Positions 1-64,000 of a stretch of 64,000 nucleotides of DNA are shown piece by piece. The DNA comes from Ceratodon purpureus (Eukaryota; Streptophyta; Bryopsida; Pseudoditrichales; Ditrichaceae). The stretch spans positions 104,009,281 through 104,073,280 of the forward strand of contig CM026426.1 in the NCBI GenBank assembly GCA_014871385.1. Direction: 5' to 3'. Position 1 is the first letter of the stretch; each line of letters begins with the position of its first letter. The notes under the pieces were generated by a model. The model was not told the origin of the DNA and searched no databases. It saw nothing but the letters and a program-made list of their open reading frames with translations. The position numbers and the translations under genes are program-made.

Positions 1-1729
1 ATTGAGTCTTTATGGCTTAGAGTTTAACAAATCTCGTCAATTTATTATTCTGAGATTTATGAATTTTTTTCCATCTTAAAGGTGATTCAAAATCATTATT
101 TTTATGGATGAAGGACATAACATGTGGATTCATCTAAATGTGGAAATACAAATACATACTTCATAGCCAAAAATAATATCTATTATGATTAAACAACTCA
201 TTTCTTTAAAATCATTGGCATTCATATTAATATTCGATTCTTAGTATTCTATTGTTCTGGATCCCGGCTTATGTAAAGAATAGAGTATTACTACAGAATG
301 CTTCTATAAAAAATACGAAGAAGTAATGGATAATTTATATATGTTTATTTATTTATTTAAGTATTTAATTATTTTGTATTCTTCCATTAGTCTCCGATTC
401 TATATTTTATTTTTATACTTTTTCCATTTGCCTTCCATTCTATCTTCTTATTTTTTTATTATTACACTATTTTCCATTCTATCTTCTTAATTTTTTATTA
501 TCACACTATTTTTCCATTCTATCGTCTCTTTAGTTTTTTATCTTGACATTATTCTTCCATTTTATCTTCTCATTTTCCTATCCTTCCATTCCTCTCCTAT
601 CATTTATTTATTTATTTAATATTTCTTTGATCTGTCTCCCATTCTATCTTTTTATTTTTAACTATCGGAAGAAAGGAAAAATAAATAAAAGATTAGGGGA
701 TTATATTATGTACAAGACAATAATTAAAAAAAAACAATTGAAATAAAATACAATATGACGGTAAATGAAACATAACAAATAACGGCGAGATAGACAAACT
801 ACAATGGCAAAAGGTTTGAAGGAAATAGATGTGTATAGAGAAGATAGATATCAAGGGAAAAGATATATAATAAAAAGAGTACATGAGAGGTAATAATAAA
901 TCAAGAAGATAATTAGAATACAAGATCAAATAAAAAATATTAATAATAATTGCAAGAGTGGAAATGACATACAAGAAGAAATGAGGAGTATTAAGTGAAT
1001 AGAGAAAACCATGTCATGGTAATAACATTATGGCAAAAGAAGTAACTAAATAAAAATATCCATCTTAGAAAGGAGTTTTTTTTTTAAAGATTAAAGGATT
1101 AGATAGAGCACGAGGCAATAATTGGAAAATAGTTAATTGAAATTATATAGAATATAATGGTATTTCAAAACATCAAAAAATTACCCTGAGATATATAAAA
1201 TACAGTGGACATAATTTTGAATACCCAAAAAAGGAAGTAATTAGGAAAAGAGCATTTTCATGAAAAAAAACGATTTGTCTTGCCATATAAAATTAAAGCC
1301 AAAAACATACAAACTTGTCATATTCATGTAAGAGAAATCCATGTCGAATTCTCCTTTAATTTTATCACCTAACGAAATAATGTCTTCAAATAAAAGTACA
1401 TTATTTTTTATTAGCTTCTCATTACCTTTTAAGTTGTACCCCCCATTCTATACCTCCCTCTTCTATAGGCCCATGGGCCATAATTCATTTCCAAAACAAA
1501 TGTATTCTTCCTTCTAGACATTGAGATTATGTTTGCAAACCATAGTAGAGCACCAACAATTGAAGGACATTAATATCTCCATCTAAAGTATACCCCAACA
1601 TGAAGGCGGATTCCACAATCCCGATTACAAGATCTTTAGGACATTTTCCATAATTTCAGGGATATGTCTGAAATTTCTAATTCGGTAATGATTTTGTTTT
1701 TAGAGTATCTAGAAATGGAATTATTTTTG
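1..1729. other. AT-rich left flank, no gene
   Basis: AT-rich sequence with poly-A/T runs and stops in all frames. The short ORFs here are low-complexity Phe/Ile/Leu/Ser-rich and have no recognisable domain. I take it as host intergenic DNA outside the MULE. Confidence 0.6.
430..580. repeat. Degenerate ~43-bp pyrimidine-rich tandem repeat
   Basis: About four imperfect units, each beginning near CCATTCTATCTTCTTA and followed by T/A-rich sequence, lie head to tail. Low-complexity repeat, no coding content. Confidence 0.55.
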
Positions 1730-2334
1730 TCAAGGTTGGACGAGGGGAGGAGGGAAAGGGAGGCCGTCTCTAGAGAAAACCCAATAGAAGAAGGAAGGCC
1801 TTGCGAGACCCCGCCTCCACGCGGACAGGGGGCCGTCTCCACGGCCGTCCGCTGGGTCGGCCCCCCCGTCTCCGCCGACGGCCGACCCCTCACCTCCCCG
1901 AAATCTTCAAATTCCCGTAACTTCTCCAAAACTTGTCCAAATTGGACTTATGAGATGTTTTTTGGCATCTACAGGACACGTAGATGCCAAAAAACACCTC
2001 ATAAGCCCAATTTGGATGCGTTTTGAAGAAGTTATGAAGATTTTAAGATTCGGGGGGTTTTTTTTTTTTTTAAATTTTGCGGCCGTTGCCGGGGACGGCC
2101 TCCCCCACCGCGGGGACGGCAAGGGGCCATCGCCAGGGACGGCCCCCTCCACCGCGGCGACGGCCGCTTTCTCCTCCCGCAACCCCTCCTCTGCGTTCAA
2201 TGTGTGGTTTCACCCCGAGGTGAAACCTGTGCGGGTGATTTTTTTTTCCTAAGTCACAGGACGTCCTGGGGCGCTGGCGGACGTCCGCGGACATCCCGAC
2301 GTCCCGAGCGTCCCGGACGTCCGTGACAACCCTG
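1730..2334. mobile_element. GC-rich island with a hAT-like right end (candidate non-autonomous element)
   Basis: A sharply GC-rich block of about 600 bp sits in AT-rich DNA. Its right edge, read inward, begins CAGGGTTGTCACGGACGTCC, which resembles the hAT TIR at 39346 (CATGGTTGTCATAATGGAC). GTCC-type repeats lie just inside. The left edge begins CAAGGTTGGACGAGG, only weakly similar. I found no matching 8-bp target duplication (ATTTTTGT against TTTAAATT), so the element call is tentative. The ORFs inside are GC-rich by-products. Confidence 0.35.
1937..2015. repeat. Near-perfect 36-bp inverted repeat with 7-nt loop
   Basis: The arms 1937-1972 and 1980-2015 are reverse complements with about two mismatches, around the loop AGGACAC. 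Weaker complementarity continues outward on both sides (CTTC-AAAAC against GTTTT-GAAG). Transcription would give a long hairpin. It sits in the centre of the GC-rich island. Confidence 0.85.
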
Positions 2335-5300
2335 TTTAAATTGAAATATAGAAAGAAACATGTTCACAAAATAAAATTGTGTCTAATATATTTATAAATG
2401 GATTAAACGAACATTTGAAATTGATTGATGTTCTAAGCAATAATTTTTTTTTTTAGCAATACTTAGATATGGATGAAAGAGTTTTTAATCAAAAATAAGA
2501 TGTCATAGTAATTAATTGTAGATCTAAGCTATTTATATTCTTTTTAATCTTACTCTCAATTACCTTTAGTTTGAATTTAAAAGAAAATCTTGAAAGTAGG
2601 TTGTATAAATCTTGAGAAATTTATCAATGTTCAAATGTAATTTTAAAATAAGTAGTTTGATTATGATAGATCAATACTAAAAATTTGAAATTAAAGATAA
2701 GAATATATGGTAAGAACTTACTTATGTTGTTTTGAGTTGAATATTAAAAGACTTTTAGCATCGTGGTGATTATTTAATGTACAGTTTTATAATTTGTACA
2801 CAAAAGAATCATACTACAAATCTTACGTAAGATTTGTAAATTTAACTAGATTCTTTTGCAAGACTCTGAAATGAATATGTAAGAGCTATTTACTACGGTT
2901 ACTTTTGAGCAATTTTTTTATTTATTTTTAATTTGCTGATTGATTTTATCTTTGTTGTTGTGGTGAAAAATACTAGAGATACAAAGATATATGTAGTAAT
3001 ACTTTGGTTAATATTGACAACTGAAATATTCTTAAGACTAAAATTTTGATTGTAAGACCTCGTTTACTATCAATTTTTTATTTTTAAAAAAGAAACATAT
3101 ATCTAGTTTTGAAAGACAAGGTGTGTTTATTAATTTCTATACTTCTATAAACAAACTACAGATTCTGACTAATCAAGACTTTAATTTGAAGATTAGAAAA
3201 AGTTTTACTACCAAGAGAAAATTATACAACTAATTTGAAAGTAAGTAAATATAACTAACTCTTTATGGGGAGAAGCATAATAAAGTGAACCAAAAAACTG
3301 CTCAACTATTTGCAAGTTTCAGCCCTTTTGTAAAAATTGCGCAAAAGTGATGGAAAGATGTTATTGAAGTCAATTTGTTTTGTTAATATCGATTCTCAAC
3401 TTGTTTTTCTACAACTTGGAAAAGTTTTGTGCAAAGTAAACACTTTAAAGTTATTGTATGAAGACTTTTAAATCCAAGCAAAGCGAATGCAGTCATTTGA
3501 AAAAGTGACTGTAGAAGAATCAAAGACTATCAAAAAATCACTTTTGATGAAGTGGTGCCCTCTGTATGTTTAAGAGGTCTTCTAAAATAGTCAATTCATA
3601 TACTCATTGATTGGTTTAGAATTCCAAAAGTATCGCAAGGATGTTTTTTAAGAGGGTCATTTCCGCGGTACTTTTTGTGCATTTTTTTTCACCAAACATT
3701 GTTTTTCAAATTGAGAATAACATCCTCTAAAGACAATAGCAAGCACCAAATGAAGAAATTAAGACTTTGGAAAAGTTCATTTTCATGATTTAGAACTAGT
3801 GGTCAAATTTTGTTTCAATTGAGGATGTTCTTTTTATGAAGACATGTAGAAGATACCTTATGACACCCTAGAAAGTGACTAAAGTGCTCAAAAACTACAC
3901 CAAAATGCTCAAAATCAGCTTTGAGCTTTAAAAAACAGCACACTTCATATTCACTTCTTAGTGATCACATTTTGCACTTTGTGGTTTACTTTATTGTGCT
4001 CTCCTCCTTATATGAAATTTTTATGGTTAATAATTTTTTTAATCTAATATAGGTTTGAATTATTTTTGGCTAAAAAATAAACTTGAAAGTTCTTTAAAAT
4101 AAAACTGCTTTAACTTTATTAAATGTTTAAATCTTGAAAGATGACACTCTGTTAGCTCGCACATTTCTATTTTGTGTATCAATAGATGTAGCTGGAAGGA
4201 CTCACCAAAAACATAATAAAATTTTCTATCGGCTCGTATTCCTATTACTATTTCTTCCTCAAATTTTATATGCCAATTAATTTTTAGTAATATTAAAAAA
4301 ATCCAGTTAATTTAATACGAAAAAGAACTTTCCTATCTACATTGAGAATCTCAAAACTCAAAAGAACAAATCTTCAGATAGCTTTTCCATTGAAAATGTC
4401 TATTAGAATAAAAATGCATTCAATCACAACAATGAAGGAATGAGTATGTTTTAGATTTTTCTAATATGAACATATAGTTTTACTATAGTTTTAATATAGA
4501 TTGAAAAAATCATTCTATTCTGTGCTATGCTAAATATTTTTTTTGTGCAATAACAATGCCACATATGATATAATGCAAACTCTAAATTTATACCAACTAT
4601 TGAAAGGCCCTTCTTGAACAACTAGTTCCATGACCATGTTCATTACCGTGCTAGTTGAAGGTGACCATTAGTGTTGTTTGGTAGTTTGTCATTTGGTCTA
4701 ATCAAATCATGTGTACTAAAACAAAGGAAGGAAAAAATAGGTGATGGTGGAAGAGACTCACATGAGTTCTACTAAATTGTCAACTTTAGCGAGCAAGTGC
4801 ATTGTCTGGTTAATTTGAAGGCATCACTCATCTAACCTTGCTTTTGGAATGACTAAGTGTTACGGATGATTTGAAATGCGATGCATAAGACCCATTTATT
4901 GATGACCTTGTAGACCATTGGTGCCCCTACTCAAGCATGTTTCCCACATAGTTATCGGGACTGAGAGGAATCAATACAAATTGGTTTGTAACGCCCAAAG
5001 TTTGTAATATGTTCATGAATGTTTTACATATTACCCTGTTTGAGGGAGTATTAACTAAGTATCGATTGGTTCATAATCACATTTATATTGCAATTTAGTA
5101 TTAATGGCCTAAGATTACCTTCTATGTCGGCTTTTCAATTGGATAATGGTAGATCAAGGTTCAAAGGATTGGTATTGCATGGATATTAAGGAGTTATGTC
5201 CATGTTGATATTGTGGTTTTCTAATTAATGACTTGGGCTAATCTCTTTATTGATTCGTGCTTTAGATTGTGGTGTAGCACGGTCTCAAGGACTACAATTG

Positions 5301-5505
5301 CTCGGCTACCAAACCACTTGTGTATATATTCATATTCAGTGTCTTGCTGACAACTTGAGGTTATCTCCTATTTTGGTTATTGAGTTCAATAGGGATGCAT
5401 CGAGGTTTCAAGAATAATACTGCTGGTTTACAGAAGTATTTATGTTCATGTTGAAATTGCTTGTCTTGTAAATGACATGAGGGTATTACTAATGCTGAAT
5501 AGAAT
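2335..5505. other. AT-rich flank, no gene
   Basis: Non-coding, AT-rich DNA without a supportable ORF. Apart from the candidate MITE at 3267-4007 I see nothing in it. It ends at the 9-bp target duplication of the MULE. Confidence 0.6.
3267..4007. mobile_element. Candidate MITE with short TIRs
   Basis: The left end GGGGAGAAGCATAATAAAG and the right end, read inward, GGAGGAGAGCACAATAAAG match at about 14 of 19 positions. Both are flanked by TTAT (3263-3266 and 4008-4011). No ORF. A TTA-containing duplication would suit a PIF/Harbinger-type MITE, but the TIR match is imperfect and AT-rich flanks make short duplications likely by chance. Confidence 0.35.
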
Positions 5506-5514
5506 CATGTGTAG
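5506..5514. repeat. Left 9-bp target-site duplication of the MULE
   Basis: CATGTGTAG abuts the first base of the left TIR. The right copy, 61237-61245, is CACGTGTAG, one transition apart. Nine bases is the usual MULE duplication length. Confidence 0.8.
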
Positions 5515-6043
5515 GGAGATGGCTATTTCCCCCGTAGTGGGCGCTTACGTGGCCGGTCCGCCCGCTGGACCGGGCGCTGGACCCGTGCCCCCCGCCCCGG
5601 TTTTACCCCGCCGCCGGTAGGCGGGGTAATTTACCCCGCGCTTTAAAGCCCGCCCCTCGGAACACTGACGTGTGTCCCGAGGGCATGTGTTCTACCCCCT
5701 CCCGAGACATTGGGCATGCCATGGCCATCATGGCCCAAATGCCACGGTCATGGCCATGGCCACTGAAGCCCCCATACACCATCGCCGTGACACTGCGTTT
5801 TTCAGTAGGGATGGACGGTGTTTGCAGCAGGTTAGGGTTTAGGGTCGTTTTCTTTTTTGAGTTCTGGTTGTGTTGTTTGGAGAGCCTAGAGCGCACTGAA
5901 ACCTCGCGAAGTTGATGTCGCATTGAGCTGCGAACAACCAGTTGTTGCAACCGCGACGGTCTAGGGGAGGTACCGCGGACGTCGACGGCTGCATCGATTG
6001 GGAAGAAGAGTGCACGGGTTCATTTGGGGTCTGTGCTCAATGG
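5515..6043 (+). repeat. Left terminal inverted repeat of the MULE (~529 bp)
   Basis: The reverse complement of 60709-61236 over its full length, with only scattered differences. Similarity stops abruptly after CTCAATGG. The outer 120 bp are very GC-rich and hold two self-complementary stretches (CCGGTCC...GGACCGG near 5550-5575, and TTACCCCGCC...GGCGGGGTAA near 5603-5632). Confidence 0.95.
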
Positions 6044-6457
6044 AGGCCCAGCCGAGACCTCATCATTGTCACCTACTCATTTAGGGTTTGTGCGGCATAC
6101 AACTCCGTCGGGACTCACACAACATCATTGCGAAATGTGAGTGACTTCAATGCATTTGTTGGAGACGTCGGTGCATTTGTTGTTGACGCAGTGCCTTCGT
6201 TTTAGGGTCCACGTGTTTTCACAATAGAGCTTTACAGTGTTACGCATCAATGTATTAAGTGTTAGGTTCCTAGGAATCTATTCAACTCTCCAATGACAAT
6301 GCTTGGTATGTTGGCCGTGGCATGTCTAGGGTTTACGGTATAGGGCCGACGTTTAGATCCGAAGGGAGACAATCGTGACATCACCGTGGAACTCACACGA
6401 ACTGTGCCATCGAAGCGTACGTCCCTATCCTCGCTTGATCTAGTTGCATGGCTGCCG

Positions 6458-9400
6458 ATGGATGGGCCGACTCCTACACCAAGTACCCGGTCTCCTGCAC
6501 ATGCCGATGTCGAAACTCAGGAGTCCTCGACGTTGGGACTTAATGAGTTCGGCCGGTCCATGCTTGCATCCATCGAGCGATCCGTCCAGGACCCGCCTAC
6601 GGGAACATTTACATCGAGGGATCTTCTGTGGGTGCTCCAACGTAGGGCACGGCGTGGAAAATACGGTAAGAATCTCGTGGTCCAACAATGTTACATTCCC
6701 ACATCGCGTGTTCCAGATTTTGTGGCAGGTATGCAATCGGGAAAAGACGGAGCTCAATGTGTGTTTCGAGAAACCAAGGAGAAGCCCAAGGCAGAGGCTC
6801 AAGAGAGAGGAGGGCCACGAACCGCTCTGCATTTCTCTAGGTATGCACCTGTACAGATTTCCACCGTTGCGCATCTAGTTATCATGCAATCCAGATCATT
6901 GTGACATATTCTTTGTGTCGTTGTAGGTGGCACTGTGAATATGGACCGGAGGATTTCTAAGGGATTGTAAAACACATCACTACCGACCTCCTACCCAAGC
7001 CAAGAAAGAAATTCAGTGTTTCCTCTTTGCCAAAGGGGGAAGCTCCACCGGGGTCCAGTAAATCACCCCCGGGGAGAAAACAAAGAAAGCCTCCTAGAAA
7101 ATTCAAGCAGAAACCTACACCTCCGCTTGATCTGAACTCTATTCCCGAGGAAGAACCTCTTCCAGTCAAGCGCCGTAGAGCCCCTCGGAAGAAGGCGTCG
7201 ACGGACCTGGCCAGCACAGTATGCCCTTCTAAGGCGATGAGCAAGCATCCGACCCACCTGCGGAAAAGGACTTCTGCAATACCAACGCCCATCCCAAATA
7301 ATGGGTCTGAGAGTGCTGTCGACGGTATTCGAAGTACTGATGGGAGTGATTCAGGCTCACATGACAACGACAACGTAACCGTGAAAACAAAAATTAATCG
7401 TGCACCTAGAAAGAAGAAGCTCCCGGATTTGAATGCCGCGGTTAAGGTCCCAAAATCTCCGAAGAAAGGTTCATCTAAGGGTGTCACGAAGAGACGAGGC
7501 ACTGGAAAGAACCCCAAATCGGTGTCCTCGTCAATGGAGGGGATTGGTTCTCTGCTAACAGACCTTTGTGCCCCGTGGAGTGAACTCCTTCATACACTAC
7601 ACAGTCCGGAAATTCTCAAGGAAGGGTCATTGACAACTGCCGAAGTTCTGGGAGGCTCGGACTAGGATGTACTTTGCGGGTCTGTGTCGTGGGGGGCGGA
7701 ACGAGGATCGCAGTCATGTGATGCCTTCGACTCCTCGCAAACATCAAGGACCGGATTCCCTGAGGTGAGAAGTACTGATGCTATAGAGGGGGCTCCATCT
7801 GCCGGAGATTCTGCAATCCATCAGGCATCAGATTCCATGCACACGGATGTCACGGACTGCGGGAGTCAGACACCGCTCATATCGCACGACGGTGGTGTCT
7901 TCCATGCTTCTGGCTCTATGCAATTCGAGGCTGTCAGCGCTTTTGAGTGTGGAACATCTGATGTGCAGGCATCCGATAGTGTCACGGTTAAGAAAGACGG
8001 CCGTAATCAAAAGAAAGAGAGGGACTCGAAGAAGAAGTGAGGTCTCTCCATAAAGCGGGGATGTACTGCGAGGTTCACAGTTAAAGTTCTGCTCCATGCG
8101 CCACATATTGCGGAAGTGTGTATTTTACAGGGGAAGCACGTAGATGAAAACGGATTTCTTGTTCACGGAGGTCTGAAAATTGGCGACCGTAGTGCTTATT
8201 CAGCCCACCTCTCGCTTGTTATAAAGGAGTTTGTTGACGGCTGCTTGCGAGAGGGATACAACGCTCATCAGATTATGAAGAAGCACTTGAAATGGCAAGC
8301 CGATGGAAAGGATGTCACAAGAGATCTGCTCATAACAAGAAAGGACATACGAAACATATCCCAGAAGCTTGCCAGTGAGACGTACATGCTGAATCCTAAC
8401 GACGCACAAAGCGTACGAATGTGGGTTCAAAAGAATCCGGAGAAGACGTTCTACTACAATGAGACCAACTTAGCTAGTCCTGTCCAGGTGCAGGGGCAAT
8501 TAAACCGGGACAATATGCCCTTCACCATTGGAATCCAAACACCATGGCAGAGAACAATGATGGCACAGCACGGGAATGGAGGCGGTGTGTCAATTGATGC
8601 TACCTTTGGGATAAACAATAAAAAGGTGAGCACTTCATTCTGCCAGATACCTACCTTCTTGCCTGTCTGAGTACTATTTTACTTGTGCATGCAAAGACCT
8701 TCGCAAGTTTCCTTACATACGAGATATTGATGCACTCTAAGATTCCTCTGTGCTGTGACACTAATGCAGTTCCCATTGTACACCTTAATGGTGTTTGATG
8801 AGTGGCACCAAGGGATCCCAGTAGGTTGGGTCCTAACGTCAAGGTGCGGAGAGGAGGACTTAACGCCATGGATGACCGCACTTAACCAGAAGATGGCTAC
8901 CACGTGCCCGGGGTGGAATCCTTCCGCTTTTATTGTTGACTGCGCCCTCGGTGAAATCAATGCGCTGACGTAAGTATCTCATATCACTGCTCCCGGGTAC
9001 ATGTATTACTGTTTCTACGTAGAGGAAGCCAGATTTCTTGAGTGAAAACGGAAGACACTAAATGCGAAAGGCTACGTCCGTCACATCACGTCTGGATCCC
9101 GGCTTTGCTCGTGACACTGTAAAGTAGCAATGCTAGCCGCACAGAAGTTGACCACCACTGAAGCATGCTGTGTCACGACCCGTGCTTGCTGAATCTAGAC
9201 CTCTGTGGCGTACTGGAATTTATTCTTGAATAAATCCTCAAGGGCTTTCTCTCTTAGCGCTTTTTTGTTCTGACATCAACGTCCGTGTTGTGATGGATTC
9301 GCAGGAAGGTATGGCCGCAAACACCGGTGTTCTTGTGCTTGTGGCCACAAACACCGGTGTTCTTGTGCTTGTGGCATGTTCGCCGGGCATGGCAAAAACA

Positions 9401-10507
9401 CTCTTGTTACAAGATTTCAAACATTGCACGACGTGGGGAAGTGCTCCGTGAGCTTGGGCAAATTATGTATGACAGGACTGCTCCACCTGGGAAAGCCTCG
9501 GAGACTTGGGCAAGAGAGAAGTTGGACGCCTTATCTAAAAAGTACCCAGCAGAGAAAGAGTTCTGGAAGTACATGGAGAAGCAGTGGTTGGGGAAAGTCC
9601 AGATGTGGGTTGTTGGTTACCGCAACTTGCCCTATGCAGGTCAGGATACCAATGCGGCTATTGAAGGATATCATGGTTTCCTCAAGTCCATGCTCAAGTC
9701 CGAAAGGAGTCGTATGCACGGCAGGCGTGTCGACTGGACAGTTACTGCTCTCACCGAGGACGTCCATGACCACTACTGGTACAAATCCTTGAGGAAGGAG
9801 AAGGGATTCATCGATAACAAGAAGATGCAGGACTACGCGACATCTTCAATCTTGAAGGCTCGTGACATTCCAGACTCGGACGTGTCGTTTGACCAGGAAC
9901 CAGGGAATTGCGCGCTAGTTACTTCAATGGAGCACCGCCACATACGCTATGTCGTTCACAATCCCGGTGAACAATGGGCAGGGTGTAACTGTATTTGGGC
10001 CCAGAGAGGGAACTTGTGCAAGCATGTAGTGAAGGTCCTGCTAATGTTACGACCGGACATTGCGGAGGGGACCATAGCACGGTTTTGCGGCAAACAAGCA
10101 GGTAATGTCACGGGGGGATGGAAAGGTTACTGCAATGCGAGGAATCCTTCCCCAGTTCTCCGTTGCAAGACTCAAGCCCCGTGGCAACTCCGGTCCAAAC
10201 TCTGGCGTGGACTACGACTACGAATAAAGATCTAAGCGAATCCCTGGTGCAATTGGTGATTACACTATCCAACGAAGTTTACGGGGAGCGACTCCTAATG
10301 GAGCACCTGGTTGCAGATCTAAACCAGGCAGTGGGGAGAGTTAAGGCACTGAAAGCAGAGATGCGGTCAAGGACAGTACACCCACTTGTAGCCTCTCCAG
10401 TGTTACAGACTGTCGAAGACAGTAGGGATTTCAGTCTGGTGCGGGACAAGGACTTCCTTGAGAAGGGATTCAGGCCAGCGTTCAGACGGTTGAAAATGGG
10501 TGTTTAG
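6458..10507 (+). pseudogene. MULE transposase, multi-exon, degenerate
   Basis: Cut-and-paste transposase of the outer element. Exons fit 6458-6840, 6927-8625, 8770-8969 and 9305 to about 10507, with GT-AG introns. The N-terminal part is basic and Lys/Pro-rich. A WRKY/GCM-like segment (KRGCTARFTVKVL, near 8065-8100) follows, then the catalytic region with D in SIDATF (about 8597), FPLYTLMVFDEWHQGIPVGW, and a second D in FIVDCALGEINAL. LCLWHVRRAW, TNAAIEGYHGFLKS and a SWIM finger (CNC-x8-CKH, near 9990-10025) complete it. In-frame stops TAA 6958, TAG 7663 and TGA 8038 interrupt an otherwise continuous frame. A frame change at the G-run near 10108 joins the tail ORF (10118-10507). A 30-bp in-frame duplication at about 9319-9378 repeats WPQTPVFLCL. 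The start at 6458 is the first good ATG in frame. Probably inactive as it stands. Confidence 0.8.
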
Positions 10508-10883
10508 TTAGGGGAAATGTCTCACGGATTTAGTTAGGGATCAAGTCAGCGTAATTCTTGTGACATTGACAAGTTTGCATTCATTGTAGGCCTCATGTAG
10601 TTCTGTTCACCCCGTCGTGTTAACGAAGAATGTCACATACTCCTGGCTTGCTTTCATATAGAGGCCTGCTCTTAGGGTAATTATATTCGATAGCTAGAGT
10701 ACGGATCATTCAGTCTTGACAGATTTATCGTCGATATTCTCTCTTGCACACAACTTTAGGTCCATTTCCTTGTGACACTAACTCGCTGGTTCGTTGCGTA
10801 TTGCGGGGACTAAATAAAGTGCCCGAAAGTTCCTTACTTCAGCCTCTTTGCAACTTTCTCCCTCTTCTAATGAGTGACACATC

Positions 10884-11324
10884 ATGGCGGAGGCTACCAT
10901 AGTTAGTTTGGAAGAGGAGGTCGTGGAGTTCCTTATGTCGTGGGGTTCTCAGGAAGTCGCTGACAAAGACGGCCTAGTTGGTGACTTCTCGGTGGACACT
11001 ACCGATGGCCCTGATGAAGTCGCGCTTCTTAACGCCCCCCGACAGATCCACATTGGCCATCCTCCCACGGATCCAAGCACTGTCAGCGATTTCAACGACC
11101 CCGCACCCGATGCAGTAGCAACTGAGAAGGCCCTTCGTGAGGCGCGAAGGGAGCGCGCCACTTCTTCTAGGTTACACCCTTATTGTTGAAGGAAGCGAAG
11201 TGTCAGTGACGCGTCCACGGATGCCACTGAGAAGACTTCGTACATGGCCGAATTGAAAGAAAGTTGGCCATCGCGTTACTTGAAGTTGAAAGCAAGTTTC
11301 AGGGCCGGTAGGGATTGCAGCTGA
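10884..11324 (+). pseudogene. Small acidic ORF with in-frame TGA
   Basis: ATG at 10884 opens a 101-codon acidic, Asp/Glu-rich frame (MAEATIVSLEEEVVEFL...). After the TGA at 11187-11189 the same frame continues for about 45 codons (RKRSVSDASTDATEK...) to a stop near 11324. I recognise no domain. It lies between the transposase and the membrane-protein ORF on the same strand and may be an accessory MULE gene. The TGA could derive from an Arg CGA. It could also be a short gene that ends at 11189, or a coincidental ORF. Confidence 0.4.
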
Positions 11325-11525
11325 CTGCCTATGGATCTTCATCTAGTAGTTTGAATTAGAGAGCAGGACATGGTGCACACGGTCGGGCTGGATAGAAGTT
11401 CCTGAGAGAGTATGAAAATCGTAGGATATTGTCTATGTCTACGGTGAGGTATTGCATTAGTCATGCTTGTAGGCAGTGTCACGGGAGCAGTTTGCTTCTG
11501 GGTGACGCTACCGCTTTAAATCGGG

Positions 11526-11533
11526 TATATATA
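11526..11533 (+). promoter_or_regulatory. TATA-box candidate
   Basis: TATATATA lies 63 bp upstream of the ATG at 11596 in otherwise mixed-composition DNA, a plausible core promoter for the membrane-protein ORF. Confidence 0.4.
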
Positions 11534-11595
11534 CAGCTTCCTTTCTTCATTCTTCCCCTCTTTGAGCTGCCCATTGTCGTCGCTTAGGCAGGTGT

Positions 11596-12000
11596 ATGGG
11601 CCGCGACATGGGCTCTCTTCACGTGGTTGTTGTTGTAGAAGTGCGAGGTGGCTTACATGTACTTTTGTGTATCGTCGTTGCACTTGCAATGATGCTACTG
11701 TTGTTCGTGTTTGGATTGTGTAAATTCCTCGCCGTCAAGGTGAGACCGCCGTCCCGTGCCTCTGGCATTTCTACTCGCCCGGTCGGTCGAAAGGGGCGGG
11801 TTAGGATTTTCCGACCACTGGAGAAGGCGTCGGTCGCGGCGGGGGTGCGTACTCGCAGTTTCGAGGCGGTCGAGCAGAAGCAGGAAGATGTCGCGGGGGA
11901 GGAATGGACCAATGCAGATACTGCTTCTCTATGGGAAGAGTTCTACTTAGGAATGTGCAACGAGGCGGCCGATAATCTTAGCAACCACAGCAAAGGATAG
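11596..12000 (+). CDS. Small single-pass membrane protein, unknown function
   Basis: A 134-codon ORF. Residues about 18-46 form one strongly hydrophobic helix (LLCIVVALAMMLLLFVFGL), preceded by a short N-terminus and followed by a basic juxtamembrane stretch (RPPSRASGISTRPVGRKGR). The last third is acidic (QKQEDVAGEEWTNADTAS). Basic residues right after the helix suggest a cytosolic C-terminus (inference). A TATA-like box lies 63 bp upstream. I know of no such gene in MULEs. It lies between the transposase and the orphan-gene island on the same strand. Its reading frame has no interruption, unlike the transposase. It could still be a chance ORF. Confidence 0.45.
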   Translation: MGRDMGSLHVVVVVEVRGGLHVLLCIVVALAMMLLLFVFGLCKFLAVKVRPPSRASGISTRPVGRKGRVRIFRPLEKASVAAGVRTRSFEAVEQKQEDVAGEEWTNADTASLWEEFYLGMCNEAADNLSNHSKG

Positions 12001-12760
12001 GCCAGCGATTTTAGCAACCACAGCTCAAACTGATTTTTCTCCCCGCAGTTCATTGTGTTACGGAAATCGCAGCTTAGAGTGCGGTTTATTAGCCTGTGTA
12101 GGGCAAAAGTTCTTTAATGAATGGACCTAAGTTTTGTAATGAAAGGACCTAAGTTTTGAAATGAAAGAACATGTGTATAGTATGACTGTCTTAATGCGTC
12201 TTCACAATGATCCATACGGGTAGACGCATCTCGGTCAGTGTCACAACGACCCTTCGGGATCTTGGTCATCTGACGTGAATAAATATTTAGTAAGCAAAAT
12301 GCAGTCATGACATAGAGTATTTTATAAAAGCAATTACCGCGATGACATAGTGGCATTACAACTTTACTTCCCCTGATCCTACGTAAAGGGGGATGTGGGA
12401 TCCGAGGAAACTCAGGATAAACCGGAAGAGCCCCATCCGGCGTAAGTATTCCATTAATTTTTCATTTTTTTTGGTTAATTAGGTAAAAACTAGCTAGACA
12501 CTAGCTGTATTAGGAGTTAACACAAACCTGATACTCCAGAAACATTAAAACAGTTAACGCAGGAAGTATTCTCGGAACCTTGAATCCGGAAACTCGGAAG
12601 AGAAAACACGGAACGGGTCAAAGATCCGAGAACTGACCGTTACTGTAACCGCGTCTAGGATCCGAATCGACGCGGAAGTCATCATGACTCGGATAGGCAT
12701 CTAACCCGGTACGGTGGCGGCTGCAATTACGGGCCGCCGCAGCGTTTATTATGCCTGGGG
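12001..12760. other. Non-coding stretch upstream of the orphan gene
   Basis: No supportable gene. Near 12118-12160 a short direct repeat (GGACCTAAGTTTTG) occurs twice. From about 12395 the composition changes to sequence rich in CCGGA/CGGAA words, which I take as the left part of the island carrying the orphan gene. Confidence 0.5.
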
Positions 12761-12768
12761 TATATAAG
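12761..12768 (+). promoter_or_regulatory. TATA-box candidate of the orphan gene
   Basis: TATATAAG lies about 160 bp upstream of the ATG at 12920, leaving room for a 5' leader of about 125-130 bases. Confidence 0.5.
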
Positions 12769-12919
12769 CGAGGGTGTTAGAGTTTGGAGTTCCTTTTTGC
12801 GAACTGGGAGTAGAGAGTGAAAGAGCGGTGAGGTGTTTTTGTCTTTTCCGATTCACCGGCAGTTGGATTGCCGGGTTTCTTGCTGTCGGATCGTAGAGGG
12901 AGAGAAGTAAGGGGTAGAA

Positions 12920-15133
12920 ATGGCGCACGTGCAATGTAGCGTCCTTAGCCCCGGAACTCCGGTGAGGGTATCGGAGATGGAAGAATTGATCATCGACCTC
13001 ACCCGGATGAGGTGTAAGGGATTGTTGTCACGGTCGTGGTTACTGAAGAGTGAGGTGATGGTGAGGGAGGTCCTGGAAGGGCCGGACAATCGGTGGGATA
13101 ACACGATCCGAGGCAAGCCCACGCTATGGAATGCGGAACAGTGGGCGGCAGCTTACGGATTCGAGCAGACCGGGCTCCTTTGGGCGACCCGGACGGATAG
13201 ATACGTGCAGGATAAGTTTCACGGAAAGATCCATAGGAATAATGGATACGAGATAGACGCTTGCAAGGATAGGAGGCAGAGGCAGGTCTTAGCTTTCCTC
13301 GTTCCGATCCTGTATCCGCTGAAACCGGCACAGGTCACCATTACGGTCGGGAACACCATCCTCGGAGCGTACTCAGGAGAACGTCCGGTGAAATGGGCCG
13401 CACTCATGGCGGAAGTGGTGTTGAAGATGGTCCCGGTGATCGGAAAGAAGCCGACCCCGATCTCCCCTTTCCTCTTTCACCTTTACAAGGCGTATGAGTT
13501 GCTGAGCGATAAGGAGGAGGAGACGTATACGGCGGCGACGAACTTCTTCAAATTTTCGGAGATTCCGCCCGGAATGGAACCCGATCCGCGAGGTGAAACC
13601 TCGGATACAGCATCCACGGAAGATGAGGACGATACGAAGGAGGTTCCGAACCCTGGCACTACTAGGGCTCAGTCCAGGTTACGATCGGAGCGGGCTGCGT
13701 CACAGCACGCGGAGCCCTCTACGGCCCGGGGAGATACGGAACGGAGGGAGGTCAGTTCCGAGCGGGGGTTTCCGGTGGAGCTATTCCGGGGGATTCGGGA
13801 GGAGACTCACCGGGCGCAGGCTTCTTACGATCGGATTGAGTCACTGTTCCGGAGGGTCTGTACATTGCTGGGAGGTTGCTTACCGGAGGAGGTGATCCGA
13901 GAGGTGGAATTGTTGAAGGACGCCCCGAAACTTCGGAGTGAGAAGAAGCAGCTGGAGCTTCAGTTGCAGGAACTGACGAAGGAACTGGCGGCGAAGAGTG
14001 AGGAGATCCGGAAGTTCCATGCCGAGCAGGAGGAGACCTTGGGGGAACTTCGGATGTTGGTAGGGAGTTCGGGTGCGGTAATCAACAAGGCCCGGCTGTT
14101 TGATGAGAACGTATTGCAGCCGGCCGACTTCGAGAACAAGCAGAGGATCATTCTGATCCTCTCCAAATGCGAGCACTCGATGAACCTGATCCTGAAGAAG
14201 GTTCGGCAGCTGCTCAATCCGAGTACCGGAAGCCCGAGTACTGTATTCACTGGTCGGAGCCTTCCGCTCCCCGGATCTCCCTCTCGGGCCGTTGTAGGAG
14301 AATCCCGAGGGGTAGGGTTCCGAACCCCGATAGGGAGTAACCTCCAAGTCGAGGAGCGGGTGACAGTCGACGCGGACACCGTTATGACGAATCGGACGAT
14401 CGCGGAGATGATCCGGGAAGTCCAAGCGCAGGCGGCGTCACCCGGAACCAGTACGGTCCAGCAGAGCTGCGCGATTCCCTCCGGTCAGGCGGAAATTACC
14501 GGAACTACAGTCACCGAGAGGCAGATCGAGGAGAGGACGGTTATGGAGCAGGTGACTCGGTCCGTGCAGCCGGATGTTCTTCCGCGACTCGGAGAGGAAG
14601 TGATCATTGCGAATTACCGAGGGGAGGTAGCGGGAACGGAATGGGGACGAGCCATTTCACCACCCGGACGGACCCGGGTGACTCAGGAGGGGGGACTTAC
14701 CCCTTCACCCACAGCCGAGACCGGAACGGTGACGCCTACTCCCACCGGAACGCCAGCAGCGGATTCCCCTTCAGACAGTGTCGGTGCTCGGAGAACTTTG
14801 CGGAAGAGGAAGGAGCCGACGGAGAAGGCCACCATTACGATTTCAGAGTCCGACTCGGAGACTTATGAGAGCTCTCCGGTTGGGACAGCCGGAACTGGGA
14901 CTCGGACTCCTACGACCGGAACCCCTCCCGCACATATGATCCCGAAGTCTCCTAAGTCTCCCAAGAACCGGATCGTTACCCGGTTGTCCTTGGAGGCTCA
15001 GGCGAGGGAGTCAAAGGCGGAACGGAGTGCTAGGCGTAAGGCGGAGCGAGCAGCAGGAGTGGGCGGATCAGAGCCGCGGGTGACCAGGTCGAAGGATCGC
15101 GAGCAGGAGAGCCACAAGAAGACAAAGAAGTGA
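12920..15133 (+). CDS. 737-residue orphan protein with coiled coil, unknown function
   Basis: An uninterrupted 737-codon ORF with a TATA box upstream. Residues 1 to about 205 look like a compact, mostly helical domain with many aromatic and basic residues (WNAEQWAAAYGF, QVLAFLVPILYPL). A low-complexity acidic/basic linker follows. A coiled coil spans about 325-380 (SEKKQLELQLQELTKELAAK). The tail is Thr/Pro/Ser-rich with basic, Lys/Arg-rich stretches near the end (KAERSARRKAERAAG), suggesting nuclear or nucleic-acid binding (inference). No catalytic motif is visible. It resembles the layout of a gag- or mobile-domain-like transposon protein, but I cannot assign a family. It lies in a CCGGA-rich island unlike the surrounding MULE DNA and is one of the few long intact frames in the window. 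Confidence 0.6.
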   Translation: MAHVQCSVLSPGTPVRVSEMEELIIDLTRMRCKGLLSRSWLLKSEVMVREVLEGPDNRWDNTIRGKPTLWNAEQWAAAYGFEQTGLLWATRTDRYVQDKFHGKIHRNNGYEIDACKDRRQRQVLAFLVPILYPLKPAQVTITVGNTILGAYSGERPVKWAALMAEVVLKMVPVIGKKPTPISPFLFHLYKAYELLSDKEEETYTAATNFFKFSEIPPGMEPDPRGETSDTASTEDEDDTKEVPNPGTTRAQSRLRSERAASQHAEPSTARGDTERREVSSERGFPVELFRGIREETHRAQASYDRIESLFRRVCTLLGGCLPEEVIREVELLKDAPKLRSEKKQLELQLQELTKELAAKSEEIRKFHAEQEETLGELRMLVGSSGAVINKARLFDENVLQPADFENKQRIILILSKCEHSMNLILKKVRQLLNPSTGSPSTVFTGRSLPLPGSPSRAVVGESRGVGFRTPIGSNLQVEERVTVDADTVMTNRTIAEMIREVQAQAASPGTSTVQQSCAIPSGQAEITGTTVTERQIEERTVMEQVTRSVQPDVLPRLGEEVIIANYRGEVAGTEWGRAISPPGRTRVTQEGGLTPSPTAETGTVTPTPTGTPAADSPSDSVGARRTLRKRKEPTEKATITISESDSETYESSPVGTAGTGTRTPTTGTPPAHMIPKSPKSPKNRIVTRLSLEAQARESKAERSARRKAERAAGVGGSEPRVTRSKDREQESHKKTKK

Positions 15134-16228
15134 TAGATTCCTCTCGCTGCCACTGGCCGTAACTTTCCGGATTTATAGGAGTAGATTTCGGATCAGGAGA
15201 TCCGGTCTAGTCGTAACGTAGAACTCTAGGTAGATAGTTAGGGATTAGGGTTTTGATTGAATTACCGGCGCCGCCGCTTTTGTGAAAGCCCCTGCTTACT
15301 TAAACAGGGCAGGCGATGCGGTCAGGGTCTTCGTTTTTGCATGTTTTCCCCCTATATTCCTTATCAGTAAAGTATTCGTGTTTTGCAAGTACTGTGCGTG
15401 ATTTCCCGCTAAGTGTGAATGATCCGGGAAGGATATGAGAGTTCCGCTGTAGCTCTGATAGGAAGGTGATGGGAGTTGTGACGAGACCCGAACCGGAAAG
15501 GAAATGGGATTGAGCGGAAAGATTTAGCGGATTGTCGTAGGAGTGAAGCCTCACTGTTCCGTCCCCAAACCAACCTCCTACGGAATAGCCGTCGCTAGGG
15601 TCGAAGCGGATCAAGGGGTACTTGGTCGGGCTCCCTGAACTTCTGAAGAGGTTCCGTGCACAGTGACGGGGGGAGTCGGAACGTGGTACGGGTCGCCTAG
15701 GGATAATCGGATCCTGGCTCTCCCAGATCCGGATTGGTTTGTCGTTGTAGTCTCACGGATCGGAGAGGATCGTCTATGTGACCTGCTGGCCAGAGTACTC
15801 TAGGACAGTTGTGAGACGGTAACTGATCCGAGACGTTGGGGTTTGTGGACGAAACACTTGATGAGAGAGAGGAAGAGAGAGAGAGATAGTTAAGGAGTTA
15901 CGTTCCGAAGACACTATCCGAGCAGTGGCAAGGCTCGGAATGATTAGAAGTAACTACTTGGCGAAACACTATTGAATCCCTAGACGATACTCGGAACCTA
16001 GTGACAATACGGAAGTTTACGCTCAATTAGAGTGCTATCCGGATGTTAGTTGCGTTTCCGTGTTCCGACAGGGGATCTTGCTCTAAAATCATAATTCTGT
16101 TCCTACAGTTCGTGCAAAACTCTAGCCTGTCTTACGGCCGTGGTCACACGCTATAGCTTCTTCAGTGCTCTTGTTCTACGCTTTGGTGCAAGGGCACTCT
16201 CATCATGCATGAGGAGGCCAGCGTCATT
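15134..16228. other. Non-coding 3' region of the orphan-gene island
   Basis: No supportable gene. CCGGA/CGGAA-rich composition continues to about 16080, including a GA-rich tract near 15860-15890. I looked for a second copy of the 12400-12920 sequence (an LTR) and saw none. After about 16080 the sequence resembles the rest of the MULE again. Confidence 0.5.
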
Positions 16229-19200
16229 CTATTGCGTAGGATTTTTGTGTTTCAAGGGACAGAAAGGAGGAATGTACCTAGAGTCCCTAACAGTGGGGTC
16301 TAGTTCCTTCGCAAGTAGCACCATCATCTCGATGTTGAAATCTCTAATGTTGTAAGGTTACAAATAATCTTCACAGACTTGCACTATCTTCGCTGTCGGG
16401 TCCTTCGCCCGGTCCTATGAAGCAATCAAGTCCACAGAGGCTAGAGGTTAGTGTCATGGACCCACAGTGTCACAGATAATTCTGGAAGGATGTATCGCTC
16501 TCAGCGTCCCACCTCTAAGAAGTACTCACCTTCAGGTATAGCATGGCATTGCGTATGGACAAGTGGCCGCACTCGTTGTTCCCAGTTTGCTGGGTGACTT
16601 CGACCGTGACAACGTCTTCAATTTCTTGCCTAGGTTCGCCAAGAAGGCAGTGCCAGGCCCGTGACAAGGAACGCCAGAAGTCCAAATGAATCCCTGCCGG
16701 TTTGTGGAACTTACCTTTAAAGGAGTCAAAGTGAAGCAGCGTAGTCGGTTGAAGAACAAGAACCGACCAATGGTCGCAGGCCACCCACGGTATCATGAGG
16801 TCCGTGACACTCCGTGGATCCACACCTGCCGGGGGCGTCATCCATTTGCGCGCAAACTTTTCCAATTCATCGGGTCGGTCCATGATTGCGGGAAGGGTGG
16901 AAGTGACATAGGAACTAACAATGTGGACGTGGGCGGGCAAGTTCTCACTAGCAGCCCATACTAGCCGTGACATTGCAAAATCCACAATGTCGTTTCCAAG
17001 GCGCGTTTTAACATGCTTCAGGTCTCGGATAGCCTTGTGTTTGACTATTACATCCTTCCCGCATTGGTTGAAAAATACAGTCTCCGGTTTCCGAATAGAA
17101 CCCTCTCCACCTTGCGCTACTCTCTTTAAGAGGTCATCTACCTTCAATGTGCGGTAAACCTCCTCCAAAGAGGAACCTGGGAATTGAACTTCGCCAACAC
17201 CGCGCTCAGTCCCGGAAGGTGGTCCGCACGGCCTACTCTTTTTGGGTGATTCTTTTGTTGTTTGACCTGAGGACGTCATGATAGGCTTCACGATCGTCTC
17301 CACGTCGTCGGGAGGTTGTGATAGGCAAATCAACTGCTCGACAGCCTCACAAGCGCCGTCTTTCTGGAACTTCTCGGATAGATTTAGAGGGCAGTTGTTG
17401 AAACCTTCATCGCTAGAGACTATATCCGGGGAACGTGCGCACAAGAGTGATACTCCGTTGGCAGGGGTAACTGCAACAGGAGCCGAATTTCCATTTATCC
17501 ACTGGAACAACGTGCCCTCAAACTTGGGTGCCACCACATCGACCCCTTCGACGCCTTCCACGCTCCGCATCACCTGTGTCACGGTCATACATGGTTCCTC
17601 TATCGGTGATGCACGTTTGGCCTCCATGCCATGCTCTATCTCGGGAAACAATGTCGCAACGGGACAGTGCTGCGAATGGTGTCCCTTGTGCACTTCGACC
17701 CGGTCATCATTGACACTGCGTAATGTTACAACGAAATCAGATGCCGTTGGCGTATCAGTCGCTGTGTCACGTGCCTCTGCGCTGGCACAGGTACCCCGCT
17801 GGACATCCGCAGGGTATCCGGGTCCGTCGAAGGTGTAGGGATTGTTTCTGTCAGCTTCTCCACCGCTAGGTTCGCCCGCTCCCGGATCAGTGTCACGGCC
17901 TTCTATTTCTAGAGCGTCTGTGCTCGTCACAGTAGCTGCCACCACCGGTCTCACGGGATGTACCTCGCTGGATATGGCTACTTGCGAGTCGGTTGGGTAA
18001 GTCCCTCCAACTGTGACACCGCCCTCCTTATCTCTCTCTACAGCGGCGGGTTCTTCACATACGTGAGACGAAGCCGTGTGTATTGGAGACGAGAGTATTG
18101 CAGTCAATGTCGGTTCTATCGTCCCAGATTCTCTCAAATCAGAGGGGGTACTGTCGTCCTCGGTGGCGCCTTCAAGCGACAGAGAAAGATGAATGTCAGG
18201 CGGGTGTCTCGGGACTTCAAAGGAAGTGTCGGATGCAACACCTACAAGACGCGGAGGGACGTCGGTGGGTTGCAGTGCACAACCGTCTTCATTGCTTTGT
18301 CCAAACTTCGGATCCAGCGATTTTGAAATGCGCGTCTCCTCCGGCTGATGAGAAGAGAGCCATTGTTGACCTGCTTCGACATGGCCTCTTTCGTGACACT
18401 GCCAGTGTGCCTCATCTTCATGTCTTGTTGTCGCCGCAATTTTACCAACAAGTCGACGGATGTCATTACGGAGGGATGCCACTTCACCGCTGCAAGAAGG
18501 AGTGTAAGGTCCGGGCACCCACCCAATGTCACGCTCCTCTCTCGTGCGCAGCGTCGTCAACCAAGGTTCCCACTGTTCAGCCCAGTGACATAGACTTTTT
18601 GCACACCACGCCTGGTCAAATTGAAACGAGCTAATGGCGGCGTGGTCTTGCAGTGCCCGGAATTGTACGTTCCTGACCCACCTCATCGCATCCCGTATGA
18701 AGTCGTCGCCTTCTCCACATCGGATTGCAGTGATCACTGATTTCAGGCGATGGAGTGCAACTTGTCTTCCTTCAAGCCCCGCATCTGCAAAGTAGATGTG
18801 CCCTTGATAGGCAAACATGGCGACGGCCCGCATGATCCGCTTCTCCTCTCTACAGGCGTCAAAGATAATCTCTTCCGACACTCCGTACAAAGGACACGCG
18901 AGTTGACGAAAGGGACCGTACTCATACAAGAAGTATATCTTCAAGACGTAAACAAGGGATGGAGGTTCCGCTGGACATGCTCGCCTCTGCAGAAGTCGTT
19001 CACGCACTACTCGGGACTCAGGCACTGTGGAAAATAAGGGTGTAAATGTCACGTTGCGTATCCCGGATATACAAGGACGGAAGCGAGCAAGAGAAGTGAA
19101 ACCAACAGAACCAAGCAAGGCAACCGGCGTAGAGAACTCACGGTCGTGTGCCCATGGCAGAGACAGTAGATCCCCCAAAACATCCGGGTTGTCCATGAGG

Positions 19201-21487
19201 ATTTGCCAAAACGGGCACCAATCCCATAGAATTTGCTCTATTGTCCAGGCGTGCTTCGCCCTGAATTCCGCCATTGCAATTTGAAGGTCGGCTGTATTCT
19301 CCGCTTCGACTCTTTCCTTGAACTCCAAATTCTCCTTCTCGTATGCTGCATAGTCTTTTACCCATTGGACATACGCGCAGAGATCGTCCAGCTCTGGATA
19401 TGGCTCCTTCACGGTCATGCTTGCCACAAGCTTCTCCATACTTTTGGAAATCCGATCCCGCACTGCCTTCAAGTTGGTCTGTAAATTTTTGTCCACCTGC
19501 ATGTGGAGACAAGGAAATACTTCTAAGCCCAAGGCACGAGAACACATTTGTACGAGGTCTGGCCAACCACCAAAAGCATGCTAAATTTATGAAGAGCTAT
19601 ATGGGGCCTGGAAAATTAGTGTCCCCGTCTCATTTTTAAATCAGTGGGGTTGTTCTTGGTGTAACTTACGTTTTTAGCAGTCCACCACCAAAGACAGCCC
19701 ATGAGCGATTCTTGGAATGGTCCTCTTAAGAAGGTTGAATCCCACTTCCGTCTGAAGTCGTCCCCCCCGTCACAATCCCACGACCATGGCAGCTCCACAG
19801 CGTCCTCAAATGTGCGTAGATAATATAGGCCGGGCATGGGTGGTTCCATTGGCGGTGCGGGGGGTTGTAATTTTGAGAGTCTATCATCGGATTTAGATTG
19901 TGCCAATGACAAATGTACTTTTTCAAAGTCACGGAGGACTTCCTCGCGCGCCAGTAAAGTACCTTCTAGTTCAGGATGGAACGTGGACGGGTTTGGTGTT
20001 CGATGCCCCTCGATCCAATATTGCGTTAACCGTAGATTCGTTGCAAATTCAACCTCCCATGTAACCATGCTGGAAATTGCTTCCTCGATGGTGACGTCTT
20101 GCGCAAACTTCCTTGCAGTGTCACGGGTCACGGCTGCATCGTTTTTGCCAGTGAAAGCCACCATTTCTCCAGCTTGCTTCGTTCCCGCAGCATACTCTTG
20201 AAAGAAAGGCTCGGCCTGGCAGTCCTCATCGTTGCCTGTGGCGGCCAGAAGTTCTCCGAGCTTGTCTTGTGGGAGAAGGGGCGCCTTTACCGGTATCCCT
20301 ATTTTCCTATCCGCTCCACGCCTCCCCTGTTGTGCAGGAGGGACCGTCACGAGGTGGGCAACTCCACTGCTCCCACCTCCCTTGCCCTTCCTAGGGAGCT
20401 TTAGCTTCATCGCACCCCCTCTTCGTGTCTCCGACGGCTCAGCTTTTGCGGTGTCATTGCTGTTGGGTGCTCTGACGGGTAGGGTCCTCTCCTCGGCCTG
20501 GTGATTAGCAGCACCCATCGACAACGGCATTGACACCCAGGCTAAAGTGTCAAGCCCTTCGCAGTCGAAGGTCGTCGTCTGCCGTGATAAGGTGCAAGGC
20601 GGAATCGCGTCCCGCTTTGTGTCTTGACGCTCAAGGACGGAATTAACATGCGCACTGTCTGGTTTGAATGTCACGTGACATCGAGACCTCTTGGATCTCC
20701 GCACCGGTTCCGCCTCGTCTTCCGAGTCGTCTCCACTTAATCTCTTTCCCGTGAGCATTTGTCGATTTCCACCAATCTCTACAATATCCTTCGCGTTACC
20801 TTTGCGCTGCATCACCTGCGTCCCACCGTGACTCCCCTTGCCCTTCGGCACAGCCACAAAACCGGATTTAGAGGTCCTCCCAGTGACCTTGCCATTCTTG
20901 GGAGGGGGTGCGAGACCACAAAGGACATCACCTCCTGGACCAACAGTCGGCCCTGAGATTTCCCTTCCTGGTCCCGTGACATTGCCCCGCTTCCTTGTGG
21001 CCAACACGGCGTTCTGTAAATTGTCACGAGTATTGAAGGCATCATCACAAATATCCCGCTTCACTGGAATTCCCACTGTCTCAGAGATAGTACGTTCTTG
21101 TAGAATCTCCGGGATCGTCAAGGGTCCCGTGACTCCCTTCACCAAGCTTTGCACCATCTTCCCCTGTCCCGGTAAGAAATCTGGGTATGGAAGCAGTAGT
21201 GCTTGCCTCCCGTCGGTTTACTTTGCTTCTGGACAGCCGTCTTCATATCTGTGCTGGTTCAGCCTGAGCTTATTGCTGAAATTGTCCTTACCACAGTAAA
21301 TGCAGACAAAGTACCTACGGTTAGCACCTGGCTTCTTATCCCCTTTGCACTTCGTTGCAAATTCAAGCATGAGCTCCTTAACTTTTTGTTGGTCTGGATA
21401 CTGAACGTTGTAACATCGTTCGTAAATCTTCACCAGCAGTGTCACGGAACCCGTCTCTACCAAGTCTCCCTCCTTGCAACGTACCAT
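16229..21487 (-). pseudogene. Zinc-finger/Ulp1-type (C48) cysteine peptidase gene, copy A
   Basis: One minus-strand gene read as exons 21487-19670, 19496-19142, 19024-16530 and a last exon ending at the stop at 16229. Introns of 173 and 117 nt have GT-AG ends. Exon 1 carries a C2HC finger (C-x2-C-x13-H-x5-C, in CIYCGKDNFSNKLRLNQHRY). It then has CG-x-APP-x-KN-x-K and ends CLWWWT. The C-terminus is an Ulp1-like peptidase with His in DHWSVLVL, Asp in LLHFDSFKG, and Gln-x5-Cys in QQTGNNECGH, so the triad is intact. Ulp1 enzymes process or remove SUMO-like modifiers; the substrate here is unknown. TAA at 21218 replaces a Tyr seen in copy B. The last exon (FNIEMMVLLAKELDPTVRD) matches copy B, but I could not join it in phase. 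About 1,600 codons in all. The KAONASHI-like link is by gene type only. Confidence 0.75.
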
Positions 21488-22597
21488 TTGCGCACCCGCT
21501 CTGAGATAGACAGAGCAAGCTTGCTACTCCGTGTTCCCCTGTCATATAAAGAAACCGAGTATTTGCTAAAACCGTAATATTTTGGGACGGGATATCCGAG
21601 ATCTCAGAACGTCCGGAAGTACAGACCAATGATGCTATAAACCTAAAAATGGCATGCGAACCTAAGCGAACCAGTGTCACAGATAATAAAAGTTGTATCG
21701 ATTTCTGCAACAATGCCATAAGCCCTCCTAACAATAATGATATCAGAAGAAGCAAAGCCAGCTTCCACCTCCGCAAGGATATCTACCTCATTACCGCACG
21801 GCGTTACAATACGCTAACTTCACCATATATTGAAAAGTGCGTTTTGCGCTTCTCGTGGCTACGGCAAGACCCGAAGCGAGTATTCACATACTCAACCGCT
21901 TAGAGTAGCGGCCAAGGGGCCGGTGTCATATGCAATTACGGGAACCTTGAACTACAACGGAATTCCCCCGCAACAGAAGTACAGCGTACAATTCTTTATC
22001 AGGGGTCCTCGCAATTCGACTACTGCCAAACCCTAAGGTTCACACGGCCCGTATTCGCTCCCGCTCTAATGAAGACGACAAGCCCGGACTTCGTAGAAGA
22101 GAATGAAATAAGGAGAGCACACAATAGAATTGCATTATTCAGACCGTGCTGAGAGAACCCAAATGAGCCTCCTCTGGATTCTCGCTTCGTGTTCTGTATG
22201 CACGTATTCTAGCACTCCGCAAACCTAACTCCATCCGAAGAGGAAACCCATTATCCTAAGCATTTTAAACCGAGATTGTGATGGAGAGTAGTTTAGTAGC
22301 TTACCACGCCCCGAAGCATACGGCTGAGTGCAACAGCAGGGTCGCGGCCTCCAACGCCTCCGTCGCCTCGCACGATGATCCACAACAAGCAGAGCAGTCG
22401 AAGGAGAAAAGTGCCGGACACGCTACTGGTCGCTCTGCGGTACCCTCGCGCAGATTTGGTGGCGGATGCATCCCTCAAATTCCCTACCCCATGTCTCCGT
22501 GTCCATAGTTGCCGCCTAATCAAAAGTGGGTCGTTGAGCATACCAAGCAATCTCTTCTTCGCGTGCCTTGGAACAACTCCTCTGCTGCGTTCGTCCT
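21488..22597. other. Upstream region of copy A, no gene
   Basis: Mixed-composition DNA with several TGTCAC motifs and no convincing ORF. It presumably holds the promoter of copy A, but no clear core element stands out. Confidence 0.4.
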
Positions 22598-22687
22598 CAT
22601 TATCGTTGCAGATGGCACTGTGGCATACTCATTATCGTTGCAGATGTCACTGTGGCATACTCATTATCGCTGCAGATGGCACTGTGA
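22598..22687. repeat. 32-bp tandem repeat, ~2.8 copies
   Basis: The unit runs CATTATCGTTGCAGATGGCA plus CTGTGGCATACT and repeats at 22598, 22630 and 22662 with one- or two-base changes. It marks the right limit of the MULE-like DNA before composition becomes AT-rich. Confidence 0.85.
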
Positions 22688-25057
22688 AGTTTAGTGTATT
22701 GGACTAATATTCTACTATTAAAAATTCATGTTAAAATCACATCAGTTGCAAACTCTCCAAAGATGGGACTCACATGGTATTGATTTTTGATGAAAAGTTG
22801 CTTGGGAAATATCCCCCCAATTTGTTGTGGCTCAAATCCCTACATTGACAGAGAAACCAGCACAGTCTTAGCTCCGAAGATGATCATGGTATGCATGCTT
22901 CACCAGGCTTCTACTCCATGATAACAGGGAAGCTTCAAGGGGTTGGTGCTAGTACAGTAGTCCCTGCTGATTGCTCTACACCCGTGCCTTCTAAAAAAAC
23001 ACCATTGTTGAGCGTAGCAGTGTAGCTACTATTTGTATTAAAATGAATGCAATCACTTAACAAAAATCCAATCTGTAACAATAGACAACAACAACAAGCC
23101 ATGTAAATGAACTAAAGTCAGCGACGAATTACTCCATTGAGTGCATTTAAATCCAACCAGAATATATGTATGTTGACTTGTCTTTATTAAAAAAGTAATT
23201 TATTGCAATGCCACAAGTCACCTCTAATTCCCACAGCCACAATAAGCATCCAAGTTGGTGATTACAAGTATAGCAACTTTTTTAACAGATAATTCACAAC
23301 ATGAAACTAGTAACCTCCAATGGAAATTTGAAGTAGCTCAAGCACACACACCAAAAAGACTTAATCCAAAAGGCTAATGTATCATTATAGTGTATGATTG
23401 AAAAGTCAATGTGGTTTGGTGAGCATATCATGTTCCCTCACATGAAACAAACACAACCACATGAATGTGGACGGATTTGTATAAAGTACACTGTATAAAG
23501 TACACTCTATAATCTATTTTGATGGCTAATAAACTATAAGGTTGATAGGTTACAAGTAAAGAAGGGTCCATATTTTCTTATTTATTTTTTAATCCTAACT
23601 GTCACTGTTCTTGTTCTTATGTTGTTTGTTTAATGCTATTCTCTTGCTAACTTATCCTTTGATTTTAGTGTTTTCCCTTTCATCATATAACCCCTTGAAT
23701 TTTATTTTATTTTATTTTTCCAATTCACGTGGTACTTGATTGCTTATCTTTATGGGAAAGTCATCATAAGATTTCCACAAAACACTATAAAGAGCACAGT
23801 ACATCCTCTATCTTGAATCCATTGCACTTAAATTCTATTAAATTACTTAGAAAGGGGAGTCCTATCATTGATACCTTAAACATTTATTCTAGTATTTCCT
23901 TGATTCTTGTATAACCCCTCCTACGCTCTCATAATTTATTCCCTCAAGTCCCCTAGTACCTGATTGCTCATCTCTCTGAGAGCGACAGCATGAGAGTTCT
24001 GTAAACACTGGAACTGGTACACTCTAACCTAGATATTGCCTTCGTTACCTAATGTCACGTCTAACTCTTGTTTTGTTCTTCTCTTTGTTGTCTTTCTTGT
24101 TTTTCAGTAGCATAGTTATTAAATATGCGGAGATTTCATTTTACTTAGTTCCTCCTGGGTAACTGACAACAGTCTTTTATTTATCCGTACCGATTTTTAT
24201 TTTATTTTTTTGTAATTAAGCATCTATGTTTTTTCAGTCAATTCTTGATAAAAATTTCTCAGTTATATTTAATAAGTTTCTCTTAAAAACCCTTCTCTTA
24301 TTCCATTTTTTTTTTTATTAGTTATTTAATCGTTTTTATAAACTTTTCTTCTTTCATAGTTTATTTAATTTTTCTTTCTTGGTTTACAGTTATCTACTCC
24401 ATTGAAACTATCTCAATAGATCAAAAAGACGTGCTCCTTTTGTACGGTAATGAATGAAATGAATAAAATGTACAATCAATATTAATATTGGACATTTTCA
24501 AATGAAATAAACAATCTATAATTCAATCAAATCATCCATTGAATTACTAGATTACCATACAACAAACTCTCATTTTGTTTCAAGTAAAATATATGTGAAA
24601 GAATTTGATTATAAATACACACTATAAGAGATGAGAGCATAAGATAAATGAAATTACTTAAAATTGACCTTGTCAATGTTTATAAAAATAACTTTGATTG
24701 ATCATCCTTTAAACCACAATTGTCAACAATCTTTTCAGCATACAAGGAAGGTTGCTTATAAAAGCATCTATTTTCGTTCTAGAAATATGGTTATAATGAG
24801 GAATGGATTTTTAAAATAAAAAATATCTCCTTGTGCTAAATTTACTAGGCTACGTAAATGACACATTATTTTCAACCATTCAACCTTTTTCCAAAAATGC
24901 AAAAATTACCAACCCTTAAAAGTTTTAGATATAATTTTCTAGGAATCCTAAAATAGCCTAATGGTTTACTTTCTTTAGAGTACTAATCTTCAAAGTAATT
25001 AGTACTATCAGATCCATATTTGACATACATGCTTCTACATAACCAGAGTTTGTGATA
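22688..25057. other. AT-rich host-like spacer, no gene
   Basis: Composition changes abruptly to AT-rich DNA resembling the outer flanks, with one TGTCAC motif near 24052 and no supportable ORF. It continues in 39239-39337 and after 54036, interrupted by the CACTA, hAT and MITE insertions. Confidence 0.5.
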
Positions 25058-25060
25058 CTC
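25058..25060. repeat. Left 3-bp target duplication of the CACTA element (CTC)
   Basis: CTC precedes the left end; the same CTC follows the right end at 39236-39238. Three bases is the usual length for CACTA elements. Confidence 0.75.
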
Positions 25061-25083
25061 CACCAAGGCAGAGATGCGTCAAA
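25061..25083 (+). repeat. CACTA left TIR (23 bp)
   Basis: Begins CACCA rather than CACTA (one transition), then matches the inverted right end except for one further base. Confidence 0.9.
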
Positions 25084-25329
25084 CTTGACGTAAATCGACA
25101 CTATCCTGAATTAGTGTGGAAAAAATATCCAACTAAACGTGGCGCGCGTCAAGCGTTTTAACGTGAAAAAGTCACCAATAACGTCAGTGCGTCAAAGAGG
25201 ATATGGGTGAAACGCGAATAAAATTTATACGTTCGAAATAACGGCATCACGTTAAATTAAACGGACACGTTCCTGTTGGACAGTAATTTTTTCACCTACT
25301 TTTTTACCTCAAGGAACTTTAGATATGAC

Positions 25330-26040
25330 TAAATATAGTAAGTTTCCACGTCAGCACGTTTCTTATGACAGGGAGGACATCAATCTTAACAGGTGCTACG
25401 TTAAAATGTGTTTAAAAAAACGTAACACATTGACTGACGTGGAGTGAGTGCGCTGACGTGGAATGCTTGAAGAGTCAATGGCTGACGTGGAAGGTAGTTT
25501 TGACTATGGTTGACCATAGTAGTATCCAGAGCAGCGCGTTTCTTATAACATTGAGGCGTCATAGGTAACATGCGCCACGTTCAAGTGAGTTAAAAAAAAC
25601 GTACCGAGAAGTCTGACGTGGAATGACTGTGCTGACGTGGAATGCGTTGTAGGGTGATAGGCTGACGTGGAAGGTTTTGGGTTTGACCGGTCAAGTAATG
25701 TTTGAGAGCCCGGGGGGGCTGTCAACATTGACGTGCGCGTTTCTTGTAACGTGATAGTGCATTCAGATGTGTTACAAAAAACATGACGAACCTATTTGAC
25801 GTGGAATGCGTGCCGTGACGTGGAACGTGTGCGTGGATGGATTGGCTGATGTGGAATGCAGTATTTGACCAGCAATATTTAATTTGGGAGACTAGGAGGC
25901 ATTGACGCATGTGTTTCTTGGAACTGGAAGTGTGTTAAGATGTGTTACAAAAAACGCGACACTACATATCTGATGTACCGCGCATGTTAATTGAAACAGA
26001 TACCGCGTTAATAGTTGTTACAAAACACTTCCAGACATTT
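25330..26040. repeat. CACTA left subterminal repeats
   Basis: Three and a half degenerate units of about 180-190 bp begin near CGTTTCTTATAACA (about 25358, 25538, 25739, 25910). Each has two or three GACGTGGAATGC/GACGTGGAAGG motifs and an AAAAAACGTAAC-like core. In CACTA elements such repeats bind the TNPA-type protein; that role is inferred here. Confidence 0.7.
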
Positions 26041-26087
26041 ATGAAAATGTAACACAGTATGGAATTCATAACGACATTGTAAGAAGC

Positions 26088-29000
26088 CTAATCCTCTGAT
26101 GTAAACTCACTATCAGATGAATCACCCAGGATCCGGTTGTCATCCTCATCACTTCCCCCCGCTGCCACTGGCTTGCCTTCCTGCTCTTCTACAAAGGACC
26201 CGTAAGCTGAGACGTCTGAATGTGAAGGCTCTCCTGTGCACAGCTCTGTGTTATTGGCATGTGGTGAATTTGAGCCGGGTAATTGTGCCTCTGCATCGTC
26301 GTATTCTGCAGCAAAGGCACGACCTCTGCGGCTGCCTCGAACATTTGCCTTGCACACCACTTTCCATGGCCCCTGGTCTGCCATAAAAAACACTTGATAT
26401 GTGTGAATGGGGAACGCGAAAGAGTGGGGACCCAAAAGAAGAAGGCAGTTTGCCGAAAAATTCATGGACAGAAATCCATGTTGATCCCGCTTCATTGTTG
26501 GCGAAGCGCCTCCCATTTTTCCTTTCACCCAGGAACAGAGAAGAACAACGACACACGTGCTCATGTACTCTAATTCCAGTATTTCTTCAACCCAACCTAC
26601 ATACTCCTCCGTCTCTTCTCCTGCATCGTCGGTGAATATTGCATGGACTCCACTGTCCATGGAAGTCCTGGAAGCTTCAACTGAGCGACAGCGGAGGTGC
26701 ATGCCGTAAGCCTTCATTGATCAATAAGCAGTTGCAATCAGCGAGGGGGGTCTCGACAAATCATAAGTGGTTTGATCGATGGCCCGAGAGCGTGTTCTCT
26801 GATCGGCTTCAACGGTTTGTTTTAACCAATCCGGAAATGGGGCCAAAGGCCTCAACTGTGAAGGAATGTCTGAGGAGTTCCGTCTTCTTCGTCCACGTCT
26901 TGCGCGATTTATCAAGCGGCGTTCTTTGCTCCTGGAATTCTGCTCTGCTTCATACACCCTGCAGTGTGCAAAATGCATTAGTAGTGTGTGCAAACATGAA
27001 AAGAATTGAACATGGTCTGTGCAATTCACTACAGGAAAGCATTGGGGAAAATGACGAAGTTTAACGTGACATTTTAACGCATTTTCTTGTTTCAGGAGTG
27101 ACATAGTAGTCACCAAAGACAAGGACTGTAACGCTGCCCAGAATGTACACGTTACTAAAGACGTGGCATACATATTAACCCATGTTTTAGGCACGTTAAA
27201 TCACGTTCAGGCAAGTTAACCCACGTTTAGACATGTTAAACTGTAAGTAAGATACCGGAAATGCTATTATAGTGGAGTATATATGATTGTACCTTCTGTA
27301 GTACTGAAGTGTGCCAGCGTTTCTGATCACAAAGTTGTGAATCCAGTCACGGAGAGTCCGCGACATCTAGGGCGTCTTATTCCCTTGCCCTCTACCATCT
27401 CATCATACATTGACTGCTCTTCGTTTGCATCCCACACTCTTCGAGATGTAGCCCCGTAGCGTTCCATATACTCTGAACAAAATCCGAGGGTTTCTTCCAT
27501 ATAATACGCCTCTGCCATGCAACCTTCTGGATTCCCTCTGAAACGCACATAATCCTTAAGGGTCTTCATGTATCGCTCCATTGGATACATCCAGCGGGTG
27601 TGAACTGGGCCGCATATAAAGAGCTCCTCCATGAGGTGCACAAATAGGTGCGTCATGATGACCATGGATCCTAGAGGAAACTCTCGCTCAACCATGCAAA
27701 GCGTCTCATTTGCGTCTTCAATGTACTCTTTTTCTTTAGACATATCCACTGAGCCACTGCACAGGCGTCGGAATACTCTGTTGACCCTCATGATACATAG
27801 CCGAACGGCTGCGTTCATTTCAACATTCCATAGTGAATTGGGTAGTATCTGAAAATTGACATGAGGTAAAGGATTATTTTCCAGAAATAAAGATTGAGCT
27901 CATATTGCCATCATGTTAAATTATACGCGCACCACATCAGAGTTGCGTCAAAAAGGACGTGTTTTAACGCGAGTTTTAACAGTTTCCTTTAACATAGATA
28001 TTTTGGATCATTGAAGTGAATATTCTGACAAAAAGAAATATCCACATCGTGAGGTAGCATTGCCACATTAAACAGTTTTGAACGCAAAGTTGGTACAAGT
28101 TAACGTGAACTTAAATTACCTGTTGCATGAGGATGTGAAAGTCATGGGATTTCAGAAGCCTGAGTCTCCCGTCAGAAACTCGTTTATGAATTGCAGAAGA
28201 ATAATTTGTGGGCACCCTTGTTGATGCTATCACAGCAAGCATGTCTGCCTTCGCTTGGGGAGAGAGTACGTAGGGCGCATGCGGCATGAAGAGTCGCCTG
28301 TCTGTACCGTTTGTTCGTCTGAGCCATAGGTCAGGCCTGACTCCCATGTCTTTGTAGTCGTGCCGTCCTCGTGGAAAATCCGTCTCTCCAAGCAACGTCT
28401 TCACTATGTTTTCACATAGGTTTTTCTCGCAGTGCATGACGTCCAGTGTGTGTCGTATGAGCAAGTCCTGCATCACATTGAATATGTTCATGAGGCTGTA
28501 AATAATTTGTATGTATCCGAGTTGGAAGAGAATTGTAGCAATCTAAAGCGTGTAAAAACTTTCAGCAGTCAGTCGGTCATGTTCATTGGGACGTTGAATA
28601 ACACAATTTGACGTCAACGCATTTCTAGACAAGCGCGTTTTTATAAACGGAAATGACTGTTTTCACTTGTTTTATGGTGTATCTCCCATGTTTACTGGGA
28701 TGCTTAGTGACAAAGAAAGACGAGCAAGACATGAAACAGAGCAACTCAGAGCACTCACCTTCCAATACGGGAGAGTAAAGAGTATTGAAAGCCTTTTCAC
28801 CCCGTGCGTCCTCACAGGATCCTCTGGACCCTCTGCCCTTCCTCCCGAGGCAAGGTATGACTCCCTTTCTACTGCAAACTGTAAAACATCTTCGCCAGAC
28901 ATTCTCGAATTGGAAACCTCCTTCTCTTGAAGCCCATTGAACCGCAGGTCTTCACGAAAAGCATGGTCCTCTGGAAGACGCTGGCGTGCACCTACGTACA

Positions 29001-30471
29001 CTATCTTGTCACCTTTGGGGCCTCTAGCGCTTCTAGAAACAGTGTCTGGGCCGCATACGGTACAAGCTTTGTATCCTTTAGTTTGCTATCCAGAAATCAA
29101 ACCATAAGCAGGATAATCTGAAATAGTCCATAAAAGTATACCCCGAAGAGTGAATCTTCTTTGCACGTCTTCAGCTGAAGCGTCTATCGCTTCTACTCCC
29201 TCCCATAGCTGCTGTAATTCTTCCACTAAAGGAGCAATGAAGATATCTAAATTCTTGTCTGTTGGAGACTCCTTGCCGGATATTAAAATGCTCATCATGA
29301 TGAAAAATCATTTTGTCACCAACCACGGTGGCAGGTTGTAAATAACCAAGAGAACAGGTCACGTTGAATGTGAGGTACTTCGAATCGAGAAAGGGTTCAC
29401 TCCATCAAGTGACAGTGCCATGCGTACGTTCCGGTTTTCCGCTTGAAATGTGGGATCTATGACTCCAACGTGTTTCCAAGCGGGGCTGTCAACTACGGTC
29501 TCCATTACAATCTCGCCATCGCTGTTCGTGGTCACCCCACGCTCTAAATGTCATTTCAAGAGCTTTGCAATTGCGGGAGATCCAAACATGCGCCTCAACC
29601 TCGGAATGAGGGGAAAGTGTCTTATAACCTTCATCGGAGCTGTCTTTGTACCTTCTCTGTATCTTCCTTTTCCGCAACTAAGACACGATTCGAGATCGCT
29701 GTGTTCTCCTCAAAATAAGACACATCCTGACGGGCAGGCATGTATTACATTGTATGCGAGTCCAAGTGCCTGCAGCATCTTCTTCGCTTGGTACTGGCTT
29801 GCAGGCAACACATTATCTTCTGGAAGCAGCTCCTCTGTCAGATAGTGAAGCAGCTTTGTTTCGAAGTTCCGACTCACTCCATGCGTGGTGCACAATGTCA
29901 TCAAAACGACCACTGCTGAAATCAAGCTCACAGAACTGCCTGGATAAAGTGGGCGTGATGCCTGTGCAGACAATAACTCCAAAGCCTCAACTGTGGGGTC
30001 AGGTAAGTCTGGGGGATGTTCATCGTCTCTCTCCATGTTCCCAGAGTCCCGTGTAAGCTCTTCTAACTCTTCAGCGGTTCTAATGGCGTCCTCAAACTGT
30101 TGCTGTACGTCGTGGAGGCCATGTGGTTCAGAATCTGTGTCTTTGGGTGGAATCTGCTGAAAGTCTTCGTCATTGCTGCAGACATTGTCCTGTGTCCATT
30201 CCTCGTTGCTGTAGTACCAAGCCCCACGCTCTGGGTACCCCCCTGGAGGATCCCCGCCAATCATGGAGTGGTTTAGAAATTGGTCGCGGCCATAAGCGGT
30301 GAGATGCCGTATTATAGCACGCACAGGCAAACGTCGGCCTCCATGACAATATGTGCACGGGCATGACCATCTCGTTATTGGGACATCCCTACTTGCAGCA
30401 AATTGAAGTTCATGGCGATGTATTATTTCCGCAGTTGATCTCCATTTGCGTCTCCGATTGGGGGATACCAT
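26088..30471 (-). pseudogene. TNP2-type CACTA transposase, degenerate
   Basis: Exons fit 30471-28759, 28467-28120, 27848 to about 27298, and 26958-26088. Order of features: N-terminal CPC-x2-C segment; ASQYQAKKMLQALGLAYNVI and HACPSGCVLF; CLSCGKGRY; VIRHFPLIPRLRRMFGSP; VIYNLPPWLVTK; LWTISDYPAYGLISG; YKACTVCGPDTVS; HTLDVMHCEKNLCENIVKTL; a DUF4218-like region (GSMVIMTHLFVHLMEEL, MYPMERYMKTLKDYV); and a C-terminal DUF4216-like region (EYVGWVEEILELEY, TYQVFFMADQGPW). In-frame stops TGA 29710, 29551, 29359 and 29308, TAG 29086 and TGA 26721 interrupt the frame. A one-base shift near 27360 is needed to reach the conserved DWIHNFVIRNAG. The motif order is complete, so this was once a full transposase. 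It is not translatable as it stands. Confidence 0.85.
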
Positions 30472-30483
30472 GGCTGCACGCAA

Positions 30484-31554
30484 GGCAAACAGAGGTTAGC
30501 AATTTCCGTTCATGGGTTTACTGATGTTAATGTGTGTTTTCAGATGACGTTCAGAAACGTTTCAGTTGACATTCTCTCTTGTTTCAGAGGACGTTCATCA
30601 ACGTTTCAGATGACGCTGTATCTTGTTTCAGATGATGTTGTACGTTGTTTCAGATGACGTTGTATCCTGACTTTATTCTAACTTTTCTTTATACATCAAG
30701 TGTGGTAGCGAAGTTCATTTTTATGGTTCACGTGAGGATTTGTCCATGAAGTTGTCAAAAGTCAATTATGAGAACATAGAGATTATTTCAACTGTCCCTA
30801 AACATATGGCACAGATGTTATATAATACATCCTTTGAAGGATCTGGATGAACAAACCTTACTGCTCAAGCTCTTTGCAACTGAATGATGTTATCCTTGTC
30901 CACTTCGGAGGACTTCTTGAAGACCGACCTAAAACAACCGCATAAGCTGCAGAGTTAAAGCTCCGTGTTAGTATAAATTCAGTAATTGTTGCCTGAGAAC
31001 TCATTCTAATTCAGGACTTTAGACTCTTCAGTTCACAAATAACAAACTCAGTGCTGCGATTTCATTCTGATACTACGAGTCAAACACTATTAGAGCTAAG
31101 TCACCAAATCGGATATGTCTTGCGGATGATAGATTATGAGCAGATGAAGTACTACTGAACATTCCATGGGTGCACGCATATATTACAAACCAAAAAACAT
31201 GCACATGATTGTGCATGGACAGGACATGCATTGAGATAAAAAAAAAGACAGAGATTGTGAGTGATAGTTGAGTTAGTTGTTCTCCTATTATAATTGCGTT
31301 CCAAATGACGTTTCATCTCATTTAAAAAACATTACATCGCGTTTCTAATGACCGTGCGTTGCGTTTCAAATGACGAAAACTCACGTTATAACACGTTTCT
31401 GTTAATGGCACACAAAGGCTCAGAGTTCTGAATGCAGTCACGGAAATAGGGAAGAATTACCTGGTCACCGCCGCCGTCACGGAAATAGGGCCCTCTACTC
31501 CACCTCACTTATGACGGCCGTCATTCGCAATTGGTCGTGATGATCCCTGCAGAC
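30484..31554. promoter_or_regulatory. Shared upstream region of the divergent CACTA genes
   Basis: About 1.1 kb separates the TNP2-type (-) and TNPA-type (+) starts. It holds clustered GTTTCAGATGACGTT-like repeats (30535-30665) and GCGTTTCAAATGACG-like repeats (31310-31390), similar to words in the element's ends. Promoter role is inferred from position. Confidence 0.45.
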
Positions 31555-34500
31555 ATGGAGGCGGCTAATTCAGTTCCTCACTACGAACAGCTACGTGATG
31601 AGAGAATTACGAGGAACAAGATCAAGGTGGCATTGCGTTTGAGGGAGGCAGGGTTTCAGGATCGGGACTTTTGCAACTCACTGTTTCCTACTGCTCGTGC
31701 AGGTTCCTCCATCAAGTCATCCAGTGCTCCAGCCTCGAATCGCGATTGGGGGAGACAGCAATCGGAGGAGTTCAACTCTGTGCCACGCCGAAGCACGCGG
31801 CGGCGCCCAACTCTCGAGGTGACTCCTTTTGAAGCACCGCCAACAACTCTTAAAGCTCTAGTAAGTCTCCCCCCAGTATCTTTATTCGAGTTCTCTCATG
31901 TATTCTCTCCAATTGCCCTGAGCGACTCTGAAAACCCTAGACCTAGAGTACTAGTCAGTTTGATCTCCAATTGCCTTCCTCTGTTCACAGACCCGCAAAC
32001 AGAGCAAGGAGTTGTTTGAAGCGTGGCGGCAGCGACCTTCTAGGGTTTATTGTAGACCCAATTCTACTTCAGTCCGAGCGCTGCGAGCAGCTCTTTCCGG
32101 GGACGGGGTGAGACGATCAACGATGGAGGAGTGGGAGGACGACGATAGGAGGGGACGAAAGAGGAGTCGCAGTCAGGGAGGCCGTGGGCGCGTGGAGCCG
32201 TCTTGGATGGACCGAGAGGCTGGTGAAGCAATGCGTCCTCCCAAGAACACACACAGTGGAGGTAGTAGGGGTTCACCAGCACCTCAGCCACGCAAACCTC
32301 CAGGTAAGTTGTTACGCACGTGCCCCCTTCCTTCTGGGAATTGCACAGTATTGAAACCCTAAACCTCTGTGCTTCTCCCAATGCGTTTATTCAACTGTGT
32401 GGTCATTCGTGTCTAGGAAACGTGATAGTGCGTCATCTGAAACGTGATAGTGCGTTATCTGAAACGTGATGGAGTGTCTTCCTAAACGTGATGGAGTGTC
32501 TTCCTAAACGTGACGCAACGTCATGAAAAACGCACTAGAATGTCAGATTTAACGTCACTGGAAACGCGGTGTTCGACCTTCATGTCTTCACTTGCCTTGA
32601 GCTCACTTCATGTTCCGGGGGTTTTCGTGTTCTTTGTTGTTCGCTGAATTGCTTAAATCTTCCACTGTGCCTGCACTCGGCTTTGGTGAGTGTGAGGAAG
32701 ATCTAACAGGATTTCGGTTTCTGGACACATGCTCATGTGTTAGTTTGTTTTTTTTTTTTTAATGTGTTTTGGGGTCGTGAGGGTGGATGGCAGATCGGGC
32801 TCTGGATGTAAGCTCGGTTTGAGATATGGTGTGCGATGTGCAGAGTGTTTATTGTGAGTGCTGGGTTAGTTTTATGTGCGAGGGATTGGTTTAGGAGGGT
32901 GAGGTTTTCTTGGATTTGAGTAACATAACTGTGCATATACGATTTTATAATGATTTCAGTAGCTGCCCTTATTGAGACAGAACTGGATTTCAAATACTAT
33001 GTTCTGAATATCGTGCTTTTGTCAATGCCTTCAGTCAATTGTGTCATCATTTATGTCTAGGAAACATGATAGTGCGTCATCTGAAACGTGATAGTGCGTC
33101 ATCTGAAACGTGATAGTGCGTCATCTAAAACGTGATAGTGCGTTATCTGAAACGTGATGGAGTGTCTTCCTAAACGTGACGCAACGTCATGAAACACGCA
33201 CTAGAATGTCAGATTCAACGTCACTGGAAACGCGATGTCATACCTCCATGTCTTCTTGTCGTGTCTGGTTTCTATAGAAGTTTAGTTCTTGAGGTCTATT
33301 TCGTTTCTTCACTTCTCATGTATTCTCTTCTTCTCTCTCCCATTTTGCTCCCTTCTTGTTTTTTTAATTTTTTTTCTTTTTGGCGTTCTTCACTACATTT
33401 TTTAAGCGGCCTCTTCTTCTATGTCTGATCTCTGTACTTTCGGAGCTTGTTCCTCCTCTATTTCCTTTTTTTTTTTTTTTTTTTTTTTTCTATCATCACT
33501 TCACCTTTTGCTCCGTCTCCCATTTCGTTTCTGATATCCGTTGTTTCAGATGTTGTTCGTTTTCTATTTTGCCATTTTTTATTATTTTTTTTTTTTTGTT
33601 TTTTTTTTCCTTTCGTCACTTCACCTTTTGCTCCGTCTCCCATTTCGTTTCTGATCTCCGTTGTTTCAGATGTTGCTCCTTTTCTATCTTGCCATTTTTT
33701 TTTTATTTTTTTTTTTTGGTTTTTTTTTTTTCTTTCGTCACTTCACCTTTTGCTCCGTCTCCTCTGATCTCCGTTGTTTCAGATGTTGCTCCTTTTCTAT
33801 CTTGCCCTTTTTTATTATTTTTTTTTTTTTTTTGTTTTTTTTTTTTTTCTTTTGTCACTTCACCTTTTGCTCCGTCTCCTCTGATCTCCGTTGTTTCAGA
33901 TGTTGCTCCTTTTCTATCTTGCCCTTTTTATTATTTTTTATTTTTTTTTGTTTTTTTTTTTTTTTTTTTTTCGTCACTTCACCTTTTGCTCCGCCTCCCA
34001 CTTCGTTTCTGATCTCCGTTGTTTCAGATGTTGTCCCTTTTCTATTTTGCTTATTTCTTCCTTTTTTTTTTTTTTTTTTTTTTTTTTTTCTCACATCACT
34101 TCACCTTTTGCTCCGCCTCCCATTTCGTTTCTGATCTCTGTTGTTTCAGATTTTGTCCTTCTCTTTGTGGCTTTTACTTTTCTTTTCCTTTTGTTTTTTG
34201 GCTTTCAGCACTTCATTAACTGAATGATGTCATATTGTTACTCTCTCCTCTCTACTCTGTATGACCTGGATTTTTTTGTATTCATCTCTTCTGTCTTTAT
34301 GATCCCGACCGGCTAATCCTCCAAATGATTGTGGTTTCGGGTTTCTAACGACAGGTACGTGACCTTGCGTTCTTCTTGACATGACCCTCTGTTTTAATTG
34401 ACATGGATTTGCGTTTCTAATGACAGATACTTGGCAGTGCACTTATGTGTGGTTTGAAAATGTGGCACTCTCTCGGTTTGGATGGTATGGTTGTGGTTGT

Positions 34501-37500
34501 AGCTTGGTCAAGTTCTGATTTAAGATTTCATTTATTTTCAGATCAATAGACATTGCGTTTCAAATGACTGTGGTTTTGGGTTTCTAACGACAGTTACGTG
34601 ACCTTGCGTTCTTCTTGACACGACCTTGTGTTTTAATTGACATAGATTTGCGTTTCTAATGACAGTTACTTGGCAGTGCACTTATGTGTGGTTTGGAAAT
34701 GTAGCACTCTGTCGGTTTGGATGGTATGGTTATGGTGGTAGCTTGGTCAAGTTCTGATTTACAGTTACGTGACCTTCTAATTCTGTGTGTTCTGAATGTG
34801 AATCCAAGCTACCTAGTAACTACTAAACCTATTTCCTCACTGTAGGGTACATGAGGAGGATACCGGCTAAATCCCCGGGCAGACATTCGCTATCCTACAG
34901 TGACGATCTTACTCCTCCATGGCACGCTGCCAGCACGGACACATCCTCTGGGCACGGCATCCACGGCAACAAAGGAAAAGGACCGCCACGGGCTGGGACT
35001 ACGTCGGCCAAGCGCAGCTCCGGGTCTGCATCACAGGAGCAGTTCGAGGATCAAGAGATGGAGGAAGAGGAAGAGTTTGAGGATGAAGACATGGAGGAAG
35101 AAGAAGACATGGAGGATCAAGAGGAGGAAGAGGATGACCACCCTAAAGAGCCGCTGCGCATTAAGCTAGACCGTCGCGGGAAGCTAGTGGGCCCCCACGA
35201 GCCAACGTTGGCCAGGGAGCTCCAGAAGTTTGCAAGACAGTTAGATCCGACCGCCACTCCCTGCTGGCACGGACAGACGGTGGCGGCAAAGAGGGCATTG
35301 CTTCAAAGAGTGCGGGCTGAATTCGAGTTCTACGGCGAGACAGACGAACTGAGTGAGAGCTGGTTCAACACCCGGATGTCGAGGTGCGTGACACGGGTCA
35401 AATACCAACTCAACCAGCTCATCAAGCAAGGACATGCTCCGCCGGCTGACATAGCTCTCGAGCATTGGGAGAAGTTAGTGGAACTGAAAGACGACCCAGC
35501 AGTGCAGGAGAAGTCGCTCATGATGTCGAGCATATCTCTTGGGAGGCCGTCGAAGAATGGTAACAACTGGACGCAGTCCTTAGCGGCGGTGTCGGCACTG
35601 GTAAGTTTCCCCCTTTCCATCTTGTCACTTTGACTTCTGAATTCCAGATTGATGTGTTTTGAGAGTCGTTAATTGGTAGGAAAGGGATGTTAAGAGACGT
35701 TTAACTTGACATGTTTACTTGTGTCACAGCAAGTTTAAATAAACATGTTTTTGTGTCATAATAAACGCATGTGACCGGTTCGTCATGTGACTGAGTTCTA
35801 ATCTTCCATGAAATAACGTTCTCTATGAGTTCTATGTGACATGGCTCGTCATGGTTGTTGCTACTGAAATGACTATGGGAGAGAAATGGACGGAATGTGG
35901 GACTCTTGTACAGAGTATTCAGCTTGGTCGGAAGCCAACGGACGAGGAAATTGCAAATGAGGTGAAGGCCATGAGGAAACGTGAGAGAGAGGAAGCCTTA
36001 CTGGTGAAGAAGCAGAAGGCAGCAGAAAGTCGTGACTATGACCGTGGGAGGATGGAGAAGCTTGAGGACTTGTGTGCGGCCCAAGACGAGAGGTTGAAGA
36101 AAGTAGAGGACATGCTCTACCAGTTACACGCCAAGCTTCAACACGTGACCAAGCCGAAGGAGAAGAAGAGGAGGACAACAGCCATGGAGAAGAGCACCAA
36201 GAGAAGGACGGTGGAGAGTAAAGAGGACATGGGTCTGTTGGAAGACCTAGGGACGGCGGCGGCCTCAGAGGGCCGCACAGAGTCGGGGGAGGCTCTTGAA
36301 GGCACAGGCATGGAGCCAGAGGAGGAGGTGGACCCAGAGTTGGTGACAGGTAAGAAGGTCGCCGAAGCAGCTACCGAGGCAGGGGAGGGGGCGGCCATGC
36401 ACGATGACGCTTCAGAGGGGGCGACCACGGACACCGACACCGAGGACGTCAAGAATCCAGGTACCGAGGGCGGAGAGAGCGCCCCAACCCCCATTGCCCA
36501 GAATGTCGACGAAGACTTGCTTGACTTCAACTCTATGACACATGCACCCGAGGAGGAGAAGGTCCCCTCCGAAACAGCAAACGAGCACCAGGTTGTGGAG
36601 CCGATGGCACAGCTGTCCACTGACTCTGCTGCTCAAGATCAAGTATGAGATGGTTTAAGTTTCTTCTATAATTTAGTAGGATGTTTGAACTGTCTAAATG
36701 GGCAAGCATTGGTTTCAGCAGTATCTGAAGTCCATCATGTTTGAGTTAGCTATGTTACTAGCCTAGTGTCTACTCGGTAGGAACTCTGCCACTAAATCTG
36801 TAGACCACTTTTTAGAGGATATTAGTTGCGTTTTGGATGACAGTACATTGCGTTTCAAATGACAGGACTTTGTGTTCGTAATGACGTGACCTTGCGTTTT
36901 AATTGATATGACCTTGCGTTTAAAGTGGCATGAAGTTGCGTTTAAAGTTACATGGGGTTTGAGGGAGACAGTCTACACATGTGTGCCACATAGTAGTCTT
37001 TGTTAGTTCACTTAATGCCTTGTTTGTATTGTAGGGTGGATTTGCGAAAGGAGTGGCGGTTCAATTGTTGAGCAAACCTCGTGACGACCCCGAGTCCAAA
37101 GTTGTTGGAGCAGGAGTGTTGCATGGACTGCCTGGAGAGTCTATCCATTGCATGACCATAGAAGATGATGAGTTCTCCGTCCAGGTGCAGTCCAGCCTCA
37201 AAGACGACCACGAGCTTCAGTGTCCAGTGGAGGATAAAAACGTCCTCTCTATGAATCAGGCCATAGGCTGGTTCATTCGCTGGCCTGCGACGGACATGAG
37301 ACTCCTGGACGCCCCAGTTGAAGAAGCACCGAGGGCAGTGGGAGGCGCTGTTGACGTCACTACGGCCGCTCATGACTCCAACGCCACCAACGCGGCATCA
37401 CATGGAAGAGCAACAACACGAGCTGGTGCAAAGAAACTCAAGTCCCCAATGAAGGAACCGGCCAAGTCTCCTCCACAGAATCAGAAGCCGAAGGAGGATA

Positions 37501-37920
37501 CAAGGAAGTTGCCTAAGAAAGTTGCATTTAACAACAAACCACATGTCAGTTCTCTCACTCCCTTTCTTATGCACAAGTAATGTTTGACGCGGTTTAACGT
37601 GTATGTCACCCTCGGATAACATGTGCGTTAAACTGCGTTAAACAGTGTTACTTTAGACAGTGTTCTCCTCTAGTGCAGTATGGGTTTTGATGCAAGCATA
37701 GGGGCAGTGTTTTCCAATACGCAGGAGCGCTTCATTCGTCTACGGTCTCGGGCATCCGAATCACGATTTGAGCAGAAAAGTAGATCCCATTTGAAGGCGT
37801 TGCTCCAGGCCATTTCTTTCCTCTACCCTGATGATGATGCAGTTGTGTATACAGGAAGAAGCTGGGGGTTCGGTGAAGTTGCCGGCACAGAAAGCGGCAC
37901 TGCCGGTAAAATGCTTTAAA
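31555..37920 (+). CDS. TNPA-type (Transposase_24 / Tnp1-like) CACTA protein
   Basis: Exons fit 31555-31860, 31991-32303, 34846-35600, about 35884-36642 and 37035 to about 37544, with good GTAAGT donors and matching phases. A last exon near 37680-37919 is uncertain. Early exons are basic (PRRSTRRRPTLEV). The third has an acidic Glu/Asp run, then a Trp-containing helical segment (FNTRMSRCVTRVKYQLNQL) like the plant Transposase_24 domain. The fourth has a coiled coil (MEKLEDLCAAQDERLKKVED). The fifth resembles the Tnp1/DUF8039-type domain ending AIGWFIRWP. TNPA-type proteins bind subterminal repeats and assist excision. I see no in-frame stop in the first five exons, unlike the partner transposase. 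Intron 2 (about 2.5 kb) is full of tandem repeats. Confidence 0.65.
32405..33240. repeat. Direct duplication of AACGTGATRG-type repeats in a CACTA intron
   Basis: Blocks near 32412-32577 and 33055-33234 are near-copies: GTCTAGGAAACRTGATAGTG, several (A)AACGTGATAGTGCGTYATCTG units, then GTGACGCAACGTCATGAAA and AACGTCACTGGAAACGC. They lie within the large intron of the TNPA-type gene. Confidence 0.75.
33480..34215. repeat. ~120-bp pyrimidine-rich tandem repeat, six copies
   Basis: Units begin near 33494, 33614, 33736, 33854, 33972 and 34095. Each reads RTCACTTCACCTTTTGCTCC ... GTTGTTTCAGAT followed by a long T-run. ORFs across it are Phe/Ser/Leu-rich and not genes. It lies inside intron 2 of the TNPA-type gene. 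Confidence 0.9.
34320..34765. repeat. Direct duplication (~200 bp, two copies)
   Basis: Copies at about 34326-34525 and 34568-34762 share GTGGTTTYGGGTTTCTAACG, TTGCGTTTCTAATGACAG and TTGGCAGTGCACTTATGTGT in order. Confidence 0.8.
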
Positions 37921-39212
37921 CGGGTATGCGCTCAATGATCCTTTTCCATTACATGTGGTTGTTTGGCTGATATGTTGCAGTGACCTCACCGTTGCCTTGA
38001 TTATGTTGGCCATGCAGATCAAGAAGAATTGAGCATGACTCTTGGGATGTACACTCGATTTGCTTTGTTGGAAGGCTCGACCGCATCTCCAGGAGGTGGA
38101 TCCATTGATTTTGGTAGAAAGCTGTACGCATCTACGTTCAGGAGGTAGCCTTTAGGTTCTCGTGTATTTGATTTTGCACATCACTGTATCCGTATTGTTT
38201 TAAATGCAATCTAGTTTTTTTCATATTGTAGCACACTTCTTTGTGCGCACAGTGAAGTGCACATTCTTACACCCATGCTCCGTTTACTGCTGTTTATATG
38301 CATATTTCTAAATGTGATGTGCACGTTCTTAACGACGTTATAACGTGTTTCATTTTGTGTTACAAAGCGTTTAACTTTGTGTTACATAGCGTTGAATTCT
38401 GTGTTACACCGCGTTTCATTTGTGTGTTACAGAGCGTTGAATTGTATGTTACAGAGTATTTAATTGTGTTTTAATTGACGCTTCGTTTGCGTTTTGAATG
38501 ACGTTCTCTTGCGTTACAGAACGTTATTGCTCACGTTTAATAGTGTTTGTATGTGTCACAATGATCATGAGCAATGCGTCTGGATAAACATTAAATCGCG
38601 TTTCAGTGAACATCCGAATTCCACTTTGATGTCACAAAGAGTTGACACTGTGAACGTCAACTTCCGTCTACATGCGTTCACTAAAACGCATTCAAATACG
38701 TGACACATGCGTTTCTCAGCGTCCAAACACGTTATACTGAATGTCCACACTACGTTTACGTAAACACACAAAAACCGTCAGCATAAACGGTTTCTGTAAA
38801 CATAGGGAACCCGACACCGTAAACGCATCCGGGAATATTCTCCGATCCTTGATCATGACACGTGTCACCATCTCAACCGTTGAAATCAAGTGCAACGTCA
38901 ACTGCTATGCAATATCTGACGTGGAATGGACAATGGAGGGAAATATCCACGTAAACTCCAACGTGGAATGAAAAACAGCGGGAAATGTTCACGTGGCAAA
39001 AAGTAACTCCCTCGATTTACTGACCCTAGGTAACTTCTCGCAATTCCGAGTAACGTGGTTTAACAGAGATGACGTGCGCACGTTAAAACGTTTTAACGTA
39101 TTATGACGCGCCGCATCATAATCAAAAGACCTATGTGACAGGGCGCGTCACTTTGGATTAGTCAAAAAATTCATGTTAAACCGCGTTAAAAACCGCGTTA
39201 AACGGTGTTATC
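37921..39212. repeat. CACTA right subterminal region
   Basis: No supportable gene. It is dense in GTGTTACAGAGCGTTKAATT-like units (38340-38530), AACGTGGAATG and GTTTTAACG/CGCGTTAAA words, mirroring the left subterminal repeats. Confidence 0.65.
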
Positions 39213-39235
39213 TTTGACGCATCTCTGGCTTAGTG
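39213..39235 (-). repeat. CACTA right TIR (23 bp)
   Basis: Ends ...TTAGTG; its reverse complement begins CACTA. Flanked by CTC at 39236-39238. Confidence 0.9.
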
Positions 39236-39337
39236 CTCTATCTGATACCCAAACCTGCCATCTACTTCGTTCCAGTGCTTGACATGCTTAACTTTTACTA
39301 GCCCTTCTAATTAATAAAATTGCGCTGGTTTTCAGTA

Positions 39338-39345
39338 TTGCAAAT
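39338..39345. repeat. Left 8-bp target duplication of the hAT element
   Basis: TTGCAAAT, identical to 53759-53766. Eight bases is diagnostic for hAT elements. Confidence 0.92.
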
Positions 39346-39477
39346 CATGGTTGTCATAATGGACCGACCGTCCGTTAGTCCGTTAGTCCGTCATGGTGAC
39401 AAGACAGACCCCCGTGTCCGTCACATAAGGGCGTTGACCAGTTGACTCACGGTAAGGATAAAACGAATTTACCTAGC

Positions 39478-39800
39478 GCTGAATTAGTGCGGGCGCGAGC
39501 GCGATTACGGGCGCGAGCGGGTGGGCGCGAGCAGGACGACGGGCGCGAGCGTCCGCGCGAACGCGATGTCACGGGCGCGCGCTGGAGTGCGCGAGAGCGA
39601 GGGCGCGTGCGTCGTTCCGACCGCGCGCGTGCGCGTGCGAACGGGCGCGAGCGTCGCTGCGGGCGCGATCCAGTTGACGGTCGCGAGCACACTTATCGGG
39701 CGCGGTCATGTGGGCGCGAGCCTGGATCGGGCGCGTGCATTCGGGCGAGTGCGCTGCATCGGGCGCCGGCGGTCGGGCGCGAGCGCTGCAGGTTAGTAGG
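39478..39800 (+). repeat. CpG-rich GGGCGCGAGC array 1
   Basis: More than a dozen degenerate copies of GGGCGCGAGCG with 5-20 bp spacers, lying just inside the left hAT end. ORFs through it are Arg/Ala-rich artefacts. Confidence 0.85.
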
Positions 39801-39984
39801 GAAAGAGCGACATCGGGCAAAATCATAAATGACAAGAGAGGGCATGTATTTCAGAAGAGGGCAATTGGGAAGTGCAATGTTTATTGAAAAGTTTTGCAAA
39901 ATTGTGGCAGTAAACCACTTACAAAAAATGTCCCCTCTTATGGAGAACTGAGAATATCACATTGTTGTCACTACTTGCCTACTT

Positions 39985-41553
39985 CTAAATATGTTTGCGA
40001 TAACAACACTCTGGGATTTGGAAATTGTAGGGAGGGGCTGTTAGAGTAGCGTGGACCAAACGCAAGGTGGAGCGGCTCTTGGGATCGGGATTTGTGAGCT
40101 CCTTCAACGCCACCGCAAATCTAGCCTTCCCCGCTATATCCTTGAAAAGGTCGAAGTCGTCCTCGTCCTTCCAAATCATATTTGCTACCACTCCAACCGA
40201 GTACGCATCGGCAGCCTGTGTATATAGATGTCTCCTCCTTACAGTTTCATATGAGGTCTCCGAATTTGGCTTACCATAAGTGTACCACAACTCCGGAGCC
40301 ACAAAACTACCACGTTCCTTGAAGGCTTCCGTACGCGCCTCATCACTTGGGTAACCGTACCTTGAAGGAGTTGTCTCACACACCCGACTTGCAAGGCCCC
40401 AGTCGCATACTCCAATGTAAACCTCGCTCACTTTATCCTCTGGGAAGTGAAGCAAGACGTTTCCCGGGGAGATGTCATTATGCTGCAAATACCCCTTATG
40501 GACCCGGTCCATAATATAGATGAGTGCCCAAGCTAGCTTGGCCCTATGGGTGCGGAAGGCCTTAACACGGTCACGTGTTTCCATGGGCATATCGGTTTGC
40601 TTGTGGATGTTACGGTTCTGAGTACCCTCACCAATATTTGAATTGAACTTGTGCAGAAAATTCTGCAGGCAATCCCCATTCCACCAAAGCGTGTAGGCTT
40701 CCATCGTCCAGTCATTGACCGCAAAAAACTTAATAACGCGGGGATGGTCAATCCTGCAAACCATGGCTTCTATTGATGTCTCGTGCCGCTTCTGGGTCTC
40801 GTCAGGAGCCTTGGACGTCTTCCCCGCAAAGACACAAGTCTCAGGTATGGTTTGCATGCCAACAATACGTAATTTTCAGACTTTACCATAACCGCCTTCC
40901 TTTGTGCCTGACAGCGGAACCAACTTGACCCCTCTTGGAACTCCAACCACTGCTCCCCACAAGTACTTCTCCATTGCGCTTTTCAGTCCAGCTTCAAGCC
41001 ATGGCCTCGCCCTCGTCTTATTATTCGAGAATCTCGCGCACGAATCCTGGACATATTTGAGCTTCTCTATCTCCTCCTTCTGCGCCCGCGAGTAGCCCTC
41101 CTTGGGCTTCTTGTTGACACACTCAAAGACATGCACAATGTTCGTAGTGTTTGTTGTTATTTGTTGCTCCATCCACTTAGGGAAATGAAAGTAATGAATA
41201 CAATCATTATATCTCTCGGAATTGTCCAGCTTCTTCCACAAATACTCTTCCAAATGGGTCTTCAAGTTCTTAATTCCGGTCTCCCCCTTCTCAACGTATG
41301 TACGGGTAATCATCTACCGTTTCCGACATCCGTACCACTCCAATGCTAGCTCTCTAACGAATTCCTGGTACCGAGGAGGTGGGTAGTCCGGGTCCCTCTC
41401 ACTCGCCGACTTCCGGTTCTTCTTTCCCGATGAGCTTGATGACGGGTTTGAGCCTGTAACGGTCGGTGCTGTGACGGTTGCCATCACATCCTCTACAGGA
41501 GCATCAAGATCTACGTAGGCAGGGCGTTTCCCGGATCCACGAGAGACCGACAT
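39985..41553 (-). pseudogene. Protein-kinase-like gene carried by the hAT element
   Basis: One 523-codon frame broken by TAG at 41314 and TGA at 40876. The N-terminal half has no known domain. The kinase-like part follows: Gly-loop (GTKEGGYGKV), Lys in VFAGK, helix-C Glu (HETSIEAM), hinge-like YTLWWNGDCLQNFL, catalytic loop HNDISPGNVLLHF, DWG in CDWGLAS, APE in VAPELW, and DAYSVGVVANMIW. The phosphotransfer residues (Lys, catalytic-loop Asp and Asn, metal-binding Asp) are all present, but HRD is HND and DFG is DWG. The known family role is phosphate transfer to Ser/Thr or Tyr; its role in a transposon is unknown. ATG at 41553 is preferred to the upstream frame, which has a hydrophobic leader. 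Array 2 lies just upstream. The TGA sits within the Gly-loop region. Confidence 0.75.
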
Positions 41554-41734
41554 AGTTGGAATAATGAACTGGATACACAATAAAAAAAAACAAAAGATCC
41601 CCCCCACCCAATCTGGTTGCTCCCACTTCCTGCAGTTCCAAGCAGAGCACGTGGAGTCACGGGCTAGGACAAGGAGCCACCTGGAAGAGGAGACTTTGAA
41701 AAGTAGAAAATAAGGGTTAAGGGGCGCCTTTTAT

Positions 41735-42090
41735 GCTCCCCTCGGCTCTTCGCGCCCGTAAGCGCGTACACGCGCGCGCACAGGGCCTCCACACGCGCCC
41801 GTCCGCATGCGCGCGTCTGCACGCGCCCGTCCACCGCGTTCGCACGGGGGACTGCCCGCGCCCGTGCGCGCGTGTGCGCGCCCGTGCCCACGTGCGCGCC
41901 CGACACCGCAGGCGCCCGTGCCCGCGTGCTCGCGCCCGTACCCCTGCGCGCGCCGGTTATCTGTACGCGCGAGCACGCTGTACGCGCCCGTGACCGTGCA
42001 CGCGCCTGTCCCCGCGCACGCGCCCGACTCCGTGCACTCGCCCGCCTTCCTGTACGCGCCCGTCCCAGTGCACGCGCCCGGATATGCAGC
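41735..42090 (-). repeat. CpG-rich GGGCGCGAGC array 2, upstream of the kinase-like gene
   Basis: Repeated CGCGCCCGTGC-type units, the same motif on the minus strand. It begins about 180 bp upstream of the ATG at 41553. Placement suggests promoter function (inference). Confidence 0.8.
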
Positions 42091-42418
42091 GTTACATACA
42101 CTGTGCAGGTTCGGTTACGGTATACTCGTATATTGAACTGAAAACCAAAAAAATTCACTGCAAATTTACTCAATGGAGATATATTAACCGCATTTAGCGC
42201 ACAAAAAATAATACAGAGCACAACCATACAATTCCTTCGAGTGTGAGATAATGAACTAGGTTGACTCTAAGTAACAGTATAAGTCTACGTAATAAGAAGG
42301 TGCTACCAAAAAAAAAAAAAAAACATTAAGAATAACATAGTATTTTTTTTGGTTTTTAGGCGGTAGATTGTATGTTTAGATTTACTGCTACTTCATGCGC
42401 TAAAAAGGTGACCACAGT

Positions 42419-45400
42419 CTAGACTCTCCTTGCTTTGCGGGGCTTCTTCTTGCGTGAAGATTGTCTTTTCCGAGCCACAGTGGGCCCCAATTCGTGCCGG
42501 ATTATCACATCTTTGTCATCTGGCGCCTCATCGCAATCCGGGTCCTCCTCCTCTGAGTGCTCGTTGTCACCTTCATCCTCAGGAGCTCCGACCACTGGAG
42601 CTTGTACCTCTCCTTCCACCTCCGATGTAAGATTGCGCACTTGCACGGAAACTTCACCCGTATTGCCATCTCTGGCACTTACTAGGCGCTTCATAGGCCT
42701 CTCCTTTCCGGAATTACCGATGGCTGTGATGCCATCCTCACTGATTATGCGTGTGCGAACAACCCCAGTTCCAGAAGAAGGCCCCCCTTCAGTGTACCCT
42801 GTATACAATGGAAGGGGATCAGGTCCAGTTCTTTTGCTTGACTTTCGTGTTCCTCCGCGGGGTTCTTGTGATGGTGGTTTCCTAACAACCTTGGCTGTGG
42901 ACTTCTTCGCACCACGTTGGGCCACATTCTCTACGGCTTCGTCTATAGCAAGCGCCACGGGGACTAGCTTGGCGGTGGAGGCACCACGCCGACTACCACC
43001 AGCTCGATTGAGTGGAGGCCTCGCCGCTGCTGATGATCTAAGGAGTCGAGCTATTTTTGCGCCCATTGAACTTGTGGGCCTCCGAGCCAGGCCTCCATCC
43101 ACGATTGTATCTGGTTCGATACCCCGCGTACCAGTGGGTTGCGATGGAGGCACAGTCTGTGCGGGGATTGCGTGCACGGTCCTTCTCTCGTGAGCAGGAG
43201 GAATCTCTTGAAGCAAGCTTGAGTCGCCTTGTGCCGGAACAGTTCCCCAGTTGCCCTCCCCACTAACGAGGCCGGTCCAATGAGGTCCATCTACAGCCCG
43301 TCCATGACTTCCATCACCCCCTTCGTCAGTGTCCTCATCATCATCGCCAGCATGGATATCGTTGCCAAGATGGTCCTCGCTGGATGAATCATCTGCAACC
43401 CCGTCATTGTTCTCAGGATTGATTTGGACTGGAATAGCATCTCTTTCGTCACGAGCGCCTCTTCCTTCTGCATTAGCCGCTTCATCAAATACCGGGAGTG
43501 TGGGTAATTCGTCTCCATAGATGTTCATGTCCGGGTTTCCCTGGTTATATTCTGGTTCATTGTTGAAGTCGTACGCATCACCGTTATCATCGTGGTTGTT
43601 GCGGTCACGCGGATTGTTGCGGTTAGCGTCACCGCGTCCGTTGCCATTACCGTCGTTTTGCCCATTCGTGTTAACGTCGACGTTATCATGTCCCCAGACA
43701 TCATCATCCCCACTGCCTGCGTGGTCAACTGGTATGTAATGATCGTCGTCATCTCCTTCTTCTTCGCTTGGATCTCTCTCCGGATCTGACTCCTCTGACC
43801 ATGCATTGTTCTCGTACCATCTGAGGGGGTTGGGCTTTGGGCGTTCGCGGAGGAGTCTGCTATTCGTATAAATATACACCAAAGCCTCAGACTTCTCCAA
43901 CCCCAGGCGGTTGCGTACCTTGTTGTGGACAAACGAATACATGCTCCAATTCCGTTCACACGATGAGGCGGAGCAGACCTGAGATAAAATGCGCTTCGCA
44001 ATGACTGCCAATGGTCCCCCTCCAATCCTCTACCACCATTGATGGGGTTCCAGATTCAAACCTCTGATATCGATGGTCACTTCGGGGCTGTAAGGGCCAC
44101 GTCCCTCGTTGAACTCGATCATCTCTTTCATAAGATCGCCAAATGGAATTCCCATTTGGCCACCCACCTGACGAAACACCCGATTGAGAGCCGCCTTCGC
44201 TTCTCCTATGACTTGTAAGCCCTTATGCGTTCTAACCCAAGGGTTCAAGAGCGCCGCGGCATAATGAAGATCGGTATGCATCATGTCCCATCTACAGTCG
44301 AACCGCAGCTCCATCCTTGTTGCCATGACAGGTGGGAAAAAGCAAGGGGATCCTTGGAGATTGTACGCGTGATCCTTTAGGTTGCTCATTGTAATCCATG
44401 CCTTGCCCATTGCCGGCTGGCTTCCATCGAAGGTCCTGAGAGCTACTAGGGCTGGTTTCACTAGGTGCGTGAAGTTGTCACACTGATGCCAGAACCCATC
44501 ATCACGAATTGTTTGACGCACTACGCTTGCGCGTGCATGATTACGCACCCCCTCGGTTTGGTTGAATAAACCGTCGACATACTCGAACCACTCCGCTGCC
44601 ATGACCACTTGCTCCAAAGCAAATTTAACCTCCATAAGGCGCGCTATCATGAGATAGTTACAAGCGAATCTGGTTTCAGCGGGAACCACCAAGGACAACT
44701 TCGGTTCAAATTTGCGGAAAAGGGCCATGGGAACATGATGTCTCCGAATGTAATGAAACACATGTTTAGCCTTGGCGACCAAATCCTTCACAAAGACTTC
44801 CTTGCCCCAGTCCTCCATAAGAAGATCTAGAATATGGGCACAACAGCCCTGCTTGTACATGTGGGGAAACTCCTCTAGGATATTATCCATGGCGCCAAGC
44901 ATGTTGGCTGCATTGTCCGTGCAAATCTGGACAACATTCTGAGGGACAATTTCTCGAATATATTTCTTCATCTCCCCGGCAATATATCCCATTGACTTCT
45001 TCTCGCCAGTCGTATCAACAGACCCAAGAAATACATCGCCTGCCGGACATACTAGCATGACATTCATCAACGGTCGGCGATTCACATTATCCCAACCATC
45101 GGAGCATATGGTAGCCCCGTATAACTCGGTCGAGGTTTTCGTACGTTCATCAATCTTTGCCTTGATTAACTTCCTTTTTTCCTTGATGTGCGTTGTTCGC
45201 ATCGCGTCATAGGAAGGAGGACCGTAGTTAAATCCGGCAGCCGCGGTTGTGCTCACCGCCTTAATAAATGCTGGGTGCTTGGCCACGTTGAATGCGACGT
45301 TGGCTTCGTAAAAGAAGGATGACCACAACATGTCCAGCTCCTTCCGCTTGGCGATCTGGAGTGCTTCACTCATGTCCTGTTGCCGCAAGCTCCTAGTGGT

Positions 45401-45865
45401 ATTCGAAACGGCCCTACTAGGTGCAACACTGGAGACATTTCGGTCCTCTTCGGTATCATTATACGAGGGTTCGGATCCACCGTACAGAGTGCCGTGTGTG
45501 GAAGCACTGGATGTTCCACGTTGAACTGACGCGGTGAACGTTGGCCTGATACCATCCACCTCCTCCTGTGTCAAAGGGCCGGGAATCTTTCCAGCGCAAA
45601 ACTGAAACTTCCTCTTCACTATGGTAGGTGCCTTTTGGCAAACCCTCGAGAGATTGGACTGGTCCCAACCATAATGCTGAAAGCACCTATGCCTCACGTA
45701 CGAAAACTTGGTCCTGCAATACACACATTGGGCTACCTTATGTGACAGTGACCCTTCCTGGAGCTTGACCGAAAACCATGGTGCCCACTCTCTCGTACCG
45801 AGTCTTGGAATGGCTCTAGCCGGAGCAACCACTTCAACCGGTTCAACCGCTTCATCCGGATCCAT
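42419..45865 (-). pseudogene. hAT transposase with long acidic C-terminal extension
   Basis: A 1,149-codon frame broken by a single TAG at 44030. N-terminal BED-like finger (CVYCRTKFSYVRHRCFQHYG). DUF659-type catalytic region with D in CSDGWDNVNRRPLMN and D in CTDNAANMLGA, then GCCAHILDLL. The C-terminal dimerisation domain has PLAVIAKRILSQ, the Glu in SCERNWS, and NKVRNRLGLEKSEALVY. The TAG falls right after HQWW, before RIGGG, so it cuts off the catalytic Glu; CAG-to-TAG is plausible. After the hAT domain comes an unusual extension of about 460 residues: Asp/Asn/Gly-rich low complexity, then a basic end (RKRQSSRKKKPRKARR) that looks like a nuclear localisation signal. This gene presumably mobilised the element. 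Array 3 lies upstream. Confidence 0.88.
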
Positions 45866-46119
45866 AGTGAATGATTAGGGAAGTATCGGGACTAATAGGA
45901 CCAGTAGTACCAAAAGATTATTATCTGAATAACTTAGTGTGTCTGAAAAGTGCTTGACACATTGATTTATGGAGAGAAGAATTTTTACATTCCCCCCACC
46001 CAAACCAAGTGTCTCTCCAAGCTAACAGTTTCAAGCAAGGAGCCCTCAAGGAGACCCAGGACATGAAGCACGCAAGGAGGTAAGGTGGATGTCAAATCAA
46101 GGGGCAGTTTATATACTGC

Positions 46120-46470
46120 CGCCCTCGACCGGGCGAGTACTGTCCGGACGGGCGCGACCGAACGGGCGCGCGCGCACCAGAAGATCGGGCGCGCTCCGAC
46201 GCGAACGGGCAGGCGTAGGTGGGTGCGCGCGATTGCAGGCCGCGTGGCGGATAGCGCGCGCGGTGGAAGACGGGCGGGGGCGGGCGCATGCGGGCGCGAG
46301 CGCTGGATCGCGAAGCGGGCGGGCGCGAGCGCTGGATCGCGAAGCGGGCGGGCGCATGCGGGCGCGAGCGCTGGATCGCGAAGCGGGCGGGCGAGAACGG
46401 AGAGCGGCGGGCGAATGCAGGCGCGGGCGCGCACGGGCGGTCGGGTGCGGGCGCGATCAAACGGCCGAGA
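46120..46470 (+). repeat. CpG-rich GGGCGCGAGC array 3, upstream of the hAT transposase
   Basis: Dense GGGCGCGAGCGCTGGATCGC and related units, including three near-identical copies at about 46290-46390. It begins 255 bp upstream of the ATG at 45865. Confidence 0.85.
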
Positions 46471-46799
46471 TCGATTTGGCCACCTCAATTCAACGAGAAG
46501 AAGTAACAACGAGAGGGAAAAATGAATAAAATTTAAATAAATCAAAGTGTGTAAACTACATACACGTGCACATCTACATAAAAAGGAATCCTATTTAAGT
46601 GAAAAGATTGAGAAACATGAGAGTGCGGGAGGACTACCCACCCCATTCACACATGTCTAAGAACTGGAGCAAGCTATCATCTCGCCCTTTCATGTTTCTG
46701 CCCACCCATTGGAAGGTAAGTCGTTTTAAGCTAACCTCAGGGAGTGTTAACTTAAAATATGGGATAAATTTTACTAGTTACTGCATTAATCCAGTTGAA

Positions 46800-47105
46800 A
46801 CCTCGAGCGCATGCGCAGGCGGCGTGGGGCGCGAGCAGGCGCGCGCGAACGGGTGGGCGCGAGCAGGGCGAGCGCAGGTCGGGGAGGTCGCGCGCGCGCG
46901 GACGGGTGGGCGCAGGCAGGGCGAGCGCACGTCGGGGAGGTCGCGCGCGCGCGTCGAACAAGCAGGCGCGCGCGCGTACTTGCGGGCGCGGTCGCGAGTG
47001 TGCGCGCGCGCGCGTGGGCAGGTTCAGTGGGTCGACTGCGGACGCCACCGCACGGGCGCCTGTAGGCGCGTTCGGACGCGCGCGATCCAACAGGGCGCGC
47101 GCAAT
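46800..47105 (+). repeat. CpG-rich array 4
   Basis: GGGCGCGAGCAGG and CGCGCGCG-rich units, with a duplicated stretch (GGCGAGCGCAGGTCGGGGAG and GGCGAGCGCACGTCGGGGAG). No gene starts directly next to it. Confidence 0.8.
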
Positions 47106-47239
47106 GAAGTTTAAAAGTCGTAAGATCAAAAAAAAAAAAAAAAATAAAGCTTAAGGGAGAGAATGGACTACACTAAAATACCATACATTAGTATGGGAGA
47201 TTGGAGTACCCAAAAGAAAAAAAAAGAAAAAAAAAGTAA

Positions 47240-48130
47240 ACGAATAGGCATTCAAATTTATAAAATGAAGAAAAAAATAAAAATAAAAAATTAAATAGCA
47301 TAGGAGTATTGAATAAAAATAAGGCGAGAGGATGGGGGAGAGGTGGAATTATAAAAATGAACAAACGAAATGAGAGAAGGAATTAAATAGAAGCGTAGTG
47401 TTCAACGAAGGGGGAAAACAAAAAAAAAAGAATAAAAGAGCGTAGGAGTATTGAATAAAAATAAGGCGGGAGGATAGACTAGAGGTGGAATTATAAAAAT
47501 GAACAAACAAAATGAGAGAAGGAATTAAATAGAAGCGTGGTGTTCAACGAAGGAGGAAAAAAAAAAAAAAAGAATTAAAGAGCGTAGGAGTATTGAATAA
47601 AAAAAAGGCGGGAGGATAGACTAGAGGTGGAATTATAAAAATGAACAAACAAAATGAGAGAAGGAATTAAATAGAAGCGTGGTGTTCAACGAAGGGGGAA
47701 AAAAAAAAAAAAAAGAATTAAAGAGCGTAGGAGTATTGAATAAAAATAAGGCAGGAGGATAGACTAGAGGTGGAATTATAAAAATGAACAAACAAAATGA
47801 GAGAAGGAATTAAATAGAAGCGTGGTGTTCAACGAAGGGGGAAAAAAAAAAAAAAAAGAATTAAAGAGCGTAGGAGTATTGAATAAAAATAAGGTGGGAG
47901 GATAGACTAGAGGTGGAATTATAAAAATGAACAAACAAAATGAGAGAAGGAATTAAATAGAAGCGTGGTGTTCAACGAAGGGAAAAAAAAAATATAAAAC
48001 AAATTACAGAGCGTAGAAGTATTGAATAAAAATAAAGCGGGAAGATGGGGGAGAGGTGGAATTATAAAATTGAACAAACGAAATGAGAGAAGGAATTAAA
48101 TAAAAGCGTAGTGTTCAACGAAGGGGGAAA
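47240..48130. repeat. ~142-bp tandem repeat, about six copies
   Basis: The landmark AATTAAATAG/AATTAAATAA recurs near 47381, 47523, 47664, 47808, 47951 and 48093, a spacing of 141-144 bp. Each unit includes GCGTRGTGTTCAACGAAGG, a poly-A run and GAGCGTAGGAGTATTGAAT. A partial, diverged copy continues to about 48400. A/G-rich on this strand, non-coding. Confidence 0.92.
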
Positions 48131-48429
48131 AAAAAAAAACAGTGGGAAAAACAAAAACAGTGGGAAAAAAAAAAATAGTGGATATATATCAGCTGAACTC
48201 AGGCGCTTGGAGGATCTTCATGTGACTCTGGGTCGACATGAAGATTTGCTACCTTTAGTATATTATAAAAATGAACAGACAAAATGAGATTAGGAGTTAA
48301 ATAAAAACGTAGCGTTCAAAGAAGGGGAAAAAAAACAATTAAAAATTTAGAGAGCGTGGGATTATTAAATATAAACAAGGGGATAGGATGGGAGAGTGGT
48401 GGAATCATAAAATTTATTTGAGTGATGTT

Positions 48430-49040
48430 GTTGGAGTGCTCGGGCGCGTGCAAACCGGGCGCCCGCATTGATGGGCGCGAGCGCGTACGGGCGCGTGCAA
48501 ATGGAACGAGGGAGTTCGGGGGGAGAAATTAGTTCCATGATATGGTTGCAGTGCGCGCGCGCGAGTATTGACGGGCGCGCGCAATCGGGCGCGCGCGAAA
48601 TTGGACGCGAACGGAATGCGGGGGACATTGTGGGGGAGGAAGAGTATCAGAATCACGCGACCGTGCACGCGCGGTTGGTTTGACGGGCGCGATCAGGACC
48701 CGCGCGCGCGTACGGGCGCGTGCAAATGGAAAAGAGAGTTTGGGGAGAAAAATTAGTCCCCCACCCAGGTTGCAGTGCTCGCGCGCGTGCAATGTCTGGC
48801 GCGCGCGAAATCGGGCGGGCGCATGCGGAATCGGGCGCGAGCGAAACGACGGAGACACCGTCGGGTGTTCCACATTTCAGTATCCGTTCGCGCGCTGTTG
48901 GTGCGACGGGCGCGAGCAGTTCGTGCGCGCGCGCACGTGCGGGCGTAATCCTGGTTTTATTCTCGCTGGGGCAGGTTTGCGCGCGCGCGAGTACGCACAC
49001 TACGGGCGCGCGCAAACGCGCGCGACCATGCGGGCGGGAT
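48430..49040 (+). repeat. CpG-rich array 5
   Basis: Loose array of GGGCGCGAGCGCGTACGGGC-like units over 600 bp with longer spacers and a duplicated module (CGGGCGCGTGCAAATGGAA at about 48490 and 48715). No gene starts directly next to it. Confidence 0.8.
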
Positions 49041-49455
49041 CAGAGTTCAAATCCACGTAATATAAAATTCAGTCCATAAGTTAAATACACTTACAATAAC
49101 TTAAGTTCTCTTAGCGTGACTTAAATCCACTGACCATATTAAACATTTTGGTGTGCAACAGAGATATTTATACACTTATCATACGATGGAAGGAGATGAG
49201 ACAACGGGCGGAATGAATAACATGATTGGCAATCAAAAAAAGGGAGGCCAATGTATTATGAAGGGAGCATAAAAGCGTCTTGAGAATCACGACAATGATT
49301 TACAAAAGCAAATTATCATCCATTGTTTGAGTTTAACAAACATTAAACATGTGAATGTAATCCCAAACCTATCCATACCCCTATGCCATCTACATGTATT
49401 TATATTCCGATATCTTTTTACAGAATGTGGACTTCACTCATGGATCTCCACGACG

Positions 49456-52010
49456 TCACGTGCCCGGTGCGGAGGAACTCGATCCACCCTCATCGTGTCG
49501 AGCACGAGAGGTACCTGCTGCACTACTTTCTGCCCCATCGTTGGCGATGAGTTTCCGCTTGGCAGAACGGGTTCTCTTCGCTATGCCATCTCCTCCAAGC
49601 ATTGCTTCCATGAAGTTGTTGTTGCGCATCCGACGGAGCACTGTTACGACATCCGGAGCCACTTCCGCACATAGGAAATCCACGGCTTGATTCTTGAACA
49701 ATATATCCCATTCAAATTCCGCGGTTTGTACTTCCTCAGCGATCCGCAAATCCTCTGCAGTCATGTCGTGCAACTCCTTGATCTGATCCGCAACCAACTC
49801 CCCTTTGGAATTCCACTTAAATCCAAGAGGATGGCGGCCGTACTGGAATGTACAAGTTTGAATATCCCAATACCCATGTAGCACTTGGTAGAAGAAATTC
49901 CTCCTTCCCTCGAGTTCCTCCTCCGTCCCGCCCTTAATGAGTTCGTGGCAGATCCGTACAATCTCCGCAGGTTTCTGGTCCCACCTCCACTGATCGCTCA
50001 TTTGTTTAACATAGGACTGGTGCATTCCCATAAGCCAATTCCAAATCAAGTCTTCACCCCACTTGTCCGGAAAGTCAGGAGTATTTTCCTTATTTAGCTC
50101 CCAATGCGGTGGCATCCAATTCACTAGGCCGAATTGCTCATAAAAACGCTTGTGTAAAGGGGCCTTACATACTGCACACTTCCGACGTATCAAGGCATGG
50201 GAAATCAAGCATTGTGGATGATACATGCATTGACAGGATCCCAATTGCCAGCCCCCCTCTGGCCCAAATAGATTGCAACAAACTGGACACTCGGTTCCAT
50301 CCAACACATACTTCGCTGGATTGGGCCAGAGCAAGCTTGGCTTTGTATTTTTAGGGATCTTCTCATTGGATATGGCGGTCTTGTACTCCCACTCCAACTG
50401 CGTCCAATCTATTGCTTTACCAATCATCGGTAGGCTGTTAGGGAACATTTCATCTGGATCTGCCCACGAGGTAAGTCCGAAATCTCTCTTAGAGTTAAGC
50501 TAGAGGTAACCGCGGTCAATCCTCTCAAACTCATCGCGCATCTGTCTGAAACGGTCAACGTTCATGATGCATGCAATCTTCCATTGGTAGTACTGTCTGC
50601 TCATCTCGATCAGATACTTTCTGAGCATCCCGTTGGTAGCTTGCAATTCGGAGACAGTGGGTACCGATGGCTGTTGAAATCCCAAAGAGTCCTCCGTCTC
50701 TTGAGAATCTACGAACATGATTTGCCGCTGGGGGGGGTGCATCACTTGACTTGATGACGCAAATGGAATGATTGGCTTACGGGGAACTCGGACCGGGGTA
50801 TCTTCCAGGAGACCGTGCGTGGCCGATTCAATGATGGCATTCACGTCTTCCTCGTTCATTCCAGGGCTACCAGGGATTGGAGCTTGGCTTGCCTCGGGTA
50901 CGTAAGTCGGAGTCTTCGCAGATCTAAGTTGCGAAATCTCTTCATTCTGCTTCCGTATAATCTCATTCATCCTATCAGCTTCTTCGTACAAGTTCTGGAT
51001 AGTCTTCTCCATCTCAGAAATTATTGCATTTTTTCCTTCCAGCTCCTTCTGCAATGCATCGCCTTGCAGGCCCTGGGCATCAGCGGCGGCTATTGTAGCC
51101 TCCAACTCATCTGCAAACCCAGTGTCATCATCTTCCATTACATTGCTCGGGCCCGCAATCTGTGGATTCAGTACATGAGGAGCTACATCAACATTGCTCG
51201 GGCCCGCAATCTGTGGAACTAATATAGGAGGAGCAACATCAACATTGCTCGGGCCCCCGACGATTGCTGGAGGAGCCTGATGAGGAATACCCGGTCCAGT
51301 AGGATTTGCAGGCAGGGCACGATTCCTCGTCGACAAACACGCAGCTAGCACAGGATCCTTCTTTTTTAACCGTGTGATTCTAGCACTAGTCACTGCTCTT
51401 GTCTGTGACTGAGGGGGACGGTCTACGTACCATCAGAATCATTATCCTCCCCTGAGTCACTCCATTCAACAGGCGCTTGATCCTCAGGATCATCCAAGTA
51501 TGCCTAGTCCACACCTGGAAATCTTAGGACCCCTGTAGGTATCGCCATCTCATGTGGACGCCGTTGGACGCTAGGAGTCAACCGTATGGTCCTCCAATCC
51601 ACCTGCCTATGAAGCACTACCTCGGCATATACCATTCTACAAATAAAGAGCGGAACCTCATTCCTCTCGTTCATCGCCTGGTTGTATAGGACCTGCCACA
51701 CCTCCAAACACTGCCTCCCGAACTGACGGTTCTTGCAATATTTCATGTTCGCCTTGTTTGATTGACGATTGTTATTATGACGGTGCAACGGGAATAACTT
51801 CCCAATGTGGCACCATTCAATGAATTGTTCACACGTTGCTAGAGTCCACGGTTGCGATGCAGCTTCCCACCCTCTGAATGCCAGCTTTGCTGGATTCAAT
51901 AAGACGTGGACCCTCTTATGTTGGAGGTTTCCATGCCTGGCCCGTCCCGCATCCTTTTGCTTTTTTCTCTGCTCTGCCGCCGTGAGCTGATTTGGTTCTT
52001 GCCGTTCCAT
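49456..52010 (-). pseudogene. Coiled-coil/RING-like gene carried by the hAT element
   Basis: Reads from ATG 52010 with in-frame TAGs at 51504 and 50500 and a frame change between about 51400 and 51450 (indel or mis-spliced stretch). N-terminal region basic, unknown. The middle has three near-repeats (IAGPSNVDVAP...) then a coiled coil (ELEGKNAIISEMEKTIQNLY). The C-terminal part holds a RING-like cluster: CPVC, then CQCMYHPQC, then CAVC about 15 residues on. Spacing differs from a textbook RING-HC or RING-H2. RING proteins commonly act as ubiquitin or SUMO ligases; activity here is unproven. The tail ends with a basic patch (KRTRSAKRKL) and a Ser run. Array 6 lies about 280 bp upstream of the ATG. 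Confidence 0.65.
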
Positions 52011-52289
52011 GTCTGCTCGAGGTAGATCGTTCTTTGAAGTCTTCCGAAAGTGCAAAATTAAAAGCCTATGACTACCCCAGAACCTCAATCACATTTACAA
52101 ATTATAAACATTTACAAAATTCTCAAATGTAATACACAGACACCATAGAGTTCTGGAGAACAAAAACAAGGACACGTGTCAGAGTGCTGGGACCCACCTG
52201 AGTACCACGCAATCAGCTACCCGGGGGCTGTTGAAGGCAAGGTGCTCAAAGGGGGGGGAGTGCAAAATGAGGTGGAAAATCGCCCTTTT

Positions 52290-52645
52290 ATAGTCACGGG
52301 CGCCAGGGAACGGGCGCGAACAACCTGCTACGGGCGCGAGCGGAAACCCGACGGGCGCGCGCGGGCACCGACGGCGGGGTTTCGGCCGTGTATCCGTCCG
52401 CGCCCGCGCGGATATCAACGGGCGCGAGCGGTTCAGTGGCGGGTATATGACGGGCGCGAGCGGGTACCGACCCGGTCTTCGTCGGGCGCGCGCGGGCGTC
52501 GTCCGGGTACCGAAGGGGCGCGCGCGCGGACGTCGACGCGGGCGCGCGGATATTATTCGGGCGCGATCCGAATTGCACGGGCGCGGCCGTCGGGCGCCAA
52601 CGCTGAATGGACGGGCGCGAGCACTGGACCAGGACGGGCGCCACC
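52290..52645 (+). repeat. CpG-rich GGGCGCGAGC array 6, upstream of the RING-like gene
   Basis: Tightly packed ACGGGCGCGAGCG units with 10-20 bp unique spacers. It begins 280 bp upstream of the ATG at 52010. Confidence 0.85.
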
Positions 52646-52757
52646 ACAAACTAGATCACTGTTAAAAATCGGAGTAACCAAAGAGAACTTGCAAATTCAG
52701 AGTTAAAAAAAAATACTTTATTTATTTTGAAAATGTATCACTTCATTGTAATGTCGA

Positions 52758-53162
52758 TTACAGTGCCATGCACTCTAGGTACTGGTCTTCTAGGTCTTTC
52801 AAGTGCGTCTCGAAATGGTTCGTTTGAGCACTAGAGACAATATTTGGGACACAAAGTATTGCCATCTCCTTCTTCAGTTCTTTGATGAGATCGCCATTCT
52901 CACAGTCAAGTTCTTCGACAGTCGCTTGGGTTGCCAACTACTCTTCAGTGGTTGGAGGCAGAGGGCGTCCATTCTCAGCGTAGGCCACCAATTTGTCACG
53001 GCGAGAGATCCAATCCTCGAAGAACTCAATCAGTTGACGGAGTCGCTCCAGCTTTGACCAAATAACTGTGTTTGTTCGCTGTGCAGTGCCCGGTGGAGTG
53101 GCACCATTCGTTAAACTCATAATGGACTTGATTTGTTGGCAATTGCAGGCGTTGGAATTCAT
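52758..53162 (-). pseudogene. Small 134-residue ORF with in-frame TAG, unknown function
   Basis: ATG 53162 (MNSNACNCQQIKSIMSL) opens a frame that runs to TAA at 52758, interrupted once by TAG at 52938. Both halves are predicted helical. The second half looks like a coiled coil (CENGDLIKELKKEMAIL). No known domain. The same-frame continuation, the array 7 repeats starting about 140 bp upstream, and a shared leader with the RING-like gene (AGCAATCAGCTACCC against ACGCAATCAGCTACCC, with GGCTRTTGAAGGCAA) support a real gene. Confidence 0.5.
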
Positions 53163-53299
53163 GTTGGACGGTACAGCGAATGTTGAGAAACCCACCGTAG
53201 CACTAAGCAATCAGCTACCCTTGGGCTATTGAAGGCAAAATGCACAAAGTGAGGGGGTGCGAAATCAGTGGAGGAGGGTGGCAATTTATACTCACGGGG

Positions 53300-53612
53300 C
53301 CGACAGTGTGGGCGCGAGCAGGTTGGGCGCGCGCAGGCTGCTACGGGCGCGAGCACGTTATTCCTAAGATACGGGCGCGAGCGACCGTGATCGGGCGAGG
53401 GTAATCGGGCGCGATCACTGTGCGCGCGCGAGACAGACGACGGGCGCGATCACAGCGAGCGCGCGACGGGCGCGGGCGACCCTGATCGAGCGAGGGTAAT
53501 CGGGCGCGATCACCGCGCGCGCGCGCGACTGACGACGGGCGCGAACAACCACATATGACCGGCGCGAACATGCGCAAAGACGCGCGCGGACACGACGACG
53601 GGCGCCACCCAT
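53300..53612 (+). repeat. CpG-rich GGGCGCGAGC array 7, upstream of the small ORF
   Basis: GGGCGCGAGCAGG, GGGCGCGATCAC and CGCGCGCGA units, including a duplicated module (GATCGRGCGAGGGTAATCGG at about 53390 and 53480). It also lies close to the right end of the hAT element. Confidence 0.85.
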
Positions 53613-53739
53613 GGTAAACAGTAGTAAACTGTGAGGACAGTAATTTTGCTCTCGGTCGGGAGCCCGTCCGATAAGCGTCCGTCCGATAACCGTCCGTCAC
53701 GTTCGTCACGTGACTACATGACAATTTTTTGGCCCGTCC

Positions 53740-53758
53740 GTCCATTATGACAACTCTG
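53740..53758 (-). repeat. hAT right TIR
   Basis: Read inward it begins CAGAGTTGTCATAATGGAC and pairs with 39346-39364. Confidence 0.92.
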
Positions 53759-53766
53759 TTGCAAAT
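53759..53766. repeat. Right 8-bp target duplication of the hAT element
   Basis: TTGCAAAT, identical to 39338-39345. Confidence 0.92.
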
Positions 53767-53778
53767 GGTGGCCGCAAG

Positions 53779-54028
53779 CAGGGTTTTCTATCCCGTCTGG
53801 TCGTGACTATCCCGTCGCGACGTCGGAATGGGTCGCGACGAGGGTCCTCCGACGTCATAATAGGTTTTGTAATGTAAAAATGAAAAAGTATATATGAAAA
53901 GGTTGCATTAAGGAGTTGGGCCGTCACAATAAAGACCGAATGGGACGTCCGGTCGTGACTCTAAACCGTCGTGACGTCCCGACATTATGACGCAAGACGG
54001 CCAAGTCACGACCGAATAGAAAATCCTC
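53779..54028. mobile_element. 250-bp hAT-type MITE
   Basis: Left end CAGGGTTTTCTATCCCG; right end read inward GAGGATTTTCTATTCGG. A perfect 8-bp duplication GCCGCAAG flanks it (53771-53778 and 54029-54036). TCGTGACT and GTCGCGACG words repeat inside. No ORF, hence non-autonomous. It lies 4 bp beyond the hAT element's duplication. Confidence 0.85.
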
Positions 54029-54036
54029 GCCGCAAG

Positions 54037-54945
54037 AGAAGTCTAGAATACTGTTATTGGCGAAGGGATGGTTTAAGGACAGTCATCATTCTTGTGACTG
54101 AAGTGGGAGTCGCCAACATCTTTGCAAGATTGTGAATGATGCATTCTACTTACCATAAAAAGTTCAAATGATGTGAAGTTTGAAAAGTGCTGTAAAGCAA
54201 ACAATGCACTGGAAATGTTGAGATGAATAATGGGTAATGAATATTGGGTGATACGATGCGCCGTCTTCTGAAAATAACATAATACAAGCATGCCAAACTC
54301 ATAAAAGGTAGAAACCAGGCCCTAAAGCAACAACGTCATCTGAAAGCTTCAGATGGCCTCCGCCTGACGCCAAGGTTTTTGTGTTCTCCAATAATTTCCG
54401 TGGACCATCCAGAAAATAGACAAGACCATGCACAAGATGTAACAAAGTGCTTACATGTATAACGATGTTGCCATCTCCAATCCAGCATAGATAGTCCGAA
54501 GATGAGAACTCTTATCCGCTTCACCTCTCGCATAAAAGCGGCAACAGCCTGAGCACCCTCAAATTGCCGCCTAAACATTTCAACCCACGGGACTGTGACA
54601 CCATGTAACCTTGACAATGTTATAGTGCAAGACTCTAATGTAACACTGTCGTGTACACTCAGCCCAAAAGTCGAACTGTTTCTTACATATATCTTACGTC
54701 TGGGTTTTGCAGTGTCATGAGCGTATTAGCCATTCACATATCCGACGCATCCAAAACAATAGTCGAAACACCACTCGAAGAGAGCGTTCATGGGATTTAC
54801 AGAGTCATACAGAAAGAAAAGACATATCTAAATCGACGTCACAGCCCTACACCCCGTGGGTTCTCATCCCGCATTTAGAAATTGAATATAGGTTGGTCCA
54901 CTCCATACAAAGCACTCTCTCGTTGAAAGTATACCGTCGCGGCTT
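54037..54945. other. Spacer and 3' side of copy B, no gene
   Basis: AT-richer, host-like at first. From about 54590 TGTCAC motifs reappear and the sequence resembles MULE DNA. No supportable ORF apart from the adjacent last exon of copy B. Confidence 0.45.
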
Positions 54946-57900
54946 TTACTCTTCTCCCCCACGGAATGCGAGTTGTCCTCCTTCCATCAACAGTGTACAG
55001 TCCTCTCCATAATGTGGATCCGCGTTCGTCAGGGGGCAGAAGGGAGGCGGTAGGCGTTTGTCCCGGAGGGTGGGGCTCAACTCCTTAGACAGCAACACCA
55101 AAATCTCGATGTTCATCTCCTTCGCAGAGGTTGGCTTAAGCAATGCCTCGTACCCATCCACTGACGTCGATATCGTCGTCCGGTACTGGAAAAAAAAAAA
55201 CAGTCCCGATTCACGGTCACATTAGCTGGTTTCCAATGTCACGCCGATTTGAAATATGTTCCAAGTAGGAGAGGATACTAACTAGATAAGATGGAAGGGC
55301 GTATTCACGGGTAGTAGTCCCTTACCTTAAGATACATAATGACATTCCGGATGGTGAAGTGCCCACACTCATAGTCCTCCGGTTGCCTGAACACTGGTAC
55401 AGTGACGACCTTCTCAGCATGGTCCGGTTGCACACCTCGAAGGCACTGCCACGCATTTGATATCCATCTCACAAAATCCGCGTGCTCTCCATTCGGATGA
55501 TGGCTACTGCCGGCAGTGGAATCCATATGAAAAACGGCTCCAGTCCGGAACACTAGGACGCACCAGTGTCCCTCGCAAACCCAAGGAAGAATTAAATCCC
55601 GAACCTCTGTGGCATCTACACCCGGCGGCGGCTGCAACCACGTCAAACCAAACCTCCGAACATCTGCAAGGCTGTGTATCGACCCTCGCCAGTGCCCACT
55701 AACCCTGGAACTGACTATATGTATTTCGTGACGTTGCCTACCCGGGTATGTAAGATATACTCGTGACATCACGAAGTCTACAATATCATTACCCAGGCGG
55801 GTCCTAAGCCTCTTCAACCCCCGGATGGCCTCGTGCGTGACCTCCAACTCCTTCTTACAGTGAGTGTAGAAAACAGTTTCTGGTTTTCTAACGGTACCTT
55901 CTCCTTGCCCCGGCAACTCAGCCAGTAGCTTCTCTAACTTTAAGTACTCGTACACTTCCTCATAAGCGCTTGTCCTCATCGCCTCCATTGCCGTTGCCCT
56001 TTATGCCAAGATCGCCGGGTGCATTCAACAAGCTCGTCTGTACCGTTGGAGACCTAACTGAAACCACCCAGTCCGCTAGAGTAGCTTCCTCTAATGGGAC
56101 GCCCGTCACTCCACTTTCGTTGGCCCCGCGCTGTGTTTCTTGAAAATGAAGACAAAGTCCAGTACTCTCACCTACCTCTCCAATCTGCACCGAGGTGGTA
56201 CATTGCACTATGCCAGTACCACCCGCAATGCTGCCCTCCGCGACCAAGGGCATCTGCTCCCACCTCTTGTTTGCTCTTCCTCCTTCTGAGACCCCCCTGT
56301 ATGGTCCCGTCCCTTGCATCCGATCCACAGTCGTATGTGGCGCCCTCAGAGCGTCTCGATCTTCGTGGTCATTTCTCGAGACACTAATCCCGAATGGGAT
56401 TGAACTCAGTGCACCAACGACCGCGTAACCCCCCACTAGTGGTGTCACCCTTCCTCCAATGCCGTGCTGGTCGGAACCGTCGCGCCGCTCAGCTCCCCCC
56501 TCTTTTACATCCCTGTCTTCATGCCGTTTGTCCCACTCAATGATGTCTTCATCCCTTGTCCCCTTTGCAAGCCTCTCCGCTGTGTCACGCATCGTCCTCC
56601 GTAGCGACACTACTTCTGCACTACCCGTCTTCGTCAGTGGACATGCAATCCACTCCAGATCCCCATCCTCCCTCTTCAACAGAGTTCTAACCCAGTGTTT
56701 GGCCTGCGACTCCCACGCAATGTATTTCGACGTCGTCCACGCCTCGTCAAAGTCATCAGGGCTAGCCGCAGCGTAGTCTTGCAATGCCTTCTTTTGAGTG
56801 ACCTTCACCCAAGTCAGCATCCCATTGAAGAGGTAGTCACTGCGTCCCTGTCTGACAAGAGTGGCCTCTACCTGTAACCGGCGAAGGAGATCGGCTGGTT
56901 CGAACCTCCCTAGAAAAGCGCAGAAGTAAGGGCCGTGAGTGACAAGGACATTTAGAATCCTGGCCATCCTGAACTCGTCCATGCAAACATCGCGGATTAA
57001 GTCCGTCGTGATACCGTATACTGGACACGAGATAGGTCGGAACATCCCGTATTCTGTCGTATAAAACATCTTCATGGCAAAAAGCAATAGAACGGGCTCA
57101 GCAGCAGTCACTCGATCCCTAAGCAAGCGTCGTCGCACCTCCCGAGATTCTATTCCTGGCATTAGGGACAGAAACAAAAGTGTGTTAGTTTCAGCTTACT
57201 GACGTGCGTATGTGAGACTAGAATTGGAGAGTCGATGTCGAAGACGGAAAGTTGACCTTTGAAAGTGGAGAGAAAGTCAAATTAGCAATCAAGAATTGTA
57301 TCCCATGCAAACATAGTGTCCTTGCATTTACACGCCATAGGTTTAAGTCATCGCGCTCACCGTCGTGACACCAAGGAGTCTCCGGTAGACTGCTGTAGAC
57401 GTCATCACTGGCAGCGAAAACCTGCGAGAGCGGAGACCAATTTCAAACAATCTTCTCCCTTAACCGTGCACTCTTCTTTTGGAAAGTCACCCTTGCTCGA
57501 TCGACTACGGTTTTCCTCTCATTCTCTTCCGCTTCCATCCGTTTTGACATCAAGGCCTCGTAAGCAGCTAAATCCCGGGTGTACTGGAAGAAGTTGCACA
57601 ACCCTCCAACCTGTGAATATGGCTCCATCCTTGTCCGACAAGCAACAAGAGTCTCAATTGCCGCGGAGACCTCCTCATGCACGGCCTTCATATCCTCTGT
57701 CATGGCCTTCTCTCCCTACACATAGACGATGCAAAAGTCAAGGGGGGGGGGGAGGGGAGGTTGTGGGGGGTTGTGCGGTAGAATTAATAATCGTCTGTAT
57801 AGAACACCTACTCCTTCAGGCCTACATCAAAGCCTTGTAGACATAAACCAGTGTCACAGTCCGGATTTCAATGTCACCAATGGGGTCGTCCTCTCTAAAC

Positions 57901-59926
57901 AATGCACGGTCTCCAGTGGGGATTCGGGACTAACCTTTCTGACTGTCCACCACCACAGACAATCCCTGAGCTTAGCCTCAAACTCCGGCTTCCAGTAATG
58001 CTCCTCCCACCTCCTCCGAAAGTCTTCTTCATCGTGAGCCTCCCAAGTCCAAGGCAGGACCGCATCTGCGAACATATGTAGAGACCCTAAACCTGGTGTA
58101 AGCGGCCTCTGTGGAGGGGGCGAATATTCCACTGTTTTGATTTTTTCATCGAAGGCAGATTGAACTTCCTGTACGTACGTCTCCTCAAATGTCTCCATTT
58201 CCCTATGTCTAGCATCAAGGACGCCCTGGACCAAGTCGGTATAAAAGTACGGCATAGGGATCCCTTCACCTTCGGCCCACCACGTACCCATCCGTGAACC
58301 TCTGTCACTGTCTCTCTCCCACACTGTCACGGCAGCGATAACATCAGCAAAGCGACTGTTGTACACTCCGGGTTCAGTGGTGGTACTTTCGACTGGCACG
58401 GATGCTGAATCCATAGTCTCATGTCCATTCCCAATTCCGGATTTCTCCCCAACGACCTTGACCTCATCCTCAATAGCCATATGCATGTCATCCTCTACGG
58501 GATGTTCTAGTTCAGTCTGTCTCAGTGAGTTGATGACCGGTGTGTCCTCCTTTACTCCGTGTAGCAACATAGGAGCGGTGGCGTGATACTCCACTGCCAG
58601 TCCATCATCACTCACGAAGTTGGCGTCAATGTCACGACATTCATTGAACCCCTCCACCACCTGCTTGCCCATTTCGCGGAGGCGGTACTCCTCTCTCAAG
58701 GCCCGAGCAGCGCCCATACCTGCCGCAATCGGGAACTCCTCCTCCAATGTTTTTTTCTCTTTCTGATGCACCCGGATGAGGTCACCAGCCCACTCCCGGA
58801 TTGTAACCTTCGACCGAGACTTCGTCTTCAGTACACTCGCTGAGCCATCCTTTGCTTCCACTGGACTTGCTCCCCGCAAATCGTGGTACGGGGACGGTTC
58901 AACCTGTGGCCGGAACTGGTTCTCTTCGGCGGATGGTGTCACGGGATCCCCGCACATAGGCAAGGGATCTTTCGTTGCTGGCTCCACGTCAGGTGGGAAA
59001 ATCACATCACTAACATCCCCCCTGCCTTCTCGTTTTCGCTTGTTATCGTTTGTAGATATCCCAATCCCCCCTCGCTCTCCACGTGGGTCAGTCTGCGCTT
59101 CATCATCTATAGAGAGATTCGGGTGGTGGTCAGTAGAAGTCCCTCCCGGTGGCCCCCCCTGAAATGCCCCGTGAATGTTACAATTCACGCGAAGTCTCTG
59201 AACGGCAGCAATGCGTTGCTGAACGGTTCCCTTTGATGCGCCACCCCGCACTGGATCCTTTTCAACCATACCCGCATTGTTGGCTTTCACCGGATCCCTG
59301 GAAGGTGATTCCCTCGCTGCAGCATCCTCCGCTCTCTGCCCTCCCTGTGGACTCTTCCTATTTTTCCTAGGAGGTGCACGGCCACAGAAGATATCTGTAG
59401 AGGGTGTCACGAGTTGGAAGGTCCCACCGTCAGGAGCCTCCGTAGCCCTCGTTTTCACCTTCTTCTTAACTGGCGCAGCATTTCGACATGGAGCAAGGTC
59501 ACTGTCACGTAGCAATTCTTCACTTCCTCCCGTACGGTGTCCTTCATTGTTGTCTCCAATGTGCTGCCCTTCCGAGAAACCCAACAACTGGTGCAGGGTC
59601 CGGCCCATGTCTTCGACAATCTTCCCTTGTCCCGGAAGGAAGTCCGGGTACGGAAATAGAAGGGCCCTAGATCCATCTGGGTAGAGCGCCCCGTCGCAAC
59701 CTTCCTCGTACCTATGTTGATTCAGCATTAGCTTACCCGAGAAGTTGTCCTTCTCGCAGTGTATGCAGACGAAGTAACGCCGGTTCGCTGGAGGTGGCTT
59801 CAACTTCCCTTTGCAATGGGTTGCAAACTCCAGCATCAACTCATCTACCTTGCGCTGGCTAGGGTACCGCACGTCGTAATGGCGATGGTAGATGCTAACT
59901 GGCAATGTCACGGACTCGGACCCCAT
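54946..59926 (-). pseudogene. Zinc-finger/Ulp1-type (C48) cysteine peptidase gene, copy B
   Basis: Exons 59926-57935, 57715-57361, 57155-55326 and 55185-54946, all with GT-AG introns. Exon 2 is 355 nt, exactly as in copy A, and intron phases agree. Exon 1: C2HC finger (CIHCEKDNFSGKLMLNQHRY), then YPDFLPGQGK, the CG-x-APP-x-KN-x-K motif and a final DCLWWWT. Exon 3 ends in the peptidase: His in GHWCVLVF, Asp in VFHMDSTAG, Gln-x5-Cys in RQPEDYECGH, an intact triad. Last exon MNIEILVLLSKELSPTLRD matches copy A. Defects: TGA at 57443 where copy A has Trp, and a one-base frame change at 55960-55988. About 1,470 codons. The start at 59926 agrees with the copy A alignment. The protein halves differ clearly from copy A, so the duplication is old. 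Confidence 0.78.
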
Positions 59927-60708
59927 CTCTTCTCAAAGCAGAAGCCAAGAGAGTCAAATGTCACAGCTGATAGCGGAGCCCCGGACCCTGGATCAATGTC
60001 ACAGAATACTGCAGTTGTTGTTAATCACTCTAAACACTAATCCTACGGCCGACAGCATTCCGCTTCGCAGGTGTCACCTCTACCTTCTAGAGAACTATAA
60101 GCATGCAAAGACCCTAAACCTAGGTTGTCCAAAAACTGAATTACTTAACCCTAAATGGAAATGCGCAAACTCCACCCCATGGAAAGTACTGTACATTGGA
60201 TAGCCGACAGCAAGAACTAACGGATCAAACAAAATCTGTAATCAAACAGTACCTCGTGCGCTTCTCTGATGATATCACAGTGACCACCGTTGTCCTGTTT
60301 GCGGCCCTGACCAGCAGCGACAATCAGCAACCCCGTAGACGCAGAGCTTCCTTTCGCCCTGAACATTAGCACTCTCCAACATAGTGAACATGCAATGCCA
60401 GAAATTAGGGAAAACGTTAACCCTAATCGAGACATTCAATCAGCATTTCGGTTTAGGTTTACGAGACACACTTCCATCTGAAATCCTAAGTGCGTAGTAA
60501 CTAGAACAGATAAGGTGTAGCATAACCCGGACGACCTCAACAAATTCAGGATAGCCTGAGAGGTAAGGAACAAGGTGCTGGTGGGCATGGACAAGTACCT
60601 AATGCTCACCTTGTACACTAACTTGGTAAGTGAATTGCAGGTCCGCTCTCCAAAACATCACAATATGCACCGACTTCTCCTTGCTCGACCAACAGTTCGT
60701 CCCCATTG
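59927..60708. other. Upstream region of copy B, no gene
   Basis: No convincing ORF. Several AATGTCAC/GGTGTCAC motifs lie within 150 bp of the ATG of copy B. The stretch ends where the right TIR begins. Confidence 0.45.
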
Positions 60709-61236
60709 CCATTGAGCACAGACCCCAAATGAACCCATGCACTCTTCTTCCCAATCGATGCAGCCGTCGACGTCCGCGGTACCTCCCCTAGACCGTCGCG
60801 GTTGCAACAACTGGTTGTTCGCAGCTCAATGCGACATCAACTTCGCAAGGTTTCAGTGCGCTCTAGGCTCTCCAAACAACACAACCAGAACTGGAAAAAG
60901 AAAACGACCCTAAACCCTAACCTGCTGCAAACACCGTCCATTCCTACTGAAAAACGCAGTGTCTCGGCACTGGTGTATGGGGGCTTCAGTGGCCATGGCC
61001 ATGGCCGTGGCATTTGGGCCATGATGACCATGGCATGCCCAATGTCTCGGGAGGGGGTAGAACACATGCCCTCGGGACACACGTCAGTGTTCCGAGGGGC
61101 GGGCTTTAAAGCGCGGGGTAAATTACCCCGCCTACCGGCAGCGGGGTAAAACCGGGGCGGGGGCACGGGTCCAACGCCCGGTCCAGCGGGCGGACCGGCC
61201 ACGTAAGCGCCCACTACGGGGGAAATAGCCATCTCC
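60709..61236 (-). repeat. Right terminal inverted repeat of the MULE (~528 bp)
   Basis: Reverse complement of 5515-6043. An outward-reading 115-codon ORF is open in both copies with about seven amino-acid differences; I treat it as a by-product of the repeat. Confidence 0.95.
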
Positions 61237-61245
61237 CACGTGTAG
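61237..61245. repeat. Right 9-bp target-site duplication of the MULE
   Basis: CACGTGTAG against CATGTGTAG at 5506-5514, one transition. Confidence 0.8.
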
Positions 61246-64000
61246 TGGTACATCCAAAGAGCATGATAAAATACGGTCTACCTATTATGGGTTCATGGTG
61301 GTTTTAGCAATATAATATAATCATTAAATCCGAATGATGCATATGAGTATTCTAGGAGTGTCTACTATATTACGAGAAGGATTATTTCTGTCTTGTTAAA
61401 TTTAAAATCTTGTTTAAATGGAATTAAAAGATAAGATGTTAAGTTGCCTAATATAAGCATTTTTTATAAAGGTGATCTAATATGTGAATTATGCAATAGG
61501 ATTATATAAGTTTTGGCTATTGCTGCTGCAGCAAAAACATGTCTGCATGCATGTTGTGTAGTCTTGCGAGGAATAATCAAACAAAACATTGTCATGTTCA
61601 GGTTTGCTTCAAACAATGGACTGATTATGAAACATAGGAAGGGGGAAGGGGAGGTGGGAAAAGTCTAGTAGGAATTGCAATAGATCCAAACATTTAATTT
61701 GTTTATAGATCTGGTCTATGTGAGGACATGCTCCATTTGGAAGGAGAAGTTTAACATTTGTTTAAGTAATATTATCTATGTCAAAGGAATTGATTCTCCT
61801 CATGATTTCTTCAACTAAATTGTTCACATAGTCTTCTTTTGCAAACATTTCATGTTCCATTTTTGGAACACATTCCAATAGGTTGCCTTAACTAAAGCAT
61901 TGTCCATTGTTAGAAAAGACTCTTGATCCTCATCATAAAGGAGCCTCTTATATGTAAGAAAATTCCCTAGATTTACACCAATTGCATGCCAAGGCTGCAC
62001 ATGTTGCTAAACTTTAGAGCCTCTCTAGCTTGTGTATCCTTCAACTATGACGTCGTCACTGGTCCAATGGCTAGTTTGATACATTAGTTGAGACTGCAAT
62101 CACTTTTTAAAGGAAGCCATTTCTTAAATGTAGGCTGTTAATAAACATTTTTGGAATAAGCAACACCATCTCTACGCTCATCCATAATGGAAAAGAGCTC
62201 ACGGCAGGTTGAGGAGGCAAAAGGTCTTATGTGAGCAAAGAATAGAAATTAGAAATTAAAGAGCAAAAAATAGAAATTAGCATTGCCATCTTAGAGACAC
62301 CCACCTTTATGATTGTGATTTTTTTGTATAATATTCTTATTACTTTCAAATTTTTGAATAAAATTCCATCAAATATCTAAAGATGGAATTCCTTCATTTT
62401 ACTATGAATAATTTAAAGATGATGTCCTCATGATGTCACTACATGGCCAACAAGTGTATGCCTTAATAAATCTATGTCCTTTTCTTTTTAATCTTTATTT
62501 TGCGGTTGATAGCTATCAATTTTTTTCTCTCTTCCGATGTACACCTTATCTTATAGTATCTCATTTAATTTGATTTTCTTTTTTTATAATGATATTAATC
62601 TTTTTATTATTTACATTAAACTCGACTTTTATAAGCCTTCTTTATTTTTTTATTCTTGTTTTTTCTAATATTTACATTTATTTGAATGTTTTCCTTGGCT
62701 TAATTGTTTCTATATCCGATTAGTAATGCTCATATGTATTTCAAAATCAATGCCAACAACATTTTGATGTATATACTAAAGTCAATTATACTTGAACATG
62801 GTATAGGACCTGCACTAGCCCCATGGCATCGATTTCAAGCCATTGTTATGTCAAATTGAAATGGACAATCTTTACTTAAGACCAACTTGTCATTAACACT
62901 TTTGTTTGGTGCCTAAAATTTTATAAAGTATGCAAATAGGACTGATGAAGGTTAACGCAAGACTTCATACAAGGGTTGAGTGTCTAGCCATTGAAGACAC
63001 TGTAGATAAGAAATATAAAGGGCTAGCTTTTTCTAGCTCCCGGACCACCAACATTACCATGTGTGCATGTGCGTGTGCGTGTGTGCGCGTGTGTGTGCAT
63101 GCATATATACATTCACACACATATATACTGCGCACAAATATATATGTGTCTGTCACTAGGTTTGAGATTCTTCAACTAGATTGTAGAGCTTGCAAATGTG
63201 GAAGGTGGTCATCATCTACTAAAGATGTTATCCTATTTCAAGTGCTACACTTTTTGGTGCTTGATATAATTTTGTTCATAAGTGTATAATTATCCAAAGA
63301 CATGCCACAATAATGCTGCATGCCAAAAGTGTTCAAATTGCACTCTAAACTCTCAAGCCATAGTAACTTGGCTTGGTTCATCATATCTTGGCATAACGTG
63401 GTTGACTTAGAAAATTGAACATGGCAAAACAATGCTAAAATGACAGTAGATGACCGAATTAAGTTGTAGGAATAGAAATATCTATTATAAAAAGAATATA
63501 ATTAATCCACACGGATGCCATTGTAATGCTACATGCCATATATGTTCAAAGTGCAATCTAAAGATTAAAGCCACAATGACTTCAACTGTGTGTAGTCAAG
63601 TTAAAGTACTCCAAGCTTTCATTATCTGATGCTATCATCTACTTCTAAATGTAGGAAATCTCAACCTGTTGGATTATACTTTGCCTTCTTCTTATGTCAG
63701 ATAGAAGAAGCCATAGATGCAAGAGCCTATGCCATCCATTCATCATAACAGAGCATGCAAACAAAGGAAATAATGCAAAGATAGAGACCATTAGCGCTCT
63801 ATAGACAAAGAAACTACTTGAGATAAATCTCTACATCCTCAAATTTTGATATGAGAGACAACCCAAGGCTCATAAAAACACTATCGACACTTGCATACCA
63901 AAATTGAATACACTTACTTACTTTGGGGCCCAGTTATACTTTTTTAGAGGTGAGGAAGGGGCAAAGGCAAAGTCTTTAGCTATGTATTCCGCCATGGGAA
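61246..64000. other. AT-rich right flank, no gene
   Basis: AT-rich non-coding DNA like the left flank. A diverged duplication occurs at about 63304-63360 and 63526-63582 (AATGCTRCATGCCA, GTTCAAAKTGCAMTCTAAA). No supportable ORF. Confidence 0.55.
63059..63155. repeat. (TG)n/(CA)n and (TA)n microsatellite
   Basis: A run of TGTGTGCATGTGCGTGTGCG type followed by CATATATACATTCACACACA. The small ORF across it is not a gene. Confidence 0.85.

Follow-up and report, generated by a model that had tools for sequence, protein, structure and literature searches.

A degenerate, nested-into giant MULE with two protease-like genes in the moss Ceratodon purpureus

The window, a stretch of 64,000 nucleotides on contig C6 of the Ceratodon purpureus assembly, contains a MULE copy with long terminal inverted repeats (TIRs) and a flanking target-site duplication (TSD), whose features are listed in Table 1. 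In a BLAST search of the window against itself, positions 5514-6043 pair with 61237-60709 on the minus strand over 529-530 bp at 97.5% identity (12 mismatches), and the outermost 62 bases are the same in both TIRs. The 9-mers adjoining the copy, CATGTGTAG and CACGTGTAG, are identical at 8 of 9 positions. The initial annotation had proposed these bounds, a 9-bp duplication, ends that share an inverted 42-base start and stay alike for about 528 bp, and a MULE transposase within the left end; its coordinates are exact, the shared start is longer than described, and the transposase gene can be mapped, in decayed form, where it was expected. With a DDE transposase inside, a 9-bp TSD and TIRs of this length and identity, the copy has the attributes of the MULE superfamily, for which a TSD length of 8-11 bp is given (PMC6446971). 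The assembly offers no empty allele of the window copy, with a single CAYGTGTAG, because neither 500-bp flank has a match there other than itself.

Table 1. Features of the window copy (positions within the window; C6 coordinates in brackets)
Feature	Position	Strand	Basis or remark
Left target-site duplication, CATGTGTAG	5506..5514	+	sequence; 8/9 same as right flank
Giant MULE copy, 55.7 kb	5515-61236 (C6:104,014,795-104,070,516)		inverted repeats and flanking 9-mers
Left TIR, ~529 bp, terminus GGAGATGGCTATTTCCCCCGTAGTG	5515..6043	+	BLAST of window against itself; genome matches
MULE transposase gene, exons about 6919-8625, 8777-8969, 9342-10503	6919..10503	+	BLAST from C10 copy
Nested insertion 1, 3,676 bp, 6-bp direct repeat GGGGAT	12395..16070		copy comparison
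MULE core segment with gene X1	16071..23487		89-97% identity to other copies
Gene X1, Ulp1-like protease domain at 16530-17168	16522..21462	-	sequence comparison; lesions in window copy
Nested insertion 2, 14,175 bp, CACTA-type, inverted match of 23 bp at the termini, 3-bp direct repeat CTC	25061..39235	-	
Unoccupied insertion site of giant copy C (59 kb long, located at C6:18.44 Mb), one CTCTGGATAC	25151..25970	-	copy comparison
Nested insertion 3, 14,675 bp, 4-bp direct repeat AAAT, holds hAT transposase	39346..54020		
Gene X2, X1 paralogue	55322..59930	-	sequence comparison; decayed in window copy
Right TIR	60709..61236	-	sequence and BLAST of window against itself
Right target-site duplication, CACGTGTAG	61237..61245	+	sequence

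The transposase gene runs inward from the left TIR. Relative to an autosomal copy of the family (C10 copy), which spans 22.5 kb and in which each of the three genes has a long open frame, the window version carries three in-frame stops and two frameshifting indels. The last 652 aa of the protein spliced from the C10 copy match the Pfam model MULE PF10551 (1.3e-12; 48.4 bits, cut-off 27.6) as well as the ZSWIM1-3 RNaseH-like (2.6e-8) and SWIM (6.8e-4) models; splice sites in the gene models were placed by eye.

The two remaining genes, X1 and X2, differ in their placement, X1 being internal and X2 being read from the right TIR towards the interior. X1 comprises an N-terminal CxxC..H..C zinc-finger-like region, a long middle part and a C-terminal Ulp1-like domain with H-D-Q-C residues; the protease domains of X1 and X2 are 46% identical. 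In the C10 copy, both proteins are open, measure ~1,400-1,600 aa and end in the Ulp1-like (SUMO-protease-like) domain. The scores of this domain are weak but consistent: with Pfam C48, X2 reaches 20.3 and 18.8 bits and X1 14.0 (cut-off 20.7), the NCBIfam search gives a sub-threshold match only, and the whole X1 ORF of the window has no Pfam match up to E 10; the AlphaFold model of the domain is poor (pLDDT 50.8). The top PDB matches of a profile of eight protease domains are the Ulp1-like SUMO protease 6dg4 (0.0017) and SENP8 (0.0073), and H133, D148, Q194 and C200 are invariant among the eight. The C-termini can be regarded, with reservation, as putative Ulp1-like cysteine protease domains, and a separate Ulp1-type gene is likewise assigned with reservation because Pfam scores lie below the cut-off and the window X1 ORF yields none. 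Relatives of X2 number one (P0116) among 7,996 candidates scored, and relatives of its head three among 8,000. Comparison of the C10 copy with those on C6 shows purifying selection on all three genes; dN/dS between the C10 and the window copy is 0.14 for the transposase and 0.30 and 0.34 for the two X genes.

Three nested insertions totalling 32.5 kb have enlarged the window copy from 23.2 to 55.7 kb, the core without them amounting to 23,196 bp. Their sites are empty in the covering regions of copies B, C and D; a diverged relative of insertion 1 (81.6%) resides at a different site in copy D. Insertion 2 contains a DUF4218 match and a sub-threshold DUF4216 match, insertion 3 DUF659 and Dimer_Tnp_hAT matches. 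The hAT and CACTA genes and a kinase-like ORF (39988-40875) were considered as cargo and rejected, because they are located in nested inserts that are missing from B, C and D. The core segment that holds X1 is common to copies B and C and occurs in D as interrupted fragments, at the identities given in Table 1. A ~2-kb segment that C and D have in common is absent from the window copy, which seems to have lost it, and since this segment may have belonged to the core, the unit size is put at 23-25 kb. The ~55.7-kb MULE of the initial annotation thus stands as to class and bounds, whereas the mobile unit occupies roughly 23-25 kb and the rest is later nesting; the earlier figure of ~27 kb without nested elements has to be lowered to the computed core, or to about 25 kb if the C/D segment is included.

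Searching the same assembly (362 Mb) with the TIR gave 42 candidates, of which 40 were scored and 37 lie on C6, probably a moss sex chromosome (U or V). The terminal-motif pattern has 92 matches, versus 0 for the reversed-pattern control. Neighbouring termini (at most one mismatch) within 100 kb form 37 pairs, 36 of them facing (+/-) and of the same family, and some termini have no partner inside this distance. Twelve giant-family TIR pairs were examined: eleven have both ends, separated by 11-83 kb, and in pair K a recognisable right end is not present. All eleven two-ended pairs are flanked by matching 9-10-bp direct repeats, which are perfect in six (B, C, F, G, H and M) and imperfect in five (A, D, E, I and J, from 7/9, the weakest, to 9/10); this tally is confined to the twelve pairs, seven termini viewed singly without partner and nine further TIR matches lying outside it. 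In a control of 90 mismatched pairings of sister-family ends, the flanks match at 5 of 9 positions at most. Giant-family units were thus inserted with 9-10-bp target duplications, and the inverted pairing of the TIR elsewhere in the genome, named beforehand as a check on the element, is the rule. The internal 23.2 kb is collinear, orientation included, between the window copy and copies B and C, D and E being truncated versions. A clean empty site of copy C, with its target sequence in single copy, is present inside the window itself, at about 25.15-25.97 kb.

A diverged sister family of ~16 kb shows perfect 9-bp duplications at all ten pairs fetched and possesses the convergent transposase-protease pair as well. 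Among 127 scored transposase matches, 88 have a protease-domain match at a distance of 12 kb or less; all 88 are convergent, with about 1% expected.

We conclude with high confidence that the interval represents one copy, now degenerate and invaded by other transposons, of a family of giant cut-and-paste MULEs, whose mobile unit of about 22.5-25.6 kb carries the transposase, X1 and X2; for a MULE, the element in the window is unusual in both its large size and its gene content. The unit has TIRs of ~0.3-0.5 kb beginning with GGAGATGGCTATTTCCCCCGTAGTG, and its DDE transposase, which is of the MULE/ZSWIM type, includes a SWIM finger and is read inward from the left TIR, would bind to both long TIRs and move all DNA between them. 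One might instead suppose that the two ends belong to distinct, smaller MULE copies or are solo TIR fragments, and that they face each other by chance 55 kb apart, with ordinary repeat-rich DNA in between, as the partnerless termini and the predominance of other transposons in the interval would allow. Yet the TIR recurs mostly in facing pairs of one family while the reversed-pattern control is empty, and chance facing is for this reason practically discounted; the matching flanks of every two-ended pair and the collinear core of the copies argue in the same direction. Hardly more probable is movement of the full 55.7 kb, nested elements included, as a truly >50-kb mobile unit. Several family members of 51-83 kb do have TSDs, and the C/D segment could be a travelling insert, although it may equally be core; the three inserts of the window, however, carry their own direct repeats and have empty sites in the other copies, the C10 copy is only 22.5 kb long, and no large nested insert is common in position to any two copies compared (A versus B-F, B versus C-F and A, C versus D-F, D versus E-F).

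As to X1 and X2, we infer that their products serve the element itself. Proteins with a zinc-finger-like N-terminus and a Ulp1-like cysteine protease at the C-terminus would most likely strip SUMO (or a related modifier) off silencing or transposition-complex proteins at the element DNA, a role that may be likened to that of the Ulp1-bearing VANC (KIU) genes of VANDAL MULEs, a group marked by anti-silencing activity of sequence-specific kind. That they are integration or transposition-complex helpers similar to MURB, rather than anti-silencing factors, deserves serious consideration while falling short of an even chance: convergent genes that run inward from two TIRs recall MuDR, and the zinc-finger-like N-terminus suggests DNA or protein binding, yet a protease domain is not known to be part of MURB. 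It is unlikely that both genes are mere passengers, i.e., host Ulp protease genes captured in the manner of Pack-MULEs and playing no role in the life of the element. Capture of host fragments is known for MULEs, and one account describes the Ulp1 domains of flowering-plant MULEs as transduplicated (PMC13317346); the dN/dS values of the X genes against the C10 copy and the recurrence of the convergent pair at 88 scored places and in the sister family speak against idle cargo. The element was also compared with Pack-MULEs as a class, which hold host-gene fragments and no transposase of their own, and this assignment was rejected on the grounds of its own transposase and a cargo dN/dS of 0.30-0.34.

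Among the known systems, MuDR (Mutator) of maize is about 4.9 kb long and has long TIRs, a 9-bp TSD and two genes, mudrA and mudrB, that converge from its two TIRs. The moss element resembles it in its long TIRs, 9-bp TSD and convergence of the transposase and a second gene from the two TIRs; it differs in its unit of 22.5 kb, in a second gene that ends protease-like and in a transposase that also matches SWIM/ZSWIM1-3 models. DUF1985 is part of KIU proteins; a Pfam scan of four ORFs of the window, up to E 10, gave no match to it. The KIU/Kaonashi, VANDAL-type and other Ulp1-bearing MULEs of Arabidopsis, melon, rice and grapevine likewise combine a MULE transposase with a Ulp1-type protease gene, the Ulp1 region of the grapevine elements being reported to run either with or against the transposase (PMC2528002). 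The KIU-carrying Arabidopsis MULEs are described as non-TIR, with Ulp1 capture placed near the monocot-eudicot split (PMC13317346); unlike them, the moss family has long TIRs (529 bp in the window copy) and two protease-like genes. Large TIR-bearing MULE families are also found in grapevine, i.e., Mutavine-1 (17.7 kb) and Mutavine-18 (16.2 kb, marked with an ULP-1 region), which are smaller and for which the source table gives no TSD (PMC2528002), whereas the moss units of 22.5-25.6 kb have TSDs and two protease-like genes. Like Teratorn, Polintons/Mavericks and Helitrons, the moss unit exceeds 20 kb, the length used in a review of giant transposons that counts the internal coding region only (PMC6431247); those elements are virus-linked, self-replicating or rolling-circle, whereas the moss element is a DDE MULE with no replication or capsid gene among its Pfam matches. 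No account of the giant family was found in the titles and abstract openings of the papers that the literature searches listed, although it may already have been described.

The efficacy of DNA transposition is reported to fall above 6 kb of cargo, and artificial constructs of 100-200 kb were nevertheless moved (PMC6431247). Here, ordinary MULEs whose unit measures about 22-26 kb and includes three selected genes have left target duplications at 11 sites; given these features and an open autosomal copy, the size question is therefore open to study in a natural element, and the ~16-kb sister family provides a natural comparison for the contribution of the second protease gene. Since MULE transposases and Ulp1-like proteases are repeatedly paired in moss and also in flowering plants, such elements appear to have targeted SUMO-linked control more than once. 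More doubtfully, a lineage of autonomous bryophyte MULEs with TIRs may have built zinc-finger-Ulp1 anti-silencing (deSUMOylating) proteases independently of the flowering-plant Ulp1 capture; one branch would then have duplicated the gene and exceeded 20 kb while still moving by cut-and-paste, which would make it one of the largest DDE elements known to move in this way without viral parts, with copies accumulating on a non-recombining moss sex chromosome. Both the giant and the sister family lie above the 30.5% share of C6, and the giant family is weakly enriched on this contig relative to the sister family (Fisher p 0.22 for pairs, p 0.02 for termini).

The giant MULE inserts as a unit and duplicates a target of 9-10 bp. 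The window's own copy (copy A) is bounded by inverted repeats of ~529 bp that are 97.5% identical on sequence comparison, with the outermost 62 bases identical, and is abutted by CATGTGTAG at one end and CACGTGTAG at the other, which match at 8/9 positions; the span of 5515-61236 put forward in the initial annotation is thereby exact. That annotation had also called for a genome search with the TIR. Among 42 candidates found with the 528-bp probe, 40 were scored, 37 of them on contig C6, two on C10 and one on C11; by length alone, the chance of at least 37 on C6 is 3e-16, counting termini rather than insertion events. Inspection of the ends covered 31 of the 40 matches: 24 as 12 candidate pairs, and seven (N, O, P, Q, R, S and T) as single termini. 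The search bore out the pairing: 11 of the 12 pairs have both ends, and all 11 have flanking repeats of 9-10 bp, which are perfect in copies B, C, F, G, H and M, match at 8/9 positions in A, D and I, at 9/10 in E and at 7/9 in J. For the twelfth pair, copy K, a right end was looked for and not found. Copy sizes range from 11.3 to 83 kb, and a probe from the interior of the family matches strongly at 13 places, of which 12 are on C6 and one is on C10, and weakly at four.

An empty site is available for copy C (59.1 kb, C6:18.44 Mb): its flanks, joined with one copy of the duplicated 10-bp target CTCTGGATAC, align through the joint to 25.15-25.97 kb of the window, inside the nested CACTA element; a one-base gap right after the target reflects one flank base missing from the query slice. 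When an empty allele of copy A was searched for in the assembly with both flanks, these matched themselves only. The window is part of C6, which comprises 110,524,308 bases, 30.5% of an assembly of 362,488,568 bases in 151 contigs; the length of C6 presumably fits V. C6 is probably the U or V sex chromosome of Ceratodon purpureus, whose genome is put at 360 Mb in a review, with U and V >100 Mb apiece and ~30% of the total (PMC8000587).

Much of the length of copy A is due to three nested inserts (table), without which alignment with copies B, C and D leaves a core of 23,196 bp. All three insert sites are covered in B, C and D, where the inserts are absent; copy E covers none of the sites and copy F the first. 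Near-bare units are found in copy B (25.6 kb) and in copy H on C10 (22.5 kb). At position 23.48 kb of copy A, C and D have ~2 kb in common, where copy A has 6 bp and copy B another 3.2 kb. Judged from these alignments, the segment would be core lost from copy A, and the unit would then measure ~25 kb; alternatively, C and D may share an insert here. A diverged relative of the first insert (81.6%) lies at a different place in copy D. Matching ends were looked for in the 14.7-kb third insert, and none were found.

Nested inserts of copy A and features within them (window positions)
Feature	Position	Length	Edge direct repeat	Content
Insert 1	12395-16070	3,676 bp	GGGGAT (6-bp)	740-aa ORF without convincing Pfam match
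Insert 2	25061-39235	14,175 bp	CTC	CACTA-type; 23-bp terminal match; DUF4218/DUF4216-like ORFs
Arrays in insert 2	near 30.5, 32.4, 33.1, 36.8 kb			~22-bp tandem repeats
Insert 3	39346-54020	14,675 bp	AAAT	
ORF in insert 3	39988-40875			protein-kinase-like, slightly under Pfam cut-off
Gene in insert 3	42422-45874, minus			hAT transposase
Array in insert 3	47270-48139			143-bp x 6 tandem repeat
ORFs in insert 3	49459-52088, minus			three long ORFs without convincing Pfam match

Gene models were drawn by eye in one assembly from copy H, which has open genes. The spliced transposase has 1,032 aa, of which the last 652 match MULE, ZSWIM1-3 RNaseH-like and SWIM domains; its best match among database proteins comes from Ceratodon, in a separate assembly (66% identity, 76% query cover). 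The paralogous genes X1 (at least 1,576 aa spliced) and X2 (1,417 aa) each combine a head of CxxC..H..C type, recognized by eye, with a Ulp1-like tail; the two tails of the window are 46% identical. Invariant in eight aligned tails are His133, Asp148, Gln194 and Cys200, which we take to be the counterparts of the Ulp1 catalytic residues, and the best matches of the tail profile among solved structures are a Ulp1-like protease (E 0.0017) and the SENP8 protease (E 0.0073). The tails are likely rather than certain to be proteases, because the Pfam C48 scores (20.3 and 18.8 bits for X2, 14.0 for X1) are below the cut-off of 20.7, the whole X1 ORF of the window has no Pfam match up to E 10, and the predicted structure of the domain is poor. 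Among the matches listed for the X protein (best ~8,000 candidates) are four relatives (P0116-P0119), all of them on short contigs.

All three genes are under selection. Between copies A and H, dN/dS is 0.14 across 1,021 codons of the transposase, with 0.06 in its exon 3, 0.30 across 1,546 codons of X1 and 0.34 across 1,363 codons of X2; D and E, truncated in X1, were left out for that gene, as was F for the transposase, which lies outside the fetched part. Compared with H, every scored C6 copy (transposase, A-E; X1, A, B, C and F; X2, A-F) has stops and frameshifting indels. H itself is necessarily free of lesions, as the gene model was built on its frames; the 5-7 indels of X2 in every C6 copy scored may partly reflect this H-based model. 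Ratios among close pairs of A-E run from 0.14 to 1.15, as expected when decay follows insertion.

The transposase would act on both TIRs, transcription may start from the TIRs, and the X proteins could carry out deSUMOylation at the element DNA. An anti-silencing function of the X proteins is a plausible if tentative reading; a role as helper of the transposition complex is possible and somewhat less likely. Arabidopsis VANC proteins are described as binding motifs in non-coding DNA of their own family, leading to loss of methylation (PMC5735166), and a Ulp1 domain is reported in some of them (PMC13317346). The giant unit has the MULE features that could be compared: a MULE-type transposase, long TIRs and target duplications of 9-10 bp. 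Because its gene content is like that of KIU-type MULEs, whereas their TIR-less ends are missing and the KIU-type feature DUF1985 was not found up to E 10 in the four window ORFs scanned, the unit may work like these elements rather than belonging to them. Its size is a step beyond rather than a new order, as grapevine MULE families are described at up to 17.7 kb (PMC2528002); the large DNA elements treated in a review of giant transposons include Helitrons, Polintons and Teratorn, with Pack-MULEs given as ≤7 kb (PMC6431247).

A degenerate form of the terminus, with one mismatch allowed, occurs at 46 forward and 46 reverse places (reversed control, 0), and in 36 of 37 neighbouring pairs of termini within 100 kb the ends face each other and belong to the same family. 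This count leaves out copies C and J, in which one terminus is different or has more mismatches. The end GGAGAAGGCTAAATCC is found in 27 pairs, 17 of them at 15.5-16.6 kb and the largest at 51.7 kb. These form a ~16-kb sister MULE family, possibly recently active: all ten fetched pairs have perfect 9-bp duplications, and 90 mismatched pairings reach at most 5/9. Members were found on C1, C2, C3, C4, C5, C6, C8, C12 and C13; the C4 element has a single protease gene in the part that was fetched.

Probes for the transposase (best 127 of 798 candidates scored) and the protease domain (best 150 of 416) place a protease match within 12 kb of 88/127 transposase matches, convergent in 88/88; within these scored lists, 39/127 transposase and 62/150 protease matches are unpaired. 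With a probe for the X2 head, a scored transposase lies within 60 kb at 41 of 56 places, convergent at 40 of the 41. Since this convergent pairing recurs, transposase and protease together make up an old, selected unit. The family in the window looks like one branch of it, with an additional protease gene; its X2 runs inward from the right TIR. Equal or nearly equal transposase or protease probe scores, with open frames, were seen at C3:11581789, C7:12292519 and C12:1168428, and likewise at C3:24630360, C3:24848689, C68 and C87; such groups may represent more two-gene families whose near-identical copies moved recently.
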